Assembly: GCF_900177325.1 (NCBI RefSeq)
Contig: NZ_FXBL01000004.1
Coordinates: forward strand, 3,596,001-3,660,000
From: Mesorhizobium australicum
Lineage (GTDB): Bacteria > Pseudomonadota > Alphaproteobacteria > Rhizobiales > Rhizobiaceae
Length of the DNA stretch: 64,000 nucleotides
Reading direction: 5' to 3'
Shown here: positions 1 through 64,000 of the stretch, in pieces
How the letters are laid out: every line of letters starts with the position of its first letter
Position numbering within the stretch: position 1 is the stretch's first letter
Translations under genes and position numbers: made by a program
The notes under the pieces: model-generated
What the model saw: only the letters and a program-made list of their open reading frames with translations
Databases searched by the model: none
Told to the model about the DNA's origin: nothing

Positions 1-141
1 CGACTGGTTGAGGATCGAGGTCAGGTCGGAAACGGTGAGGTCGCCCCGCGACAGGAGCACGAGGATACGGAAACGGCTGGATTCGCCCGCCGCCTTGAGC
101 GTATCGACCATCCGGTTCAGATTGACTTTCGGTTGCGCCAC
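1..141 (-). CDS. ArsR-family transcriptional regulator, N-terminal part (cut by window edge)
   Basis: Reading leftward from a GTG at 141, the frame stays open to the window edge and encodes about 47 residues beginning VAQPKVNLNRMVDTLKAAGE, followed by SSRFRILVLLSRGDLTVSDL. This is the first helices of an ArsR-type winged helix (KAAGESSRFRILVLL, then the start of the recognition helix after DLTVSDLTSILNQS). In rhizobia a regulator with this start is often fused to a C-terminal methyltransferase domain and lies upstream of metF; that part is outside the window. An ATG at residue 11 is an alternative start. The palindrome at 158-177 lies 16 bases upstream and is probably its own operator. Confidence 0.7.
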   Translation of the reverse strand, partial: MAQPKVNLNRMVDTLKAAGESSRFRILVLLSRGDLTVSDLTSILNQS

Positions 142-157
142 GATCGACCTCGAAGAG

Positions 158-177
158 ACATAAAGATATGTTTATGT
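158..177. promoter_or_regulatory. ArsR-type operator between regulator and trmO
   Basis: ACATAAA-gatatg-TTTATGT is a perfect 7-bp inverted repeat in the short gap between the divergent ArsR gene and trmO. The pattern resembles the AT-rich palindrome described for SahR, an ArsR-family regulator of methionine and S-adenosylhomocysteine metabolism; that resemblance is from memory. It probably controls the ArsR gene and possibly trmO, whose product uses S-adenosylmethionine. Confidence 0.6.
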
Positions 178-202
178 GAGGAGCGGCGGGGACGCAAGCG
201 GA

Positions 203-751
203 ATGTCGCACATGGGAAAGAAAATGGCGCTTCCATTCAACGACCGGCCGGAATTCGAGGTGCGCGAAGGCGAAGTGCGCCTTGAGGTCGACCCTGCGAA
301 CCTGACGCCCGATGCAGGGCTCGTCTTCATCGGCCGCGTCTCCTCGCCCTGGACCGAGCGATCGCAATGTCCGAAGAACATGCGCGAGGCGCGCGAGAAG
401 GGCGGCGGCGCCCGCATCGCGCTCGATCCGGCCTATCGCGACGGCCTGCGCGGCCTTGGCCAGTGCAGCCACGCCATCCTGCTCTCCTGGTTCAACCGCT
501 CGCCGCGCGACCTGATCGTGCAGAAACCCCGCCACGCCGAGGTCGCCAGGGGCACCTTCGCGCTGCGCTCACCGGTTAGGCCGAACCCAGTCGGCGTCCA
601 TGTCGTGCGGTTGCTCGCCGTGGACGAACAGGCCGGAACGATCGAGCTGGAGGCGATCGACCTCCTCGACGGCACGCCGGTGATCGACATCAAGCCCTAT
701 TTCGCCTCAGTCGATTCGGTGCCCGACGCCACGCGGCCCGTCAGCGCCTGA
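203..751 (+). CDS. trmO: tRNA (N6-threonylcarbamoyladenosine(37)-N6)-methyltransferase TrmO
   Basis: This 182-residue protein belongs to the TrmO (YaeB/TsaA) family, which uses S-adenosylmethionine to methylate t6A37 of certain threonine tRNAs. The family core is visible: FIGRVSSPW near the start, then GLGQCSHAILLSWF, the block FALRSPVRPNPVGVHVVRL, and the C-terminal DLLDGTPVIDIKPY. The ATG at 203 is preferred, with GGGGA about 10 bases before it. The frame is open to a GTG at 176, but that codon lies inside the operator palindrome, and an ATG at 212 is also possible. The stop overlaps the next gene by one base (TGATG), so the two are translationally coupled. The ArsR operator just upstream suggests control by methionine or SAH status. 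Confidence 0.88.
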   Translation: MSHMGKKMALPFNDRPEFEVREGEVRLEVDPANLTPDAGLVFIGRVSSPWTERSQCPKNMREAREKGGGARIALDPAYRDGLRGLGQCSHAILLSWFNRSPRDLIVQKPRHAEVARGTFALRSPVRPNPVGVHVVRLLAVDEQAGTIELEAIDLLDGTPVIDIKPYFASVDSVPDATRPVSA

Positions 752-1074
752 TGGCCGGAACGCAGCGCCAGAAGGAGATCGCAAAGGGTCTCACCCTCTT
801 GATCCCGCTCGCGCCCTGGGCGGATGCGGAGGCGATCCGCGAGGCGGCCGGCCAGAAGCACCTGAAGGCTCTGCCGCCCTCGGTCGCGCTCTGGCTCGCC
901 ACGATCGCGCATATCCGCCACCAGCACACCTCCTACGACGCGCTGCTCGCTGACGGCTACGACCGCGACTCGGCGCGCTTCTTCGTCGTCGACGAGATCA
1001 ACGAGGTGCTGACGCGGTGGCGTGCAAGCCGGCTTCTCGATCCGGACGGGGACGAGGAAGCCATCGGCGGGTAG
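751..1074 (+). CDS. DUF2293 domain protein
   Basis: This is a 107-residue protein of unknown function. It matches the DUF2293 pattern known mainly from alphaproteobacteria: a conserved run LPPSVALWLATIAHIRHQHT, then YDALLADGYDRDSARFFVVDEINEVLTRW split over residues 62-90. It is mostly helical and soluble, with no signal peptide or membrane segment. It overlaps trmO by one base and must be expressed with it. The tRNA-modification neighbour hints at a nucleic-acid role, but nothing in the sequence shows one. Confidence 0.8.
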   Translation: MAGTQRQKEIAKGLTLLIPLAPWADAEAIREAAGQKHLKALPPSVALWLATIAHIRHQHTSYDALLADGYDRDSARFFVVDEINEVLTRWRASRLLDPDGDEEAIGG

Positions 1075-1104
1075 GCCGGAAGCCTTCCTCTCGGGAGACG
1101 GCTC

Positions 1105-1734
1105 TCAGGCGCGATAGATCCACTGCTCGGGGACCCGCACCGAAATCTCCTCGTCCCTGACGATCCGTCCGGGCTTCTCCACCCAGGCGACCAGTCCGCG
1201 CAGCCGCTTCGCCGCCTTGGGGAACAGAAGCGCACCCACCTCGCGGTCCTCGATGCCGCCCCGCTCCGCCACGCGCCGCCCGGCGATGCGGCATGGCGCG
1301 TTCTGGCCGTCGACCTTCAGCGTCGTTCCGCCCTTGAAGAACAGCATCGTTCCGGCCGGCAGGAAGGAAAGCATCGGCAGTCCGTCGATCAGCAAGTTGG
1401 CGCCGACCCATTCCGGACGGATGGCCGCAAGGTCCATGTTGCGGGCGATGCGCGCGAGTTCGTCCGGTGCCACGATCGAGACCTGTCGCTCGTTCCTGAT
1501 CTCGGTACCGCGCGCATACCACGGCTCGCGCCCGCCGGAACGGCGCGTCGGACCCTGGTGATAGTCGCCCTGAATGCCGTCGAAGCCGAAGTCGAGGGAT
1601 TCGACCTCCCGCGTCTCGAAATCGTCCCTAACAGCGGCGTAGAGGCCCGCGACACGGGCGGACAGCTTTCGCGCCGGGACGATGTCCGGGTCGGGGTCGA
1701 GCGGATGGCCGAACGGCAATGTCGCCTCGCGCAT
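1105..1734 (-). CDS. MOSC domain-containing protein
   Basis: The 209-residue protein looks like a stand-alone MOSC (molybdenum cofactor sulfurase C-terminal) domain. Family features are the early LDFGFDGIQGDYHQGPTRRSGGREPW segment, VGANLLIDGLPMLSFLPAG, and NAPCRIAGR with Cys148, the residue that may carry sulfur. MOSC proteins bind pyranopterin molybdenum cofactor or transfer sulfur to metal clusters; the substrate here is unknown. There is no signal peptide. It is convergent with the DUF2293 gene, 30 bases away, and lies 46 bases downstream of the KAS III-like gene on the same strand, so it could be co-transcribed with it. Confidence 0.82.
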   Translation of the reverse strand: MREATLPFGHPLDPDPDIVPARKLSARVAGLYAAVRDDFETREVESLDFGFDGIQGDYHQGPTRRSGGREPWYARGTEIRNERQVSIVAPDELARIARNMDLAAIRPEWVGANLLIDGLPMLSFLPAGTMLFFKGGTTLKVDGQNAPCRIAGRRVAERGGIEDREVGALLFPKAAKRLRGLVAWVEKPGRIVRDEEISVRVPEQWIYRA

Positions 1735-1780
1735 GCGAATTCTCCCACCGAACTTCCGAAAGGCGTGCCCGGAGCATCGC

Positions 1781-2905
1781 CTACATCTTGCGGAGAATTG
1801 CCCCGCCGATCGAATAGCCGGCGCCGAAGGCGCACAGCATGCCGAACTGACCGGCTTCCATATCCTCGTGATACTGCTTCAGCGCAACCACCGCGCCGGC
1901 GGCGGCCGTGTTGCCGAGCCTCTCCAGCACCATCGGTGCGCGGTCGGCATCCGCCTCGTAGCCGAGCGCGAGCTTCATGATCATCGCGTTCATGCGGCCG
2001 TTGGCCTGGTGCAGCCAATAGCGCCGCACGTCCTCGACCGTCATGCCGTGGTCGGCAAGGAAGGCGGAGATGAAGCGGTGGGCGGCGACCGTCACTTCCT
2101 TGAAGACCTTGTTGCCGACCTGCTTGATCATGTTGCCTTCCATGTTGACCACGGAAGTGTCCTCCTGCCCTGCCCGGATCAGGAAGCCGAAGTTCGAGCG
2201 AATATTGTTCGAGAACTGCGTCCAGCTGCGTGTGTCGAGCACCTCGAAGCGGCCGGGCCTGGTTTCGTCGTCGCCGAGTGCCTCGACCACCATTGTGGCA
2301 GAGGCGTCGCCGAAGATGAAATGCGTCTGCCGGTCGCGGAAGTTCAGATGCGCGGTGATGATCTCGGGCGAGACCACCAGTACACGCTTCTGCGCGCCGG
2401 TGCGCACCAGATTGGTGGCGATGTGCAGTCCCGCGGCGGCCGAGGAACAGCCGAGGTTCATGTCGAAGGCCGCGCCCGAGGCGCCGAGCGCCTTCTGGAT
2501 CTCCACTGCGACCGCGGGATAAGGCCGCTGCTGGTGCGAGGCAGCGCAGATGACCATGTCGACCGTCGATGGATCGGTCACGCCCGCGTGCTCCAGCGCG
2601 CGCTTCGCCGACACCACGCCGAACTCGGCCATCACCGACAGTTCGTCGTCGCCGCGCGGCGGAATGCGCGGCGTCATCCGAGTCACGTCGAGGATGCCCT
2701 CGCGCGTGTGCACATGACGGTTCTTCACTCCCGACGCATAGACGATGAAATCGGTATCGGATTTCGCCAGGGGCGGCTCGCCGGCCGCGGCGCGCCTGAC
2801 GTTTTCCAGATCCACCCACTCGTTGAACGAGGCGACCAGTTCTTCGTTCGTGATGGTGGAGTCCGGTATCTCGACGCCGATACCGCTGATGATGACGCGC
2901 TGCAT
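1781..2905 (-). CDS. 3-oxoacyl-ACP synthase III (KAS III) family condensing enzyme
   Basis: This 374-residue thiolase-fold enzyme has the complete KAS III catalytic triad: Cys153 in LGCSSAAAG, His299 in YWLHQANGRMN and Asn332 in ERLGNTAAAG. It condenses an acyl-thioester starter with malonyl-ACP or a related acyl carrier. It is longer than housekeeping FabH (about 320 residues) because of inserts near residues 30-60 and 210-250, so it is more likely a specialised paralogue than the main fabH. It stands alone: no acpP, fabD, fabG or plsX is adjacent. The ATG at 2905 begins the family-typical MQRVIISGIGVEIP. Longer in-frame starts upstream lack family sequence. Confidence 0.85.
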   Translation of the reverse strand: MQRVIISGIGVEIPDSTITNEELVASFNEWVDLENVRRAAAGEPPLAKSDTDFIVYASGVKNRHVHTREGILDVTRMTPRIPPRGDDELSVMAEFGVVSAKRALEHAGVTDPSTVDMVICAASHQQRPYPAVAVEIQKALGASGAAFDMNLGCSSAAAGLHIATNLVRTGAQKRVLVVSPEIITAHLNFRDRQTHFIFGDASATMVVEALGDDETRPGRFEVLDTRSWTQFSNNIRSNFGFLIRAGQEDTSVVNMEGNMIKQVGNKVFKEVTVAAHRFISAFLADHGMTVEDVRRYWLHQANGRMNAMIMKLALGYEADADRAPMVLERLGNTAAAGAVVALKQYHEDMEAGQFGMLCAFGAGYSIGGAILRKM

Positions 2906-3039
2906 GCTGGTGGTTTTCCTTGACGCCCCGACCTGCGTCGCGACGCACCCAGGGGCACGGCAAGCTGGCCATTGCGCCGAGCCGAATACGCCAAAAGCCG
3001 GTTGCTGCCAAGGATCAGACGCGGTCCGGCTACAATTTT

Positions 3040-3056
3040 GGTTTCCAACGGAAACC
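3040..3056. promoter_or_regulatory. Inverted repeat upstream of the KAS III-like gene
   Basis: GGTTTCC-aac-GGAAACC is a perfect 7-bp inverted repeat, 135 bases upstream of the start of the condensing enzyme, in the 230-base gap before the tam stop codon. It could be a protein-binding site. There is no T-run, so it is a poor terminator for tam. Its binding factor is unknown. Confidence 0.35.
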
Positions 3057-3135
3057 ATCCGGCACCACTGGGCCTGCGCACTGCCCGAAACCGGCCGGCG
3101 GCTGGCTGCGCGGCCTGCCGGACGACGCCGACCCG

Positions 3136-3912
3136 TCAGGCGTCGAGCGGCTTCTGCGCAACCATGAACAGGCGCGGGAAACGCAGCAGCACCTTGCCGT
3201 CGGCCGCGGGCGGATAGGCCGCCGCGATCCTCGCCTGGTAGGCCACGAGGAAATCCTCCTGCTCGTGTTGATCCAGCGGATCCAGGAACGGCTTGAGGCC
3301 GGTCGACTTGACCCACTCGACAATCGCGGCGGCGTCCGCCAGCGGATGGTTGTAATAGGTGTGCCAGATATCCACCCGCGCGGAATGCGGCGTGAGCAGA
3401 TCGTAGTAGAATGATACCGGCGGCAGCGGCTGGCGGGCCGCGTTGGCCAGCTTCGCCGCGAACCGCTCCTCCGCGGCCACCTCGCGCATCAGGCGGTGCG
3501 ACGGTTCGGCGATGTTATCCGGCATCTGCACCGCCAGCACGCCGCCCGGCGCAAGCTGGCCCATCAACCGCACCAGCACCGCTGGATGGTCCGGCAGCCA
3601 CTGGAACACCGCATTGGCGAAGATGACGTCGACCGGCTCGGCCGGAGTCCAGCCGGCCGCGTCCTCCAGCGTGAAGGAGAGGCCCGGAAGCCGCTTGCGC
3701 GCCTTGTCGATCATGTCGGGCGAGGTATCGAACCCCGACACGTCGGCGTCGGGCCAGCGCTCGGCCAGAAGTTCGGTCGAATTGCCCGGCCCGCAACCGA
3801 CATCCACCACCCGGCGCGGCGCCTGAAGCGGCACCTGCGCCAAGAGATCGCGCGACGGGCGCGTCCGCTCGTCCTCGAACTTGAGATACTGCGCGGCGGA
3901 CCAGTCACCCAT
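3136..3912 (-). CDS. tam: trans-aconitate 2-methyltransferase
   Basis: This 258-residue class I methyltransferase matches Tam, which methylates trans-aconitate, a side product that inhibits the TCA cycle, using S-adenosylmethionine. The N-terminus [19 protein letters not shown] and the SAM-binding motif [15 protein letters not shown] (about residues 35-49) are family hallmarks, followed by [13 protein letters not shown] and the [14 protein letters not shown] strand. Length equals the E. coli enzyme to within a few residues. The protein is cytosolic. It follows relE on the same strand with a 15-base gap, so it may be read from the relBE promoter as well as its own. Confidence 0.9.
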
Positions 3913-3927
3913 CGAACACCTTGAGCT

Positions 3928-4194
3928 TCAACGATAGACTTCACGGCGATTACCGATGCGGACGACTATGACCGTAACGATCGCGTCTTCGATCGATGCG
4001 ATCACCCGGAAATCGCCGACGCGATACTTCCAATATTGACCAAGCGGCCCATGCAAAGCTTCTCCAATTTCTCGCGGATCCTCCCGAGCGGCAATCCGGT
4101 CATTGATGAAACGGGCTACTCGATTTCGATCAGCGGAGCCGAGACGCTCAAGATCCTTTTCCGCACGCCGCTCAAAGCGCACCTGCCAAGGCAT
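3928..4194 (-). CDS. relE: RelE/ParE-family toxin
   Basis: This 88-residue protein has the RelE fold signature: VRFERRAEKDLERL at the start, the central ALHGPLGQYWKYRVGDFRVIASI and the C-terminal VTVIVVRIGNRREVY. RelE toxins cleave mRNA in the ribosomal A site. The C-terminal Arg and Tyr residues that matter in the family are present, so it looks intact. It lies two bases downstream of its antitoxin gene, the usual order for relBE. Confidence 0.88.
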   Translation of the reverse strand: MPWQVRFERRAEKDLERLGSADRNRVARFINDRIAAREDPREIGEALHGPLGQYWKYRVGDFRVIASIEDAIVTVIVVRIGNRREVYR

Positions 4195-4196
4195 TG

Positions 4197-4427
4197 CTAA
4201 GCCTCGTCAGGTTTGCCCAGGTCGATATCGAGCCGCTGCACTACCTCATCAAAGCTGACGAACTGCGGGTTTTCCTGCATCCGCTGCTCAGCGAGATACA
4301 GATCCTCCAAGTCGTCAAGATGTTCGAGAATCGCCTCGCGCGCATAGTAGCTCTTCGTCCGGCCCGTCTTACGGGCCAGATCGTCGAGCCGGTCTTCAAT
4401 CTCTTTGGGCAATCGCAGCGCGAGCAT
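4197..4427 (-). CDS. relB: RelB-type ribbon-helix-helix antitoxin
   Basis: The 76-residue protein begins MLALRLPKEIEDRLDDLARK, a ribbon-helix-helix DNA-binding strand and helix, followed by TGRTKSYYAREAILEHLDDL and an acidic C-terminal tail that would wrap around the toxin. RelB antitoxins neutralise RelE and repress their own operon. The ATG at 4427 lies one base from the 42-bp perfect palindrome at 4429-4470, the obvious autoregulatory operator. A longer in-frame start at 4459 would fall inside that palindrome and lacks family sequence. Confidence 0.87.
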   Translation of the reverse strand: MLALRLPKEIEDRLDDLARKTGRTKSYYAREAILEHLDDLEDLYLAEQRMQENPQFVSFDEVVQRLDIDLGKPDEA

Positions 4428-4428
4428 G

Positions 4429-4470
4429 ACATCCAGCCTTTGCTATACATGTATAGCAAAGGCTGGATGT
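4429..4470. promoter_or_regulatory. 42-bp perfect palindrome, relBE operator
   Basis: Every base from 4429 to 4470 pairs with its partner about the centre at CA|TG. The core is TTTGCTATACATGTATAGCAAA written as two 11-base halves, flanked by ACATCCAGCC and GGCTGGATGT. It fills the gap between the ettA stop codon (4490) and the relB start. Ribbon-helix-helix antitoxins bind palindromic half-sites, so this is probably the RelB operator, and it overlaps the likely promoter. Transcripts running out of ettA would fold it into a hairpin with a stem of nearly 20 bp, which could limit read-through into relBE. Confidence 0.8.
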
Positions 4471-4489
4471 GTGCAATTCCGCAGGTTGT

Positions 4490-6139
<1,650 letters not shown>

Positions 6140-6327
6140 GCGCGCGATCCCTGATCAACGAGTGTTGGAAGTTGCGCGCTATGTAGGCGAACGGGCCGCA
6201 AAGGGCAATGTGGCGCAGACACTTCCCTGTGCTGGCGCTGGCGCGGTTGCGCCTCACCCGGGAAAACCTTAACTGCACCAGACTTGATTTCGCGACTCGG
6301 GAGGTGACGCGACCAGGAGAACCGGAC

Positions 6328-7548
6328 ATGACCAGCGCGCTCGACGACCCCATTCGGCCGTCCTCCCTCCCCCTCGAAAGCGCGCCTGCGGTCAATCCGG
6401 GCCTGGTCATGCTGGCGCTCGCCATGGGCGGCTTCGCCATTGGCACGACCGAATTCGCGGCCATGAGCCTGCTTCCCTACTTCTCCGCTGGCCTCGGCGT
6501 CGACGAGCCGACTGCCGCGCATGCCATCAGCGCCTATGCGCTCGGTGTCGTCGTCGGCGCGCCGATCATCGCGGTCCTGTCCGCGCGGGTTCCGCGGCGC
6601 ACCCTGCTGATGGTGCTGATGGCGGTGTTCGGCGTCGCCAACTGCCTCAGCGCCATGTCGCCTTCCTACAACTGGCTGCTGGCGTTCCGCTTCATGAGCG
6701 GCCTGCCGCACGGCGCCTATTTCGGCGTGGCCGCCCTCGTCGCCGCCTCGCTCGTGCCGCAGAACAGGCGCGCATCGGCGGTCGCGAAAGTGATGCTCGG
6801 CCTCACCGTCGCGACCATCATCGGCGTGCCGGTGGCGACCTGGCTCGGCCAGACCTTCGGATGGCGCTGGGGCTTTGCCGTCACGGGCCTGCTCGCACTG
6901 ATGACCTTCGTCATGGTCGCGGCCTTCGCGCCGAAGGACCGGCCCGATGCCGATGCGAGTCCGCTGCGCGAGCTCGGCGCCTTCGCCAACCGACAGGTGC
7001 TTTTGACGCTCGCCACCGCGGTCGTCGGCTTCGGCGGACTGTTCGCCGTCTATTCCTACACGGCCTCGACCCTGCTGGAGGTGACGAAGGTCGAGCCCTG
7101 GGTGGTACCGATCGTGATCGGCCTGTTCGGCGTCGGCATGACGCTCGGCACCATCTTCGCAGCCTGGGCGGCGGACAAGGCGCTGCGCGCCACGGCCACC
7201 GGCATCATCATCGCCAGCGCGCTGACGCTGTTCGCCTTCCCGTTCTCGGTCGGCAATGTCTGGACGATCTCGCTGGTGGTCTTCCTCATTGGCTGTGCGT
7301 CGAGCCTTGGTGTCGTGATCCAGACCTATCTCATGGACGTCGCCAAGGACGCCCAGACGCTCGCGGCCGCCGCCAACCACAGCGCCTTCAACGCCGCCAA
7401 CGCGCTCGGGCCGTGGCTGGCGGGCCTGGCGATCTCCGCCGGCTATGGCTTCCCATCGTCTGGTTTCGTCGGCTGCGGCCTGGCCATCCTCGGCCTCATC
7501 ATGTGGCTCGTGACGTTGGCTGACGCGCGGCGGTCCCGCTCGGGCTGA
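6328..7548 (+). CDS. MFS transporter, DHA1 (AraJ-like) family
   Basis: The 406-residue protein has about twelve hydrophobic segments and the major-facilitator pattern of the DHA1 drug or sugar exporters: GGFAIGTTEFAAMSLLPYF in the first helix, ALGVVVGAPIIAVLSARVPRR as motif A, and RFMSGLPHGAYFGVAALVAA in helix 4-5. These are typical of AraJ/YdhP-like exporters of sugars, nucleosides or drugs; the substrate cannot be told. The ATG at 6328 is preceded by AGGAGAA at a good distance. An open frame back to 6208 lacks such a site. It is convergent with the acyl-CoA synthetase, 12 bases away. Confidence 0.87.
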   Translation: MTSALDDPIRPSSLPLESAPAVNPGLVMLALAMGGFAIGTTEFAAMSLLPYFSAGLGVDEPTAAHAISAYALGVVVGAPIIAVLSARVPRRTLLMVLMAVFGVANCLSAMSPSYNWLLAFRFMSGLPHGAYFGVAALVAASLVPQNRRASAVAKVMLGLTVATIIGVPVATWLGQTFGWRWGFAVTGLLALMTFVMVAAFAPKDRPDADASPLRELGAFANRQVLLTLATAVVGFGGLFAVYSYTASTLLEVTKVEPWVVPIVIGLFGVGMTLGTIFAAWAADKALRATATGIIIASALTLFAFPFSVGNVWTISLVVFLIGCASSLGVVIQTYLMDVAKDAQTLAAAANHSAFNAANALGPWLAGLAISAGYGFPSSGFVGCGLAILGLIMWLVTLADARRSRSG

Positions 7549-7560
7549 TTCCTTCGGCTG

Positions 7561-9099
7561 TCAGCCGCCCGCATCCTCGACCAGCTTGGCGCGGATGTCG
7601 GCCTTCAGCACCTTGCCGACCTTGGAGCGCGGCAGGTCGGGCCAGACCTCGACCTGCTTGGGCGTCTTGACGCTGCCGATCCGGCGCTTGACGAAATCGG
7701 TGACCTCGGCGACGTCGATCGCCTTGCCGGCGCGTGCCTGCAGCACGGCGACGATCCGCTCGCCCCACTTCTCGTCGGGCAGGCCGATCACCGCGCAGTC
7801 CTGCACCGCCTCATGCGCCTGCAACGCCTGCTCGACCTCGACCGAGTAGACGTTGAAGCCGCCGGTGATGATCATGTCCTTGGCGCGGTCGACGATATAG
7901 AGGAAGTTGTCCTCGTCCAGGTAGCCGATGTCGCCGGTGTGGTGCCAGCCATGCGCCGACGCTTCCGCGGTCGCCTCCGGGTTCTTGTAGTAGCCCGCCA
8001 TGACGAGCGATCCCCTCACGACGATCTCGCCGCGCTCGCCCTGCGGCACCAGCTCGCCGTCGGAGTTCATGATGCCGACGCTGACCAGCGGGGCGACCCG
8101 GCCGGCCGACGACAGGCGCGCGGTCGCGACCGAACCGTCCGGCGCGTAATGGTCGGCCGGCCGCATCATCGAGATCATCATCGGCGCCTCGGTCTGGCCG
8201 AAGAGCTGCGCCATCGGCCTGATGCGCCTCAGCGCCTCTTCCAGCCGCACGGCGGAGATCGGCGCGGCGCCATACCAGAAGCATTGCAGCGAACTGAGGT
8301 CCGCCGCGTCCAGCCTTGCATGGTCGAGCAGCATGTAGATCACGGTCGGCGGCAGGAATGTATGCGTGACCCGGTGATGTTCGATCAGCCGCAGGAACTC
8401 GCCGATGTCGGGGTGGTGCATGATGACGATGCGACCTCCGAGCGCCATGATCGGAAAGCACAGCACGCCGGCGGCATGGGTCAGCGGCGCAAGCGCGAGA
8501 TAGGTCGGCCGCCCCTCGAACGGATACCCCATCAAGGTCAGCGCGGTCATCGTCTCGATGTTGCGCCCGGTCAGCATCACGCCCTTCGGCTTGCCCGTCG
8601 TGCCGCCGGTTCCCGGGATCATGGCGAGATCGTCCGGCGGCGCGCGCTCGAAGACGCGACCGTCGATGCCGTCCAGCCACGCGTCGAAGGACTGCGCGAA
8701 AGGCAGTTCGCTGTCGAGGCAGACCAGCACCCTGAGCTTGGGCAGGTTAGGCCGGATGCGCTCGACCATCCCGGCGAAGCTGGAGTTGAACAGCAACAGG
8801 CCGCAATCGAAATTGTCGAGGATGAACTGGTTCTCGGCCGCCTCGTTGCGCGGATTGATCGGGCACCAGACGGCGCCCGCGCGCGAGATGCCGAAGACGC
8901 AGGAGAAGGCGACCGGGTCATTGCCGGACAGGATCGCGACCTTGTCGCCGGGCGCGATGCCGGAACGAGAGAGGCCAGCCGCGATCCTGTAGCTCAGCGT
9001 CTGCACGTCGGCATAGCTGAGATCCACATCGTCCATCGTCAGGCATGGACGGCCGGCGCCAAGGGAAGCGCCCTTGTCAAGGTAATCGACCAGTCGCAT
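7561..9099 (-). CDS. Acyl-CoA synthetase (AMP-dependent ligase, class I adenylate-forming)
   Basis: This 512-residue enzyme has the ANL-family motifs: P-loop GTGGTTGKPKGVML (163-176), the A5-like region FGQTEAPMMISMM, WHHTGDIGYLDEDNFLYIVDR, and the C-terminal PRSKVGKVLKADIR with the adenylation Lys. It activates a carboxylic acid to the acyl-AMP and then the CoA thioester. The chain length or aromatic specificity is not evident. It is the last gene of a three-gene operon with the SDR and the saccharopine-dehydrogenase-like protein, facing a TetR regulator, which suggests a catabolic pathway for an unidentified acid. Confidence 0.88.
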   Translation of the reverse strand: MRLVDYLDKGASLGAGRPCLTMDDVDLSYADVQTLSYRIAAGLSRSGIAPGDKVAILSGNDPVAFSCVFGISRAGAVWCPINPRNEAAENQFILDNFDCGLLLFNSSFAGMVERIRPNLPKLRVLVCLDSELPFAQSFDAWLDGIDGRVFERAPPDDLAMIPGTGGTTGKPKGVMLTGRNIETMTALTLMGYPFEGRPTYLALAPLTHAAGVLCFPIMALGGRIVIMHHPDIGEFLRLIEHHRVTHTFLPPTVIYMLLDHARLDAADLSSLQCFWYGAAPISAVRLEEALRRIRPMAQLFGQTEAPMMISMMRPADHYAPDGSVATARLSSAGRVAPLVSVGIMNSDGELVPQGERGEIVVRGSLVMAGYYKNPEATAEASAHGWHHTGDIGYLDEDNFLYIVDRAKDMIITGGFNVYSVEVEQALQAHEAVQDCAVIGLPDEKWGERIVAVLQARAGKAIDVAEVTDFVKRRIGSVKTPKQVEVWPDLPRSKVGKVLKADIRAKLVEDAGG

Positions 9100-9151
9100 C
9101 GCATTGCTCCCGTGAGGTGGCCGGGCGGCGGCAAGCCGCCGCCCGCTCGAG

Positions 9152-10273
9152 TCAGGTATGGACCGTCAGGATCGGGTTCATCACCAGGCCGAAGCTGCGC
9201 AACTGCCCGAGCAGTTCGCGATGACCGAAGGCCTGACAGGCCGAGGCGAAGCCGACACGCTTCGGCGGCTGCTGCAGCAGCGAGAAGGCGGCATAGGCCT
9301 GCAGCATGCCGGTCTGCTTGTAGTTGCAGTTGCCGTGGATGACGCAGTGCGCCCGCCCGAGCGGCCCCGAGGCGTAGACGGAATCGATCGAGGTGTTGAT
9401 GCGCGGGTTCTCGCGCGGCGGCATCGTCGCCTGCAGGCTCGCGGCGATGTCGCCGAGCGCCTTCTCCTGCTGGTCGGGCGGCAGCGGCTTGATCTGTTCC
9501 TTGACCATCTGCGTGGTCTGGACGACGCCCTCCATCACCGGCCTCGCGAGCACACCGCCCATGACGCGGCAGTTGGAGACGCGCGGATCGTTCTTGAACC
9601 AGACCGGATGTGCTGTGCCGCCCCACGGCACCGCGATAGCGGTCTCGTGCTGGCCCGGCACCGCGACGTCGGCACGGGCGGTCACGTCCCATTCGACGAA
9701 CTTGTTCTGCTCCAGATAATACCAGTTCGCCTTGAGGATGGTGAAGATCGTCTGGGTCGAGGCGTAGGTCGGGAAACCCTTCCAGAACACCAGGATGTCG
9801 AGCGTGTCGAGGCCGGGGGTCTCCAGGCAGATATTCGCCGCGATCTCTCCCGTCGTGTACATCTGGGCATTGTTGGGCGCGAGAAGCAGGCCCTTCCTGG
9901 CGAACGCGTCGCCCCAGGTCTTCTGGCAATGCAGCACCCAGTCCTGCTCGCCGGTGGTATCGGTGTAGTGGCAGCCCGCCGCGAGCGCGGCCTCGACCAC
10001 TTCCGAACCGTATTTAATGAAAGGGCCGACCATGTTGGACACGACCCGGCTGCCCTTGAACAGCTTGGTCAGCGCCTCGACGGTATGCTCCACCTCGACC
10101 ACTTCGTAGTCGGCGGTCTCGATGCCTGGGATCTTGTCGACCACGGCCTGGACCTTGGCCTTGTCGCGCCCGGCGGCGATGAAGGGGATGTTGTATTCCC
10201 TGAGATATTCGCAAACCAGGCGTCCGGTGTAGCCGGAGACGCCGTAGACCACGACGGGTCGCTTGTCGCTCAT
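9152..10273 (-). CDS. Saccharopine dehydrogenase-like NAD(P)-binding oxidoreductase
   Basis: The 373-residue protein starts with a Rossmann motif VVVYGVSGYTGRLVCEYL (6-23) followed by AGRDKAKVQAVVDKI, the form seen in the saccharopine dehydrogenase and trans-acting enoyl reductase superfamily. A second recognisable block is VVSNMVGPFIKYGSEVVEAALAAGCHYTDTTGE, with the conserved catch of a C-terminal partner domain. It is probably a soluble NAD(P)H-dependent reductase, but no substrate can be assigned and true saccharopine dehydrogenase activity is unlikely. It is 34 bases downstream of the SDR and 52 bases upstream of the acyl-CoA synthetase. Confidence 0.75.
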   Translation of the reverse strand: MSDKRPVVVYGVSGYTGRLVCEYLREYNIPFIAAGRDKAKVQAVVDKIPGIETADYEVVEVEHTVEALTKLFKGSRVVSNMVGPFIKYGSEVVEAALAAGCHYTDTTGEQDWVLHCQKTWGDAFARKGLLLAPNNAQMYTTGEIAANICLETPGLDTLDILVFWKGFPTYASTQTIFTILKANWYYLEQNKFVEWDVTARADVAVPGQHETAIAVPWGGTAHPVWFKNDPRVSNCRVMGGVLARPVMEGVVQTTQMVKEQIKPLPPDQQEKALGDIAASLQATMPPRENPRINTSIDSVYASGPLGRAHCVIHGNCNYKQTGMLQAYAAFSLLQQPPKRVGFASACQAFGHRELLGQLRSFGLVMNPILTVHT

Positions 10274-10307
10274 CTGAAATCCTCCCTGTTTTCTTGGATG
10301 ATTGCCG

Positions 10308-11111
10308 TCACATGCCCATGCCGCCGTCGACCGGCAGACCGGCGCCGGTAACAAAGCGCGAGGCGTCGGAGCACAGGAACGCCGCTGCATCCGCGATGTC
10401 CGAGACCTCGGCCAGCCGCGCTAGCGGTGTCTGCTCGACCACCAGCGCCACGGCGGCGTTGATGTCGGCGGCAAGGCCGACCGAAACCATGTCGGCGGCG
10501 AGCTTCATGCCCATCTCGGTCGGCGCGAGGCCCGGATAGAGGCAGTTCACGCGCACCCCATAGCCGAGCTTGCCCGCCTCCATGGCCGCGACGCGGGTCA
10601 TTCGGTCTACGGCCGACTTGGTGCCCGAGTAACCGACGATGGCCGGGAAGGCGATCGTCGCGGCGACCGAGGCGATGTTGAGGACCGAGCCGCCCTTGCC
10701 CGCCGCACCGCCCGGCCGCATCGCGCGGAAGGCATGCTTCATGCCGAGCGCCACGCCGACGATGTTGACGTCGCACATGCGCCGCAAGTCCTCCGGCTTC
10801 ACGTCGATCACCAGCGAGGTGATCTCGATGCCGGCATTGTTGACCAGGATGTCGAAGCCGCCCAGTTCGGACACGGTCGCGGCGACCGCCTTTTCCCACT
10901 GCGCCTCGTCGGTGACGTCGAGTTGCGCGAAGCCGCTCTTCACGCCCGACTTTGCCAGCGTCGAAGCCGTCTCTCGCCCGACGTCGGCGAGAATGTCGCC
11001 GATCATCACAGACGCACCCAGGGCCGCGAGTGCCTGCGCGATCGCCGCGCCGATGCCCCTCGCCCCACCCGTCACCAGGGCCGTCCGGCCCGCCAAGCTC
11101 TTCTCAACCAT
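10308..11111 (-). CDS. SDR-family oxidoreductase
   Basis: This 267-residue classical short-chain dehydrogenase has the cofactor motif TGGARGIG (14-21), NNAG (91-94), and the catalytic set Asn116, Ser148 in NIASVA, Tyr161 and Lys165 in YSGTK. The Asp39 at the end of the second strand (IGDI) favours NAD over NADP. C-terminal FLCSDASRFVTGAGLPVDGGMGM is typical. It would oxidise an alcohol or reduce a ketone. It is the first gene of the operon with the saccharopine-dehydrogenase-like protein and the acyl-CoA synthetase and is divergent from a TetR regulator. The ATG at 11111 has GGAGG-like bases upstream. Confidence 0.88.
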   Translation of the reverse strand: MVEKSLAGRTALVTGGARGIGAAIAQALAALGASVMIGDILADVGRETASTLAKSGVKSGFAQLDVTDEAQWEKAVAATVSELGGFDILVNNAGIEITSLVIDVKPEDLRRMCDVNIVGVALGMKHAFRAMRPGGAAGKGGSVLNIASVAATIAFPAIVGYSGTKSAVDRMTRVAAMEAGKLGYGVRVNCLYPGLAPTEMGMKLAADMVSVGLAADINAAVALVVEQTPLARLAEVSDIADAAAFLCSDASRFVTGAGLPVDGGMGM

Positions 11112-11279
11112 GTCTTCCTCCCTGTTTCGCTCGACGCCGGACAAGGCTCCGCCCTCCGGGCCAAAATGGTCCGGTGGCGCCAAGCGCGCGAAACACTGTC
11201 CAGGTTCGGCATTCCTCCCTGCGCCCGCCCCGACCGTCGGTGCGAGTGCGATACTTTTGACAGATGGCCAAGAATATCA

Positions 11280-11339
11280 TGACAAGCGTCAAACAAAATC
11301 TTGACACTTGTCAAGCGACAAATCTTGACGATTGTCCAG
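11280..11339. promoter_or_regulatory. Three operator-like inverted repeats in the SDR-tetR intergenic region
   Basis: The 309-base gap between the divergent SDR and TetR genes holds three related elements: TGAC-aagc-GTCA (11280-11291), the perfect CTTGACA-ct-TGTCAAG (11300-11315) and CTTGAC-gatt-GTCCAG (11324-11339, one mismatch). Their centres are 22 and 24 bases apart, about two helical turns, so bound dimers would sit on the same DNA face. They are probably the sites of the adjacent TetR protein. Nothing else recognisable was seen in the rest of the gap. Confidence 0.6.
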
Positions 11340-11420
11340 GAAATTGCTTTCGGCTGTATGGGATGGCATTGTGCGGTGCCGACCGGCATCCGGCCGGATC
11401 GGAAGGCGGAACGAGGCGAC

Positions 11421-12074
11421 ATGGCGCTGCAGGAAATCGAAGCGAGACAAACGGCCACCGGTAAGGCGGGCACCGGACGGGTGGACCGCCTGCGCGTGGA
11501 CAAGTTCGCCGCGCGCCGCGTGGAACTTGCCGAGGCCGCGCTGGAGGCGCTCGGAGAGCTTGGCTACGCCCGAACCAGCCTGCGCGAGATCGCCCAGAAG
11601 TCGGAGTTCACGCATGGCGTGCTGCACTACTATTTCACCGACAAGGTCGACCTGATCTGCTGCTGCGTGCGGCACTACAAGGCGAAGTGCGTCACGCGCT
11701 ACGACCAGGTGACCGCGACGGCGCCGACCCGCGAAGCGCTGCTGGAGGGGTTCCTCGCCAAGCTCGGCGAGACCATGAGCACCGAGGCGCCGATGCATCG
11801 CCTCTGGTACGACCTGCGCTCACAGGCGCTGTTCGAGGACGTCTTCCGCGACGACGTCATCGCCATCGACAAGAGCCTCGAGGACATGATCTGGCGGATC
11901 GCCTCGCGTTACGCGGAGCTCGGCGGGAAGTCGCCCTCCATGCCCCGCGGGCCGCTCTACGCGGTGTTCGACGGGCTGTTCCAGAAGCACCTGCTGCGCC
12001 ACCTGGCGGGCGAAGCGGATGCCATCCCGCAGATGCTCGACGACGTCCGGCGCCTGTTGCCTCTGATCGCCTGA
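11421..12074 (+). CDS. TetR/AcrR-family transcriptional regulator
   Basis: The 217-residue protein has an N-terminal TetR helix-turn-helix (about residues 30-80): ELAEAALEALGELGYARTSLREIAQKSEFTHGVLHYYF split across three helices, with HYYFTDK the usual end. The C-terminal ligand domain resembles the BetI type (QALFEDVFRDDVIAIDKSLEDMI). It is probably a repressor of the divergent SDR/acyl-CoA synthetase operon, acting through the three inverted repeats upstream, and released by an acyl-CoA or acid; the ligand is inferred. ATG at 11421 follows GAGGCGAC. The frame is open to a TTG at 11301, but that lies inside the operators. Confidence 0.87.
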   Translation: MALQEIEARQTATGKAGTGRVDRLRVDKFAARRVELAEAALEALGELGYARTSLREIAQKSEFTHGVLHYYFTDKVDLICCCVRHYKAKCVTRYDQVTATAPTREALLEGFLAKLGETMSTEAPMHRLWYDLRSQALFEDVFRDDVIAIDKSLEDMIWRIASRYAELGGKSPSMPRGPLYAVFDGLFQKHLLRHLAGEADAIPQMLDDVRRLLPLIA

Positions 12075-12124
12075 GGATCTGCGGCCGGGACGGATCTACC
12101 CCTAGCTTCGGCGCCCTGCCCTTC

Positions 12125-13303
12125 TCAACGGGAAGTGTCGTCGCCGAACTCGTGGAGGATCCACTGGAAATCCTCTTCGACCTCGGAGAACACGTCGACC
12201 AGCAGCGGATCGAAGTGACGGCCTCTTTCGTCCAGGATGATCCGCACGGCGCGCTTGTGCGGGAATGCGGCCTTGTAGACGCGGGGCGAGACCAGCGCGT
12301 CGTAGACGTCCGCGATCGCCATCAGCCGTCCCGACAGCGGGATCTCCTCCCCTGCGAGACCGCACGGATAGCCGCTTCCGTCCCATTTCTCGTGATGGGT
12401 GTACGCAATATCCTGCGCGATGCGGAAGAAGCGCGTGCCGGCGCCAAAATGGGTTTCGGCCTTGGCTATCGCATCGCGGCCGATCGCGGCATGCGTGCGC
12501 ATGATTGCGGTCTCCCGTGCCGTGAGCGGTCCCGCCTTGCGCAGGATGCGGTCCGGGACTCCCACCTTGCCGATGTCGTGCAGCGGCGCCGCTTTGACGA
12601 TGAGCTCAATGGTCCGATCGTCGAGCTGCCCGGCATAGACGCCGCGCGCCCGCGCCGCCTCGGCCATCACCCGGACATAGTGTTGCGTGCGGTAGACGTG
12701 GTTGCCCGTCTCGACGTCGCGCGTCTCTGCCAGCGAGCCCAGCGCCAGGATAATTGCCTCCTGCGCCTTCACCGCCTCATCGCGCGCGGCTGCAAGCGAC
12801 TCCAGCAGCGCCACATTGGTCATCGCGACGGCTGCGCTGTTTGCGATCCGCTGCGCGATTCGCACCTCATGATCCTGCGGCCGCCGCCGCTGGGCCCAGT
12901 AGATCCCCATCGCCGCGACGGGATCTTCCTTGCGCACCGGCACCATGACCAGGCTGCGCACGAAGGTCGGCCGGTAGGCGGCATGGGGAATGCGCGGATC
13001 GGCGTAAATGTCTTCGATGATCGCGGCCTCGCGGTGGAGCATCGCCCAACCCGAGATGCAGGTATTCATCGGAAAGCGCTGGCCTTTCCAGAGCGGGGCG
13101 ATGGCGTCTTCCTCGGCATAGTGGCACATGCCATGGTCACGCAGCACGAAGGTCACGCCGTCGGCGCCGATCAGCGGCCTGACACCAGTGCGCACGACCG
13201 CCATGATCTCGTCGATGCCGCGCGCCATCGAAAGCTGGAGCATCAAGTCCTCCAGGCTGCCGGTCTCGTCATAAATCTGCGCGCGTTCAGCCAGACCGCT
13301 CAT
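12125..13303 (-). CDS. GAF domain HD-GYP phosphodiesterase
   Basis: The 392-residue protein has an N-terminal GAF-like sensor domain (about 20-160) and a C-terminal HD-GYP domain. The catalytic residues are present: HD at 242-243 in PLHDIGKVGVPD, the second His pair in YTHHEKWDGSGYP with the GYP motif at 311-313. HD-GYP enzymes hydrolyse cyclic di-GMP to GMP. No transmembrane segment is seen, so the GAF domain would sense a cytosolic signal. It is divergent from a GGDEF cyclase, 241 bases away, so synthesis and breakdown of the same messenger start from one intergenic region. Confidence 0.92.
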   Translation of the reverse strand: MSGLAERAQIYDETGSLEDLMLQLSMARGIDEIMAVVRTGVRPLIGADGVTFVLRDHGMCHYAEEDAIAPLWKGQRFPMNTCISGWAMLHREAAIIEDIYADPRIPHAAYRPTFVRSLVMVPVRKEDPVAAMGIYWAQRRRPQDHEVRIAQRIANSAAVAMTNVALLESLAAARDEAVKAQEAIILALGSLAETRDVETGNHVYRTQHYVRVMAEAARARGVYAGQLDDRTIELIVKAAPLHDIGKVGVPDRILRKAGPLTARETAIMRTHAAIGRDAIAKAETHFGAGTRFFRIAQDIAYTHHEKWDGSGYPCGLAGEEIPLSGRLMAIADVYDALVSPRVYKAAFPHKRAVRIILDERGRHFDPLLVDVFSEVEEDFQWILHEFGDDTSR

Positions 13304-13349
13304 GTCACCCCACCCTGCGACGGCAATTCTAGGCTGAAAGTACTAATGG

Positions 13350-13380
13350 AATGCAATCAGCACCGTCGCAAATGCAATCA
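13350..13380. promoter_or_regulatory. Two direct repeats AATGCAATCA, 21 bases apart
   Basis: The ten bases AATGCAATCA occur at 13350-13359 and again at 13371-13380. The period of 21 bases equals two helical turns. They lie 47 bases upstream of the HD-GYP start codon, in the region shared with the divergent GGDEF gene. This arrangement suggests a binding site for a regulator that contacts direct repeats; the factor is unknown. Confidence 0.45.
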
Positions 13381-13544
13381 AAGCTGGCTGCGCGGCGCCC
13401 GCGCCGCAACCGTCACCGGCGGCCATTCTCAAGAGCGTGCATTCCGGCGGGGCGCCCTTTCGAAACATGCGCTTAACGGTTGCGCCACTATAACGGGATT
13501 CGGAAGGCGGCGACGGGTTCGCCGCACAATCGGGTTGTCGTAGC

Positions 13545-14816
13545 GTGACGAACGCATTCCTGCTCCTTGTCGAAGCGCTCGGTTATTTCGGCCTGATGGC
13601 GGTGCTGTTCGCCCTGCGCGGCCGTATCGGCCTCGGCGTCTTCATGACGGCGCTCGCGGGCATGCATTTCCTGGAGACCTACCTCGCCAGCGTCTTCTAC
13701 GTCGCGGCTCCTCTCGGCATCCTCTCGCCCGGTTCGACCGTTCTGTTTTCCGGCAAGCTGGTGATGCTGCTGCTTCTCTACATGAAGGAAGACGCCGCCA
13801 CCGTGCGCCAGCCGATCTACGGCCTGCTCGTCGGCAACCTGCTGACGCTCGGATTGGTCGGCGTGCTCCGCTTCCACAGCGTCGAGCCGCTTCCCGGCGG
13901 CGCTATGCCGGACATGTCGTTCATCGACGACATGGGTTGGCTGATGGCCTGGGGCACCGCCCTGCTGTTCATCGACGCCATCCTCATCATCCTGCTCTAC
14001 GAGGCGCTCGGACGCGTCCTTCGCACCAACCTCTTCCTCAGGATCTTCGTCTCGGTCGCCATAATACTCACCTTCGACCAGATCGGCTTCTTCACCGTTC
14101 TGCACCTCCTGACCGATGCTCCGTGGTCCGCCTTCTTCGGCGGCTGGGCCGGCAAGATGGCCGCGGCGCTGGTCTACAGCATGCTGACGCTCGCCTATCT
14201 GCGCTGGTTCGAGCGCGGCGAGCTGCCGGTGCCGCGTGGTGTCTCCGACGTCTTCGAGGCGCTGACCTACCGCGAGCGCTACAACGCGCTGGTCGAGCAC
14301 GCCGGGCGCGACGCGCTGACCGGCCTGATGCATCGCGGCCGCTTCAATGAACTGGGAGCGCAGGCCGTCGCCACGAGCCAGGCGACCGGGCGGCCGCTGA
14401 CGCTGCTGATCATCGACGTCGACCATTTCAAGTCGATCAACGACCATCATGGCCACGCCGAGGGCGACCGCGTGTTGCAGACCATCGCCGCCACACTGGT
14501 CAACCAGGTCGGTCCCAAGGATACCGTCTTTCGCATCGGCGGAGAGGAATTCGCGGTCCTGTGTCCGTACCCGCATGCGCTGGGGCGGCTTCTGGGCGAG
14601 ACGATCCGGCAGGTGATCTGCCTCGACGACGGCAGCGCGCCGCGCTGCACGGTGAGCGTCGGCGTCGCGACCACCGGGCCATCGGTGCAGAGCCTAGAAG
14701 AGCTCTTTGCGCTGGCGGACCGGCGCCTCTACATGGCCAAGGACGGCGGCCGCAACCGCGTTGTCGGAGAGGGCCCGGCTGAAGGCTGGACGGGCTCCAC
14801 CGCGATCTCTTTCTGA
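13545..14816 (+). CDS. Membrane-bound diguanylate cyclase (GGDEF)
   Basis: This 423-residue protein has about six hydrophobic segments in its first 220 residues and a C-terminal GGDEF domain. Motifs are RDALTGLMHRGRFNE, LLIIDVDHFKSINDHHGHAEGD and the active-site GGEEF (332-336) in FRIGGEEFAVL. It should make cyclic di-GMP from two GTP. The inhibitory I-site RxxD is absent: the corresponding residues are GPKD, so product inhibition is unlikely. The start is GTG at 13545. The membrane part resembles none of the named MASE domains that I can recognise. It is divergent from the HD-GYP gene. Confidence 0.9.
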   Translation: MTNAFLLLVEALGYFGLMAVLFALRGRIGLGVFMTALAGMHFLETYLASVFYVAAPLGILSPGSTVLFSGKLVMLLLLYMKEDAATVRQPIYGLLVGNLLTLGLVGVLRFHSVEPLPGGAMPDMSFIDDMGWLMAWGTALLFIDAILIILLYEALGRVLRTNLFLRIFVSVAIILTFDQIGFFTVLHLLTDAPWSAFFGGWAGKMAAALVYSMLTLAYLRWFERGELPVPRGVSDVFEALTYRERYNALVEHAGRDALTGLMHRGRFNELGAQAVATSQATGRPLTLLIIDVDHFKSINDHHGHAEGDRVLQTIAATLVNQVGPKDTVFRIGGEEFAVLCPYPHALGRLLGETIRQVICLDDGSAPRCTVSVGVATTGPSVQSLEELFALADRRLYMAKDGGRNRVVGEGPAEGWTGSTAISF

Positions 14817-14823
14817 GTTCGCT

Positions 14824-15606
14824 TTACTGCGCCATCTGGCCGCGATGGGCCCAGCCGGTGGTGCGCCGCTCGATCCAGGCCATCAGCGCATACATCGCGA
14901 TGCCCTCGACCGCGAGCATGATCAGGCCGGCGAACACCAGCGGCACGTTGAACTGCGACTGCGCCGCCGACATCATCTGGCCAAGCCCGGAGTTCGATGC
15001 GACTGTTTCCGAGACGACGGAGCCGACGAAGGCGAGCGTGATCGCCACCTTCAGCGAGCCGAAGAAATACGGCATCGAGCGCGGGATGCCGACCTTCAGC
15101 ATGATGTCCATCTTCTTCGCGCCCAGAGCGCGCAGCACGTCCTCGGTTTCCGGCTCGATGGTGGCGAGGCCGGTGGCGACATTCACCACGATCGGGAAGA
15201 ACGAGATCAGGAAGGCGGTGAGCACCGCCGGGATCGTGCCGATTCCGAACCAGATGACGAGGATCGGCACGATCGCGACCTTCGGGATGGCGTTGAAGCC
15301 GACCATGATCGGATAGAGGCCGGCATAGATCGTCTTCGACCAGCCGACGAGCAGTCCGAGCGCCAGCCCGCCGACGACAGCGAGCAGGAAGCCCACGCTG
15401 GTCGTGTAGAGCGTCTGCAGCGAGTTCTTCCAGATCGCCGGCCAGAACTCGATGATGGAGGAGAGGATGGCCGTCGGTGCGGGCAGCACATAAGGCGCAA
15501 TGCCGAAGACGCGGACCGCCAGCTCCCACACCAGGAACAGACCGATCGTATAGAGCCAGGGAGCAGCGGCCTGCCAGTCGATGGCAGATTTTGTCTCGGT
15601 GCTCAT
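14824..15606 (-). CDS. ABC transporter permease, NitT/TauT type
   Basis: The 260-residue inner-membrane protein has about six transmembrane segments and the EAA loop in GLATIEPETEDVLRALGAKKMDIMLKVGIPRSMPYFFGSLK, given here only as its span (about residues 158-198). It belongs to the SsuC/TauC/ThiX permease family. It is the last gene of the operon. Its ATG at 15606 overlaps the stop of the ATPase gene by four bases (ATGA), so translation is coupled. Substrate candidates by family are pyrimidines, sulfonates, nitrate or aromatic acids. Confidence 0.87.
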   Translation of the reverse strand: MSTETKSAIDWQAAAPWLYTIGLFLVWELAVRVFGIAPYVLPAPTAILSSIIEFWPAIWKNSLQTLYTTSVGFLLAVVGGLALGLLVGWSKTIYAGLYPIMVGFNAIPKVAIVPILVIWFGIGTIPAVLTAFLISFFPIVVNVATGLATIEPETEDVLRALGAKKMDIMLKVGIPRSMPYFFGSLKVAITLAFVGSVVSETVASNSGLGQMMSAAQSQFNVPLVFAGLIMLAVEGIAMYALMAWIERRTTGWAHRGQMAQ

Positions 15607-16391
15607 GCCGCGCTCCTTGCTTCCGCGATCGCGCCGCGCAGTTCGTGCACCATGTCGTTGAAGGCCGGCTCGTAGAGGAGATCCAACTCCCGCGGGCGCG
15701 GGAAAGGCACCCGCCTCTCCTGCAGGATGCGGCCCGGCCGCGAACTCATGACGAAGATCTTGTCGGCGAGGAAAGTCGCCTCGCGCAGATCGTGCGTGAC
15801 GAGGATGATGGTCACGCCCTGCGCCGCGTGCAGGTCGCGAATGACGCACCACAGCTCCTCGCGGGTGAAGCTGTCGAGCGCGCCGAACGGCTCGTCCAGC
15901 ATCAGCAGCTCCGGCTCGTGGATCAGCGCGCGGCAGAGATTGGCGCGCTGCTGCATGCCGCCGGAGAGCTGCCAGGGGAATTTCTGGCCGAAGCCTTTCA
16001 AGCCGACCGTCTCCAGCAGTTTCTCGGCCTTGGCGACATATTCGGCCTTGTTGGCGCGCAGTCGCTTGCGATGCTTCTCGACGATCTCCAGCGGCAACAG
16101 AATGTTGTCGAGCGTCGTGCGCCACGGCAGCATGGTCGGGTTCTGGAACGCCATGCCGACGATCGACACCGGCTTGGTCACCCGCTCGCCATTGACGGTG
16201 ACCGTGCCGGCCTGCGGCATGTGCAGACCGGTCACCAGCTTCATCAGCGTGGACTTGCCGCAGCCGGACGGCCCGACGACGGCGGCGAACTCACCCTTGC
16301 CGACATCGAGCGTCAGGTCCTTGACGGCCAGCGTGCCACCGGTCCCGCCGTAGCGCATGTCGACATTGGCGATGGTGACGAGAGGGGTCAT
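15603..16391 (-). CDS. ABC transporter ATP-binding protein, NitT/TauT type
   Basis: This 262-residue ATPase has Walker A GPSGCGKST (40-48), the Q-loop MAFQNPTMLPWRT, signature LSGGMQQRANLCRAL, Walker B LLMLDEPFGALD and the His switch VTHDLREA. The Q-loop form LPWRT is typical of SsuB/TauB-like importers. It energises the permease encoded next. Between this gene and the upstream substrate-binding gene lies a 202-base gap filled by a mosaic of palindromes (16424-16584), which may tune relative expression. Confidence 0.9.
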   Translation of the reverse strand: MTPLVTIANVDMRYGGTGGTLAVKDLTLDVGKGEFAAVVGPSGCGKSTLMKLVTGLHMPQAGTVTVNGERVTKPVSIVGMAFQNPTMLPWRTTLDNILLPLEIVEKHRKRLRANKAEYVAKAEKLLETVGLKGFGQKFPWQLSGGMQQRANLCRALIHEPELLMLDEPFGALDSFTREELWCVIRDLHAAQGVTIILVTHDLREATFLADKIFVMSSRPGRILQERRVPFPRPRELDLLYEPAFNDMVHELRGAIAEARSAA

Positions 16392-16423
16392 GGTGTTGTG
16401 CCGGTCGTCGTTGGATGGAGCCT

Positions 16424-16584
16424 ACCTTCTCCCCTTGTGAGAGAAGGTGGCGGACCCCGGATTTGATCCGGGGGAGGTCGGATGAGGGGTGCTGGACCGA
16501 GCGGGGCGCCGGCATTTCGGCCAACACCCCTCATCCATCTTGGCGCTGCGCGCCAATCCACCTTCTCCCACAGGGGGAGAAGGC
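16424..16584. repeat. RIME-like palindromic mosaic repeat
   Basis: About 160 bases made of nested stem-loops: CCTTCTC...GAGAAGG (16425-16447), CCCCGGAT-ttg-ATCCGGGG, a long-range pair GGATGAGGGGTG with CACCCCTCATCC, TTGGCGC-tgc-GCGCCAA, and CCTTCTCCC-acag-GGGGAGAAGG at the right end. The two ends are inverted copies. This is the layout of the rhizobial intergenic mosaic elements (RIME and relatives), dispersed non-coding repeats of Rhizobiales. It sits between the binding-protein gene and the ATPase gene of one operon. Any effect on mRNA is inferred. Confidence 0.8.
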
Positions 16585-16593
16585 AGCGTGCCC

Positions 16594-17619
16594 TCAGGGC
16601 AGCATCCGCTCTTCCTTCGGCGGCAGGAACGAGGCGTCGAAGATCTGGTCGGCCTTGACGTTGCCCGCGAGCTTCATCGAGACGGTCAGGTATTCGATCG
16701 ACTTGGTGAGCTTGGCCATGTCCAGCCCACCGAAGCCGTTCTCGACCACGTATGGCGTCTTGATGTTGAGATCGTTCGCCATCTTGAGCCGTTCGAGCTC
16801 GATGTCCTTCTTCAATACCTCGTTGCGCGCCATCACGGCGGCGACACCGGCCTCGGGGTCTGCGACCGCATCGGCGAAGCCCTTGGCCAGCGCCTTGAGG
16901 AAGCCCTTCACCGCATCGGGATTCGCCGCCGCGAAGTCGGTGTTGACCAGGATCGAATTGCCGTAGAGGTCGAGCCCGTGTTCGGCCATCAGGATCATCG
17001 AGATATCGTCGGCGGCGACGCCTTGCGCCTTCAGGTTCAGCACCGAGGAGAAGGCGAAGCCGAAGATGCCGTCGACCTGGCCCTGCGCCAGCATCGGCTC
17101 GCGCACCGGGAAGCCGACGCTCTCGATCGTCACCTTGGAAGCGTCGATGCCCGCGGCTTGCACGAAGGCCGGCCACTGCGCGAAAGCGCCGTCCGGCGGC
17201 GGAGCGCCCAGTTTGTGGCCTTCGACCGACTTCGGATCGTCGGTGATGCCAAGGCTCTTGCGGCCGATGATCGAGAACGGCGGTCGCTCATAGACGACCA
17301 TCACCGCCTTGATCTTCTGGGTCGGATCCGTGTCGAGGAACTTGATCAGCGAATTGATGTCGCCGAAGCCCATCTGGTAGGCGCCCGTCGCTACGCGCGG
17401 GATCGCTTCCACCGAGCCGTTGCCGGTGTCGATGGTGACGTTCAGCCCTGCTTCCTTGAAATAGCCCTTGTCCATCGCCAGGAAGAAGCCGGCCGCCGGG
17501 CCCTCGAACTTCCAGTCCAGCGTGAATTTGATGTCCGTCTCGGCCGCAGCCGGCGCGGCAAAAGCCACGGCTCCGGCCAATGCGGCGGCAGCGAGCGAGA
17601 ACGCCCTGCGATTAATCAT
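16594..17619 (-). CDS. ABC transporter substrate-binding protein, NMT1/THI5-like
   Basis: The 341-residue protein has a signal peptide (about residues 1-27, ending APAAAETD) and then IKFTLDWKFEGPAAGFFLA, the opening of NMT1/THI5-like periplasmic binding proteins. Later blocks are KGYFKEAGLNVTIDTGNGS and GAYQMGFGDINSLIKFL. Such proteins bind thiamine precursors, sulfonates, nitrate or aromatic acids. No thiamine riboswitch was found upstream, so a thiamine role is not supported. The ATG at 17619 is chosen because the signal peptide begins there (MINRRAFSLAAAALAG). It is the first gene of the importer operon. Confidence 0.87.
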   Translation of the reverse strand: MINRRAFSLAAAALAGAVAFAAPAAAETDIKFTLDWKFEGPAAGFFLAMDKGYFKEAGLNVTIDTGNGSVEAIPRVATGAYQMGFGDINSLIKFLDTDPTQKIKAVMVVYERPPFSIIGRKSLGITDDPKSVEGHKLGAPPPDGAFAQWPAFVQAAGIDASKVTIESVGFPVREPMLAQGQVDGIFGFAFSSVLNLKAQGVAADDISMILMAEHGLDLYGNSILVNTDFAAANPDAVKGFLKALAKGFADAVADPEAGVAAVMARNEVLKKDIELERLKMANDLNIKTPYVVENGFGGLDMAKLTKSIEYLTVSMKLAGNVKADQIFDASFLPPKEERMLP

Positions 17620-17824
17620 GCTTCGACACTCCCCAACGTTTGTCAGAACGGCATCAAACAGGGGTCGCACGAGCTTGGCAAGGCAAATTCTGCACAGACA
17701 TTGATCACCCGCCTCCCATGGTTATTTCATGAGCATTCAACTCCCGGCTGACGCCCCAACGGGCGTGGCTTGACGAATTTGTCGGCAATGGGCCAAGTCC
17801 CTTGCCGTCGCGCGGGAGGGGAAC

Positions 17825-18760
17825 ATGGCTTTCGATAGAACGATCAGCGTCGCCTCGCCGACAGGCGCCACGCTCAACGCCTATGTCCGCAATGCCGAGG
17901 GCACGCCACACGGCGTGGTTCAGATCAACCATGGCCTCGCGGAACACGCCGCGCGCTATGCCCGCTTCGCCGATTTCCTCGCCGCCCGCGGCTTTCATGT
18001 CTATGCGCACGACCATCGCGGCCACGGCGCGACCACCGCCCCGGATGCCCCGCCCCGCATCTTTGCGAAACAGGATGGCGCGGCGAAGGTCGTTGCCGAC
18101 ATCGACGCGATGCACGACCGCATCGCCGCCGACCACCCCGGCCTGCCGGTCATCCTGTACGGCCATTCGATGGGCGGCCTGTCGGGCATGAACCATGCGC
18201 TGAAGCACTCGGGCCGCCTGCATGCGGCAGCGATCTGCAACGCCAACTTCTCCGCCGGCCTGCCCGGCCGCCTCGCCCTGGCGGTGCTCGCCTTCGAGCG
18301 CTTCCGCCTCGGCTCCGACGTGCCCTCGCGCATTCTGCCGAAGCTGACCTTCCAGGCCTGGGCGAAGCAGATCAAGGACCGCCGCACCGAATTCGACTGG
18401 CTGTCGCGTGACCCGGCCGAGGTCGACAAATACGTCGCCGACCCGCTCTGCGGCTGGGACGCCTCTGTGTCGATGTGGAAGGATGTCTTCGACCTGATCT
18501 TCATTGGCGCCGACGACCACAACTATGCCGGCGTCCGCCGCGACCTGCCGCTCTATCTCGTCGGCGGGGAGCGCGACCCCGCGACCGACGGCGGCAAGGC
18601 CGTCCGACATCACGCCGAACGGCTGAAGCGAATGGGCTTTTCGAGTCTGGTTTCAACGATTTACCCGCAGACCCGCCACGAAAGCCTGAACGAGGTGAAC
18701 CGCGACCAGGTGATGGCGGATTTCGCGGCGTGGCTGGAGCGAGTGGTACCCCCACGTTGA
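17825..18760 (+). CDS. Alpha/beta hydrolase, monoacylglycerol lipase/lysophospholipase-like
   Basis: The 311-residue protein has the serine hydrolase layout of the Hydrolase_4 group: VVQINHGLAEHAARYARF with the oxyanion HG, HVYAHDHRGHG, the nucleophile Ser115 in LYGHSMGGLSG, an acidic residue in VGGERDPATDGG and the His in QTRHESLNE. It probably cleaves a carboxyl ester such as a monoacylglycerol or lysophospholipid. There is no signal peptide. It was considered as the missing pcaD, but the sequence is of the lipase kind and it lies far from the pca genes. GGGAGGGG precedes the ATG. Confidence 0.87.
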   Translation: MAFDRTISVASPTGATLNAYVRNAEGTPHGVVQINHGLAEHAARYARFADFLAARGFHVYAHDHRGHGATTAPDAPPRIFAKQDGAAKVVADIDAMHDRIAADHPGLPVILYGHSMGGLSGMNHALKHSGRLHAAAICNANFSAGLPGRLALAVLAFERFRLGSDVPSRILPKLTFQAWAKQIKDRRTEFDWLSRDPAEVDKYVADPLCGWDASVSMWKDVFDLIFIGADDHNYAGVRRDLPLYLVGGERDPATDGGKAVRHHAERLKRMGFSSLVSTIYPQTRHESLNEVNRDQVMADFAAWLERVVPPR

Positions 18761-18762
18761 AA

Positions 18763-18780
18763 AACCCAACTGGATGGGTT
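18763..18780 (+). terminator. Short terminator-like hairpin after the hydrolase gene
   Basis: AACCCA-actgga-TGGGTT begins two bases after the hydrolase stop codon and is preceded by an A-run. The stem is only six pairs and the T-run is short (TTATT), so it is at best a weak terminator. It also lies directly before the DUF4160 start. Confidence 0.3.
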
Positions 18781-18787
18781 ATTGGAT

Positions 18788-19027
18788 ATGATCACCGTTC
18801 TGAGAGAAAGCGGCTTTCGCATCGTCATTTTCCTGAACGACCATCTGCCCGAGCATGTCCACGTGTATGGCGATGGAGAGGCCAGGATCGATCTGGGCGG
18901 AGAGGCTGGCGGCGCGAAAGTCGTATGGTCGTTGGGAATGAAACGGAGCGACGTTCGCCGCGCAGTGTCGATCGTCAATGCGCACCGCGATGATCTCATC
19001 CTTCGCTGGAGGGAGTTGCATGGTTGA
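18788..19027 (+). CDS. DUF4160 domain protein
   Basis: This 79-residue protein matches DUF4160: a short N-terminal strand MITVLRESGFRIVIFLND, the conserved HLPEHVHVYGDGEARIDL with the HVHV core, and a C-terminal helix RRAVSIVNAHRDDLILRW. Its stop overlaps the next gene, a DUF2442 protein, by eight bases. DUF4160 and DUF2442 genes are commonly adjacent in bacteria and have been suggested as a toxin-antitoxin-like pair; this is from memory and unproven. ATG at 18788 is preferred over a TTG two codons upstream. Confidence 0.75.
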   Translation: MITVLRESGFRIVIFLNDHLPEHVHVYGDGEARIDLGGEAGGAKVVWSLGMKRSDVRRAVSIVNAHRDDLILRWRELHG

Positions 19028-19424
19028 AATCACCGATGCTGAAATGATAGCGGCGCAAAGGCGTGGCGCTGAGGCACAACACACTGAACCTCGCGCCATA
19101 TCGGCCCGATATGACCCGAAGCTGAAAAGGGTCATTGTCAAACTCTTGAACGGCTGCGCTTTCGCATTCCCGCCACACCTTGCCCAAGGTCTGGAAACGG
19201 CAACCGACGAACAACTGGCGAAGGTCGAAATACTCGGGGCAGGCTTCGGGCTGCGCTGGGAAGCGCTTGATGTCGATCTGAGCGTGCCAGGCCTGCTCGA
19301 TGGCATCTTCGGAACGAGCAGATGGATGGCTGCGAATGCCGGCCGTACGACATCGGAGGCGAAGGCGGCCGCCGCCAGGGCGAACGGCGCAAGGGGCGGA
19401 CGGCCGCGAAAGGCGGCGTCCTGA
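19020..19424 (+). CDS. DUF2442 domain protein
   Basis: The 134-residue protein carries a DUF2442 core: ARYDPKLKRVIVKLLNGCAFAFPP, a middle helix LAQGLETATDEQLAKVEIL, then LRWEALDVDLSVPGLLDGIFG (about residues 28-98). Its C-terminus (ARANGARGGRPRKAAS) is basic, a tail seen in longer family members and suitable for DNA contact. It overlaps the DUF4160 gene by eight bases and should be co-translated with it. If the pair is a toxin-antitoxin module, this would be the DNA-binding partner; that is a guess. Confidence 0.75.
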   Translation: MVEITDAEMIAAQRRGAEAQHTEPRAISARYDPKLKRVIVKLLNGCAFAFPPHLAQGLETATDEQLAKVEILGAGFGLRWEALDVDLSVPGLLDGIFGTSRWMAANAGRTTSEAKAAAARANGARGGRPRKAAS

Positions 19425-19610
19425 GCATTGAACCGTCCGGTCACAGCCATAGATCAGTCGCACCTGCGCGCCGAGCCTGGCGAAGCTGATCGGCTTCCGC
19501 CACGCGACGTTCCCTGCTCCGCCAGAAGGTGTGCGCCGCGTGGCACAAGGCAAGCCCGTGACATCATTCGCGGCCGCTGCTAGTCAGCCGGCAATCGGAG
19601 TTTCTCACGC

Positions 19611-20795
19611 ATGTCCAAGCCACCGCTCTCCGGCGTCCGCGTCATCGAACTGGCCCGCATCCTCGCCGGCCCCTGGGCCGGACAGGTGCTCACCGACCTC
19701 GGCGCCGACGTGATCAAGGTGGAAAACCCGGACGGCGGCGACGACACCCGCAAATGGGGACCTCCCTTCGTCATGGCTGCGGACGGCACCAACCTGTCGG
19801 CCGCCTACTATCACTCGACCAACCGCGGCAAGCGCTCGATCGAGATCGATTTCACCACGCCCGAGGGCGCCGAGACGCTCAGGAAGCTGATCGCCGATGC
19901 CGACGTGCTGATCGAGAACTTCAAGGTCGGCGGCCTGAAGAAATACGGCTTCGACTACGACAGTGTGAAGGCGCTCAACCCGCGCCTCGTCTACTGCTCG
20001 ATCACCGGCTTCGGCCAGACCGGTCCCTATGCGCCGCGCGCCGGCTACGACTTCATCATCCAGGGCATGTCCGGCATGATGTCGATCACCGGCGAGGCCG
20101 GCCGCGAGCCGCAGAAGGCCGGCGTGGCCATCTCGGACATTTTCACTGGCCTCTATTCCGTCATTGCCATCCAGGCTGCCCTGCGCCATGCGGAGGCAAC
20201 TGGCGAGGGCCAGCACATCGACATGGCGCTCTACGACACGCAGATCTCGGTACTCGGCAACCAGAACCTCAATTATCTCGTCTCCGGCAACGCGCCGATC
20301 CAGATGGGCAACGCCCATATGAACATCGCGCCCTACGAGGTGCTGCCGCTGGCCGACGGACACTTCATCCTCGCGGCGGGTAACGACGGCCAGTTCCAGC
20401 GCTTCTGCAAGGTGGTGGGGCTCGAGAACCTGCCCGCCGATCCCGACTTCGCGACCAATCCGGCGCGCGTGGTCAACCGCGCCCGCCTGCGCGAAAAACT
20501 CATCGCCGCGCTCGCCTCCTGGACCCGCGCCGACCTGCTGCCGAAGCTCGATGCGGCGGCGGTGCCGGCGAGCCCGATCAACAACATTGCCGAGAGCTTC
20601 GCCGACCCGCAGGCGGTCGCGCGCGGTATGCGGATCGACCTCCCCGACGGGCACGGCGAGACGCTGCCCGGCGTGCGCGCGCCGATGCTGTTCTCGGCGA
20701 CCCCGATCGAATACTCTCGCCCCTCGCCGAGGCTCGGAGAGCATACGGCGGAAATCCTGGCTAAGCTCGATCAAAGCAAGGAACACGATAGATGA
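19611..20795 (+). CDS. CaiB/BaiF-family (class III) CoA transferase
   Basis: The 394-residue enzyme has the class III CoA-transferase pattern: GVRVIELARILAGPWAGQVL, LGADVIKVENPDGGDDTR, the block STNRGKRSIEID, and the catalytic Asp176 in VAISDIFTG. Such enzymes move CoA between acids such as formate/oxalate, succinate, carnitine or 2-hydroxy acids. It begins an operon with a LysE exporter (four-base overlap) and a TPP-dependent enzyme. A formyl/oxalyl-type or 2-hydroxyacyl-CoA pathway is possible, but the TPP protein is not a close match to oxalyl-CoA decarboxylase. Confidence 0.9.
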   Translation: MSKPPLSGVRVIELARILAGPWAGQVLTDLGADVIKVENPDGGDDTRKWGPPFVMAADGTNLSAAYYHSTNRGKRSIEIDFTTPEGAETLRKLIADADVLIENFKVGGLKKYGFDYDSVKALNPRLVYCSITGFGQTGPYAPRAGYDFIIQGMSGMMSITGEAGREPQKAGVAISDIFTGLYSVIAIQAALRHAEATGEGQHIDMALYDTQISVLGNQNLNYLVSGNAPIQMGNAHMNIAPYEVLPLADGHFILAAGNDGQFQRFCKVVGLENLPADPDFATNPARVVNRARLREKLIAALASWTRADLLPKLDAAAVPASPINNIAESFADPQAVARGMRIDLPDGHGETLPGVRAPMLFSATPIEYSRPSPRLGEHTAEILAKLDQSKEHDR

Positions 20796-21424
20796 GCGTC
20801 TGGACCCTCTTGGCTTTCTCGGCCGTTGCCTTCATCGCCATCGCCACGCCCGGCCCGACGGTGCTGCTGGCGCTTGCCAACGGGTCACGCTTCGGCTTCC
20901 GCCGCGCCGCGTGGGGCATGGCGGGGGCCGCGACGTCGGACTTCGTTCTCGTCGGCGCCGCGGCAATCGGACTCGGCGCGCTGCTCGCCGCATCCGAGTT
21001 CTGGTTCGGGGTCGTCAAATGGGTCGGTGTTGCCTACCTCGCCTGGCTCGGCATCCAGCTTTTGCGGTCGCACGGCAGCCTCGACCCCGCTGCTCTCGCC
21101 ACGACAGACCAGCTTCGCGGATCTCCGCGCGCGCTGTTCGGAAAGAGCTTCTTCGTCGCGGTGACGAACCCAAAGGGATACCTCTTCGTCTCGGCCTTCC
21201 TGCCGCAATTCGTGTCAGCCTCTGGCCCTCAGCTTCCCCAATATGCGATCCTGGCTATTCTGTTCGCGGCGATCGACGTGGCGGTGATGGCGATGTACGC
21301 GGCCTTCGGCGCCCAGGCAGTGCGCGTGCTGACGCGAGGCGGCCTGGTCTGGCTCGACCGCGCCTGTGGCGGTGCGCTTCTGGCGCTTGCGGGCTCCCTC
21401 GCCTTTTATCGCAAGGCGGCCTGA
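20792..21424 (+). CDS. LysE-family amino-acid exporter
   Basis: This 210-residue protein has about six transmembrane segments and the LysE/RhtB opening: VAFIAIATPGPTVLLALANG, then GFRRAAWGMAGAATSDFVLV and KWVGVAYLAWLGIQLL. VTNPKGYLFVSAFLPQF in the middle is another family block. LysE-type proteins export amino acids or related small molecules across the inner membrane. The ATG overlaps the CoA-transferase stop (ATGA). Inside this operon it may remove a product or an inhibitory analogue; the substrate is unknown. Confidence 0.88.
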   Translation: MSVWTLLAFSAVAFIAIATPGPTVLLALANGSRFGFRRAAWGMAGAATSDFVLVGAAAIGLGALLAASEFWFGVVKWVGVAYLAWLGIQLLRSHGSLDPAALATTDQLRGSPRALFGKSFFVAVTNPKGYLFVSAFLPQFVSASGPQLPQYAILAILFAAIDVAVMAMYAAFGAQAVRVLTRGGLVWLDRACGGALLALAGSLAFYRKAA

Positions 21425-21451
21425 TATCCGAACCGACCTAGAGGACATCGC

Positions 21452-23101
21452 ATGAAGACCGGCGGACAGCTCATCGTCGACTGCCTGGAGGCCAACGGGG
21501 TCGAGCGCATCTATTCGGTGCCGGGCGAAAGCTATCTCGCCGTGCTCGACGCGCTGCATGATTCGAAGATCAGGAACATCGTCTGCCGCCAGGAAGGCGG
21601 GGCCGCGATGATGGCGGATTGCGAAGGCCGCCTGACCGGGAAACCGGGCGTCTGCTTCGTCACCCGCGGCCCTGGAGCCACCAACGCGTCGGCCGGCATC
21701 CACATCTCGCGGCAGGATTCCAATCCAGTCGTCATGTTCGTCGGCCAGGTCGCGCGCGGCAATCTCGAGCGCGAGGCGTTCCAGGAGGTCGACTACCGGG
21801 CCTTCTTCGGCTCGATGGCCAAGTGGGTGGTCGAGATCGACGACGCCTCCCGCATCCCCGAACTCGTTACCCGCGCCTTCGCCGTGGCCACCTCCGGACG
21901 CCCGGGCCCGGTGATCGTCGCCCTGCCGGAAGACATGCTGACCGAGCAGGTGGAGGCGCCGGTGCCCCTGCCCTTCGTGCCGGTCGACAGCGCGCCCGGC
22001 GAGGCGGAGATGGCTGCCACCATCGCCCTGCTGGAAAAGGCCGAGCGGCCCTTCGTCATCCTCGGCGGCACGCGCTGGACGGCTGACGCAGTCAAGGCCA
22101 TGTGCGGCGCGCTGGAGCGATGGAACCTTCCCGCCGGCTGCTCCTTCCGCCGCCAGGCGCTCTGCGATCAGCTTCACGTCTCCTACGCGGGCGACATCGG
22201 CATCGGCATCAACCCGAAGCTCGGCGACTATATCAAGAAGTCGGACCTGATCCTGCTCGTCGGCTGTCGCTTCGGTGAAATGCCGTCCGCCGACTACACA
22301 TTGATGAAGAGCCCCTATCCCGACCAGAAGCTGGTCCACATCTATCCCGACCCGCACGAGCTCGGCCGCGTCTATCGCCCGACCGTCGCGATCAACGCGA
22401 CACCGGCTGCGTTTGCCCATGCCCTGGCCAGGACCGCACCACGGGCCACGCCGGTCTGGGCGAACCGAACTGCCGAGATGCACGAAGACTACCTCGCCTG
22501 GTCGACGCCACCCGCCGACGGACCGGGTCCGGTCAAGATGGGTCCGATCATGGCCTGGCTGGAGGAACACCTGCCGGAGGACGCGATCATCGCCAACGGC
22601 GCCGGCAACTTCGCCACCTGGATACACAGGTTCCACCGCTTCCGTCGCTTCAACTCGCAGGCCGCGCCCACCTCTGGCTCCATGGGCTACGGCGTGCCGG
22701 GCGGCGTCGCCGCCAAGCTGGCGTTTCCCGAGCGAGAGGTCATCGTCTGGGCCGGCGACGGCGACTTCCTGATGAACGGCCAGGAGTTCGCGACGGCGAT
22801 CCAGTATGGCGCACCGGTCATCGTCGTGATCCTCAACAACGGCATCTACGGCACGATCCGCATGCATCAGGAGCGCGAATATCCCGGCCGCGTCTCAGGC
22901 ACCACGCTCCAGAACCCCGACTTCGCGGCCCTCGCCCGCGCCTATGGCGGCCACGGCGAGACAGTGGCCACGACCGACGAATTCGCCCCCGCCTTCGAGC
23001 GGGCCCGCGCCAGCGGCAAGCCCTCGATCATCGAGGTCAAGCTCGATCCTGAAGCGATCACACCGACGCGCACGCTGACGCAGATCCGCGAAGGAAAGTA
23101 G
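21452..23101 (+). CDS. Thiamine diphosphate-dependent enzyme, acetolactate synthase-like
   Basis: The 549-residue enzyme has the three-domain layout of the acetolactate synthase/benzoylformate decarboxylase group. The catalytic Glu is in CRQEGGAAMMADCEG (near residue 49), and the TPP-binding motif is GDGDFLMNGQEFATA followed by VVILNNGIYGTIRMHQ. It should act on a 2-keto acid or a 2-hydroxyacyl-CoA. There is no regulatory small subunit (ilvN) beside it and it lies with a CoA transferase, so it is probably not the biosynthetic IlvB. It follows the LysE gene by 27 bases. The convergent AraC gene ends 38 bases away. Confidence 0.87.
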   Translation: MKTGGQLIVDCLEANGVERIYSVPGESYLAVLDALHDSKIRNIVCRQEGGAAMMADCEGRLTGKPGVCFVTRGPGATNASAGIHISRQDSNPVVMFVGQVARGNLEREAFQEVDYRAFFGSMAKWVVEIDDASRIPELVTRAFAVATSGRPGPVIVALPEDMLTEQVEAPVPLPFVPVDSAPGEAEMAATIALLEKAERPFVILGGTRWTADAVKAMCGALERWNLPAGCSFRRQALCDQLHVSYAGDIGIGINPKLGDYIKKSDLILLVGCRFGEMPSADYTLMKSPYPDQKLVHIYPDPHELGRVYRPTVAINATPAAFAHALARTAPRATPVWANRTAEMHEDYLAWSTPPADGPGPVKMGPIMAWLEEHLPEDAIIANGAGNFATWIHRFHRFRRFNSQAAPTSGSMGYGVPGGVAAKLAFPEREVIVWAGDGDFLMNGQEFATAIQYGAPVIVVILNNGIYGTIRMHQEREYPGRVSGTTLQNPDFAALARAYGGHGETVATTDEFAPAFERARASGKPSIIEVKLDPEAITPTRTLTQIREGK

Positions 23102-23139
23102 GGGACGCGTCTTCTGCCTTCGGTACGCGCCGCGCCGGC

Positions 23140-25298
<2,159 letters not shown>

Positions 25299-25323
25299 AG
25301 GACGACCTATCCGGAGAAAAGCG

Positions 25324-25719
25324 ATGAGCGACAAGGAGAAGAACGAGCGGCTGGCGACAGGCATGAAGACCCGGCGCAGCGTTCTGGGCGACGCCTGGGT
25401 CGACGCCGCGAATGCGCGCCGCACCGAGTTCGATTCCGACTTCCAGGACTACATCACCGGCATGGCCTGGAACGATGTCTGGTCGCGTCCCGGCCTGACG
25501 AAGCGCGAGCGCTCGATGATCACCATCGCGCTGCTGGCCGGCCTTGGCCAGTGGGACGAGGTTGCCATGCACACCCGCGCGACGCTCAACACCGGCGCCA
25601 GCCGCGACGACCTGCGCGAGGTGATGTTCCATGTCGCCGTCTATGCCGGCGTTCCGGCTGCAAACCACGCCATCAAGGTGATGAAGCAGGTCTTCGCCGA
25701 GATCGACGCAAAACCCTGA
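25324..25719 (+). CDS. pcaC: 4-carboxymuconolactone decarboxylase
   Basis: This 131-residue AhpD-like protein matches PcaC, which decarboxylates 4-carboxymuconolactone to 3-oxoadipate enol-lactone. Family blocks are [15 protein letters not shown], the central [27 protein letters not shown] (about residues 40-66) and [18 protein letters not shown] followed by AGVPAANHA. It lacks the fused PcaD lipase domain (PcaL) found in some bacteria. It follows pobA by 25 bases and precedes pcaH by 10, so it is clearly in the operon. Confidence 0.94.
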
Positions 25720-25729
25720 GGAGGAAGCC

Positions 25730-26470
25730 ATGTCCAACAACCGGCCCGAGACCGGATCCTTCTTCGCCCGCGACCGCGAATGGCATCCGCCAGCATTCAC
25801 GCCCTGGTACAAGACCTCCGTTCTGCGTTCGCCGCAAAAGGCGATGATCTCGCTCGACAACACGATTTCCGAGATCACCGGGCCCGTCTTCGGCCACAAC
25901 ATGCTGGGCGAGCTCGATGACGACCTGATCCACAATTTCGCCAGGCCCGGCGAGAGCGCCATCGGCCAGCGCATCATCGTCTACGGCCGTGTGCTCGACG
26001 AGCGCGGCCGCGGCGTGCCGGGCGCGCTGCTGGAGTTCTGGCAGGCTAATGCCGGTGGGCGTTACCGCCACAAGAAGGAGGGCTACATGGCCCCCCTCGA
26101 CCCGAACTTCGGCGGCTGCGGCCGCACCATCACCGACGAGGACGGTGCCTACGCCTTCCGCACCATCAAGCCCGGCCCTTACCCCTGGCCGAACGGCCCG
26201 AACGACTGGCGTCCCGCCCACATCCACTTCTCGATCTTCGGCCACGGCTTCGCGCAGCGGCTGATCACCCAGATGTATTTCGAAGGCGACCCGCTGATCT
26301 GGAAATGCCCGATCGTGCGCACCATTCCCGACAAGGCGGCGATCGAACAGCTCGTCGCTGCGCTCGACATGGAAGCGACGATCCCGATGGACGCCCGCGC
26401 CTACAAGTTCGACATCGTGCTGCGCGGCCGCCGCTCGACCATGTTCGAGAACCGCCTGGAGGGGAATTGA
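25730..26470 (+). CDS. pcaH: Protocatechuate 3,4-dioxygenase beta subunit
   Basis: This 246-residue subunit carries the non-haem ferric iron ligands of the enzyme that cleaves protocatechuate to 3-carboxy-cis,cis-muconate: Tyr112 in GRYRHK, Tyr151 in GPYPWPN, and His164 and His166 in RPAHIHFS. The length and the N-terminal [18 protein letters not shown] are typical. It forms a hetero-oligomer with the alpha subunit encoded one base downstream. Confidence 0.96.
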
Positions 26471-26471
26471 T

Positions 26472-27086
26472 ATGGCCCAGTCGCTCAATCGCCTCAAGGA
26501 ATCCGCCTCGCAGACGGCAGGCCCCTACGTGCATATCGGCCTCACGCCCAACTTCGCCGACATTCCCGGCGTCTATCCCGAGGATCTCGGCATCTCCATG
26601 GTCAACGACAAGACCAGGGGCGAGCGAATCACGGTGAAGGTGCGCGTGATCGACGGCGCCGACACGCCGCTGAAGGACGCGCTGGTCGAGATCTGGCAGG
26701 CGGATGCGGACGGGCTCTACAACTCGCCTTCCGAGATGCGCGGCGCGGCCGACCCGAACTTCCAGGGCTGGGGCCGCAAGGCGACCGACATGACCACCGG
26801 CGAATGCGTCTTCGAGACGATCAAGCCCGGTCGCGTGCCGTTCCGCGACGGTCGCCCGCAGGCCCCTCACATCACGTTCTGGATTGTCGCGCGCGGCATC
26901 AACATCGGCTTGCATACACGGATGTATTTTGCCGACGAGGAGAAGGCCAATGCCGAGGACCCGATTTTCCAGCGCATCGAGCACAAGAATCGCATCCCCA
27001 CGCTGATCGCGCCGCGCGACGGCGACACCTACACTTTCGACATCCGGCTGCAGGGCGAGAAGGAAACCATCTTCTTCGACATCTGA
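26472..27086 (+). CDS. pcaG: Protocatechuate 3,4-dioxygenase alpha subunit
   Basis: The 204-residue protein is the non-iron-binding subunit of the dioxygenase. It has the opening SASQTAGPYVHIGLTPNFA, the VEIWQADADGLYNSP strand and QAPHITFWIVARGINIGL in place of the beta-subunit iron site. It is one base after pcaH and 19 bases before pcaB. The ratio of subunits is presumably set by this close coupling. Confidence 0.95.
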   Translation: MAQSLNRLKESASQTAGPYVHIGLTPNFADIPGVYPEDLGISMVNDKTRGERITVKVRVIDGADTPLKDALVEIWQADADGLYNSPSEMRGAADPNFQGWGRKATDMTTGECVFETIKPGRVPFRDGRPQAPHITFWIVARGINIGLHTRMYFADEEKANAEDPIFQRIEHKNRIPTLIAPRDGDTYTFDIRLQGEKETIFFDI

Positions 27087-27105
27087 GCCCGTGCGATAAG
27101 GCCGC

Positions 27106-28167
27106 ATGACCGTCTCGCCCTTCGACCATCCGATCCTGTCCGGCCTGCTCGGCGATGCCGAGCTTGCCGGCTTCTTCTCGACCGAAGCCGAACTCGACGC
27201 GATGCTGCGCTTTGAGGCGGCCCTCGCCGAGGCCGAGGGCGCGGAGGGCGTCATCCCGCTGGACGCCGCGAAAGCTGTTGCCGCGGTCCTGCCACGGGCA
27301 GCGCTTCATCACGCTGCGCTCCGCGAGGCGACGCGGCGGGACGGCGTGATCGTTCCCGAACTGGTGCGCCAGCTGCGCGCCGCGGTCGGCGAGGAGCTTG
27401 GCAGGCATGTGCATGTCGGAGCGACCAGCCAGGACGTGATCGACACCGGCCTTGCTCTGCGGCTCGCCGAGGTTCTTCCGATCCTTGACACAAGGCTTGC
27501 GGCGGTTGTCGCGACGCTCGACGCGCTCGACACCCGCGACGGCAAAATCAAGACGATGGGGCACACGCGGATGCAGGCCGCGATCCCCGTTCCCGCCTCG
27601 CGCAAGATCCTGAGCTGGCGCGACCCGTTAGCGCGCCATCGCGAGCGCCTTGCCGCCGTGTGCGCCGACGTCGAGATCCTGCATTTCGGCGGCGCGGCCG
27701 GCACGCTCGAAAAGCTCGGCGACAAGGGAGAAGCCGTCGGCCGCCGCCTCGCAGCCTCGCTCGGTCTGGCTTACATCCCCCGCCCCCGCCACACCGAGCG
27801 AGACGGCATCGCGGCGCTGGCCTCCTGGCTGTCCCTGGTCACCGGCAGCCTTGGCAAGATGGGGCAGGACGTGGCGCTGCTGGCGCAGAACGAGGTCGCG
27901 GAGGTGAAGCTCGCGGGCGGCGGTGGATCGTCGGCCATGCCGCACAAAGCCAATCCGGTCGGCGCGGAAGTGCTCGTCACGCTTGCCCGCTTCAACGCCA
28001 CGCTTCTGTCGGGCATGCATCAGGCGCTGGTGCACGAGAACGAGCGCTCGGGCGCGGCCTGGACACTGGAATGGATGCTGCTGCCGCAGATGATCCTTGC
28101 GACGGGCGTCGCCCTGCGGACGGCGGCGACGTTGATCGATGGCCTGACCTTCGTCCGAAAGGGCTGA
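27106..28167 (+). CDS. pcaB: 3-carboxy-cis,cis-muconate cycloisomerase
   Basis: This 353-residue member of the fumarase/aspartase superfamily converts 3-carboxy-cis,cis-muconate to 4-carboxymuconolactone. The superfamily signature GGSSAMPHKANPVGAEVLV is present near residue 270, and VHVGATSQDVIDTGLALRL near residue 105. It is shorter than many PcaB proteins of 440-450 residues, as is common in rhizobia, where the C-terminal domain is reduced. It is the last gene of the pob-pca run. pcaD, which would take the product of PcaC onward, is not adjacent. Confidence 0.93.
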   Translation: MTVSPFDHPILSGLLGDAELAGFFSTEAELDAMLRFEAALAEAEGAEGVIPLDAAKAVAAVLPRAALHHAALREATRRDGVIVPELVRQLRAAVGEELGRHVHVGATSQDVIDTGLALRLAEVLPILDTRLAAVVATLDALDTRDGKIKTMGHTRMQAAIPVPASRKILSWRDPLARHRERLAAVCADVEILHFGGAAGTLEKLGDKGEAVGRRLAASLGLAYIPRPRHTERDGIAALASWLSLVTGSLGKMGQDVALLAQNEVAEVKLAGGGGSSAMPHKANPVGAEVLVTLARFNATLLSGMHQALVHENERSGAAWTLEWMLLPQMILATGVALRTAATLIDGLTFVRKG

Positions 28168-28173
28168 CCGCCC

Positions 28174-28302
28174 TTAGAGCCCTGCCATCCTGAGCAGTCG
28201 GCTCACTTCGGCGATGACCGCATTTGTCATGTGCCAGTTGTTGTACAGCTGCTCGTAGAGAATGTAGAACGTCACGACGACGACGGCGATGACGATGCGC
28301 AT
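28174..28302 (-). CDS. Possible 42-residue small membrane protein
   Basis: A 43-codon frame on the minus strand runs from ATG at 28302 to TAA at 28174. It encodes MRIVIAVVVVTFYILYEQ followed by a hydrophilic helix ending RLLRMAGL. The first 15 residues form one transmembrane segment. GGAG lies about 10 bases upstream of the ATG. It occupies the gap between pcaB and the next importer and has no overlapping gene. Function is unknown. The hydrophobic helix, ribosome-binding site and free position make it plausible. Confidence 0.45.
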   Translation of the reverse strand: MRIVIAVVVVTFYILYEQLYNNWHMTNAVIAEVSRLLRMAGL

Positions 28303-28381
28303 GGGCGGGGTTCTCCGGATTGTAGCGTGGAGCCTATGAACCTTTCCTTGCGCGAGTGTTTCGCTCCGCTCCCGCCAAACG

Positions 28382-28407
28382 AAAAAGGGGCGGTTGCCCG
28401 CCCCTTT
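28382..28407 (-). terminator. Rho-independent terminator of the ABC importer operon
   Basis: Read on the minus strand, AAAGGGGCGG-gcaa-CCGCCCCTTT forms a perfect 10-bp stem with a 4-base loop and runs into TTTTTCGTTT. It lies 26 bases after the stop codon of the substrate-binding gene and ends the operon of 28433-32195. Confidence 0.88.
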
Positions 28408-28432
28408 CGCAGTTCGGACCCGCAGCGGACCG

Positions 28433-29404
28433 TTACTTGATCGCCGCGTCGGTGATTTCCTTCGTCCAGGCGCCCGACGGCTCCTTGGTCAGGATCTTCT
28501 GGTCGAGCAGCGCCTTGGCGGTGCGGTCGTACGCCGCCTCGATCAGCTTGCCGTCGGCATTGTCGATCAGCTTCGCCACCTCGCCCATCATGCGCTTCTG
28601 GTGGTTCTCGTCCTGGCCGCCGTTCTCGACCACGATGTCGGCCGCCTCGTCGGGGTTCTTCACCGCGTAGTCCCAGCCCTTCATCGAGGCGCGGACGAAC
28701 TTGACCATCTTCTCCTTGAAGGCCGGGTCCTTCAGCTTGTCCTCGAGCGTGTAGAGCCCGTCCTCAAGCAGGTCGACGCCCATGGCCGTGTAGTTGAACA
28801 CGATCAGGTCGTCCGGCTTGTAGCCGGCGTCGATGAGTTGCCAGTATTCATTGTAGGTCATCACCGAGATGCAGTCCGCCTGCTTCTGGATCAGCGGCTG
28901 CACGTCGAACGACTGCTTCAGCACCGTAACGCCGTCGGCTCCGCCTTCGGTCGGGATGCCGAGCTTGTTCATCCAGGCGTAGAACGGATACTCGTTGCCG
29001 AAGAACCAGACGCCCAGCGTATGGCCCTTGAAGTCGGCTTCGGTCTTGATCGGGCCATCCTTCGGGCAGACGAGTTCCATACCCGCCTTCTTGAACGGCT
29101 GGGCGATGTTGACGAGGCCGACGCCCTTCTCGCGGGCCGCCAGCGCGCCGCCCATCCAGTCGACGATCACGTCGGCGCCGCCGCCGGCGATCACCTGCTC
29201 GGGCGCGATGTCGGGGCCGCCCGGCTTGATCGTGACGTCGAGACCTTCCTCGTCATAGAAGCCCTTGTCCTTGGCCACGTAGTAGCCGGCGAATTGGGCC
29301 TGCGTCACCCATTTGAGCTGCAGCGTCACCGCGTCGGCCGCCTGGGCCTGAACGGCGGCCAGCGACACGCCGCCGGCCAGCATTGCGAAGATCAGCTTTT
29401 TCAT
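28433..29404 (-). CDS. ABC transporter substrate-binding protein, ThiY/NMT1-like
   Basis: The 323-residue protein has a signal peptide (MKKLIFAMLAGGVSLAAVQA, cleaved near AQAAD) and the NMT1/THI5-like core VTLQLKWVTQAQFAGYYVA, KGFYDEEGLDVTIKPGGPDI and VDWMGGALAAREKG. Family members bind hydroxymethylpyrimidine and similar rings or other small organic ligands. It is the last gene of an importer operon next to pyrimidine breakdown genes, so a pyrimidine or degradation intermediate is the best guess. The next gene upstream, a permease, is 23 bases away. A strong terminator follows. Confidence 0.88.
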   Translation of the reverse strand: MKKLIFAMLAGGVSLAAVQAQAADAVTLQLKWVTQAQFAGYYVAKDKGFYDEEGLDVTIKPGGPDIAPEQVIAGGGADVIVDWMGGALAAREKGVGLVNIAQPFKKAGMELVCPKDGPIKTEADFKGHTLGVWFFGNEYPFYAWMNKLGIPTEGGADGVTVLKQSFDVQPLIQKQADCISVMTYNEYWQLIDAGYKPDDLIVFNYTAMGVDLLEDGLYTLEDKLKDPAFKEKMVKFVRASMKGWDYAVKNPDEAADIVVENGGQDENHQKRMMGEVAKLIDNADGKLIEAAYDRTAKALLDQKILTKEPSGAWTKEITDAAIK

Positions 29405-29427
29405 TCTTGTTCCCTCTGAAGTTAAGT

Positions 29428-30540
29428 CTATCCACCACGGACAGACGGATGCCAGAACGTCACGGCCCTCTCGATAAGGGCCAGCAAGCCGTAGAAGATC
29501 GACCCAGCCAGCGCCGCCACCGCGATCTCCGCCCAAACCATGTCGACATTCATCCTGCCAACCTCGGTCGAGATGCGGAACCCCATGCCGACCACCGGAG
29601 TGCCGAAGAATTCCGCGACGATAGCGCCAATCAAAGCCAGTGTTGAGTTGATTTTCAAGGCGTTGAAGATGAAGGGCGCGGCGGCCGGAAGCCGCAGCTT
29701 GAGAAGTGTCTGCCAATAGTCGGCGGCATAGGTGCGCATCAGGTCGCGCTCCATATGGCCCGCGGCCGCCAGACCTGCCACCGTGTTCACCAGCATCGGG
29801 AAGAAGGTCATGATCACCACGACCGCCGCCTTGGAATGCCAGTCAAAGCCGAACCACATCACCATGATCGGCGCCACGCCGATGATCGGCAGCGCCGAGA
29901 CCATGTTGCCGATCGGCATGAGGCCGCGCCGCAGGAACAGGAACCGGTCGGCAAGGATCGCGACGGCAAAGCCTGCGCCGCAGCCGATCGCATAGCCGAT
30001 CAGCACCGACTTGAAGATCGTCTGACGGACGTCTGCAAACAAGATCGGCAGCGACGACGCGAACCTCGCACCGATGGCGGAGGGCGGCGGCAGGAGGATG
30101 AATGGGATTCCCGCGCCGCGCGTCACGGCCTCCCAGATGATCAGCAGCCATGCGCCGAAGATGGCGGGAATGATCAGCTTGAGCGCCCAGCCCAGCTCCC
30201 GCGTCCTGATGCCTGAGAGCACCGTGGCAAGCCGCCATGCGAGCAGCCACGCCGCCGCGATCAGCAGGAAGAACGCGCGCGTCGCTTCGCCCTCGTGGCC
30301 GGCAATCCCGCTCAGGAGCAGCCATGCCGCGCCATGAGCCCCGAGGAAGAGAATGACCGCTTCCCCCGCTGCTCCGAGACGCAAGGCCGGCACGAACACA
30401 CCGGCAAGCAGCAGCGCGAATATCGCCGTTGTGGTGACGGCACCGTACCCCGGTTCGGAGACGGCGATGGGCAGAAGCAGCGCCGCGAGCACCGTGGCGA
30501 CAAGCGCAAGCCAGGATTGCCAGGGAAGCCTCGCCATCAT
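29428..30540 (-). CDS. ABC transporter permease with extra N-terminal membrane domain
   Basis: This 370-residue inner-membrane protein is about 110 residues longer than a usual NitT/TauT permease. The C-terminal half has the standard binding-protein-dependent fold, with IWEAVTRGAGIPFILLPPPSAI and an EAA loop in MERDLMRTYAADYWQTLLKL. The first 120 residues add about four hydrophobic helices (LALVATVLAALLLPIAVS, FALLLAGVFVPAL, AFFLLIAAAWLLAWRL). The start overlaps the stop of the other permease (ATGA). Two different permeases thus form the channel. The role of the extension is unknown. Confidence 0.87.
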   Translation of the reverse strand: MMARLPWQSWLALVATVLAALLLPIAVSEPGYGAVTTTAIFALLLAGVFVPALRLGAAGEAVILFLGAHGAAWLLLSGIAGHEGEATRAFFLLIAAAWLLAWRLATVLSGIRTRELGWALKLIIPAIFGAWLLIIWEAVTRGAGIPFILLPPPSAIGARFASSLPILFADVRQTIFKSVLIGYAIGCGAGFAVAILADRFLFLRRGLMPIGNMVSALPIIGVAPIMVMWFGFDWHSKAAVVVIMTFFPMLVNTVAGLAAAGHMERDLMRTYAADYWQTLLKLRLPAAAPFIFNALKINSTLALIGAIVAEFFGTPVVGMGFRISTEVGRMNVDMVWAEIAVAALAGSIFYGLLALIERAVTFWHPSVRGG

Positions 30541-31412
30541 GCCGGCCGCGCCCCCATCAGGCGCTCGGTGATCCTCCCGGCAAGGCCTACCAATGTGACC
30601 AGCAGCATCGCCACAACAGAGCCGGCGACGAGGGCGGCGAACATGTCGATCGTCTGGCTGTAATAGGAGCCGCTGAGCAGCTTGGCGCCGATGCCGGCAA
30701 CTGCGCCCGTCGGCAGCTCGCCGACGATCGCGCCGACGAGAGACGCCGCCACCGCGACCTTCATCGAGGTGAACAGGTAAGGCACCGAAGCCGGCACGCG
30801 CAGTTTCCAGAACACCTGCGATTTCGAGGCGTTGTAGGTGTGCATCAGGTCGAGATGCATGATCTCGGGCGAGCGCAGACCCTTCACCATCCCGACCGCG
30901 ACCGGGAAGAACGACAGATAGGTCGAAATCAGCGACTTGGGGATCAGCCCGGTAACACCGACCGCCGCCAGCACCACGATGATCATCGGCGCCAGCGCCA
31001 GGATGGGAATGGTCTGCGAGGCGATGATCCAGGGCATCAGCGAGCGGTCCAGCGTCGTCACGTGCACGATGCCGACGGCGATCAGGATGCCGAGCACCGT
31101 GCCGAAGGCGAAGCCCAAGAGCGTCGCCGACAGCGTCACCCAGGCGTGGTAAACGAGGCTGCGGTTGGACGTGACCTTCCTGAGGAAGGTGTTCTCGAAG
31201 AAATTCTGCGCCACCTGATGCGGCGCCGGCAGTGTCGGCTTCGGCTGCGTCATCGTCTTGACGACAAACTCCCAGGGCGTCGATGTAATGCCCGCCCGCC
31301 GGTCGAGATCGCGCTGGAACGGGGCGTTCAGCGCATACGAGCCGATGTACCAGGCTGCCACGATCAGCGCGAGGATGACGAGGACGGGGAAGATGGAACG
31401 CAGAGTCCTCAT
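30537..31412 (-). CDS. ABC transporter permease, NitT/TauT type
   Basis: The 291-residue protein has one N-terminal helix (FPVLVILALIVAAWYIGSYA), a periplasmic stretch of about 60 residues, then the usual five-helix permease core with MPWIIASQTIPILALAPMII and an EAA loop in HLDLMHTYNASKSQVFWKL. It pairs with the longer permease encoded downstream (four-base overlap) and follows the ATPase gene by three bases. The periplasmic stretch between helix 1 and the core is unusual for TauC-like permeases. Confidence 0.88.
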   Translation of the reverse strand: MRTLRSIFPVLVILALIVAAWYIGSYALNAPFQRDLDRRAGITSTPWEFVVKTMTQPKPTLPAPHQVAQNFFENTFLRKVTSNRSLVYHAWVTLSATLLGFAFGTVLGILIAVGIVHVTTLDRSLMPWIIASQTIPILALAPMIIVVLAAVGVTGLIPKSLISTYLSFFPVAVGMVKGLRSPEIMHLDLMHTYNASKSQVFWKLRVPASVPYLFTSMKVAVAASLVGAIVGELPTGAVAGIGAKLLSGSYYSQTIDMFAALVAGSVVAMLLVTLVGLAGRITERLMGARPA

Positions 31413-31415
31413 CTA

Positions 31416-32195
31416 TCAATCCTCATAGCTGTGCCCTGCCCTCAACCCCTCCCGCACCCGCGCGGCGATGGCGAGGAATTCCGGCGTTTCGCGGATGTCG
31501 AGTGGCCGCTCCTTCGGCAGCGTCGACTCGATGATATCCGTCACGCGCCCCGGCCGCGGACTCATCACCACGATCTTGGTCGAGAGGTAGACGGCCTCAG
31601 GGATCGAATGCGTCACGAAGCAGATCGTCTTGTTGGTCCGCGCCCACAGTTCCAGCAATTGCTCGTTCAGATGGTCGCGCACGATCTCGTCCAGCGCGCC
31701 GAACGGCTCGTCCATCAACAGCAGGTCGGCGTCGAAGGCGAGCGCGCGCGCGATCGAGGCGCGCTGCTGCATGCCGCCGGACAATTGCCACGGGAACTTC
31801 TTCTCGAAGCCCGTCAAATTCACCAGCGCCAGCGTCCGCCTGATCCGTTCCGCCTGCTCGGCCTTCGAAATCCCCATGATCTCCAGCGGCAGAGCTATGT
31901 TCTTTTCGATCGTGCGCCACGGATAGAGCGCCGCGGCCTGGAAGACGTAGCCGTAGGCCCGCGCCTCACGAGCTTTCTCGGGCGTCATGCCATTGACCGT
32001 GATCGTGCCGCCGGTCGGCTTTTCGAGGTCGGCGATGACGCGCAGGAACGTCGTCTTGCCGCAGCCGGACGGGCCGATGAAGGAAACGAATTCGCCTTTG
32101 CCGATCTCGAGATTGACGTCGTTCAGCGCATGCACAGGTCCGTCGGCGGTCTGAAAGACCAGATCGAGATTGCGGGCGGAAATGATTGATTGCAT
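31416..32195 (-). CDS. ABC transporter ATP-binding protein, NitT/TauT type
   Basis: This 259-residue ATPase has Walker A GPSGCGKTT (41-49), Q-loop VFQAAALYPWRTIEKN, signature LSGGMQQRASIARAL, Walker B LLLMDEPFGALDEIV and switch VTHSIPEAVYL. It is the first gene of the importer operon ATPase-permease-permease-binding protein. A cupin gene is divergent, 189 bases away. No RutR-like box was found in that gap, so RutR control of this operon is not shown. Confidence 0.9.
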   Translation of the reverse strand: MQSIISARNLDLVFQTADGPVHALNDVNLEIGKGEFVSFIGPSGCGKTTFLRVIADLEKPTGGTITVNGMTPEKAREARAYGYVFQAAALYPWRTIEKNIALPLEIMGISKAEQAERIRRTLALVNLTGFEKKFPWQLSGGMQQRASIARALAFDADLLLMDEPFGALDEIVRDHLNEQLLELWARTNKTICFVTHSIPEAVYLSTKIVVMSPRPGRVTDIIESTLPKERPLDIRETPEFLAIAARVREGLRAGHSYED

Positions 32196-32384
32196 TCAGG
32201 TGCCGGGCCGGATTGCGAGGTGCCGAAGGCCCGACGATAGATTGCCGCACTGCAAACACAAGCGGATTCGCAGCCGCTTTCCCCGGCCCAGACGCCGCAG
32301 TCCCGCGGCCTTGCGCAACGAGCGGACGCAGTGTTCAATCCGCGCCGCCGGGATTCGCCGCCTGGCCTTCCGGAAGGCTCGTCC

Positions 32385-32795
32385 ATGACCGATGAACCCA
32401 GACCGACCTGCCGTGTGGTTCGTCCCGCCGATGCCTATGGCGGCAAGCAGGGGCTGAACTATTTCGCTGGCATCGCCGCGGAGACCGTCGGCTCGAAGGG
32501 CCTGTGCATGCATGTCGTCACCATCCCGCCCGGCGCCCGCGCCAGGGCGCATCTGCATGAAGCGCATGAATCGGCCGTCTACGTGCTCTCCGGCACGGCG
32601 CGCACCTGGTATGGCGAGCGGCTGGAGGATTATGCCGACATGGGGCCGGGCGAAATGATGTATATCCCCGCCGGCGTCCCTCACCTGCCCGCCAATCTGG
32701 GCACCGAACCCTGCACCGCGATCATTGCCCGCACCGACCCGAACGAACAGGAAAGCGTGGTCCTGCTGCCCGAACTCGACGCCTTGACGAAGTGA
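32385..32795 (+). CDS. Cupin-domain protein
   Basis: This 136-residue single-domain cupin has the first metal-binding motif as GARARAHLHEAHESAVYVLSG (about residues 50-70; His and Glu ligands) and the second as MMYIPAGVPHLPAN. It is cytosolic. Such proteins may be small isomerases, epimerases or dioxygenases, or only bind a ligand. It is divergent from the ABC importer and convergent with the small periplasmic gene three bases away. A role in the neighbouring pyrimidine pathway is possible but only inferred from position. Confidence 0.82.
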   Translation: MTDEPRPTCRVVRPADAYGGKQGLNYFAGIAAETVGSKGLCMHVVTIPPGARARAHLHEAHESAVYVLSGTARTWYGERLEDYADMGPGEMMYIPAGVPHLPANLGTEPCTAIIARTDPNEQESVVLLPELDALTK

Positions 32796-32798
32796 TCG

Positions 32799-33176
32799 TC
32801 ACGGGCACTTGCGCACCTCGGACAGTACTTCGCCGGTCGACTGACGCACACGCATCAGCCCCGGGTCGGTGTGGTCCTTCTCGATGATGTACATCTCCAC
32901 CGTCTGGTAGTCCTCGCCCTCGTGCCCGCAGAGCCCGGTCACGATCTGCGCCCCGCTGGTCGACGGCAACGCCTGGACCCACTCGCACAGCGTGACATAG
33001 GTCTCGATGCCGTCCGGCTTGAGCACCACCATGTCGTCGTTCTCGTAGTTGCCGTCCTTGGCATATTTGCAGCCATTCGGATTGCCCCAGGTGCCTTCGA
33101 GCTGGAGCGGCTGGGCAAACAGGCCGGTGGGCAGGCAGGTCACAGCCAGCAGCAGAGCCGCGCGTGCAACTCGCAT
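32799..33176 (-). CDS. Hypothetical exported protein
   Basis: The 125-residue protein begins with a signal peptide (MRVARAALLLAVTCLPTGLF, cleaved near AQPLQ). The mature part has four Cys residues (NPNGCKYA, TLCEW, TGLCGHEGED, VRKCP), which could form two disulfides. I do not recognise the family. The start overlaps the hydA stop by one base, so the two are co-translated. A periplasmic partner for a cytosolic hydantoinase is unexpected and may be only co-transcription. Confidence 0.72.
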   Translation of the reverse strand: MRVARAALLLAVTCLPTGLFAQPLQLEGTWGNPNGCKYAKDGNYENDDMVVLKPDGIETYVTLCEWVQALPSTSGAQIVTGLCGHEGEDYQTVEMYIIEKDHTDPGLMRVRQSTGEVLSEVRKCP

Positions 33177-34627
33177 CACACGCCGCTCGCGGGGATACCC
33201 GACCGCTCGACCTTGCGCGGCGCGACCAGTTCCTTCCAGGTCGACAGCGCGCGGTTGACGGCGCCCTTCGGCTCGCGGCCGACGAATTGGCCGTGGCCCG
33301 GCTTCGCCTCCACCTTGCCGTCGTTCACCGCCAGTTCCCCGCGCGTAAAGACGTAGCGCGGCAGGCCGGTCACCTCGTAGCCCTCGAACACGTTGTAGTC
33401 GATCACCGACTGCTGGCTCTTGGCCGCGATGGTCTTCTTCTTCTTCGGATCCCAGACGATCACGTCGGCATCGGCCCCTTCGAGGATCGCGCCCTTCTGC
33501 GGATACATGTTGAGGATCTTGGCGATGTTGGTGGAGGTGACCGCCACGAATTCGTTCGGCGTCAGCCGGCCGGTGTTGACGCCGGCCGTCCACAGCACCG
33601 GCAACCGGTCTTCCAGCCCACCCGTGCCGTTCGGTATCTTGGTGAAGTCGCCGACGCCGTAGCGCTTCTGGTCGGTGGTGAAGGCGCAGTGGTCCGTCGC
33701 CACCGTCTGCAGCGAGCCGGCCTGCAGCCCCGCCCAGAGCGAATCCTGGTGGGTCTTGTTGCGGAAGGGCGGGCTCATCACGCGCCGCGCGGCATGGTCC
33801 CAGTCCTTGTCGAAATACTCGCTCTCGTCGAGAACGAGATGCTGGATCAGCGGCTCGCCATAGACGCGCATGCCCTTCTGGCGCGCGCGGCGGATCGCCT
33901 CGTGGCTCTGCTCGCAGGAGGTGTGAACGACGTAGAGCGGCACGCCCGCCATGTCGGCGATCATGATGGCGCGGTTGGTCGCCTCGCCCTCGACCTCGGG
34001 CGGACGCGAATAGGCGTGCGCCTCGGGACCGTTGTTGCCCTCGGCGAGCAGCTTCTGCGACAGCGCCGCCACCACGTCGCCGTTCTCGGCATGTACCAGC
34101 GGCAGCGCGCCAAGCTCGGCGCAGCGCTGGAAGGAGGCCAGCATCTCGTCGTCGTTCACCATCAGCGACCCCTTGTAGGCCATGAAGTGCTTGAACGAGG
34201 TGATGCCCTTGTCGACGACGGTCTGCATCTCGTCGAACACCTGCTTGCCCCACCAAGTGATCGCCATATGGAAGGAATAGTCGCAGGCCGCCTTCGAGGT
34301 CTTGTTGTCCCACATCTGCAGCGCCTCAAGCAGCGACTGGTTGGGCGACGGCAGGCAGAAGTCCACCACCATCGTCGTGCCGCCGGCGAGCGCAGCCCTT
34401 GTGCCGCTTTCGAAGTCGTCGGCCGAATAGGTGCCCATGAACGGCATTTCGAGATGGGTATGCGGATCGATGCCGCCCGGCATCACGTAGCAGCCGGTGG
34501 CGTCGTATTCGTGGTCGCCATGCAGGTCGGGACCGATCGCCTCGATCTTACCGTGCCGGATCAGCACGTCCGCCTTCCACGTGCGGTCGGCGGTGACGAT
34601 GGTGCCGTTCTTGATGACTTTGGACAT
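33176..34627 (-). CDS. hydA: Dihydropyrimidinase / D-hydantoinase
   Basis: This 483-residue amidohydrolase opens dihydrouracil or dihydrothymine to the N-carbamoyl-beta-amino acid. The metal ligands His56 and His58 are in GGIDPHTHLEMPF, the carboxylated Lys152 in SFKHFMAYKG, and VHTSCEQSHEAIRRA and VATDHCAFTTDQK carry the remaining His and Asp ligands. Length and motifs match dihydropyrimidinases rather than allantoinases. It is step two of the reductive pyrimidine pathway encoded across this region. It follows mazF by 19 bases, so it either has a promoter in that gap or mazF or is read from the toxin operon. Confidence 0.92.
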   Translation of the reverse strand: MSKVIKNGTIVTADRTWKADVLIRHGKIEAIGPDLHGDHEYDATGCYVMPGGIDPHTHLEMPFMGTYSADDFESGTRAALAGGTTMVVDFCLPSPNQSLLEALQMWDNKTSKAACDYSFHMAITWWGKQVFDEMQTVVDKGITSFKHFMAYKGSLMVNDDEMLASFQRCAELGALPLVHAENGDVVAALSQKLLAEGNNGPEAHAYSRPPEVEGEATNRAIMIADMAGVPLYVVHTSCEQSHEAIRRARQKGMRVYGEPLIQHLVLDESEYFDKDWDHAARRVMSPPFRNKTHQDSLWAGLQAGSLQTVATDHCAFTTDQKRYGVGDFTKIPNGTGGLEDRLPVLWTAGVNTGRLTPNEFVAVTSTNIAKILNMYPQKGAILEGADADVIVWDPKKKKTIAAKSQQSVIDYNVFEGYEVTGLPRYVFTRGELAVNDGKVEAKPGHGQFVGREPKGAVNRALSTWKELVAPRKVERSGIPASGV

Positions 34628-34646
34628 GCTAGTTCCCCACTTATTT

Positions 34647-35003
34647 TCAGTTGTCTGCCAGTGTCGCCAGTGTGCCGGGACTGAGCTGGAAAAAAAAGAC
34701 GAGAGCCGCATCGAGGCGAAGCATATCCACCTCGATCAATCGTCCGATCGGACCGAAAACCTTGCTTTTCGGGTAGGTCTGGATCTTGTCGACCATCATG
34801 TCGGAAGGCAACTTCAATCCGTTTTCCGGGGTCGGTTCCACGGCGACCCGGATGAACTCCCTGTTCAGGATGTCGCTCGTCAATGGACACACAGTGAGAC
34901 TGTCCAGGCCGTCGACAAGATAATCCGCCTGAACCACGATTGCGGGCCGCGACTTCCCGTAATCCCCCTTGCCGGATACGAGAACCACGTCGCCCCGCTT
35001 CAT
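34647..35003 (-). CDS. mazF: MazF/PemK-family toxin
   Basis: The 118-residue protein has the MazF fold: MKRGDVVLVSGKGDYGKSRPAIVV at the start with the RPAIVVQ strand, SLTVCPLTSDI in the middle, and DKIQTYPKSKVFGPIGRL towards the end. MazF proteins cut single-stranded RNA. It overlaps the antitoxin gene by four bases. It lies 19 bases before hydA, an unusual place for a toxin, inside a catabolic locus. Confidence 0.87.
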   Translation of the reverse strand: MKRGDVVLVSGKGDYGKSRPAIVVQADYLVDGLDSLTVCPLTSDILNREFIRVAVEPTPENGLKLPSDMMVDKIQTYPKSKVFGPIGRLIEVDMLRLDAALVFFFQLSPGTLATLADN

Positions 35004-35218
35004 TTTTCGAAGTCGTCCGCGAGATCGTCAACCGTCTCGCTCAGTCGATCCAGCTCACCCGAACGCCGATCCGACGCGCGGATCGCGCCAAGCTCGTTGC
35101 CCAGGCGCTCTCGTATCTCACTCTTCGAAAGATCCGGCACCCAGATCTCCACAGGCCGGTACCCCCTGGCGAGCAGTCGGGCCCTTTCGGCATCTGTCAG
35201 TTCTCGTGGACGCCCCAT
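35000..35218 (-). CDS. mazE: MazE-family antitoxin
   Basis: The 72-residue protein begins MGRPRELTDAERARLLARGY and continues RPVEIWVPDLSKSEIRERL, a ribbon-type DNA-binding start found in the antitoxin MazE family of alphaproteobacteria, then a highly acidic tail (LDRLSETVDDLADDFEK) that would cover the toxin. It is translated just before mazF, with a four-base overlap. It should bind its own promoter in the 64 bases upstream, but no clear palindrome was found there. Confidence 0.83.
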   Translation of the reverse strand: MGRPRELTDAERARLLARGYRPVEIWVPDLSKSEIRERLGNELGAIRASDRRSGELDRLSETVDDLADDFEK

Positions 35219-35282
35219 CGCGGCCTCCTCGTTTCGTCCAGACCATTATTGTCCCCTGCTCCGCGCGTTTCAACTGCGACCG

Positions 35283-36173
35283 TCACGCGCTGCGCATCCG
35301 TTTGCGGCTGCGCCGCTCGCGCCAGCGCCTCACCTCGACCACCAGTTCGTCGAGCGTGCCGAAGACCGGCACCAGCACGGCGAAATGCGCCGGCTTCAAT
35401 TCGCGCGAAGGGGTGCATGCGGTCGCAATGCGCGCCTGGTATTCCTGCGGCGCCCAGATGCGCGAGAATTCGAGGAACTGCACAATGAGCGCCTCGCGCA
35501 GCGTGCCGATGCGCTCGTAGTTGGCCCTGAAGATCGCGAATGCGGTGTAGACGGCGGTTGCGACCGAGATGCCCAATATGCCGGCAAGCAGGCCCATGTC
35601 GCCCGAATATTTGCCCGGCACCAGCGCATAGATGCCGGCCAGCGCGGTGAAGACGACAAAGGTTTTCGAGATGTTGTAGGCGGTGGACACGCCGGCGATC
35701 TCGTCGTGGTACGCGGCTTCCGTCGTCTGCTCGATCTCGCGCAGCTTCTTCTTGAACTCGTAGAGCCGCTGGTTCTCCTCGTCCGTATGCTCCTCGCCGC
35801 GCGCCTCGCGCAGGATGTCGAAAGCGGCCAGCGTCACGTCGTCATTTGCCTCCCAGCCCGAGAGCGGGATGATCGCTGGCGGGATGTAGGTGCCGAGGCG
35901 GTTGAAGACGACATAGACGATATGGATCGTCGTCAGGAAGACGAAGAGGATCAGCAGCAGCGCGAAGTCCGACACGCCCAGCACGTCGAAGATGTTCTGG
36001 TAGTTCTGCACCACCTCGTTGAGAATGTCGGCATTGGGAAGAAAGCCCTCGGTCGAGGAGCCAATGTCGGTGAAGCCGGACAGGATGTAAAACACAACGC
36101 CCGCCACCAGCAGGCGCGAGGTCATGAAGTTCGAGAAGCGGATAACGCTTTGGAGAAGGCCTTCGACGTCCAT
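35283..36173 (-). CDS. Hypothetical membrane protein
   Basis: The 296-residue protein has about four transmembrane segments (near residues 19-35, 68-90, 170-187 and 192-215), a 75-residue charged cytosolic or periplasmic segment between the second and third (AFDILREARGEEHTDEENQR and on), and a basic C-terminal tail ending RRWRERRSRKRMRSA. I do not recognise the family. A decayed copy of its first 20 codons lies about 290 bases upstream (36399-36459), so there were once two copies. It sits between the MazEF pair and a second unknown gene. Confidence 0.7.
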   Translation of the reverse strand: MDVEGLLQSVIRFSNFMTSRLLVAGVVFYILSGFTDIGSSTEGFLPNADILNEVVQNYQNIFDVLGVSDFALLLILFVFLTTIHIVYVVFNRLGTYIPPAIIPLSGWEANDDVTLAAFDILREARGEEHTDEENQRLYEFKKKLREIEQTTEAAYHDEIAGVSTAYNISKTFVVFTALAGIYALVPGKYSGDMGLLAGILGISVATAVYTAFAIFRANYERIGTLREALIVQFLEFSRIWAPQEYQARIATACTPSRELKPAHFAVLVPVFGTLDELVVEVRRWRERRSRKRMRSA

Positions 36174-36398
36174 GTTTCAGGCTCCCGTAACGAGAGCCGT
36201 GGCCGCGTCCAAAGAAGAGAAGCCCGGAAATCCCGTGATATCGACCGGATTGATCATCCGGCCGATCATCATCGTCAGTGTTTCCGCCGTATGTCGCCGC
36301 CTGCCGCCGGGGCAACGCGGTACAAAGGTTAGCATTCGACAACGGACATTCGCTAGTCGAGCCGATATAATTGCAATAATGCGACCTAGAACCCGACA

Positions 36399-36459
36399 CC
36401 AGCAGGCGCGGCGTCATAAACTACAAAAAGAGAATAACGCTCTGGAGAAGGCCTTCGAC
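36399..36459 (-). pseudogene. Decayed fragment duplicating the start of the upstream-strand membrane protein
   Basis: These 61 bases are 51/61 identical to 36107-36167, the beginning of the 296-residue membrane protein gene, without any gap. Read on the minus strand they give VEGLLQSVILFL, then a stop codon, then FMTPRLL, against VEGLLQSVIRFSNFMTSRLL in the intact gene. The remainder of the 293-base gap (36174-36466) shows no gene. A short perfect inverted repeat CCGGAT-tgatc-ATCCGG lies at 36245-36261. Confidence 0.72.
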
Positions 36460-36466
36460 CTTCCTC

Positions 36467-37141
36467 CTAATGCCTCGTTTTGGATAGTCTGAAGGCCTCA
36501 GCTTTGATCAGATCGATCACGCTTTCATCCCGATGTTCATCCTCCTCAAGGACAACATTATGGAAGGTGACGCCGGTCTGATCTTGCCCAACTTCGTATT
36601 GTAAGACTTCCCGATAACGACCGTCGTTCAGAAGCGCGATCAGATAGGAAGTGGTGTACTTCCCGAACTCCAAGGAGGAGTTGATATATCCGACTAGGTC
36701 AGTGAAGCTGGTGTCCTCTAGAAGTGAGATCACGTGAGGATATTGTTCGTCCGCAAATTCGATGAAGTTTCGAACATCGGCTTGAGGATTCTGTAGCGGA
36801 ATGGAGCATGTCGCGAGCGTCGGCACGCGGCAAACAAATGCCCCCGATTCCCGATGTGACAAAGCAAATTTTTCGAAACCCTCAATTTTCATGATCCGCC
36901 AGAGCTGAGAATCTAGCGCCATCGGTTTCACAGATACATCAAATGAAACGCGCCGCGTCGGCCACCAAAGTGATAGGTTTGCAGCGACAAACCATTCCTT
37001 GTAACGCCTCACTAAAGAAGACTGGTACTTCGTCCAACCGCTGCCCTTAGCGAGCTGTCGCAACTCAGTATCGCAGGATTTGTCATAGACTTTCCGCCGA
37101 CTGGCATCGACCCGCGATGAGAGGGAGTATCTTTCACTCAC
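36467..37141 (-). CDS. Hypothetical protein
   Basis: The 224-residue protein is predicted to be soluble. It contains RRYKEWFVAANLSLWWPTRR and a long acidic C-terminal part. It faintly recalls the DUF4304 pattern (a helix with KGSGWTKYQ followed by strands), but I cannot assign it. The GTG at 37141 overlaps the stop of the amidohydrolase by four bases. Base composition is visibly richer in A and T than in the surrounding genes, suggesting later acquisition. It ends the transcription unit of the aminotransferase, cupin and amidohydrolase. Confidence 0.65.
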   Translation of the reverse strand: MSERYSLSSRVDASRRKVYDKSCDTELRQLAKGSGWTKYQSSLVRRYKEWFVAANLSLWWPTRRVSFDVSVKPMALDSQLWRIMKIEGFEKFALSHRESGAFVCRVPTLATCSIPLQNPQADVRNFIEFADEQYPHVISLLEDTSFTDLVGYINSSLEFGKYTTSYLIALLNDGRYREVLQYEVGQDQTGVTFHNVVLEEDEHRDESVIDLIKAEAFRLSKTRH

Positions 37142-38388
37142 CCCACGATCTCCGCCGTCTCCAGCACGGCATGCAGCAGCACGTCGGCGCCGGCGCCGGC
37201 CCATTCCTTGCTGATGTCCTCGGCCTCGTTGTGCGACAGGCCACCGACGCAGGGACACATCACCATCGTCGCCGGCGCGACCTTGGCGGCCCAGCAGGCG
37301 TCGTGGCCGGCGCCGGAGATGATGTTCATGTGCGAATAGCCAAGCTTCTCGGCAGCCGAGCGGACGCGGCCGACCAGCGTCGGGTCGAAGGTGACCGGAT
37401 CGAAATGGCCGACTGCCTCGACCGAGCAGCCGACGCCGAGATCGGCCGCGATCGCCGCCGCCCTTTCCTCGATCGTCGCGCGCATGCGGTCGAGCTTGCC
37501 TTGGTCCGGCGTGCGGATGTCGACGGTGAAGACGACCTTGCCCGGCAGCACATTTCGCGAGTTCGGCGAGAACTTCACCTGGCCGACGCCGCCCACAGCA
37601 CCAGGCTGGTTCGCCATCGCGACTTCCTGCACCATCTCGAAGATGCGCGCCATCGCGAGCCCGGCATTGACGCGCATCGCCATCGGCGTCGAGCCCGTAT
37701 GAGCCTCCCTGCCGGTCAGCGTGAACTCCAGCCACCACAGGCCCTGGCAATGAGTGACGACGCCGATCTGCTTGTTCTCAGCCTCGAGGATCGGCCCCTG
37801 CTCGATATGGTATTCGAAATAGGCGTGCATCTTGCGCGCGCCGACCTGCTCGTCGCCCAGCCAGCCGATCCGCTTCAGTTCCTCACCATAGGTCTTGCCG
37901 TCGAGGTCCTTGCGGCCGTAGGCGTAGTCGAGCGTGTGCACGCCGGCGAACACGCCCGAGGCCAGCATGGCCGGCGCAAACCGAGCGCCCTCCTCATTCG
38001 CCCAGTTCACGACGACGATCGGATGCTTCGTCTTGATGCCGAGGTCGTTCATCGACCGCACGACCTCGAGCGCGGCTAGAACGCCCAGCACACCGTCATA
38101 CTTCCCGCCGGTAGGCTGGGTGTCGAGATGCGAGCCGACATAGACCGGCAGCGCGGCCGGATCCGTGCCCGGCAGCGTCATGAACATCGTGCCCATCTTG
38201 TCGACGCCCATGGTCAGCCCGGCGTCGTCGCACCAGCGCTTGAAGAGATGGCGCCCCTCGCCGTCCTCGTCGGTCAGCGTCTGGCGATTGTTGCCGCCGG
38301 CCACTCCCGGCCCGATCTTCGCCATCTCCATCAGGCTGTCCCACAGCCTGTCCGGATTGATGCGCAGATTTTCGCCGGGTGCCGCCAT
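37138..38388 (-). CDS. M20-family N-carbamoyl-beta-amino acid amidohydrolase (beta-ureidopropionase type)
   Basis: This 416-residue enzyme belongs to the AtzF-unrelated M20 group that includes beta-ureidopropionase (PydC), N-carbamoyl-L-amino acid hydrolase and allantoate amidohydrolase. Metal ligands are visible: His87 and Asp98 in GSHLDTQPTGGKYDG, the pair Glu132-Glu133 in ANEEGARF, and later His residues in EYHIEQGP and SGAGHDA. With PreT/PreA and hydA in the locus, the likely substrate is N-carbamoyl-beta-alanine or its 2-methyl derivative, releasing CO2 and ammonia. It is nine bases after the cupin gene. Confidence 0.87.
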   Translation of the reverse strand: MAAPGENLRINPDRLWDSLMEMAKIGPGVAGGNNRQTLTDEDGEGRHLFKRWCDDAGLTMGVDKMGTMFMTLPGTDPAALPVYVGSHLDTQPTGGKYDGVLGVLAALEVVRSMNDLGIKTKHPIVVVNWANEEGARFAPAMLASGVFAGVHTLDYAYGRKDLDGKTYGEELKRIGWLGDEQVGARKMHAYFEYHIEQGPILEAENKQIGVVTHCQGLWWLEFTLTGREAHTGSTPMAMRVNAGLAMARIFEMVQEVAMANQPGAVGGVGQVKFSPNSRNVLPGKVVFTVDIRTPDQGKLDRMRATIEERAAAIAADLGVGCSVEAVGHFDPVTFDPTLVGRVRSAAEKLGYSHMNIISGAGHDACWAAKVAPATMVMCPCVGGLSHNEAEDISKEWAGAGADVLLHAVLETAEIVG

Positions 38389-38397
38389 GCAATGCTC

Positions 38398-38694
38398 CTA
38401 TTTCAGTTCGACTTCGACGAAGGCCATCGGTTCGGACCCGCCATTGACGACGTTGTGCTCGATGCCCTCGTCTCGCCGGTAGGCAATACCTGCCTCCATC
38501 TCGACGCGCCGCGAGCCGCCGCCGGGTTCCTCCAGCAGGAACTCGCAGCGCGTGATCGTCGTCACGACATAGTCCATGCCGTGACGGTGCCATCCGGTCT
38601 CCGCGCCGGGCGCGAAGTCCCAGCGCGTGACGCGCACCTTGTCGTCGTCGATCAGGACGGTCGAGGTTGCGACCTCGCGTGCCCGGAACGTCAA
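38398..38694 (-). CDS. Small cupin-domain protein
   Basis: This 98-residue cupin has the motif GAETGWHRHGMDYVVTTITR with the His ligands of the first metal site and GIEHNVVNGGSEPMAFVEVEL at the end. The start is TTG at 38694: it overlaps the aminotransferase stop (ATTGA) and no ATG exists upstream within the frame. Together with the nine-base gap to the amidohydrolase, this places it firmly in the pyrimidine operon. Its role is unknown; it may bind a product or act as an isomerase. Confidence 0.78.
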   Translation of the reverse strand: MTFRAREVATSTVLIDDDKVRVTRWDFAPGAETGWHRHGMDYVVTTITRCEFLLEEPGGGSRRVEMEAGIAYRRDEGIEHNVVNGGSEPMAFVEVELK

Positions 38695-40016
38695 TCCACC
38701 GCCCTCAGCACTTCGCGGACGTGGTCGATCAGCTCGTTGATCTGTCCCTTGGTGATGATCAGCGGCGGCGACAGCGCGATGATATCGCCGGTCGTGCGGA
38801 TCAGCGCCCCACGCTCGAACGCCTTCACAAAGGCCTGGAAAGCCCGCTTGGTCGGCTGGCCGGCGATCGGCTCCAGCTCGATCGCGCCGACAAGGCCGAT
38901 GTTGCGGATGTCGATCACATGCGGCTCGCCCTTGAGCGAATGGAGTGCCTCCTCCCAATACGGCGCAAGTTCCTCCCCGCGGGTGAGCAGGCCCTCTTCC
39001 TTGTAGGTGTCGAGCGTGGCGATGCCGGCCGCGCAGGCGATCGGATTGCCCGAATAGGTGTAGCCATGGAAGAACTCGATCACATGCTCCGGCCCGTTCA
39101 TGAAGGCGTCGTGGATCTCCTTCTTCACGAACACCGCGCCCATCGGGATGACGCCGTTGGTGATGCCCTTGGCCGTGGTGATGATGTCGGGCGTGACGCC
39201 AAAATAATCCGCCGCAAACGGCGCGCCGAGACGGCCGAAACCGGTGATGACCTCGTCGAAGATCAACAGGATGCCGTGCTTGTCGCAGATCGCGCGCAGC
39301 TTCTGCAGGTAGCCCTTCGGCGGGATCAGCACACCGGTCGAGCCCGCTACCGGCTCGACGATCACCGCAGCGACGGTCGAGGCATCGTGCAGCGCGACGA
39401 TACGCTCGAGCTCGGTCGCGATGTCGGCGCCATGCTCCGGCTCGCCCTTGGTGAAGCTGTTCTGACCCGGCAGGTGGGTGTGCGGCATGTGGTCGACGCC
39501 GGTGAGCAGCGTGCCGAACATCTTGCGGTTGGTGACGATGCCGCCGACGGAGATGCCGCCGAAATTGACACCGTGATAGCCGCGCTCGCGACCGATCAGG
39601 CGGAAGCGCGAGCCGTCGCCGCGGGCGCGGTGATAGGCGATGGCGATCTTGAGCGCCGTGTCGACCGATTCGGAGCCGGAATTGGTGAAGAACACATGTT
39701 CCATGCCCTTCGGGGCGATCTCGACCAGCCGGTTGGCGAATTCGAAAGCCAACGGATGGCCCATCTGGAAGGCCGGCGCGTAGTCCAGTTCGCCTGCCTG
39801 CTCGCGGATCGCTTCGGTGATCTTCGGCCGGCAATGGCCGGCATTGACGCACCAAAGACCCGCCGTGCCGTCGAGCACCTTGCGGCCGTCCGTCGTGGTG
39901 AAGTGCATGTCCTTCGCCGACACGAACATGCGTGGCGACTGCTTGAACTGCCGGTTCGCCGTGAACGGCATCCAAAAGGCGTTGAGGTCGTTCGGAACGA
40001 CGCGCGAGTGATACAT
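38691..40016 (-). CDS. Omega-amino acid:pyruvate aminotransferase (class III)
   Basis: The 441-residue PLP enzyme matches beta-alanine:pyruvate transaminases: NAFWMPFTANRQFK near the start, FTNSGSESVDTALKIA for the phosphate site, LLIFDEVITGFGRLG, and the Schiff-base Lys in TTAKGITNGVIPMGAV. It should convert beta-alanine or 3-aminoisobutyrate to malonate or methylmalonate semialdehyde, the last step of the pathway here. ATG at 40016 has GGAAAG upstream and is preferred over a TTG two codons earlier. It is the first gene of its operon and lies 82 bases from the RutR-like box. Confidence 0.9.
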   Translation of the reverse strand: MYHSRVVPNDLNAFWMPFTANRQFKQSPRMFVSAKDMHFTTTDGRKVLDGTAGLWCVNAGHCRPKITEAIREQAGELDYAPAFQMGHPLAFEFANRLVEIAPKGMEHVFFTNSGSESVDTALKIAIAYHRARGDGSRFRLIGRERGYHGVNFGGISVGGIVTNRKMFGTLLTGVDHMPHTHLPGQNSFTKGEPEHGADIATELERIVALHDASTVAAVIVEPVAGSTGVLIPPKGYLQKLRAICDKHGILLIFDEVITGFGRLGAPFAADYFGVTPDIITTAKGITNGVIPMGAVFVKKEIHDAFMNGPEHVIEFFHGYTYSGNPIACAAGIATLDTYKEEGLLTRGEELAPYWEEALHSLKGEPHVIDIRNIGLVGAIELEPIAGQPTKRAFQAFVKAFERGALIRTTGDIIALSPPLIITKGQINELIDHVREVLRAVD

Positions 40017-40097
40017 GACCAAGCTTTCCCCTTGTTCTGCTGCCCGGGCAGACGTGCCAACGCTTGGTTATTCGGGCGCAGTCGTGCTACGCAGTTT

Positions 40098-40113
40098 TTG
40101 ACCGAACGGACAA
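40098..40113. promoter_or_regulatory. RutR-like operator between aminotransferase and rutR
   Basis: TTGACCG-aa-CGGACAA is a near-palindrome (one mismatch between arms) and matches 11 of 14 informative positions of the E. coli RutR consensus TTGACCA-nn-TGGTCAA. It lies in the 241-base gap between the divergent aminotransferase operon and the RutR-type gene, so the regulator probably controls both. The consensus is quoted from memory of the E. coli literature. Confidence 0.72.
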
Positions 40114-40257
40114 AGGTTAGCACCGCCTGACGGGCGGTCAAGCGCTTGATAGACGATATGGCAGGCCCGATGCGCGCTCCACGGCGTCAAAGTAACTGGT
40201 CCAGTCCGTTGGTCCAGATCGCTCCGCAGCCCGCGGCGCTCCGGGCGCTTCGCTGAC

Positions 40258-40890
40258 ATGGAAGGCTCGGCCGCCCGTCCCCGCACCCGCATCCAGGCGG
40301 AGAAGCGCGAAACGATCCTCGAAGCCGCGCTGGAGGTCTTCTCCACCCATGGATTCCGGGGCTCCACGATCGACCAGATCGCAGCCGCCGCCGGCATGTC
40401 GAAGCCCAACCTGCTCTACTATTTCCGGCGCAAGGAAGACATCTTCACGACGCTGATCCAGCGCCTTCTCGACACCTGGCTCGCGCCGTTGCGCGAACTG
40501 GACGAGGAAGGCGACCCGATGACGGAGCTGCGCAGCTACATCCGCCGCAAGATCGAGATGGCGCGAGACTTCCCGCGCGAAAGCCGCATCTTCGCCAATG
40601 AGATCCTGCAGGGCGCGCCGCGCATCCTGCCGATGCTGGAGGGCGAGCTGAAACAGCTCGTCGACGAGAAGGCGGTGATCATCCGCGGCTGGATGCGCTC
40701 CGGCCGCATCGCGCGCACCGATCCCTATCACCTGATCTTCTCGATCTGGGCGACGACCCAGCATTATGCCGATTTCGACGTCCAGGTCCGCGCCGTGCTT
40801 GGGCCCGATCGCGGCGGTGACGGCCGCTTCGAGGACGCCGCCCGCTTTCTGGAGCAGCTTTTCGTCGAAGGGCTGAAACCGAAGGCGTGA
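40258..40890 (+). CDS. rutR: RutR-type TetR regulator of pyrimidine breakdown
   Basis: The 210-residue protein has the TetR helix-turn-helix (ILEAALEVFSTHGFRGSTID, AAAAGMSKPNLLYYFRRKED) and a C-terminal domain that follows E. coli RutR closely: LRSYIRRKIEMARDFPRESRIF, FANEILQGAPRI, LVDEKAVIIRGWMRSG and IWATTQHYADFDVQVRAV. RutR is released from DNA by uracil or thymine. Unlike E. coli, where it controls the rut operon, here its neighbours are reductive-pathway genes. It is divergent from the aminotransferase operon; the TRAP genes follow on the same strand. Confidence 0.92.
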   Translation: MEGSAARPRTRIQAEKRETILEAALEVFSTHGFRGSTIDQIAAAAGMSKPNLLYYFRRKEDIFTTLIQRLLDTWLAPLRELDEEGDPMTELRSYIRRKIEMARDFPRESRIFANEILQGAPRILPMLEGELKQLVDEKAVIIRGWMRSGRIARTDPYHLIFSIWATTQHYADFDVQVRAVLGPDRGGDGRFEDAARFLEQLFVEGLKPKA

Positions 40891-40938
40891 CGTACAGTGC
40901 ACCTGCAACGCTGTTGACAAGACCAGCCCTGGTTCCCA

Positions 40939-40961
40939 ATCTCCCCGTTTAACTGGGAGAT
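40939..40961 (+). promoter_or_regulatory. Hairpin covering the ribosome-binding site of the TAXI binding-protein gene
   Basis: ATCTCCC-(9 bases)-GGGAGAT forms a 7-bp stem. The right arm contains GGGAG, the ribosome-binding site, five bases before the ATG at 40967. Folding would hide that site. A perfect -35 hexamer TTGACA lies upstream at 40914-40919, though the matching -10 is weak. A regulatory role is inferred from the geometry only. Confidence 0.45.
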
Positions 40962-40966
40962 AACAA

Positions 40967-41944
40967 ATGACCTTCAACGTGACCCGTCGCAGCCTCGCCG
41001 TTGGCGTCGCTCTGCTCATCGCTGGGGGAGCCGCCTTCGCACAGCAGGCTTTCTTTCGGATCGGGACCGGCGGAACGTCGGGCACCTATTATCCGATCGG
41101 CGGCCTGATCGCCAACGCGATCTCGGCCACAGGTGAGAACGGCGTCGAGGGCCTCGTCGCGACTGCCGTCTCGTCGAACGGCTCTGTCGCCAACATCAAC
41201 GCGATCCAGAGCGGCGCCAGTGAGTCGGGCTTCAGCCAATCGGACGTTGCATATTGGGCGCATTCGGGCACCGGCCTCTACGAGGGCAAGCCGAAGGTGG
41301 AGGATCTACGCTTGATCGCGACGCTCTATCCGGAGACGCTGCACATCGTCGCCCGGGCCGATGCCGGCATCAAGTCGGTGGCCGATCTCAAGGGCAAGCG
41401 CGTCTCGATCGACGAGCCCGGTTCGGGAACGATCGTCGATGCCCGCCTCGTCCTCGCCGCATACGGGCTCTCGGAAAAGGACATCACGCCTGAGTACCTG
41501 AAGCCCGGCCCCTCCGGCGAGAAGATGCGGGACGGCGCGCTTGACGCATTCTTCTTCGTCGGCGGCTTCCCGGCTGGTGCGATCACCGAACTCGCCGCCT
41601 CGACCGCGATCACCCTCGTCCCGGTATCAGGTCCAGAGGCCGAGAAGCTGATCGCCGACAACCAGTTCTTCGCCGTCAACACCGTGCCGGCCGAGACCTA
41701 CAAGGGTGTCGGCGAAATGCAGACGATCTCGGTCGCCGCGCAATGGGTCACCAGCGCCAAGCAGTCTGATGACCTAGTCTACAACATCACCAAGGCTCTG
41801 TGGAGCGACGGCACCCGCAAGGCGCTCGACGCCGGCCACGCCAAGGGCAAGCTGATTACGCTGGAGAACGCCGTGAGCAGCGCCGGTATCCCGTTCCATC
41901 CCGGCGCCGAGAAGTTCTACAAGGAAGCAGGCGTCCTGAAGTAG
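40967..41944 (+). CDS. TAXI-family TRAP transporter solute-binding protein
   Basis: This 325-residue protein has a signal peptide (cleaved near GGAAFAQQAF) and the TAXI pattern: FFRIGTGGTSGTYYPIGGLIANAI (about residues 28-51), then VSSNGSVANINAIQSGASES, DLKGKRVSIDEPGSGT and a C-terminal HPGAEKFYKEAGV. TAXI proteins bind small organic anions such as glutamate in the periplasm for a TRAP permease. It is followed 99 bases later by the fused permease, with a perfect palindrome between. A pyrimidine-related substrate is possible because rutR is adjacent, but that is unproven. Confidence 0.93.
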   Translation: MTFNVTRRSLAVGVALLIAGGAAFAQQAFFRIGTGGTSGTYYPIGGLIANAISATGENGVEGLVATAVSSNGSVANINAIQSGASESGFSQSDVAYWAHSGTGLYEGKPKVEDLRLIATLYPETLHIVARADAGIKSVADLKGKRVSIDEPGSGTIVDARLVLAAYGLSEKDITPEYLKPGPSGEKMRDGALDAFFFVGGFPAGAITELAASTAITLVPVSGPEAEKLIADNQFFAVNTVPAETYKGVGEMQTISVAAQWVTSAKQSDDLVYNITKALWSDGTRKALDAGHAKGKLITLENAVSSAGIPFHPGAEKFYKEAGVLK

Positions 41945-41968
41945 GGCCATGCTCATCAGAACATTGCG

Positions 41969-41994
41969 GAGGCGGGAAGCATGCTTCCCGCCTC
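41969..41994. repeat. 26-bp perfect palindrome between TRAP genes
   Basis: GAGGCGGGAAGCA with its exact reverse complement TGCTTCCCGCCTC makes a 26-bp perfect palindrome. It begins 25 bases after the binding-protein stop codon and is not followed by a T-run. It is probably an mRNA hairpin that protects or partly terminates the transcript, so that binding protein exceeds permease. Confidence 0.7.
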
Positions 41995-42043
41995 TGTTCA
42001 TATCCATGGACCGTGAGAACGGCGCTGCGATCGGACGGGACAC

Positions 42044-44113
42044 ATGACGCGACCAGACGGCACCGACGGCAAACTCGAGGACGTTCGGCTCGCGCCGATG
42101 GAGCTGAACGAGCAGGAAGCGCGTGAACTTGAGGAAAAGTTCGATTCCGAGATGCGTTTCCGCAAGCTGTCGCCCGCAACCGCCTGGCTGGTCGGCTCGG
42201 CGCTAGTGACGCTGTCGCTGTTCCACTACTACACCGCCGGCTTCGGCCTGCTGCACGAGATGGTCCATCGCGGCATCCATCTCTCCTTCGTCCTCGCGCT
42301 CGTCTTCCTGGTCTTCCCCTTCTGGAAGAGCGGCTACGACCGTCCCGCCAAATCGACGCTTCTGACGCCGCTCGGAATCCCCTTCTACGACTGGATCCTC
42401 GCCATCGCCGCGGTCGTCGCGGTCGCGCATGTACCGCTCATCCCGCTGGATGAACTCGCGTTCCGCGTCGGCAACCCCACCCGGACCGATGTCGCGCTCG
42501 GCCTGACGCTGATCGTCGTTCTGCTCGAAGCCACGCGCAGGTCGGTCGGCTGGCCGCTTCCGATCATCGCGCTGCTGTTCATGGCCTATGCCCTTTTCGG
42601 CCCCTGGATGCCGAGCATCCTGGTCCATCCGGGCAACACGGTCGCGCAGCTCGTCGACCATCTCTACCTGACCACGCAGGGCATCTACGGCATCGCGCTG
42701 GGTGTCGTGGCGACCTACGTCTTCCACTTCGTCCTGTTCGGCGTGTTCGCGACCCGCATCGGCCTCGGCCAGCTCTTTCTCGACTGCGCCGCCTGGGTGG
42801 CCGGACGCTATGCCGGCGGCCCTGCGAAAGTGTCGATCTTCGGCTCGGCGCTGTTCGGCATGATCTCGGGATCCTCGGTTGCCAACACAGTCACAGTCGG
42901 TTCTCTAACCATCCCGGCGATGATCCGCCTCGGCTACAGACGGCCCTTCGCCGCCGCCGTCGAAGCGGCGTCGTCGACGGGCGGGCAGATCACCCCGCCA
43001 ATCATGGGGGCGGCCGCCTTCTTGATGATCGAGTTCCTCGAACTGCCCTACACGACGATTATCCTGGCCGCGATCGTGCCGGCCTTCATGCATTTCTTTG
43101 GCGTGCTCATGCAGGTCCATTTCGAGGCCAAGCGCAGCGGACTGCGCGGCATGCGGCCTGACGAAATGCCGGACCTGTCGGCTGCGTTGAAGCGCGACTG
43201 GCCGACCATCATCCCGCTCATCGCGCTCATCGGCGTCCTGCTCGCCGGCTATACCCCTTATCTCGCCGCCTTCTGGGGCATCACGCTGTGCATAGCCGTC
43301 GGCCTGCTCAATCCACGCCGCCGAATGACGTTCCTTGAGGTGTTCGAAGGCTTGCGCGACGGAGCCAAATACGCGCTCGCAGTCGGAGCCGCGGCCGCCA
43401 CTGTAGGCATCGTCGTCGGCGTCGTCACACTCACCGGCGTCGGCTTCAAGGTGTCCTACATCGTCACCTCGACGGCCGCCGAGATGGCGAGCTTCGTCGG
43501 CGCGATCCTGCCGGTCGACTGGTTCGCGCCGACCACCCTGACGCTTCTCTTCACGCTGCTTATGACGGGCGTGGTTTGCATCCTGATGGGATGCGGCATC
43601 CCGACGACCGCCAACTACATCATCATGGTCACGATCGCCGCCCCATCGCTGGTCATGCTGGGCGTCGAGCCGATCGTCGCCCACTTCTTCGTCTTCTACT
43701 ACGGCGTCCTGGCCGACATCACGCCTCCGGTGGCGCTCGCCGCCTATGCCGCAGCGGGCATGGCCGGCGCCGATCCGTTCAAGACCGGCAACCTCGCCTT
43801 CCGCCTCGGGCTCGGCAAGGTGCTGGTGCCGTTCGTCTTCGTCTTCTCGCCCTCGCTGCTGCTCGTGACGAAGGATTTCACCTGGTCCAGTTTCATCCTC
43901 GCCTTCGGCGGCTGCGCATTCGGAATTCTCTGCCTCAGCGCGGCGCTTTCACGCTTCATGCTCGTTCCCACCAAGGCTTGGGAGAACTTCCTGCTGGTGG
44001 TCGCAGCAGTGCTGATGATCGCGCCCGAGGGGTATTCCACCGCGATCGGGGTGCTCCTGGTCCTGCCGGTCCTGGTGCGGCAGTTCACGGCCTTCCGGAC
44101 GTCCTCGCCCTGA
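42044..44113 (+). CDS. TRAP transporter fused permease (DctQM type)
   Basis: The 689-residue inner-membrane protein has roughly 16-18 hydrophobic segments. The first third is the small DctQ-like part and the rest is the large DctM-like part with GSALFGMISGSSVANTVTVGS, AAVEAASSTGGQITPPIMGAA and, near the end, FYYGVLADITPPVALAAYAAAG. The fused 4TM/12TM layout is the usual partner of TAXI proteins, driven by an ion gradient. It has a long charged N-terminal segment (ELNEQEARELEEKFDSEMRF) before the first helix. It ends 16 bases from a convergent META-domain gene. Confidence 0.93.
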   Translation: MTRPDGTDGKLEDVRLAPMELNEQEARELEEKFDSEMRFRKLSPATAWLVGSALVTLSLFHYYTAGFGLLHEMVHRGIHLSFVLALVFLVFPFWKSGYDRPAKSTLLTPLGIPFYDWILAIAAVVAVAHVPLIPLDELAFRVGNPTRTDVALGLTLIVVLLEATRRSVGWPLPIIALLFMAYALFGPWMPSILVHPGNTVAQLVDHLYLTTQGIYGIALGVVATYVFHFVLFGVFATRIGLGQLFLDCAAWVAGRYAGGPAKVSIFGSALFGMISGSSVANTVTVGSLTIPAMIRLGYRRPFAAAVEAASSTGGQITPPIMGAAAFLMIEFLELPYTTIILAAIVPAFMHFFGVLMQVHFEAKRSGLRGMRPDEMPDLSAALKRDWPTIIPLIALIGVLLAGYTPYLAAFWGITLCIAVGLLNPRRRMTFLEVFEGLRDGAKYALAVGAAAATVGIVVGVVTLTGVGFKVSYIVTSTAAEMASFVGAILPVDWFAPTTLTLLFTLLMTGVVCILMGCGIPTTANYIIMVTIAAPSLVMLGVEPIVAHFFVFYYGVLADITPPVALAAYAAAGMAGADPFKTGNLAFRLGLGKVLVPFVFVFSPSLLLVTKDFTWSSFILAFGGCAFGILCLSAALSRFMLVPTKAWENFLLVVAAVLMIAPEGYSTAIGVLLVLPVLVRQFTAFRTSSP

Positions 44114-44129
44114 CGCTCGCCGAAAAAGC

Positions 44130-44585
44130 CTAGCGCCCGATCAACATCAGCGGCTTTCCGGCGGCATCGACGAAGACGACGTCATCGCCGCGCATCTCAT
44201 ATCCTGCGACCTTGTCGATCGCATCGGTGAGCGTCTGCTCGGCGTCGCCGATCTCGCCGGGGCATGCCATCCGCGTCGCCATGCCCGGCGCGAAGGTGAC
44301 GGCACTGCCCTCGCCCGGCATGATCTGGGTGCCGATGCGGTTGCAGCCGACCGAGAGCGAGACGCGCAGATCCTTATCCACTTCTAAGGTGAGCTTCGCC
44401 GCCGCCGGAAGGGGCTGCAGCGCGCCGTCCTTGCCGGCCAGTTCCATCCGCGTCCAGTTGCCGGCCCAGTCGAAGCTCGATGTTGCAGCGGAACTCGTCA
44501 TGGCTGGGCTCTCCGGTTCATCGGCAACGGCAGCTGCCGGGACAACGAAAAGAAGTCCCGCGAGCATCCAGGCTGTCCGTGACAT
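44130..44585 (-). CDS. META (HslJ-like) domain exported protein
   Basis: The 151-residue protein has a signal peptide (MSRTAWMLAGLLFVVPAAAV, cleaved near ADEPE) and a META/HslJ domain with the conserved GCNRIGTQ and the trailing VTFAPGMATRMACPG. Such domains are periplasmic or membrane-associated and of unclear function; HslJ is linked to heat and novobiocin resistance. GGAG lies six bases before the ATG at 44585; a longer start at 44597 is less well placed. It follows the DMT exporter by 66 bases on the same strand. Confidence 0.8.
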   Translation of the reverse strand: MSRTAWMLAGLLFVVPAAAVADEPESPAMTSSAATSSFDWAGNWTRMELAGKDGALQPLPAAAKLTLEVDKDLRVSLSVGCNRIGTQIMPGEGSAVTFAPGMATRMACPGEIGDAEQTLTDAIDKVAGYEMRGDDVVFVDAAGKPLMLIGR

Positions 44586-44651
44586 GTCGATCTCCATGCG
44601 TTTAGTCGCAGCCAACATCCTCCCGGATTGCAGCGCCAGTGTGACTGAAAG

Positions 44652-45569
44652 TCAGTCCCGTGCCAGCGCCATGACGAGTAGGCCGAGCACGGTGATCCCG
44701 GCGCCGGCAGCGACGCCGGCGCTCGCCCAGCCATGTCCGAGCAATCCCTCGTAGAGGATGATGAAGCCGGACGTCAGATAGGTGTAGGCGAGCACTTTCG
44801 CCGCGGGCAGCCTCATCGAGGCATATTGGGTGAGAAAGAACGTGCCACCCGTGGTGAATATGCCGAGATAGAAGATCGACAGCCATGCCGCCGGCGAAAG
44901 GCTCGCCCAGTCGGTCGAGACGATGTCCCGCCAGCCCCAGAGGGCAATGCACAGGCCTGTCGCCGCCACCGTCCAGAGCGTGAAGACGACGCCCGTCTCT
45001 CCCCGATTGAAGCGGCGCAGCAATGGGCCATAGGCGGCATGGCAGAGCACGCCGACGAAGAAAATGAGTTCGCCCCTGCCGACCTGAAGATTGGCCGCCG
45101 CCGAGAGATCACCACGGAAGATCACCCAGAGCGAACCGAACGCCGCGAGCACCAGGCTCGCGACCACGACCCCGCGCGGCTTCTGGCCGAGGAACAGCCA
45201 GCCGAAGCCGGCGCTGGCGATGGGCATCAGGGTGAAGACGGCACCCGTCGACACCGGGTCGGTCAGTCGCAACGCCACGAACATGGTGATGAAGAACACT
45301 GCCATCAGCGCGCCAAGAACGCCGTAGCGCCAGACGGCGCGTGGACGCTCGATCCGGCCACCCGCCAACGCCAGCGCGACGCCTGCCATGATGCCCGTCC
45401 CAATGGCAAAGCGCGCGGCGTTGAGCGCCGCAGGCGAGAGGTAAGGAGCCGCGATCGCACCGAACGAGAACGAACCGGCGACGAACGCCGCAAAGCCCAC
45501 CATTGCGAGATGGCCGAGAAGCTTGTCGCGGCCGGTGGCGAAGGTGGAATGGAGCGCGGGCGCGTTCAA
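44652..45569 (-). CDS. DMT/EamA-family transporter
   Basis: This 305-residue protein has ten hydrophobic segments in two EamA repeats, the first ending with SAALNAARF-like SPAALNAARFAIGTGI and the second with the usual tail GGTFFLTQYASMRLPAAKVL. EamA proteins move metabolites, often outward. Its start overlaps the P450 stop by four bases (ATGA). The coupling to preT-preA-P450 suggests the exporter handles a product or a toxic by-product of that unit, but the substrate is unknown. Confidence 0.87.
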   Translation of the reverse strand: MNAPALHSTFATGRDKLLGHLAMVGFAAFVAGSFSFGAIAAPYLSPAALNAARFAIGTGIMAGVALALAGGRIERPRAVWRYGVLGALMAVFFITMFVALRLTDPVSTGAVFTLMPIASAGFGWLFLGQKPRGVVVASLVLAAFGSLWVIFRGDLSAAANLQVGRGELIFFVGVLCHAAYGPLLRRFNRGETGVVFTLWTVAATGLCIALWGWRDIVSTDWASLSPAAWLSIFYLGIFTTGGTFFLTQYASMRLPAAKVLAYTYLTSGFIILYEGLLGHGWASAGVAAGAGITVLGLLVMALARD

Positions 45570-46780
45570 TGGGTCAACCGCACCGGCAATCGCGCGAGGG
45601 CGCGAATGCCGACGCGCTTGCGCCAGGCGATCTCCTGCGGCGCCACGGCCAGGTGGATATCCGGAAAACGCGCAAAAAGCCTCTCGATCGCAATCCGCAT
45701 TTCGGCACGCGCGAGCTGGAAACCGAGACAGAAATGAACGCCGGTTCCGAACGACAGGTGCGGATTCGGATGCCGGCCGATGTCGAAGCGCTCAGGCACC
45801 TCGAACTTGTCCGGGTCTGTATTCGCCCCGCTGAGAAAGGCAGCAAACATGTCACCGCGACGGAACCGCCTGCCCTGCCATTCCACGTCGGAGCGGGCGA
45901 AGCGCGGCTTGGTCATCTGCACCGGGCAGACCCAGCGCAGGCATTCCTCCACTGCGCCGGGCATCAGCGAAACATCGGCGGTCAGCCGCTCCCTTTCGTC
46001 GTGATGGGTGAGCAAAGCCCAGATGCCACCCGCGATGAGATGCGTCGTCATTTCCTGCCCTGCCCCGAACAGGAGGAAGACCATCGCCACGAGCTCGTCT
46101 TCGGACAAATCGCCATGCTCGGTCTGAGCCTCTCGCAGCGCCGTGATCAGCCCGTCGGGATGCGCCCCTCCGTCCGGCCGCGAGACCGTCCTCAGATAAG
46201 TGACCATGCGCCAGACCCCCGGCACGGCACGCAAAACGGCCCAGATGTTGGCGGTGTCGGTCAGGTTGCCCAACCAGGCTTTGAACCAGTCGTGATCCTT
46301 CTCCGGGAGCCCGAGCATCGCGCAGATGACCGACAGCGGCAGGTCACGGCAATAGGCCTGCATCAGTTCGGCTTCAGGCTTGCCGTCGAGCCGGTCCAGC
46401 AGCCGCTCGGCGACCTGCTCGATCATCGGCTTCATCCCGTCGATGCCCCGGCGCGCGAAGGCCTGATCTACAAGGGAGCGCAGGCGTCGATGTTCGGGAT
46501 CGTCGAGGCCGAGCATGTTCTTCGCGAGCAGGCCGAGCGTCGCCGGCAGCACCTTCAGCACCCGCTCCTGCGTCCGGCTGCCGGCATTGCCGGGATCGCG
46601 GGCGAAGCGCTCGCTGTCCTTCAGAAGTTCAGCCGAGGCAGCGTGCGTCGTCGTCAGCCAGATGCGGCCGAGGATCGGCAGTCGCATCCCCACCACGGGG
46701 CCGGCCTGCCGCATTCGCGTCAGCATCGGAAAGGGATCCGCGTGGAACCCCGGCGAGACGATGTCAAACGCTTCGGCCAT
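45566..46780 (-). CDS. Cytochrome P450
   Basis: The 404-residue protein is a soluble bacterial P450. The I-helix motif is FGAGQEMTTHLI (the conserved acid/Thr pair in the form GQEMTT), the E-x-x-R is in EECLRWVCPVQ, and the haem-binding Cys is in SFGTGVHFCLGFQLAR. No ferredoxin or ferredoxin reductase gene is adjacent. PreA upstream carries 4Fe-4S clusters, but there is no evidence that it feeds electrons to this P450. It is 31 bases after preA and overlaps the DMT gene by four bases. The ATG at 46780 begins the typical MAEAFDIVSPGFHADPFP. Confidence 0.92.
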   Translation of the reverse strand: MAEAFDIVSPGFHADPFPMLTRMRQAGPVVGMRLPILGRIWLTTTHAASAELLKDSERFARDPGNAGSRTQERVLKVLPATLGLLAKNMLGLDDPEHRRLRSLVDQAFARRGIDGMKPMIEQVAERLLDRLDGKPEAELMQAYCRDLPLSVICAMLGLPEKDHDWFKAWLGNLTDTANIWAVLRAVPGVWRMVTYLRTVSRPDGGAHPDGLITALREAQTEHGDLSEDELVAMVFLLFGAGQEMTTHLIAGGIWALLTHHDERERLTADVSLMPGAVEECLRWVCPVQMTKPRFARSDVEWQGRRFRRGDMFAAFLSGANTDPDKFEVPERFDIGRHPNPHLSFGTGVHFCLGFQLARAEMRIAIERLFARFPDIHLAVAPQEIAWRKRVGIRALARLPVRLTH

Positions 46781-46811
46781 GGCGCTCCTCCTGCCGCGGC
46801 CGGAGCCTATC

Positions 46812-48125
46812 TCACTCCGCCGCGACCTTCGCCATGGGATTGTTCGGATGCGTGGTCCAGTTGGCATAGGTCGGCTGGACGGTCTTGCCGGTGCGCTGGT
46901 CGAGCACGCCCGCCGCGAGCGGCACCATGTCGATGCAGCCCTCCACCGGGCAGACGTTGACGCAGAGATTGCAGCCGACGCACTCGTCCTCCATCACCTC
47001 GAAATGCCGCTTTCCGTCGACCATCGAGGTGATCGCCTGGTGCGAGGTGTCTTCGCAGGCGATGTGGCAGCGGCCGCACTTGATGCAAAGGTCCTGGTCG
47101 ATGCGCGCCTTGGCGATGTAGTTGAGGTTGAGGAACTGCCAGTCGGTGACGTTGGGCGTCGCGCGGCCAATGATGTCGTCGAGCGAGCGATGGCCCTTCT
47201 CATCCATCCAGTTTTCCAGACCGGCGATCATCTCCTGCACGATCTTGAAACCGTAGGTCATCGCCGCGGTGCAGACCTGCACGTTGCCGGCGCCGAGTGC
47301 CATGAACTCGGCCGCATCGCGCCAGGTGGTGATGCCGCCGATGCCCGAAATGGGCAGGCCGCGCGTTTCCGGGTCGCGCGCGATCTCGGCCACCATGTTC
47401 ATGGCGATCGGCTTCACCGCCGGACCGCAATAGCCGCCATGGCTGCCCTTGCCGTCGATCGAGGGTTCCGGCGAGAAATTATCGAGATTGACACCGGTAA
47501 TCGAGTTGATCGTGTTGATCAGCGACACCGCGTCCGTGCCGCCCTGATGCGCCGCCCGCGCCGGCTTGCGGATGTCGGTGATGTTGGGCGTCAGCTTTGT
47601 GATCACCGGCATACGCGTATACTGCTTGCACCAGCGCACGACCATTTCGATATATTCCGGCACCTGGCCGACAGCGGCGCCCATGCCGCGCTCAGACATG
47701 CCGTGCGGGCAGCCAAAATTCAGCTCGATGCCGTCAGCGCCCGTCTCCTCGACCAGCGGCAGGATCGCCTTCCAGGATTCTTCGACACACGGCACCATGA
47801 TCGAGGCGACCAGCGCCCGGTCCGGCCAGTTCCTCTTCACCTGCTTCATCTCCTGCAGGTTGATCTGCAGCGCGCGGTCGGTGATGAGCTCGATATTGTT
47901 GAGGCCAAGCAGCCGCCTGTCCGCGCCCCAGATCGCGCCGTAGCGCGGGCCGTTGACGTTGACGACCGGAGGACCTTCCTCGCCCAGCGTCTTCCAGACC
48001 ACGCCGCCCCAGCCCGCCTTGAACGCGCGCTCGACATTGTAGGCCTTGTCGGTCGGCGGCGCCGAGGCCAGCCAGAACGGGTTCGGCGACTTGATGCCGA
48101 CGAAATTGTTGCGAATGTCAGCCAT
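46812..48125 (-). CDS. preA: NAD-dependent dihydropyrimidine dehydrogenase subunit PreA
   Basis: This 437-residue subunit has an FMN-binding TIM barrel like dihydroorotate dehydrogenase and a C-terminal double 4Fe-4S ferredoxin domain (CIKCGRCHIACEDTSHQAI and CVGCNLCVNVCPVEGC). The active-site Cys139 is in LNFGCPHGMSERGMG, matching the catalytic loop of mammalian dihydropyrimidine dehydrogenase. With PreT it reduces uracil and thymine to the dihydro forms. It starts three bases after preT. The P450 and DMT genes follow on the same strand. Confidence 0.94.
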   Translation of the reverse strand: MADIRNNFVGIKSPNPFWLASAPPTDKAYNVERAFKAGWGGVVWKTLGEEGPPVVNVNGPRYGAIWGADRRLLGLNNIELITDRALQINLQEMKQVKRNWPDRALVASIMVPCVEESWKAILPLVEETGADGIELNFGCPHGMSERGMGAAVGQVPEYIEMVVRWCKQYTRMPVITKLTPNITDIRKPARAAHQGGTDAVSLINTINSITGVNLDNFSPEPSIDGKGSHGGYCGPAVKPIAMNMVAEIARDPETRGLPISGIGGITTWRDAAEFMALGAGNVQVCTAAMTYGFKIVQEMIAGLENWMDEKGHRSLDDIIGRATPNVTDWQFLNLNYIAKARIDQDLCIKCGRCHIACEDTSHQAITSMVDGKRHFEVMEDECVGCNLCVNVCPVEGCIDMVPLAAGVLDQRTGKTVQPTYANWTTHPNNPMAKVAAE

Positions 48126-48128
48126 GGC

Positions 48129-49496
48129 TCATGCCCTCCCGTTCGAGGTGAGAGTACGATGAATGCTCTCCGCCGCGTCGCGGCCGGCCGCGACGGCCGC
48201 GACCGTCAGATCCTCGCGCGCATCGGCGACGCAGTCGCCGCCGGCCCAGACCTTGGGATTGGAGGTCCGCCCCTCGGCGTCCACCTTGATGCGGCCTTTC
48301 TCCATCGCGATCGTCGTGCCCGAACCGTTCAGCGGCGCGGCATCGAAGGACTGGCCGATGGCCTTGAACACCTGGTCGGCAGGAAGCACCACGGTCTCGC
48401 CGGTGCCCGACAGCCTGCCATCCGTCTCCGCGGTGTATTCCAGCTCGATGCCGGCGACCTTGCCGTTCGCGGCGATCACGCGCTTGGGCTGCAGCCAGTG
48501 CCGGATCGTCACCCCGTTGGCAGCGGCCAGATCCTGTTCGAACTCGGAAGCGTTCATTTGCTCCTTGCCGCGGCGATAGGCGACCGTCACTTCTTCCGCG
48601 CCCAGCAGCTTCGACTGCACGGCCGCGTCGATTGCCGTCATGCCGCCGCCGATCACCACCACGCGGCGCCCCACCGGCAGCCCGCCGAGGTCGGAGGCCT
48701 GGCGCAGTTCGGCGATGAAATCGACAGCGTTGTCGACGCCGGCGGCCGCCTCGCCTTCCGCCCGCAGCGCGTTGACGCCGCCGAGACCCATGCCGAGGAA
48801 CACCGCGTCATAGGACGCCGTGAGGTCGGCAAGGTGGTAGTCGCGCCCCAGCACCATGCCATTCTGGATGGTGATGCCGCCGATGGCCGTCACATAGTCG
48901 ACCTCCGCCTGCGCGAAGCCGTCGACGCTCTTGTAGGCGGCGATGCCGTATTCATTGAGCCCGCCCGCCTTCGGCTTTGCCTCGAGGATGGTGACATCGT
49001 GTCCCTTGACCGCCAGACGATGTGCGGCGGCCAAGCCCGCCGGGCCCGCGCCAACGACAGCGATCCTCCTGCCCGTCGGCTCGGCGCGCGTATAGAACTG
49101 CTTGCCCTGCCCCATCGCGACATCAGTCGCATAACGCTGCAGCCGGCCGATCTGCACCGGCTTGCCTTCGGCGGTCTCACGCACACAGGCTTCCTCGCAC
49201 AGCGTCTCGGTCGGGCAGACCCGGGCGCACATGCCGCCGAGGATGTTCTGGTCGAAGATGGTCTTCGCAGATCCGATCGGATTGCCCGTCGCGATCTGGC
49301 GGATGAAGAGCGGGATGTCGATGGAGGTCGGACACGCCTGCATGCAGGGCGCGTCGTAGCAGAAGTAGCAGCGATCGGCCTCGACCAGCGCCTCGTGATG
49401 GTCGAGCGGCGGATGCAGGTCCGAGAAGTTGTCGGCGTATTCGGCTGGCGACAGACGGCCCGCGACGATGCCGTCCTTAAGCTGGCCAGTGGCCAT
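48129..49496 (-). CDS. preT: NAD-dependent dihydropyrimidine dehydrogenase subunit PreT
   Basis: The 455-residue flavoprotein has N-terminal 4Fe-4S cysteines (CYFCYDAPCMQACPTSIDIP, CARVCPTETLCEEACV), an FAD site GAGPAGLAAAHRLA and an NAD(P)H site VVVIGGGMTAIDAA. It takes electrons from NADH to PreA, like the small subunit of glutamate synthase. It is the first step of pyrimidine breakdown in this locus. The ATG at 49496 is preceded by a promoter-like segment overlapped by a RutR-like box at 49550-49565, so RutR control is likely. Confidence 0.94.
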   Translation of the reverse strand: MATGQLKDGIVAGRLSPAEYADNFSDLHPPLDHHEALVEADRCYFCYDAPCMQACPTSIDIPLFIRQIATGNPIGSAKTIFDQNILGGMCARVCPTETLCEEACVRETAEGKPVQIGRLQRYATDVAMGQGKQFYTRAEPTGRRIAVVGAGPAGLAAAHRLAVKGHDVTILEAKPKAGGLNEYGIAAYKSVDGFAQAEVDYVTAIGGITIQNGMVLGRDYHLADLTASYDAVFLGMGLGGVNALRAEGEAAAGVDNAVDFIAELRQASDLGGLPVGRRVVVIGGGMTAIDAAVQSKLLGAEEVTVAYRRGKEQMNASEFEQDLAAANGVTIRHWLQPKRVIAANGKVAGIELEYTAETDGRLSGTGETVVLPADQVFKAIGQSFDAAPLNGSGTTIAMEKGRIKVDAEGRTSNPKVWAGGDCVADAREDLTVAAVAAGRDAAESIHRTLTSNGRA

Positions 49497-49529
49497 TTCA
49501 GCAGTTCCCCATTGTTGTTCGTTGGGAAG

Positions 49530-49565
49530 ATGCTAGCACAGGCTATAATTTTATCAATCGGTCAA
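49530..49565 (-). promoter_or_regulatory. preT promoter with overlapping RutR-like box
   Basis: On the minus strand TTGATA (49557-49552), a 16-base spacer and TAGCAT (49535-49530) resemble a sigma-70 promoter 34 bases before preT. TTGACCG-at-TGATAAA (49565-49550) overlaps the -35 element and matches 11 of 14 positions of the E. coli RutR consensus. A bound RutR would block the -35, consistent with repression lifted by uracil. The flanking gap up to 49700 is AT-rich and holds nothing else recognisable. Confidence 0.55.
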
Positions 49566-49700
49566 AAAATCAGATAAGCCGTTGAATTTTCATCCTAAAA
49601 ACTTGATAAATCCGCTCATATTTAGCTAGGAATCGTCATTAGCGATCCATTAACGATCCTTGCAAACGCGGCCTTCACCTTTAGCGGCGAGAACTGCGGC

Positions 49701-50291
49701 ATGGTTCGCGGGCATTTGACTAAAATGGTCCTTGTCGCCCTGGCGCTCGGCCTGTCGGGTTGCGCCACGCGTCCGCACAGCATCAACAATGTCTGCGCCG
49801 TCTTCGAGCAGCAGGACGGCTGGATCACCAACTGGCAGCGTTCGGCCAAGGCCGCCGAGCGTCGGCATGGCATTCCGGTGCCCATCCTCATGGCCACGAT
49901 CCGCAAGGAATCCGGCTTCCAGTCCAATGCGCGCCCGCCGCGCACGAAACTGCTCGGCTTTATCCCGTGGAAGCGTCAGTCCAGCGCCTACGGCTACGCA
50001 CAGGCGCTGGACGGCACATGGGAGCAGTACAAGCGCGAGCGCGGCGGCTTCTCCGCCAGCCGCTCCAAATTCGCAGACGCGGTCGATTTCGTCGGCTGGT
50101 ACCACGGCAAGACCGTGTCGACCTACGGTGTCGCCCCGAACGACGCCTACAGCCTCTATCTCGCCTATTATTCCGGCTGGTCGGCCTTCGGAAAAGGAAG
50201 CTGGCGCTCCAACGCCTCGCTCAAACGCACCGCCCGCGACACTGCCCTCATGGCGCAGAGCTACGAACGGCAGATGTCGAACTGCCGATAG
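49701..50291 (+). CDS. SLT-domain lipoprotein, lytic transglycosylase-like
   Basis: The 196-residue protein has a lipoprotein signal with lipobox LGLSGC (Cys21) and a transglycosylase SLT core: the likely catalytic Glu70 is in MATIRKESGFQSNARPP, followed by SSAYGYAQALDGTWEQY and DAVDFVGWYHG. It would be anchored to a membrane and cut peptidoglycan to anhydro-muropeptides. It is divergent from preT and convergent with the peptide-importer ATPase, three bases away, so it stands as its own unit. Confidence 0.85.
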   Translation: MVRGHLTKMVLVALALGLSGCATRPHSINNVCAVFEQQDGWITNWQRSAKAAERRHGIPVPILMATIRKESGFQSNARPPRTKLLGFIPWKRQSSAYGYAQALDGTWEQYKRERGGFSASRSKFADAVDFVGWYHGKTVSTYGVAPNDAYSLYLAYYSGWSAFGKGSWRSNASLKRTARDTALMAQSYERQMSNCR

Positions 50292-50294
50292 CGG

Positions 50295-52412
50295 TCAGGC
50301 GGCCTCGCCTTCCGGCGCGAAGGAGATGACGTTCTCCATGCCGGCGAACACCTCGGCCGACAGATGGCACTTCACCTGGTGCCCGCCGCCGAGATCGCGC
50401 ACTGGCGGCACCTCGCGCTCGCACAGGTCGCCCGGAACCAGCTTCTTGTAGTTGCACCGCGTCTGGAACGGGCAGCCGGAGGGCGGGTTCATCGCCGACG
50501 GGATGTCGCCTTCCAGCACGACGAGCTTCTTCACCACACTCGTGTCTGCGATCGGGATCGCCGACAGCAGCGCCTCGGTATAGGGGTGGTAGGGCGGCTG
50601 GAAGATCTGGTCGGTGGTCCCCTGCTCCACGATATGGCCGAGATACATCACCACGACGCGGTCGGCGATGTAGCGCACCACCGACAGGTCGTGGCTGATG
50701 AACAGCATCGTCGTCTTGTTCTTGCGCTGGATGTCCATCAGCAGTTCGGTCACCGCCGCCTGCACCGACACGTCGAGCGCTGACACCGGCTCGTCGGCCA
50801 CCACCACCTTCGCCATGCCGGCAAAGGCGCGCGCCACGCCGATGCGCTGCTTCTGCCCGCCGGAGAGCTGGCGCGGCATGCGGGTTTCGAACGCTCGCGG
50901 CAGCTTCACCAGGTCGAGCAGTTCCAGCATCCGCTGCCGCCGCTCGGCCACCGTCTTGCCGACGCCGAATTTCTCCAGCGTGCGGATGATCTGCGAGCCG
51001 ACCGAATGGCTGGGATTGAGCGTATCGAACGGGTTCTGGAACACCATCTGGATCGAGGAGATCGTCTCGACGTCTCGCTTCTCGATCGGCGTCCCGGCGA
51101 TCTGGCGGTTGCCGAGCGTCACGCCGCCCTCGGTCGCGGTCTCCAGCCCGAGCAGGATCTTCGCGAGGGTGGACTTGCCGCAGCCGCTTTCGCCGACGAT
51201 CGCGACCGTCTCGCTCTCGCGCGCCACGAAGGAGATCGTCTCGTTGGCCTTGACCGTCTTCGCCTCCGCTCCGCCGAAGATCTCGTTGGCCGCGACCTTG
51301 TAGTATTTCTTCAGGTCCTCGATGTTGAGCATCGGGGCGCCCGGCTTCACCGGCTCTTTCGCCGCGGTTGCGTTGGGAGGCAGCGCCTCCCAGTCGATCT
51401 CGTTGAAGCGCACGCAGCGGCTGTAGTGGCCGTCGTGGCCCGCCACCTCGATCATCGGGATCTCGGCGGCGTTACAGAGCCCTTCGACGAAATGGTGGCA
51501 GCGCGGTCCGAAATTGCAGCCCTTCGGCCGCTCATGCGGCAGCGGCAGTTGCCCCGGGATCGCCACCAGCGGGCGCGAATTCTTGTCGGCGCCCGGCAGC
51601 GGGATCGAGCGGAACAGTCCCTGGGTATAAGGATGCCGCATCCGGTCGAACACATCCCTGATCTTGCCGGTCTCCACCGCCTCGCCGGAATACATCACCG
51701 TGATCCGGTCGCAGGTCTCGAGGATAAGACCGAGATTGTGCGACACGAAGATCATAGACGTGCCGAACTCCTCGCCGAGCCCTTTCACCAGCTCGACGAT
51801 GCCTGCCTCGACCGTCACGTCCAGCGCCGTCGTCGGCTCGTCCAGAAGCAACAGCGCCGGCTTCGACAAGAGCGCCATGGCGATAACGATGCGCTGCTGC
51901 TGTCCGCCCGAGAGCTGGTGCGGATAGGAGTTCATCATCCGAGGCGGGTCCGGCAGGCGCACCGCCTTCAGCATCGCCAGCGAGCGCTCATAGGCTTCTT
52001 CCTTCGACACCTTCTCGTGGATGATCGGCACTTCCATCAGCTGCTGGCCGATCTTCATCGCCGGATTCAGCGAGGCCATCGGCTCCTGGTAGATCATCGC
52101 GATCTTGTTGCCGCGGATCGAGCGCAGCTCCGCCTCGGACATGTCGCCCATGTCCCTGCCCTGGAATTTTATCCGTCCGCCGACGATCTTCCCGACATTG
52201 GACAGGTCGCGCATGATGCCGAGCGACACGGTCGACTTGCCGCAGCCGCTCTCGCCGACGATGCCCATCGCCTCTCCGGGCATTACGGTGCAGGAGAAGT
52301 CCATCACGGCGGGGATCTCGCCGCGCTTGGTGAAAAAGGAGATCGACAGGTTCTCGATCTCGATGATCGGCTTGGCGTCTGCGATGGTCGTGGCTTTCAC
52401 GGCTTCGTTCAT
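50295..52412 (-). CDS. Peptide-type ABC transporter, fused double ATPase (DppD-DppF type)
   Basis: This 705-residue protein holds two complete ABC ATPase domains. The first has Walker A GESGCGKST (53-61), signature LSGGQQQRIVIAMALL and LLLLDEPTTALDVT, then the oligopeptide-type C-terminal Cys region CNFGPRCHHFVEGLCNA. The second has GESGCGKST again, LSGGQKQRIGVARAF and VVADEPVSALDVS, and the Cys region FQTRCNYKKLVPGDLCE. Both C-terminal segments have spaced cysteines like those of DppD and OppF. It is the last gene of the importer operon and 10 bases after the second permease. Confidence 0.93.
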   Translation of the reverse strand: MNEAVKATTIADAKPIIEIENLSISFFTKRGEIPAVMDFSCTVMPGEAMGIVGESGCGKSTVSLGIMRDLSNVGKIVGGRIKFQGRDMGDMSEAELRSIRGNKIAMIYQEPMASLNPAMKIGQQLMEVPIIHEKVSKEEAYERSLAMLKAVRLPDPPRMMNSYPHQLSGGQQQRIVIAMALLSKPALLLLDEPTTALDVTVEAGIVELVKGLGEEFGTSMIFVSHNLGLILETCDRITVMYSGEAVETGKIRDVFDRMRHPYTQGLFRSIPLPGADKNSRPLVAIPGQLPLPHERPKGCNFGPRCHHFVEGLCNAAEIPMIEVAGHDGHYSRCVRFNEIDWEALPPNATAAKEPVKPGAPMLNIEDLKKYYKVAANEIFGGAEAKTVKANETISFVARESETVAIVGESGCGKSTLAKILLGLETATEGGVTLGNRQIAGTPIEKRDVETISSIQMVFQNPFDTLNPSHSVGSQIIRTLEKFGVGKTVAERRQRMLELLDLVKLPRAFETRMPRQLSGGQKQRIGVARAFAGMAKVVVADEPVSALDVSVQAAVTELLMDIQRKNKTTMLFISHDLSVVRYIADRVVVMYLGHIVEQGTTDQIFQPPYHPYTEALLSAIPIADTSVVKKLVVLEGDIPSAMNPPSGCPFQTRCNYKKLVPGDLCEREVPPVRDLGGGHQVKCHLSAEVFAGMENVISFAPEGEAA

Positions 52413-52422
52413 CGTCGGCCTC

Positions 52423-53622
52423 TCAATCCTTCAGCGATTGTTCGCGCAGCGCATCCGCGAGCAGGTTGAGCCCCAGCACAAAACTCATCAGCGCGATCGT
52501 CGGCGGCAGCGCGGGATGGATGAAGGAGCGCAGGAGCCGCGAGGCGTCCTTGATCGCGGTGCCCCAGTCCGGGCTTTCGGGCGCCAGCCCCAGGCCGAAA
52601 TAGCCGAGCGTGCCGAGCAGGATCGTGGTGTAGCCGATGCGCAGGCAGGCATCGACGATCAGCGGTCCGCGCGCATTGGGCAGGATTTCCCAGATCATGA
52701 TGTACCAGGGGCTCTCACCGCGCGTCTGCGCCGCCGCCACGTAGTCGCGCGTCTTGATGTCCATCACCAGGCCGCGCACGATGCGGAACACGCCCGGCGA
52801 CGAGGCGAAGACAACAGCGACGAAGATGTTGAGCGTCGACGGCTCGATCGAGATCAGGCCGAGCGGATCGGCGCTGAACACCAGGCCGAGATAGACCCAG
52901 CCGCCGATCAGGAGGGTCAGCGCCAGCTGGATCCACAGCCGGTCGGGCCGGTTCTTGAACCGCGTCCAGAACAGCGTGCAGAAGAACACGACCGGGAACA
53001 GGAAGAAGAACGCGGCCATCCCGCGCGGGATCGAGACGCCGATGCCAGTTGCCTGGCTGAACCAGCTGTCGAAGGTGAGGTTGCGGATCTCCGGCGTCAC
53101 CAGCAGGTAGAACAGCAGGATCACCGGGAAGGCCAGGACAAGGTTGGCGAGGAAGGACAGGACCGAGTCTATCCTGCCTCCGTAGTAGCCGGCGGGCAGG
53201 CCCAGCGTGATCCCGACCATCAGCGCGAACATCGTCGCGAAGGGCGCGATCACCAGCACGATCTGGCTGCCGTAGACCATGCGCGAGAACACATCCCGTG
53301 CGAGCTTGTCGCCGCCGAAATAGTAGACATCGCCCGTGTCCGGCACGACGGTGCCCGGCATCGCGTCCTTCATCACCGCAAGCTGCGTCAGCGGATCGAA
53401 CGGCGCGATGACCGGCGCGAAAATCGCCGTGAACAGCCAGAACAGGCAGATGAACACCCCGGCGATACCGACGGAGTTCGAGAACAGCTCGCCGTAGAGG
53501 CCGAGCCGCTTGCGATAGGCGAAACTCGCTCCCATCACGATCGCCAGGGCCAGCCAGACCGGCCAGAAGCGGCCGATCACCCCGATGAGAACCTGAAACC
53601 AGCCGATGTTGTCCAACTGCAT
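52423..53622 (-). CDS. Peptide-type ABC transporter permease (DppC-like)
   Basis: The 399-residue protein is longer than typical DppC (about 300). It begins with two helices (IGRFWPVWLALAIVMGASFA, SVGIAGVFICLFWLFTAIFA) and has an inserted segment near residues 180-260 (FLLVTPEIRNL-type helices then FFFLFPVVFFCTLFWTRF and ALTLLIGGWVYLGLVF), which adds membrane or periplasmic parts. The EAA motif is near KTRDYVAAAQTRGESPWYIM. It follows the DppB-like permease by 13 bases and precedes the double ATPase by 10. Confidence 0.87.
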   Translation of the reverse strand: MQLDNIGWFQVLIGVIGRFWPVWLALAIVMGASFAYRKRLGLYGELFSNSVGIAGVFICLFWLFTAIFAPVIAPFDPLTQLAVMKDAMPGTVVPDTGDVYYFGGDKLARDVFSRMVYGSQIVLVIAPFATMFALMVGITLGLPAGYYGGRIDSVLSFLANLVLAFPVILLFYLLVTPEIRNLTFDSWFSQATGIGVSIPRGMAAFFFLFPVVFFCTLFWTRFKNRPDRLWIQLALTLLIGGWVYLGLVFSADPLGLISIEPSTLNIFVAVVFASSPGVFRIVRGLVMDIKTRDYVAAAQTRGESPWYIMIWEILPNARGPLIVDACLRIGYTTILLGTLGYFGLGLAPESPDWGTAIKDASRLLRSFIHPALPPTIALMSFVLGLNLLADALREQSLKD

Positions 53623-53635
53623 CCTGCGTCCCCCC

Positions 53636-54673
53636 TTACTGCACGCGGATGCGCGGATTGAGATAGGCGTAGCCGATGTCCGAGATGAGCTGCGTGAACA
53701 GCACGACGAACACGGAGACGAGCGAACAGCCGAGCAGCAGGTCGATGTCGTTGTTGCCGGCGGCCTCGACCAGCGTGAAGCCGAAGCCCTGGTAGCGGAA
53801 CATCGTCTCGACAATGACCACGCCGGTGAGCAGCCACGGGAACTGCAGCATGATCACGGTGAACGGCGCGATCAGCGCATTGCGCAGCGCATGCTTGATA
53901 ATGACCGACCTGAAGCTAAGTCCCTTCAACCGCGCCGTGCGGATATATTGCTGCGTCATCACCTCGACCATGGAGGCGCGGGTCATTCTCGCAATGTAGC
54001 CGATGCCGTAGACCGACATCGTCATTACCGGCAGCGTGAAATTGTAGAAATTGACCCCCTGCGAGGTCGCGGACGCGGCGGAGCCGTTGAGCCAGCCTAG
54101 CCAGGATGCGAAGATGACGGTGAAGATGACGCCCGAGACATATTCGGGCGTGGCGGTTGTTGCTATCGAGAGCACCGACAGCGTCCGATCCGTCCTCGAC
54201 CCTTCCCGCATGCCGGCGAGGATGCCGATCAGCAGCGAGATCGGCACCATCGTCACCATGACCCAGAACATCAAAATCCCGGTGGCGCCGAGCGCCGGCC
54301 ACAGCTTTGCCGCGACAGTGGTCTTGAACTTGGTCGAACAGCCGAAATCGCCCTGCAGGATTCCGCCGTAGTAAGGCTCGGCCGGCTGCTGGCAGGCCTT
54401 GTAGCGCAGCGTCGGCTTGCCGGTCGCGGCGTCGATCTCCGGCACACGCTTCACCACGCCAAGCCACTGGCCGTAGCGGACGAAAAAGTTCTCGCGGAAC
54501 CCGTTCTTCACCAGCCACTGCTCGATGTGTTCGTCAGACGAGCGCATGTCGAGCTGGCTGATGGACAGCTTTCTCAGGTTCGGCTCGAGATTGACCATGT
54601 AGAAGACGACCATGGTCAGGCAGAGCATGGTGATGACCATGGTGCCGAGTCGCCTGATGATGAATGCAAGCAT
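53636..54673 (-). CDS. Peptide-type ABC transporter permease (DppB-like)
   Basis: The 345-residue permease has the usual DppB opening MLAFIIRRLGTMVITMLCLT, a periplasmic loop of about 100 residues, then five helices with the EAA-like YIRTARLKGLSFRSVIIKHAL. The ATG at 54673 is chosen because the family N-terminus starts there and AGGGGC lies five bases upstream; a start five codons earlier is possible. It is separated from the binding-protein gene by 91 bases with a hairpin at 54724-54746. Confidence 0.88.
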   Translation of the reverse strand: MLAFIIRRLGTMVITMLCLTMVVFYMVNLEPNLRKLSISQLDMRSSDEHIEQWLVKNGFRENFFVRYGQWLGVVKRVPEIDAATGKPTLRYKACQQPAEPYYGGILQGDFGCSTKFKTTVAAKLWPALGATGILMFWVMVTMVPISLLIGILAGMREGSRTDRTLSVLSIATTATPEYVSGVIFTVIFASWLGWLNGSAASATSQGVNFYNFTLPVMTMSVYGIGYIARMTRASMVEVMTQQYIRTARLKGLSFRSVIIKHALRNALIAPFTVIMLQFPWLLTGVVIVETMFRYQGFGFTLVEAAGNNDIDLLLGCSLVSVFVVLFTQLISDIGYAYLNPRIRVQ

Positions 54674-54723
54674 GTAAGCCCCTGCCATCTAGGTTGGGGT
54701 CACGAAGTCACCCGTCGAAACAT

Positions 54724-54746
54724 GAGGGGCGCGCTCGGCGCCCCTC
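54724..54746 (-). terminator. Hairpin downstream of the peptide-binding protein gene
   Basis: On either strand GAGGGGCGC and GCGCCCCTC pair over 9 bases with a 5-base loop. It lies 19 bases after the stop codon of the binding-protein gene and before the first permease. No T-run follows on the minus strand, so it is more likely an mRNA-stabilising or partial-termination hairpin that keeps binding protein in excess. Confidence 0.5.
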
Positions 54747-54764
54747 CCGGTTTTCCTGCTATGA

Positions 54765-56417
54765 TCAGGCTTCCTCCAGCCAGACCTTGCCGTAGTCGTG
54801 CTCGAAGGTCGGATGCATGCCGTGGTTCTTCACGGCCGGCACCGAAGAATTGTAGAGCTTGCGCCAGTAGGGCTGGATCAGGATGCCGGAGTCCTGGATG
54901 ATCTGCTCGATATCCTTCATGGCGCCCTTGCGCTTCTCGGCATCCGCGATGCCAAGCGCCTCGCCGATCTTGGCATCGAGATCGGGATTCGAGTAGGCCG
55001 CCTCGTTCCACGCCTCGCCGGTGCGGTAGGCGATGGCGACGACCTGGATGCCCAGCGGGCGCATGTTCCAGTTCGTCATCGAATAGGGATACTTCGTCCA
55101 GTCGTTCCAGAAGGTCGAGCCCGGCAGAACCGTGCGCTTGACCTTGATGCCGGCCTCGCGCAGCTGCGCGGCGATCGCGTCGCCGGTGTTCTTGTGCCAG
55201 TCCTCGTCGACGGTGATCAGGTCGTGCTCGTAGTCGGCCTGGCCGGCCTCGGCCATCAGTGCCTTTGCCTTCTCGACGTCGCGCGCCACCTTTGGCAGCT
55301 CGACATATTCGGGATGGATCGGGCAGACGTGGTGGTTTTCCGCCGGCGTGCCGGCATTGCCGTAGCCGAGCTGCAGCACGATGGCGTTGTCGACCGCGAG
55401 CTGGAGCGCATGGCGTACCTTCTGGTCGTCATAGGGCTTGTTGGCGACGTTGGTGCGCGCCACGATCGTGGAGGCCGTGACGACCTCCGAGGTCACGCAG
55501 CCGACACCCTCGAGGATCGACACGTAGTCAGCCGAAGTCTCGTGGTTGGTGTGCACCTCGCCGGCCTCGAAGGCCGAGACCATCGCCGACGGATCGGTGC
55601 CGTAGTCGATGAACTCGACGCCGTCGAGATAAGCCTCGCCGCCCCACCACTTGCCGTCCTCGCGGCGCTTGTAGACCACCTTCTGGCCGACGTCGTAGGA
55701 GACGAGCTGGAACGGGCCGGTGCCGATCGGGTCCTTGGCGAAGTTGGCGCCCGTCTCGTCGAAGGAGCGGTGCACGATCAACGCGGGATAGTCGCACAGG
55801 CTCGGGATGAGCGCGATGTCGGCCTTGGTCAGGCTGATCTTCACGGTCATGTCGTCGACCTTGGTCAGCGAGCCCTCACGCAGCTTGCCCGTCGCCTCGT
55901 CGACGATCGTGCCCAGGCGTCCCGGCATCGAGTTGCCCTCTGCCGACTTGTCGGCCCAGCGCGTGAAATTGTAGATCACGTCATCGGCGTTGAACGTGTC
56001 GCCATTGGTCCAGGTCACGCCCGGGCGCACCTTGAGCGTGTATTCGGTGGCGTCGTCGTTAACTTCCCAGCTCTCCAGCAGGTAGGGCTCGAACGTGTAG
56101 TCCTTGGTATATTTCACCAGCGGCTCGAGCGTCTGGCGCTCGGCATTGGCGATCTCCGACCAGTCGGCCGTGCGGGGATCCTTCGGATCCTTGATCCACA
56201 TCGCAACCTTCAGCACGCCGCCCTTCTTGGGCTCCTGCGCGACTGCGGGGGTGGGCGCTGCCAGCCCGATCATGCTGTAGGCCATTGCGGTCGATGCGCC
56301 GAACGCGCTGGCGAGCGCCAGGAATTCGCGACGGTCGACGCCGCTTTCCCGAACCGATTTCGCCATCTTTACAATGTGATCGGGAACCCGGTCACCATTG
56401 CTCCTGTACATTGTCAT
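54765..56417 (-). CDS. Peptide-type ABC transporter substrate-binding protein
   Basis: The 550-residue protein is an SBP_bac_5 family (DppA/OppA-like) periplasmic protein. The N-terminus has a twin-arginine-like signal ([20 protein letters not shown], cleaved near [10 protein letters not shown]). Family blocks are [57 protein letters not shown] and the C-terminal [16 protein letters not shown] segment. The ATG at 56417 has GGGAGAG six bases upstream; the frame also opens at 56438. It heads the importer operon. The Tat-type signal is unusual for this family but common in rhizobia. Confidence 0.9.
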
Positions 56418-56636
56418 CTTGACTCTCCCATTGAGCATTTGAGTGGCGTTGTGCCGTTAAGCATTTCGCATCCGGCCACCTTTGTCAAAAAAGGGAGGCC
56501 CGTGCGAAAGTTGGATGACAGTCTGCAACGGTGCGTGAGGGAGAGAAGGCGCGATTGCGACAATATTGACGCTATTTTCGCAGTGATGGCGAAAATCAGA
56601 CTTTTTTAGCAATCGGGGGACGGGAGCGGCGAGCGC

Positions 56637-59600
56637 TCAGTACTCGCGCTCGAAGAAGATGCCGCCCTTCGTCTCGCCGCTGTCCGTCGCCTCGCCGCGC
56701 AGCTTCACGCCGCGGCCGACATTGAGATCGATCGCCGCCTTGCCCGATCCCGGTTGCGAGCCCTTCTCGATCGAGAGATAGGTGCGGTCGTTGAGATACT
56801 TGCCGACGGATACCGACGTGTCGCCCGTCTCCTCGTCGGTCTTCACGTCGATGTCGTCGACCCCGAGCTGACTCTGCAGGTTGTCGAGCAGCGAGGTCGA
56901 GCCGCCGACGCCGGCGAGCACGGCCGCCGCCTGGGCGAGCTGCGCGATCTGGACCGCCGAGAGGCTGCCCATGGCTCGGCCGAAGACGAGCTGCGCCAGC
57001 ACCTCGTCTTCCGGCATCGAGCTGGACGACGAGAAGCTGAACTTCGGGTTGGTCGCTTCGCCGCTGACAGTGACCGTGGTGGTCGCGCTGTTGACCGCGG
57101 ACGTCGCCGTGAAGTCCAGGGTCGGCACCAGCGAGCCCGAAAAGCCGATCGAGCCTTCCGAGAAATCCAGCCGCCGGCCGAGGATGGCGAGTCGGCCGCG
57201 CCTCAGTGTGAACAGGCCGGTCGCCGACGGCGACGAGGCCGGACCGGTCAGCTTGATCGTCCCGCCGAGTTCCGCATTGAGGCCCCTGCCCTGTACGAAC
57301 AGCTGGTTCGGCGCATTGACCGACAGGTCGAGCATCAACCCGCCGCCTCCGCCGGAGGAGGTCGCCGGCTTCAGCGCCTCGGCCTGCGCCTTCACCTCGC
57401 CGCTCGCATTGCGGTGCTGGACGTTGAGGCGCGACAGCGAGGGAGAGAGCTTCTCCGGAATGGTGATCACGGTGCGCCCGAGATTGATCGTCCCGCCCAG
57501 CGTCGGTGCGGAAGTGAGCGGCCCCTTGACCGCGATGTCGCCGCCGAAATTGGCCGTCACCACGCGGCCGTCGGTGTAGCGGCCATCCGTCACTTTCACC
57601 GACAGGTCAGCCGGGAAACCGGCCGCCGCGTCGAGGCCGACCGTGCCGCTGGCCGAGACCGAGCCGCCGGTCGAGATCGTCCCGGTAAAGCTACGCAAGG
57701 TCGCGCTGCCCGCGCCGAGCGCGATGTCGGCGTTGATGCCGTTGATCGCGATGCCCGAGCCCGCGTCGACGAAGCGTGCGCCGGACGTCCGCACCGTGCC
57801 GCCGATCACCGGCGAATTGGTCGAGCCCGTCACGGCGAGCGAGATGTCCGCCGCGCCGTCGAGCGCCAGCCCCTGCGCGGCGAGCCGCCGGGTGAGGAAG
57901 CCGAACGGCACCCTGCCGGCAAAGTTCACGTTGAGCGCGCGCGAGCCGCCGGTCTGCACCGTGCCGCCGCCCTTCATCGACAAGCCGCCGCCCTCGCCCA
58001 CATCGGCCTGGAACCGCAGCGTGCCGCCGGCGAAGGTGCCGGTCGAGGCGATCGTCATCGCGCCGAACCCGGCCGAGCGGGTCTGGCTCGTCTCCGCCCC
58101 CGCCAGCCGCAGGTCGTAGCCGATCGACGGGGCGGCCGGGGCACCGGTCACGCGCACGGTGCCGGACACGGTTCCGGCAGCACCCAGCCCCGGTGCGAAG
58201 CCGTTCGCGATCGACGCGGGAACGCCGGCGAGTTGCACGTTGAGATCGAGCGCACCGCCCGCCGTCCCGTTGATCGTCGCCGTGCCGCCGGAAAGTCCCA
58301 GCGCCAGGTTGGTGATCCGCGTCACGCCACCGGCGTTCACGATGGTCGACGGCTTCGCGATCGTCGCCGCCACGCCCTGCACCGTCGCACCGCCGCGCGT
58401 CAGCTCGACCGTCGCCTCGCCGTTCTCGTATTTGGCGCGGCCGGTGGCCTTGACTGGAATGCCGTTAACCGTGGCGCCCCCGTCGAAGGCCGTCCACACC
58501 CCATCGCGCGACAGCGTTACGTCGACCGCGGTGATCTCGGCACCCGCATTGACCGCGCCGGCGCGGATGCGGCCGGACACGGCAGGCGCCGCGACATAGT
58601 TGGTAATCTGCGCCTCGATCGAGATGTCCTTGCCGCTCACAGTGTCGCGGGAGAAGGAAGGCACCCTGGCATCGACACGCGCCGACGGGCCTGCGGCGAC
58701 CGTGTCGAACGTGACATTGCCCGAGGCGCTGCCCGACACCTGCTGCAGCGCAAGGGCAGCCAGCGGCGCGATGTCCGGCAGTTCGAAGGCGATGCTGCCC
58801 TTGGGCAGAAAGGCCTCGTCGAGGTCGAGATCGCCGCTGATGCGGTTGGCGCCCAGCGAGATGTTCAGGCCGGACAGGGTGCGCCGACCGTCCGTGCTCG
58901 ACAGCTTCGCGCTGCCCGTGAGCGTCTCGTCACCAACCTTGCCCGACAGGCTGACGTCGGCCGCGGGATTGACGAGATCGGCCTTGCCCGATGCCTTCAA
59001 TTCCAGCCCTGTGATGGCGCGGCCGCCGCTCTCGATCCGCTCGCTGGACAGCGTCACGGAGAGGTCGGGTCCGAACAGCGGCCCATTGGCCGACAATTCA
59101 AAGGAGGCTGCTCCGGCAACGTCGGCCGCGAGCCGCGACAGGTCGGAAAGTGCGCCATCGAGATCGGCGGTCACCTTGCCGTCGGCGATGCGGATCGATC
59201 CCTCAGTCGTCAGAGGGCCTGACGCCACCTTCAGGCCCGAGGCATCGATCGCCCGGTCGGCATCGCGGGTGATACGGCCGGCGAGCGTAACGCGTTCGCC
59301 CAGCACCGCATGCGCGCCCTGTGGCAGCGCTGAGCGCGCGACATCGGCATTCAGGTCAAATCTCGCCTGGCCGTCGACACGGGAAAGCGTTCCGGCGGCG
59401 GAAGCCTTGAGAACGTCATTTTCGATCGACGCCGCGCGCACGTCGATTGAGTCGGCCCCGATCTCGGTGTCGGCCGCCAGTGCGATCTGGCCCACAAGGA
59501 ACGGCACGAGCGGAGCGATGAGGGTTTCGGCCGCTCCAACCCGCCCGCGCACCATCACGGGTCCGGTGCGGGTGGCCACGTCAAATCCGGGCGACGACAG

Positions 59601-60797
59601 GTCGACCCCGATGTCGCGCAGGGTCGCCTGCGGATGGACCAGCGAGGCGAGCGACACGGCGGCATCGAGGCTCGGCTTTGCGCCAGTTCCCGCGATGCTG
59701 CCTTCCGCGCTGCGGATCGCCACGGAGACGAGGTTCTCCCCCTCGCTGAAGGACAGCGCCACAGGCTCGCCCCTCGCCTGCAGATTGAAGGTGAGATCGC
59801 TGACGCCTTGGGGATCCAGGCTGCCAGACGCGTTGCCGGTGAGGGCCGACGAGGCGATCGAGGCCTGCTCGATGGCGATGGCTCCGTCGGTCTTCAGCGT
59901 GCCCGCGAAGCTGATGCTCGACTGGCCTTCTCCTAGGGTACGGACGATTTCCGGCAGGAACTGCGCGAACTCTCCATCCGCGTTGAGCTCGATGCGGCTG
60001 CCGCCCTCGACGAACTGGTGCCGTCCGGTGAACTTGGCCGCGACCGCCTCGTTGACGGCCACCGCCCCCTGCCCGCGCCAGTCGGAGGCCGGCCCGCTGC
60101 CCTCGATCGCGATCGACACGGGCGGGGCGCCCGGCAGCTTGAGCAGGTTGGCCACCACGCCGCCCTGCGGCTCGTGCCCCTCGACCTTCACGTCCAGCCG
60201 GTTCTCGTCCGGCGCAAACACCAGCGACAGGTCAAGCTCGCCTTGCCGCTGGTCGGTGCGCGCGACCTGTGCCTGCGTCTCGATCCTGAGCGGCGAGGCC
60301 GTCGCGGCGACCTTGGACGTCGCGCTCAGCGTCGCAGCCTCCCCCGCGAGGTCGGGACCCAGCGCGATCTGCGGCAGGTCGATCTTGCGAATGTCGATGT
60401 CGACAGGAAGCTGGAAGGAGCCGGTCGAGCTGTCGGCGGACGCAGGTGCTGGCAGCGGCTGCCGCGCGACCTCGACGCGGCCGACGCGCAACGTGTCGGC
60501 GCTGACCTTCATCGAGATCAGGTCGAGATAGGAGATGTCCGTGCTGATATCTTGCAGCGCGAGCCAGGGACCGTCGGCATCTTCCACGGTCACGGTTTCG
60601 ACCGACAGCGGCCCGGTCCAGATGCCCCGGATGCCCGAGATCGTCACCGTGCGTCCCTCGCCCGAAGCGAGGCTCGACGCGATGGATGCCAGCATGCCGC
60701 GGCCGGGCGGCGTCAGCGTCAGCAGGCCGACCGCGACGAGCACGATGGCAAGAAGCGTCAGGACGACATTTCGAATGATCCGCAGGCTGCGCGGCAA
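56637..60797 (-). CDS. tamB: Translocation and assembly module TamB (DUF490)
   Basis: The 1386-residue protein has one N-terminal membrane helix (NVVLTLLAIVLVAVGLLTLT) and then a very long beta-rich, low-complexity body of repeating strands ending in the DUF490 domain (FSEGSIGFSGSLVPTLDFTA, then SSSMPEDEVLAQLVFGRAMG) and the terminal FFEREY. TamB spans the periplasm and, with TamA, helps insert outer-membrane proteins or carries lipids. The start is TTG at 60797, with GGAGGGG four bases upstream, giving the family-typical PRSLRIIRN. It follows tamA by 28 bases. Confidence 0.92.
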   Translation of the reverse strand: MPRSLRIIRNVVLTLLAIVLVAVGLLTLTPPGRGMLASIASSLASGEGRTVTISGIRGIWTGPLSVETVTVEDADGPWLALQDISTDISYLDLISMKVSADTLRVGRVEVARQPLPAPASADSSTGSFQLPVDIDIRKIDLPQIALGPDLAGEAATLSATSKVAATASPLRIETQAQVARTDQRQGELDLSLVFAPDENRLDVKVEGHEPQGGVVANLLKLPGAPPVSIAIEGSGPASDWRGQGAVAVNEAVAAKFTGRHQFVEGGSRIELNADGEFAQFLPEIVRTLGEGQSSISFAGTLKTDGAIAIEQASIASSALTGNASGSLDPQGVSDLTFNLQARGEPVALSFSEGENLVSVAIRSAEGSIAGTGAKPSLDAAVSLASLVHPQATLRDIGVDLSSPGFDVATRTGPVMVRGRVGAAETLIAPLVPFLVGQIALAADTEIGADSIDVRAASIENDVLKASAAGTLSRVDGQARFDLNADVARSALPQGAHAVLGERVTLAGRITRDADRAIDASGLKVASGPLTTEGSIRIADGKVTADLDGALSDLSRLAADVAGAASFELSANGPLFGPDLSVTLSSERIESGGRAITGLELKASGKADLVNPAADVSLSGKVGDETLTGSAKLSSTDGRRTLSGLNISLGANRISGDLDLDEAFLPKGSIAFELPDIAPLAALALQQVSGSASGNVTFDTVAAGPSARVDARVPSFSRDTVSGKDISIEAQITNYVAAPAVSGRIRAGAVNAGAEITAVDVTLSRDGVWTAFDGGATVNGIPVKATGRAKYENGEATVELTRGGATVQGVAATIAKPSTIVNAGGVTRITNLALGLSGGTATINGTAGGALDLNVQLAGVPASIANGFAPGLGAAGTVSGTVRVTGAPAAPSIGYDLRLAGAETSQTRSAGFGAMTIASTGTFAGGTLRFQADVGEGGGLSMKGGGTVQTGGSRALNVNFAGRVPFGFLTRRLAAQGLALDGAADISLAVTGSTNSPVIGGTVRTSGARFVDAGSGIAINGINADIALGAGSATLRSFTGTISTGGSVSASGTVGLDAAAGFPADLSVKVTDGRYTDGRVVTANFGGDIAVKGPLTSAPTLGGTINLGRTVITIPEKLSPSLSRLNVQHRNASGEVKAQAEALKPATSSGGGGGLMLDLSVNAPNQLFVQGRGLNAELGGTIKLTGPASSPSATGLFTLRRGRLAILGRRLDFSEGSIGFSGSLVPTLDFTATSAVNSATTTVTVSGEATNPKFSFSSSSSMPEDEVLAQLVFGRAMGSLSAVQIAQLAQAAAVLAGVGGSTSLLDNLQSQLGVDDIDVKTDEETGDTSVSVGKYLNDRTYLSIEKGSQPGSGKAAIDLNVGRGVKLRGEATDSGETKGGIFFEREY

Positions 60798-60825
60798 TTG
60801 ACCCCTCCGGGAATCGGCTCTCGGA

Positions 60826-62778
60826 TCAGAATGCCTGACCGATTCCCGCATATATACCGAATGAGGCGTCACCGGGACGCCTGTTGAGCGGCACGGCCGC
60901 GTCGACGCGCAGCGGTCCGAACGGCGTGATGTAGCGCACGCCGACGCCCGCGCCGACACGCACGTCGCTGAAGTCGGGGAACTGGTCTTCCGACACCGTG
61001 CCGGCGTCGATGAACGGCACCACGCCGAAGCTCTCGGTGACCTGCACGCGCAGCTCCGCCGACGCTTCGGCATAAGAGCGCCCGCCGGTCGGCAGGAACT
61101 TGCCTGGATTCGCCGGATCCGGCACGCGCGGGCCGATCGCCTGGTAGGCATAGCCGCGCACGGAGCCGCCGCCGCCCGAATAGAACCGCCGGTCGGCCGG
61201 GACGTCGCTCAGCGAAGCGCCAACGATCGAGCCGAGTGCGGCACGGCCGGCCGCCACGATGCGCCCGTTGCCGTCCAGTGCCTGGTAGACGGACCCCTCG
61301 CCCTTGAGCTTGACGAAGGTCGCGCCCGAGAGCGCGTCGTAGGTCGGCTCGACATAGGCGAGCGCGCGCCAGCCCTTCTTCGGGTTCAGCTTGTCGTCGC
61401 GCGCGTCGTAGACATATTCGATCGGCGTCGAGACCAGCAGGTATTTCTTGCCGTCCGGATGCAGCGGCTCGTAGCTGATGTCGGTGTACTCGACGCGAAA
61501 CTGGCCCGACAGCGTCTGCTTCTTCGTGATCTCGTAGGAAATGCCGGCGCCTGTCGAGAACGAGAAGCGGTCGTAGGCTTCAGGATGCTCCGACACGAGC
61601 TTGATGTCGTATGTGAATTTCGATGCAGGCCCGACCAGCCCTGGCTTCTCGAACAACAGCGCCGCCTTGTAGTCGAGGTCCTTGTAGTCGGCCGTCTCGC
61701 CGATCCGGCTGATTGAGCCTTCCAGCCTCAGCTTCTCGGCGCGCCCGAACAGGTTGCGGTGCCCCCAATAGCCCTCGATACCCGCGCCGTCCGTACTGGA
61801 CACCGTCGCGCCGATGCCGAAGTAACGGAACTTGCGCTCGCTGACCCTCACGTCGACCGGGATCGAGCCGTCGGCAGCCAGCTTATCCTGCTCCCTCACC
61901 GTCACGGAATCGAACACACCGAGCGCCAGGAGCCGCTCCCGCGCCTCCTCGACATCCTTCGGCGAATAGGTCTTGCCGCGCTCGATGTCGGCCATGTAGG
62001 CGGTGAACTCCGCATCGACCGCCTCGGTGCCTTCGACAAGCGTGTCGCCGAACGGTGCGATCGGCCCCGACGCGAAGGCCATCATCACGTCGAGCGTCTT
62101 GGTCGCGTGGTCGGCGATCACCTCGCGGTCCGCCACAGCCGCGAGCGGCCTGCCCTCTTCCTTCAGCGCACGGATGATCTGGGTCTCGGCCCGCAGGATC
62201 GCGGTCGAACTGGCGTCGCCGCCGGTGACCAACCCAAAGCTCTCGGGCGAGATGCCGCCGACATCGCCGCGCACGACGACGTCGCCGAGCGTGAACTTGT
62301 CCCCGGAACGGACCGCCACCTTGATCGGCACCGGCCGCGACGTGTCGAACACCGCGTCCGGTTCCAGCGAATCGAGCGAGCGGCCGTCTATGGTGATCTC
62401 GACCGTGCCGTCGTAACGCGCTTCCTGATAGAGCGCGGCCACCAGCAGCTCGCGTTCGTTGCGCGCTTTGGCGAGGATACCGAGCGAACCCGACACCGGC
62501 CGGTCCTCGTCGGCCACCAGCGTCGAGGCCTTTTCGAGCCGGCTGCGGATGGATTCGTCGGACTGGCTGAGGTCGAGGCTGACCGTGTAGCGGACGGGAT
62601 CGACGATGTCGGCGTCCTCGTCCTTGCCGCCGAACAGCTTCATGCCGAAGAGCTCGAAGGCCTGTGCCGGCGCGGGTGCGGCGGCCGCGAGCGCCAGAAT
62701 GCTCGCCGCCAGCGACAGGCGCAGGCCATCGCGCGCCAATGCGCCGGCCCTCCGCACTCTCGCTACGCAACACAACAT
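60826..62778 (-). CDS. tamA: Outer-membrane assembly factor TamA (BamA/Omp85 family)
   Basis: The 650-residue protein has a signal peptide, POTRA repeats over about residues 50-330 and a 16-strand barrel at the end. The barrel has the Omp85 loop motif FYSGGGGSVRGYAYQAIGP with the conserved VRGY, and the last strand GIYAGIGQAF ends in Phe, as needed for outer-membrane insertion. TamA works with TamB. The gene is first in the two-gene unit. The divergent alpha-2-macroglobulin gene starts 309 bases away. Confidence 0.92.
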   Translation of the reverse strand: MLCCVARVRRAGALARDGLRLSLAASILALAAAAPAPAQAFELFGMKLFGGKDEDADIVDPVRYTVSLDLSQSDESIRSRLEKASTLVADEDRPVSGSLGILAKARNERELLVAALYQEARYDGTVEITIDGRSLDSLEPDAVFDTSRPVPIKVAVRSGDKFTLGDVVVRGDVGGISPESFGLVTGGDASSTAILRAETQIIRALKEEGRPLAAVADREVIADHATKTLDVMMAFASGPIAPFGDTLVEGTEAVDAEFTAYMADIERGKTYSPKDVEEARERLLALGVFDSVTVREQDKLAADGSIPVDVRVSERKFRYFGIGATVSSTDGAGIEGYWGHRNLFGRAEKLRLEGSISRIGETADYKDLDYKAALLFEKPGLVGPASKFTYDIKLVSEHPEAYDRFSFSTGAGISYEITKKQTLSGQFRVEYTDISYEPLHPDGKKYLLVSTPIEYVYDARDDKLNPKKGWRALAYVEPTYDALSGATFVKLKGEGSVYQALDGNGRIVAAGRAALGSIVGASLSDVPADRRFYSGGGGSVRGYAYQAIGPRVPDPANPGKFLPTGGRSYAEASAELRVQVTESFGVVPFIDAGTVSEDQFPDFSDVRVGAGVGVRYITPFGPLRVDAAVPLNRRPGDASFGIYAGIGQAF

Positions 62779-63087
62779 GGCCGGGACCCTAGCTCCAATC
62801 GTTAAAATTGCGGTGTACGCCGAGAGCTTTTGTTATCCATGCTCGCCGGGACGGCACGGGGCGGATACAAAGGGTGCTTAACACGCGGTCGGAAGCAGCG
62901 GCAAACTGAATGCGCCCCCGGAAGCTCACGCCTTGGACACGTTCATTAAGATTTTGTTATTCCCAACAGAATCCCGCCACGATTCTGGAAAAGCTTACGT
63001 AACTGGAACTGATGGCCCATGGATCGGCCCGGAAGCAGCTTGATGCACCGGACGCACCGACCGCATTCCACATTGGGGGAGTATCAC
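62779..63087. other. Intergenic region tamA / alpha-2-macroglobulin
   Basis: This 309-base divergent gap has no gene. A weak promoter-like pair for the rightward gene is TTGGAC (62933-62938), 16 bases, TGTTAT (62955-62960). GGGGGAG lies about 8 bases before the ATG at 63088. Nothing else was recognised. Confidence 0.35.
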
Positions 63088-64000
63088 ATGGCGAAGAGAT
63101 TTCTGGCGCGCGCCTTCGCGGCGATCGGTCTTGTCGCAGGTCTTGCGGGCGCCGCAGCGGCGCAGATGGACACCCGGTCGATCGAAAGGAGCCAGAACTC
63201 CGACTATTTCGGCTTCGACCTGCGCACGGTCCAGAACGTCACGCTCGACCAGTGCGAGGCAGCCTGCCTCGGCGATTCGCAGTGCCGCGCCTTCACCTAC
63301 AACACGCGGGTGAAGTGGTGCTTCCTCAAGTCCGACTACAACAAGCTAAACGCCTTCGCGGGCGCTGTCGCCGGCAAGGTCGTGACCCGCTCCTCCGATC
63401 CCGACATCGGCGCGCCCGAAGCACTTTCCTTCGTGCCGGCCTACATGCTTGATGAGGCGGTGCGTTACCGCGCCGGCATCGAAAGCGCCACCCAGCCGCC
63501 GGAGCGCGGCCTGGCCGGTCTTGTGGAGAGCGCGCAGAACATGGCCAGGCTCGGCGATCCGCGCGGAGCCGCCGCCGCATGGGCGGCCGCGATTTCCATT
63601 TCCAAGACCGATCCGGCGCTCTGGCTCGGCCTGACCGATGCCGCCATGGGCGTCGTCGCGCTCAATCAGAACGATTCCTGGACCTGGCGCCAGAACGCTA
63701 CCTCGGCGGGCGTAGTCGCTTACCAGCTGACCCGCACCACCGCGAGCCGCGCCCAGGCGCTTGCCACGCTGGCAAGGGCGCTGGAGGTCCGCAGCAACCC
63801 GCGTCCCGCGCTCGAAGCCTACAAGGCGAGCCTCGTGCTCGTGGCCGATGCGGGCGTTCAGTCCGCCTTCGACAGCCTCTACGAGAAGTATGGCTTCCGC
63901 GTCGTCGACCACACCATCGATTCCGACAACCGCACCCCGCGCGTCTGCGTCCAGTTCTCCGAGGCGCTGGTGAAGTCCGGCGTCGACTATGCCAATTTCG
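63088..64000 (+). CDS. Alpha-2-macroglobulin family protein with PAN domain, N-terminal part (cut by window edge)
   Basis: The frame is open from ATG at 63088 to the edge (about 304 residues seen). A signal peptide ends near GAAAAQMD. Residues 28-95 form a PAN/Apple-type Cys domain (QCEAACLGDSQCRAFTYNTR, then WCFLKSDY). The following helical repeat region and the later PRVCVQFSEALVKSGVDYANF are the start of the large bacterial alpha-2-macroglobulin (YfaS-like), a periplasmic protease trap. Family members reach about 1,800 residues. In rhizobia this gene is often next to tamA/tamB, as here. Confidence 0.87.
   Translation, partial: MAKRFLARAFAAIGLVAGLAGAAAAQMDTRSIERSQNSDYFGFDLRTVQNVTLDQCEAACLGDSQCRAFTYNTRVKWCFLKSDYNKLNAFAGAVAGKVVTRSSDPDIGAPEALSFVPAYMLDEAVRYRAGIESATQPPERGLAGLVESAQNMARLGDPRGAAAAWAAAISISKTDPALWLGLTDAAMGVVALNQNDSWTWRQNATSAGVVAYQLTRTTASRAQALATLARALEVRSNPRPALEAYKASLVLVADAGVQSAFDSLYEKYGFRVVDHTIDSDNRTPRVCVQFSEALVKSGVDYANF

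Follow-up and report, generated by a model that had tools for sequence, protein, structure and literature searches.

The window, a stretch of 64,000 nucleotides from Mesorhizobium australicum, carries genes for pyrimidine uptake and breakdown around the gene of a TetR-type regulator. On the minus strand lies an ABC importer, consisting of an NMT1/THI5-like solute-binding protein (28433..29404, PF09084), two permeases with PF00528 (29428..30540, whose start was picked by eye within ORF 29428-31419, and 30537..31412) and an ATPase (31416..32195, PF00005). The same strand holds hydA, encoding dihydropyrimidinase (33176..34627, PF01979), an M20 N-carbamoyl-beta-alanine amidohydrolase of the type A lineage (37138..38388, PF01546), a small cupin (38398..38694, PF07883 at the 3' end of ORF 38398-39975, start approximate) and the omega-aminotransferase gene aptA (38691..40016). 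The regulator gene, rutR/pydR, is on the plus strand (40258..40890), near a conserved minus-strand direct repeat, TGGACCA-N6-TGGACCAG (40196..40216). On its other side, again on the minus strand, are preT and preA, for the FAD/Fe-S subunit (48129..49496) and the catalytic subunit (46812..48125) of dihydropyrimidine dehydrogenase. Directly downstream of preA follow a cytochrome P450 (45566..46780, PF00067), an EamA exporter (44652..45569, PF00892) overlapping the P450 end by 4 bases, and a META-domain protein (44130..44618, PF03724). A TAXI TRAP system and a second cupin were also found in the window. Scans for composition, tRNAs and terminators yielded nothing useful.

The first-pass annotation had read preT, preA, hydA, the M20 gene and the aminotransferase as a complete reductive route, and family, domain and structure-relative matches support this reading as far as the semialdehyde; the next enzyme of the pathway, leading from semialdehyde to acetyl-CoA, is absent from the window locus. 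PreA passes its NCBIfam cutoff (NF006183, 738.8 bits vs cutoff 335) and the aminotransferase that of the AptA family (NF052567, 771.7 bits vs cutoff 500). PreT was identified by domains only, namely the dihydropyrimidine-dehydrogenase domain II PF14691 and Pyr_redox_2 PF07992 of Pfam, and it reached no NCBIfam equivalog cutoff among the 25 families listed. In a similarity search the top solved-structure relative of HydA was dihydropyrimidinase 3dc8 (896 bits). The M20 protein matched 8c46 with 785 bits, a score that related carbamoylases approach. The predicted fold of the binding protein (mean pLDDT 90.2) is nearest to thiamin- and formylaminopyrimidine-binding proteins (4nmy, 3ix1). It could be argued that uracil and thymine are not the true substrates and that the importer and enzymes instead handle hydantoins or other cyclic ureides. 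HydA is of hydantoinase type with D-hydantoinases among its solved relatives, and the M20 protein is of carbamoylase type, two of its top three solved relatives being N-carbamoyl-L-amino-acid hydrolases and the third an N-carbamoyl-beta-alanine amidohydrolase. However, the same conserved locus contains dihydropyrimidine dehydrogenase and a regulator with a uracil pocket, and the boxes described below tie it to nucleoside operons, which makes the hydantoin reading highly improbable.

The regulator was correctly recognised earlier as a true RutR homologue. It has a TetR N-terminal domain (PF00440) and a YcdC-like C-terminal domain (PF08362), both above the Pfam cutoff, it is the only PF08362 regulator in the genome, and it shares 45.5% sequence identity with E. 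coli RutR (92/202). In E. coli RutR, uracil is contacted by W77, Y97, W167, Q171 and Q179', as described in passages of PMC10891134. The counterparts in the window protein are W74, Y94, W164, Q168 and Q176, so the pocket is intact, and all five residues are identical in each of 84 aligned RutR proteins, the window's included, a set chosen by similarity to the window's RutR.

Two operons face rutR, one from each side, and each has one predicted RutR box at its promoter, at 40098..40113 before aptA and at 49550..49565 before preT. Both had been proposed earlier as matching 11 of 14 positions of the E. coli consensus, and their positions and count were reproduced (3 mismatches each over the 14 specified positions). 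As stand-alone evidence, though, this match was rejected, because 9 sites in the window reach that level (0.95 expected) and 7 of them lie in other places. A second scan used a matrix built from orthologous boxes. At a threshold of at least 15 bits the two boxes were the only sites in 64 kb, and 10 shuffled windows gave no site of at least 15 bits. With a threshold of at least 12.4 bits, a box stands upstream of aptA (69 of 70 loci) and of preT (58 of 59), counts that are descriptive since these boxes trained the matrix, and in loci lacking aptA it precedes the M20 gene (10/10). The control upstream regions, which are independent of the training, gave 0/67 for hydA, 0/84 for preA and 1/72 for abcA at the same 12.4-bit minimum. 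We consider the predicted boxes real, a question settled by the orthologue matrix together with the same-place conservation. The local boxes often read TTGTCC...GGTCAA or TTGACC...GATAAA; at the sequence level, palindromic RutR-type boxes are present at the target promoters. The preT promoter reads TTGATA-16-TAGCAT with a TG, and the box overlaps its -35 (TTGATA at 49557-49552) as had been noted before, the promoter match itself being within chance (3 found vs 1.3 expected). The aptA promoter, read by eye, consists of TTGACC (40141-40136), a 16-base spacer and TAACCT (40119-40114), and the box directly follows this likely -10.

RutR is very probably the repressor of this pathway, with uracil or thymine releasing it, because the boxes are conserved at both promoters and the uracil contacts are invariant. 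Alternatively, RutR could bind the boxes but mainly activate, or relay nitrogen status, in which case the switch would be nitrogen limitation and not pyrimidines. Such a reading can draw on E. coli, in which rut expression depends on NtrC when nitrogen is limiting, according to passages of PMC10891134. The boxes, however, lie on a likely -35 and right past a likely -10, which suits repression, the RutR pocket residues are intact, and the RutR-like PydR is called a repressor in its title, as given in the reference list of PMC7332683. We therefore find a mainly activating or nitrogen-relaying RutR unlikely, although nitrogen control may act on top of RutR.

Comparison with relatives separates a core from variable cargo. 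All 80 named loci agree in gene order over the part that each covers (16 of them end early on one side or the other), and the full set of abcA-hydA-M20-aptA-rutR plus preA-preT is present in 40. The first-pass annotation had listed the importer, the TAXI TRAP system, cupins, the P450 and the exporter as additions to the textbook pathway. All these genes are indeed present, but the ABC importer is not an extra, as abcA occurs in 71 of the 80 named loci and belongs to the core. The P450, eamA and META genes run in the same direction as preA with tight spacing and probably share its operon, and one P450 subfamily recurs beside preA across loci. The TAXI TRAP system and the cupin at 32.4 kb lack regulon support, because the former has no box of its own (none in 5 upstream regions of the TAXI TRAP pair), leaving membership through an own box unsupported, and the latter is on the opposite strand, so that it could not be upheld as part of the operon. 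The whole island, including the TAXI TRAP system, P450, exporter and cupins, might be seen as one acquired functional unit, given that the genes lie together and that three of them closely follow preA. Against this, the stretch from rutR to preA varies from 24 to 8582 bases with shifting contents across 63 loci, the core genes are conserved in loci without the cargo genes, and the cargo genes do not co-vary as a block across relatives. We regard a single acquired unit as very unlikely; judged from these comparisons, the stretch between rutR and preA holds the TAXI TRAP, P450, META and exporter genes as variable cargo. One further reading of the cargo is that, in one branch of Mesorhizobium relatives, the RutR-controlled preTA operon has acquired an oxidative side branch of its own. 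The P450 behind preA would then be reduced by PreT, a flavin/Fe-S protein that takes electrons from NAD(P)H and is encoded on the same transcript, and would hydroxylate pyrimidines, one of their breakdown products or a toxic analogue, with EamA exporting the product; we think this very unlikely.

A motif scan had been suggested earlier, and when run it turned up further candidate targets. In the genome six places were found, among them the two window boxes and two sites upstream of nucleoside-type ABC operons; a box-like site at a protease gene (G000:C4:1611312) and a weak site at C4:5120077 were set aside as probable chance. One of the two nucleoside-type operons carries cdd, a purine-nucleoside phosphorylase gene, deoC and deoA. 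These operons offer an independent test of the motif: 17 of 20 relatives examined have a box upstream of the BMP operon, and 15 of 44 have one upstream of nup (10 of 54 nup upstream regions were unusable). Among the 41 RutR-bearing relatives whose nup upstream region could be used, 26 lack a box there. The predicted RutR boxes at these two importer operons, which lie outside the window, appear to be new, as a search of paper titles, abstracts and text passages yielded no account of Rhizobiales nucleoside-import operons being controlled by RutR. They suggest a wider regulon, with nucleoside uptake, base release and breakdown to beta-alanine under one ligand.

Taken together, it is highly likely that the locus is the form that RutR/PydR-controlled reductive pyrimidine degradation takes in Rhizobiales, and that the following regulatory model applies. 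Judging by gene content, the ABC importer would take up the substrate and PreTA would convert uracil and thymine to their dihydro-forms, after which HydA would open the ring, the M20 amidohydrolase would yield beta-alanine or beta-aminoisobutyrate, and the aminotransferase would form the semialdehyde. When uracil and thymine are lacking, a RutR dimer would sit on the box past the aptA -10 and on the preT -35 box and block transcription, and uracil or thymine stacking in the conserved pocket would make RutR leave, turning both operons on. The same release would turn on the two nucleoside-type importer operons, one of them with cytidine deaminase, purine-nucleoside phosphorylase, deoC and thymidine phosphorylase, so that one signal would govern the import of nucleosides as well as the release and degradation of the base.

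A RutR-type regulator over the reductive pathway had been presented earlier as a surprise, a view that did not hold: a PydR repressor is published, RutR regulons are catalogued and the gene order is shared with the named Rhizobiales loci compared. In Pseudomonas putida, PydR (Hidese et al. 2012, cited in PMC7332683) is, judged by its title, a RutR-like TetR regulator of the reductive pathway that represses its dihydropyrimidine dehydrogenase gene. Leyn et al. 2016 (PMC5343134) compiled RutR regulons with taxon-specific motif changes in 68 proteobacterial genomes, where RutR is likewise the regulator of pyrimidine degradation; the main-text passages list no target genes for the group of the window. 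The E. coli system shares with the window the TetR regulator, the uracil pocket residues and a palindromic 16-base box. In contrast to the window RutR, which sits over reductive genes, E. coli RutR controls the Rut ring-opening pathway, and here RutA is below its family cutoff genome-wide (best 145.4 bits vs cutoff 498.3). Whether one regulator can swap between the Rut and reductive pathways was examined in four rutA regions. In that of G023, boxes of 19.9 and 23.1 bits precede rutA; those of G020, G042 and G063 (no PF08362 gene found) showed no box of at least 13 bits. In Sinorhizobium meliloti, a NitT-type binding protein is reported to be induced by uracil and uridine (PMC6421345), and we take the SMc01827 importer as the likely orthologue of the window importer, given its family and the gene order of the Ensifer loci L070 and L072. 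According to passages of PMC2912261, SMc01820 is an N-carbamoyl amidohydrolase and SMc01814 a 'glutamate synthase small chain', an annotation that we read as preT. In gene content, the SMc01814-SMc01827 region resembles the window in its NitT-type binding protein, amidohydrolase and presumed preT.

The locus is an ordinary, widely shared gene set for uracil and thymine uptake and breakdown, and placing the reductive route under a RutR-type switch is, as far as sequences tell, a conserved arrangement in Rhizobiales. The operator set offered here is testable. In addition to nitrogen use, the RutR switch may touch vitamin supply, because the reductive pathway has been proposed, in passages of PMC7142369, as the source of beta-alanine for pantothenate in rhizobia.

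From left to right, the locus consists of an ABC importer (binding protein, two permeases and the ATPase gene abcA), hydA, a putative N-carbamoyl-beta-alanine amidohydrolase gene (M20), a small cupin gene and aptA, all on the minus strand, followed by rutR on the plus strand, a variable stretch with a TAXI TRAP pair on the plus strand and META, EamA and P450 genes on the minus strand, and finally preA and preT on the minus strand. PreA and AptA passed curated family cutoffs, and HydA, M20 and PreT were assigned via their best solved relatives or domains. Genes for a MazF/PemK-like toxin (PF02452) and a MazE-like antitoxin (PF11455) lie within the operon beside hydA (34647-35219), and the left flank of the locus (25730-28167) holds protocatechuate dioxygenase-type and lyase-type genes (PF00775 twice, PF00206). 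Among named loci, those with the closest RutR proteins are mostly from Mesorhizobium, the top entries of the list having 82-88% identity. All 80 named loci agree in gene order over the part that each covers, 16 being shorter than full length: the complete left arm (abcA, hydA, M20 and aptA) was present in 57, preA-preT to the right in 57, and both in 40.

The first-pass annotation rightly observed a RutR-type regulator over the reductive pyrimidine pathway, but its reading of this pairing as an anomaly does not hold. A RutR-like protein that represses the reductive pathway, PydR, has already been published (according to a title cited in PMC7332683), and RutR regulons have been catalogued, PMC5343134 giving 68 genomes, 13 groups, 273 sites and 743 target genes. 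According to PMC6421345, uracil and uridine induce the Sinorhizobium meliloti NitT-type binding protein SMc01827, and PMC3484140 describes an hfq mutant with the ABC system up and greater sensitivity to 5-fluorouracil. Given these reports and the common gene order, the core of the locus is expected and already known in kind. The reductive pathway is also named as the beta-alanine source in rhizobia (PMC7142369). RutR of the window, the only PF08362 protein encoded in its genome, shares 45.5% identity with E. coli RutR, and the five uracil contacts named in a 2024 paper (W77, Y97, W167, Q171 and Q179'; PMC10891134) are kept in all 84 aligned RutR proteins, this one included.

The two RutR boxes, 16-base palindromic candidate operators upstream of aptA (40098-40113) and preT (49550-49565), each match 11 of 14 positions of the E. 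coli consensus as first described, but this level is not unique to them. Because nine sites in the window reach it, a matrix was built from orthologous boxes, and only the two boxes then scored at least 15 bits in 64 kb (zero in ten shuffles), so that support for the original observation now exceeds what it was first based on. The threshold for box counts was 12.4 bits, the 99.9th percentile of scores from 880 shuffled sequences, and only upstream regions with at least 150 bases were kept. A box at or above it was found upstream of aptA in 69/70 and preT in 58/59, both sets being the training data of the matrix, and upstream of M20 in 16/76, hydA in 0/67, abcA in 1/72, preA in 0/84, the TAXI TRAP gene taxiS in 0/5 and slt in 1/8. 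In loci without aptA beside rutR, the box precedes M20 instead (10/10); nine are named loci (L070-L075, L077, L078 and L080) from the Rhizobium/Ensifer/Agrobacterium group and one unplaced Rhizobiales isolate, and the tenth is L103. Six Mesorhizobium loci (L007, L008, L014, L015, L017 and L024) carry a box of at least 12.4 bits upstream of M20 despite the presence of aptA, a pattern that would fit a second operator arriving with an insertion between the two genes.

When 53 aptA-upstream and 41 preT-upstream regions were aligned, the box together with the likely promoter was the most conserved stretch apart from the start region. The aptA promoter was read by eye (TTGACC, 16, TAACCT); that of preT (TTGATA, 16, TAGCAT, TG before) came from a scan and is weak alone, since the scan found three promoters against 1.3 expected. 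Near rutR, a direct repeat TGGACCA-N6-TGGACCAG (40196-40216) shows strong conservation across the aligned upstream regions; it matches in 9/31 genomes, and another conserved site with this form occurs elsewhere, e.g. at G000:C4:3041568 in the window's own genome. Two RutR boxes precede a true rutA in a relative with no strong preA hit (L197, G023:C1:390952-390986), so that one kind of box may serve the reductive or the rutA pathway.

The M20 slot (37138-38388) is occupied by two lineages, 25 window-like and 54 other among 79 rows (L318 and L003 probably being one contig), with 72% identity between and 84-85% within lineages. The genus mates G002, G004 and G005 have the other type, 73-74% identical to that of the window, whereas their aptA (92-99%) and, in G002 and G005, hydA (94-98%) are close, which suggests that M20 was replaced in place.

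The stretch between the convergent rutR and preA (40891-46811) is a cargo hotspot in relatives. Across 63 loci, the window included, the gap measures 24 to 8582 bases and varies in gene content, with an EamA gene in 10, a TAXI pair in 5 and the window-type P450 in 2; by eye, common occupants look like Rrf2, carboxymuconolactone-decarboxylase-type and DoxX genes. The P450 had a match at 1e-60 in 24/297 family genomes, seven with at least 70% identity, and in six of these seven (G000, G002, G004, G006, G131 and G209) it follows preA at a distance of at most about 3 kb, the exception being G299, with no preA or rutR hit within its 19.9 kb stretch. In an eighth case, G003, the P450 adjoins preA. 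The order P450, eamA, META is shared by G000, G002, G004 and G006, and G005 has eamA and META and lacks the P450. From this distribution and placement, the link between the P450 and preA is real but narrow. At the I helix acid-alcohol pair, the window P450 (45566-46780) has Met (AGQEMT) where all 25 other aligned rows, two of them probably from the same contig, have Thr (AGxETT).

When the whole genome was scanned for the box pattern, six places matched, compared with one match for the pattern in reverse. The six include both window boxes; a third site is 36 bases upstream of the ABC ATPase heading an operon (nup) of importer, cytidine deaminase, purine-nucleoside phosphorylase, deoC, aldehyde dehydrogenase and thymidine phosphorylase genes, four of whose proteins exceed curated cutoffs, and a fourth lies 42 bases upstream of a BMP-type binding-protein gene with its ABC genes. 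The importer substrates are inferred from the operon partners; the nearest curated NCBIfam names (putative B6 transporter) were far below cutoff. Independently of the pattern, orthologous upstream regions were fetched by protein from 61 family genomes and scored with a matrix trained solely on the aptA and preT boxes. The proposed scan of related genomes thus yielded further candidate targets, with a box above 12.4 bits in 17/20 BMP operons and 15/44 nup operons (10 of 54 nup regions were dropped, the gene start being outside the stretch). All three usable nup regions from genomes without PF08362 were below 12.4 bits, and since 26/41 from genomes with PF08362 were also below, this contrast is no more than suggestive. 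For a specialist, the points of note are the P450 and the proposed tie between the RutR regulon and nucleoside operons.
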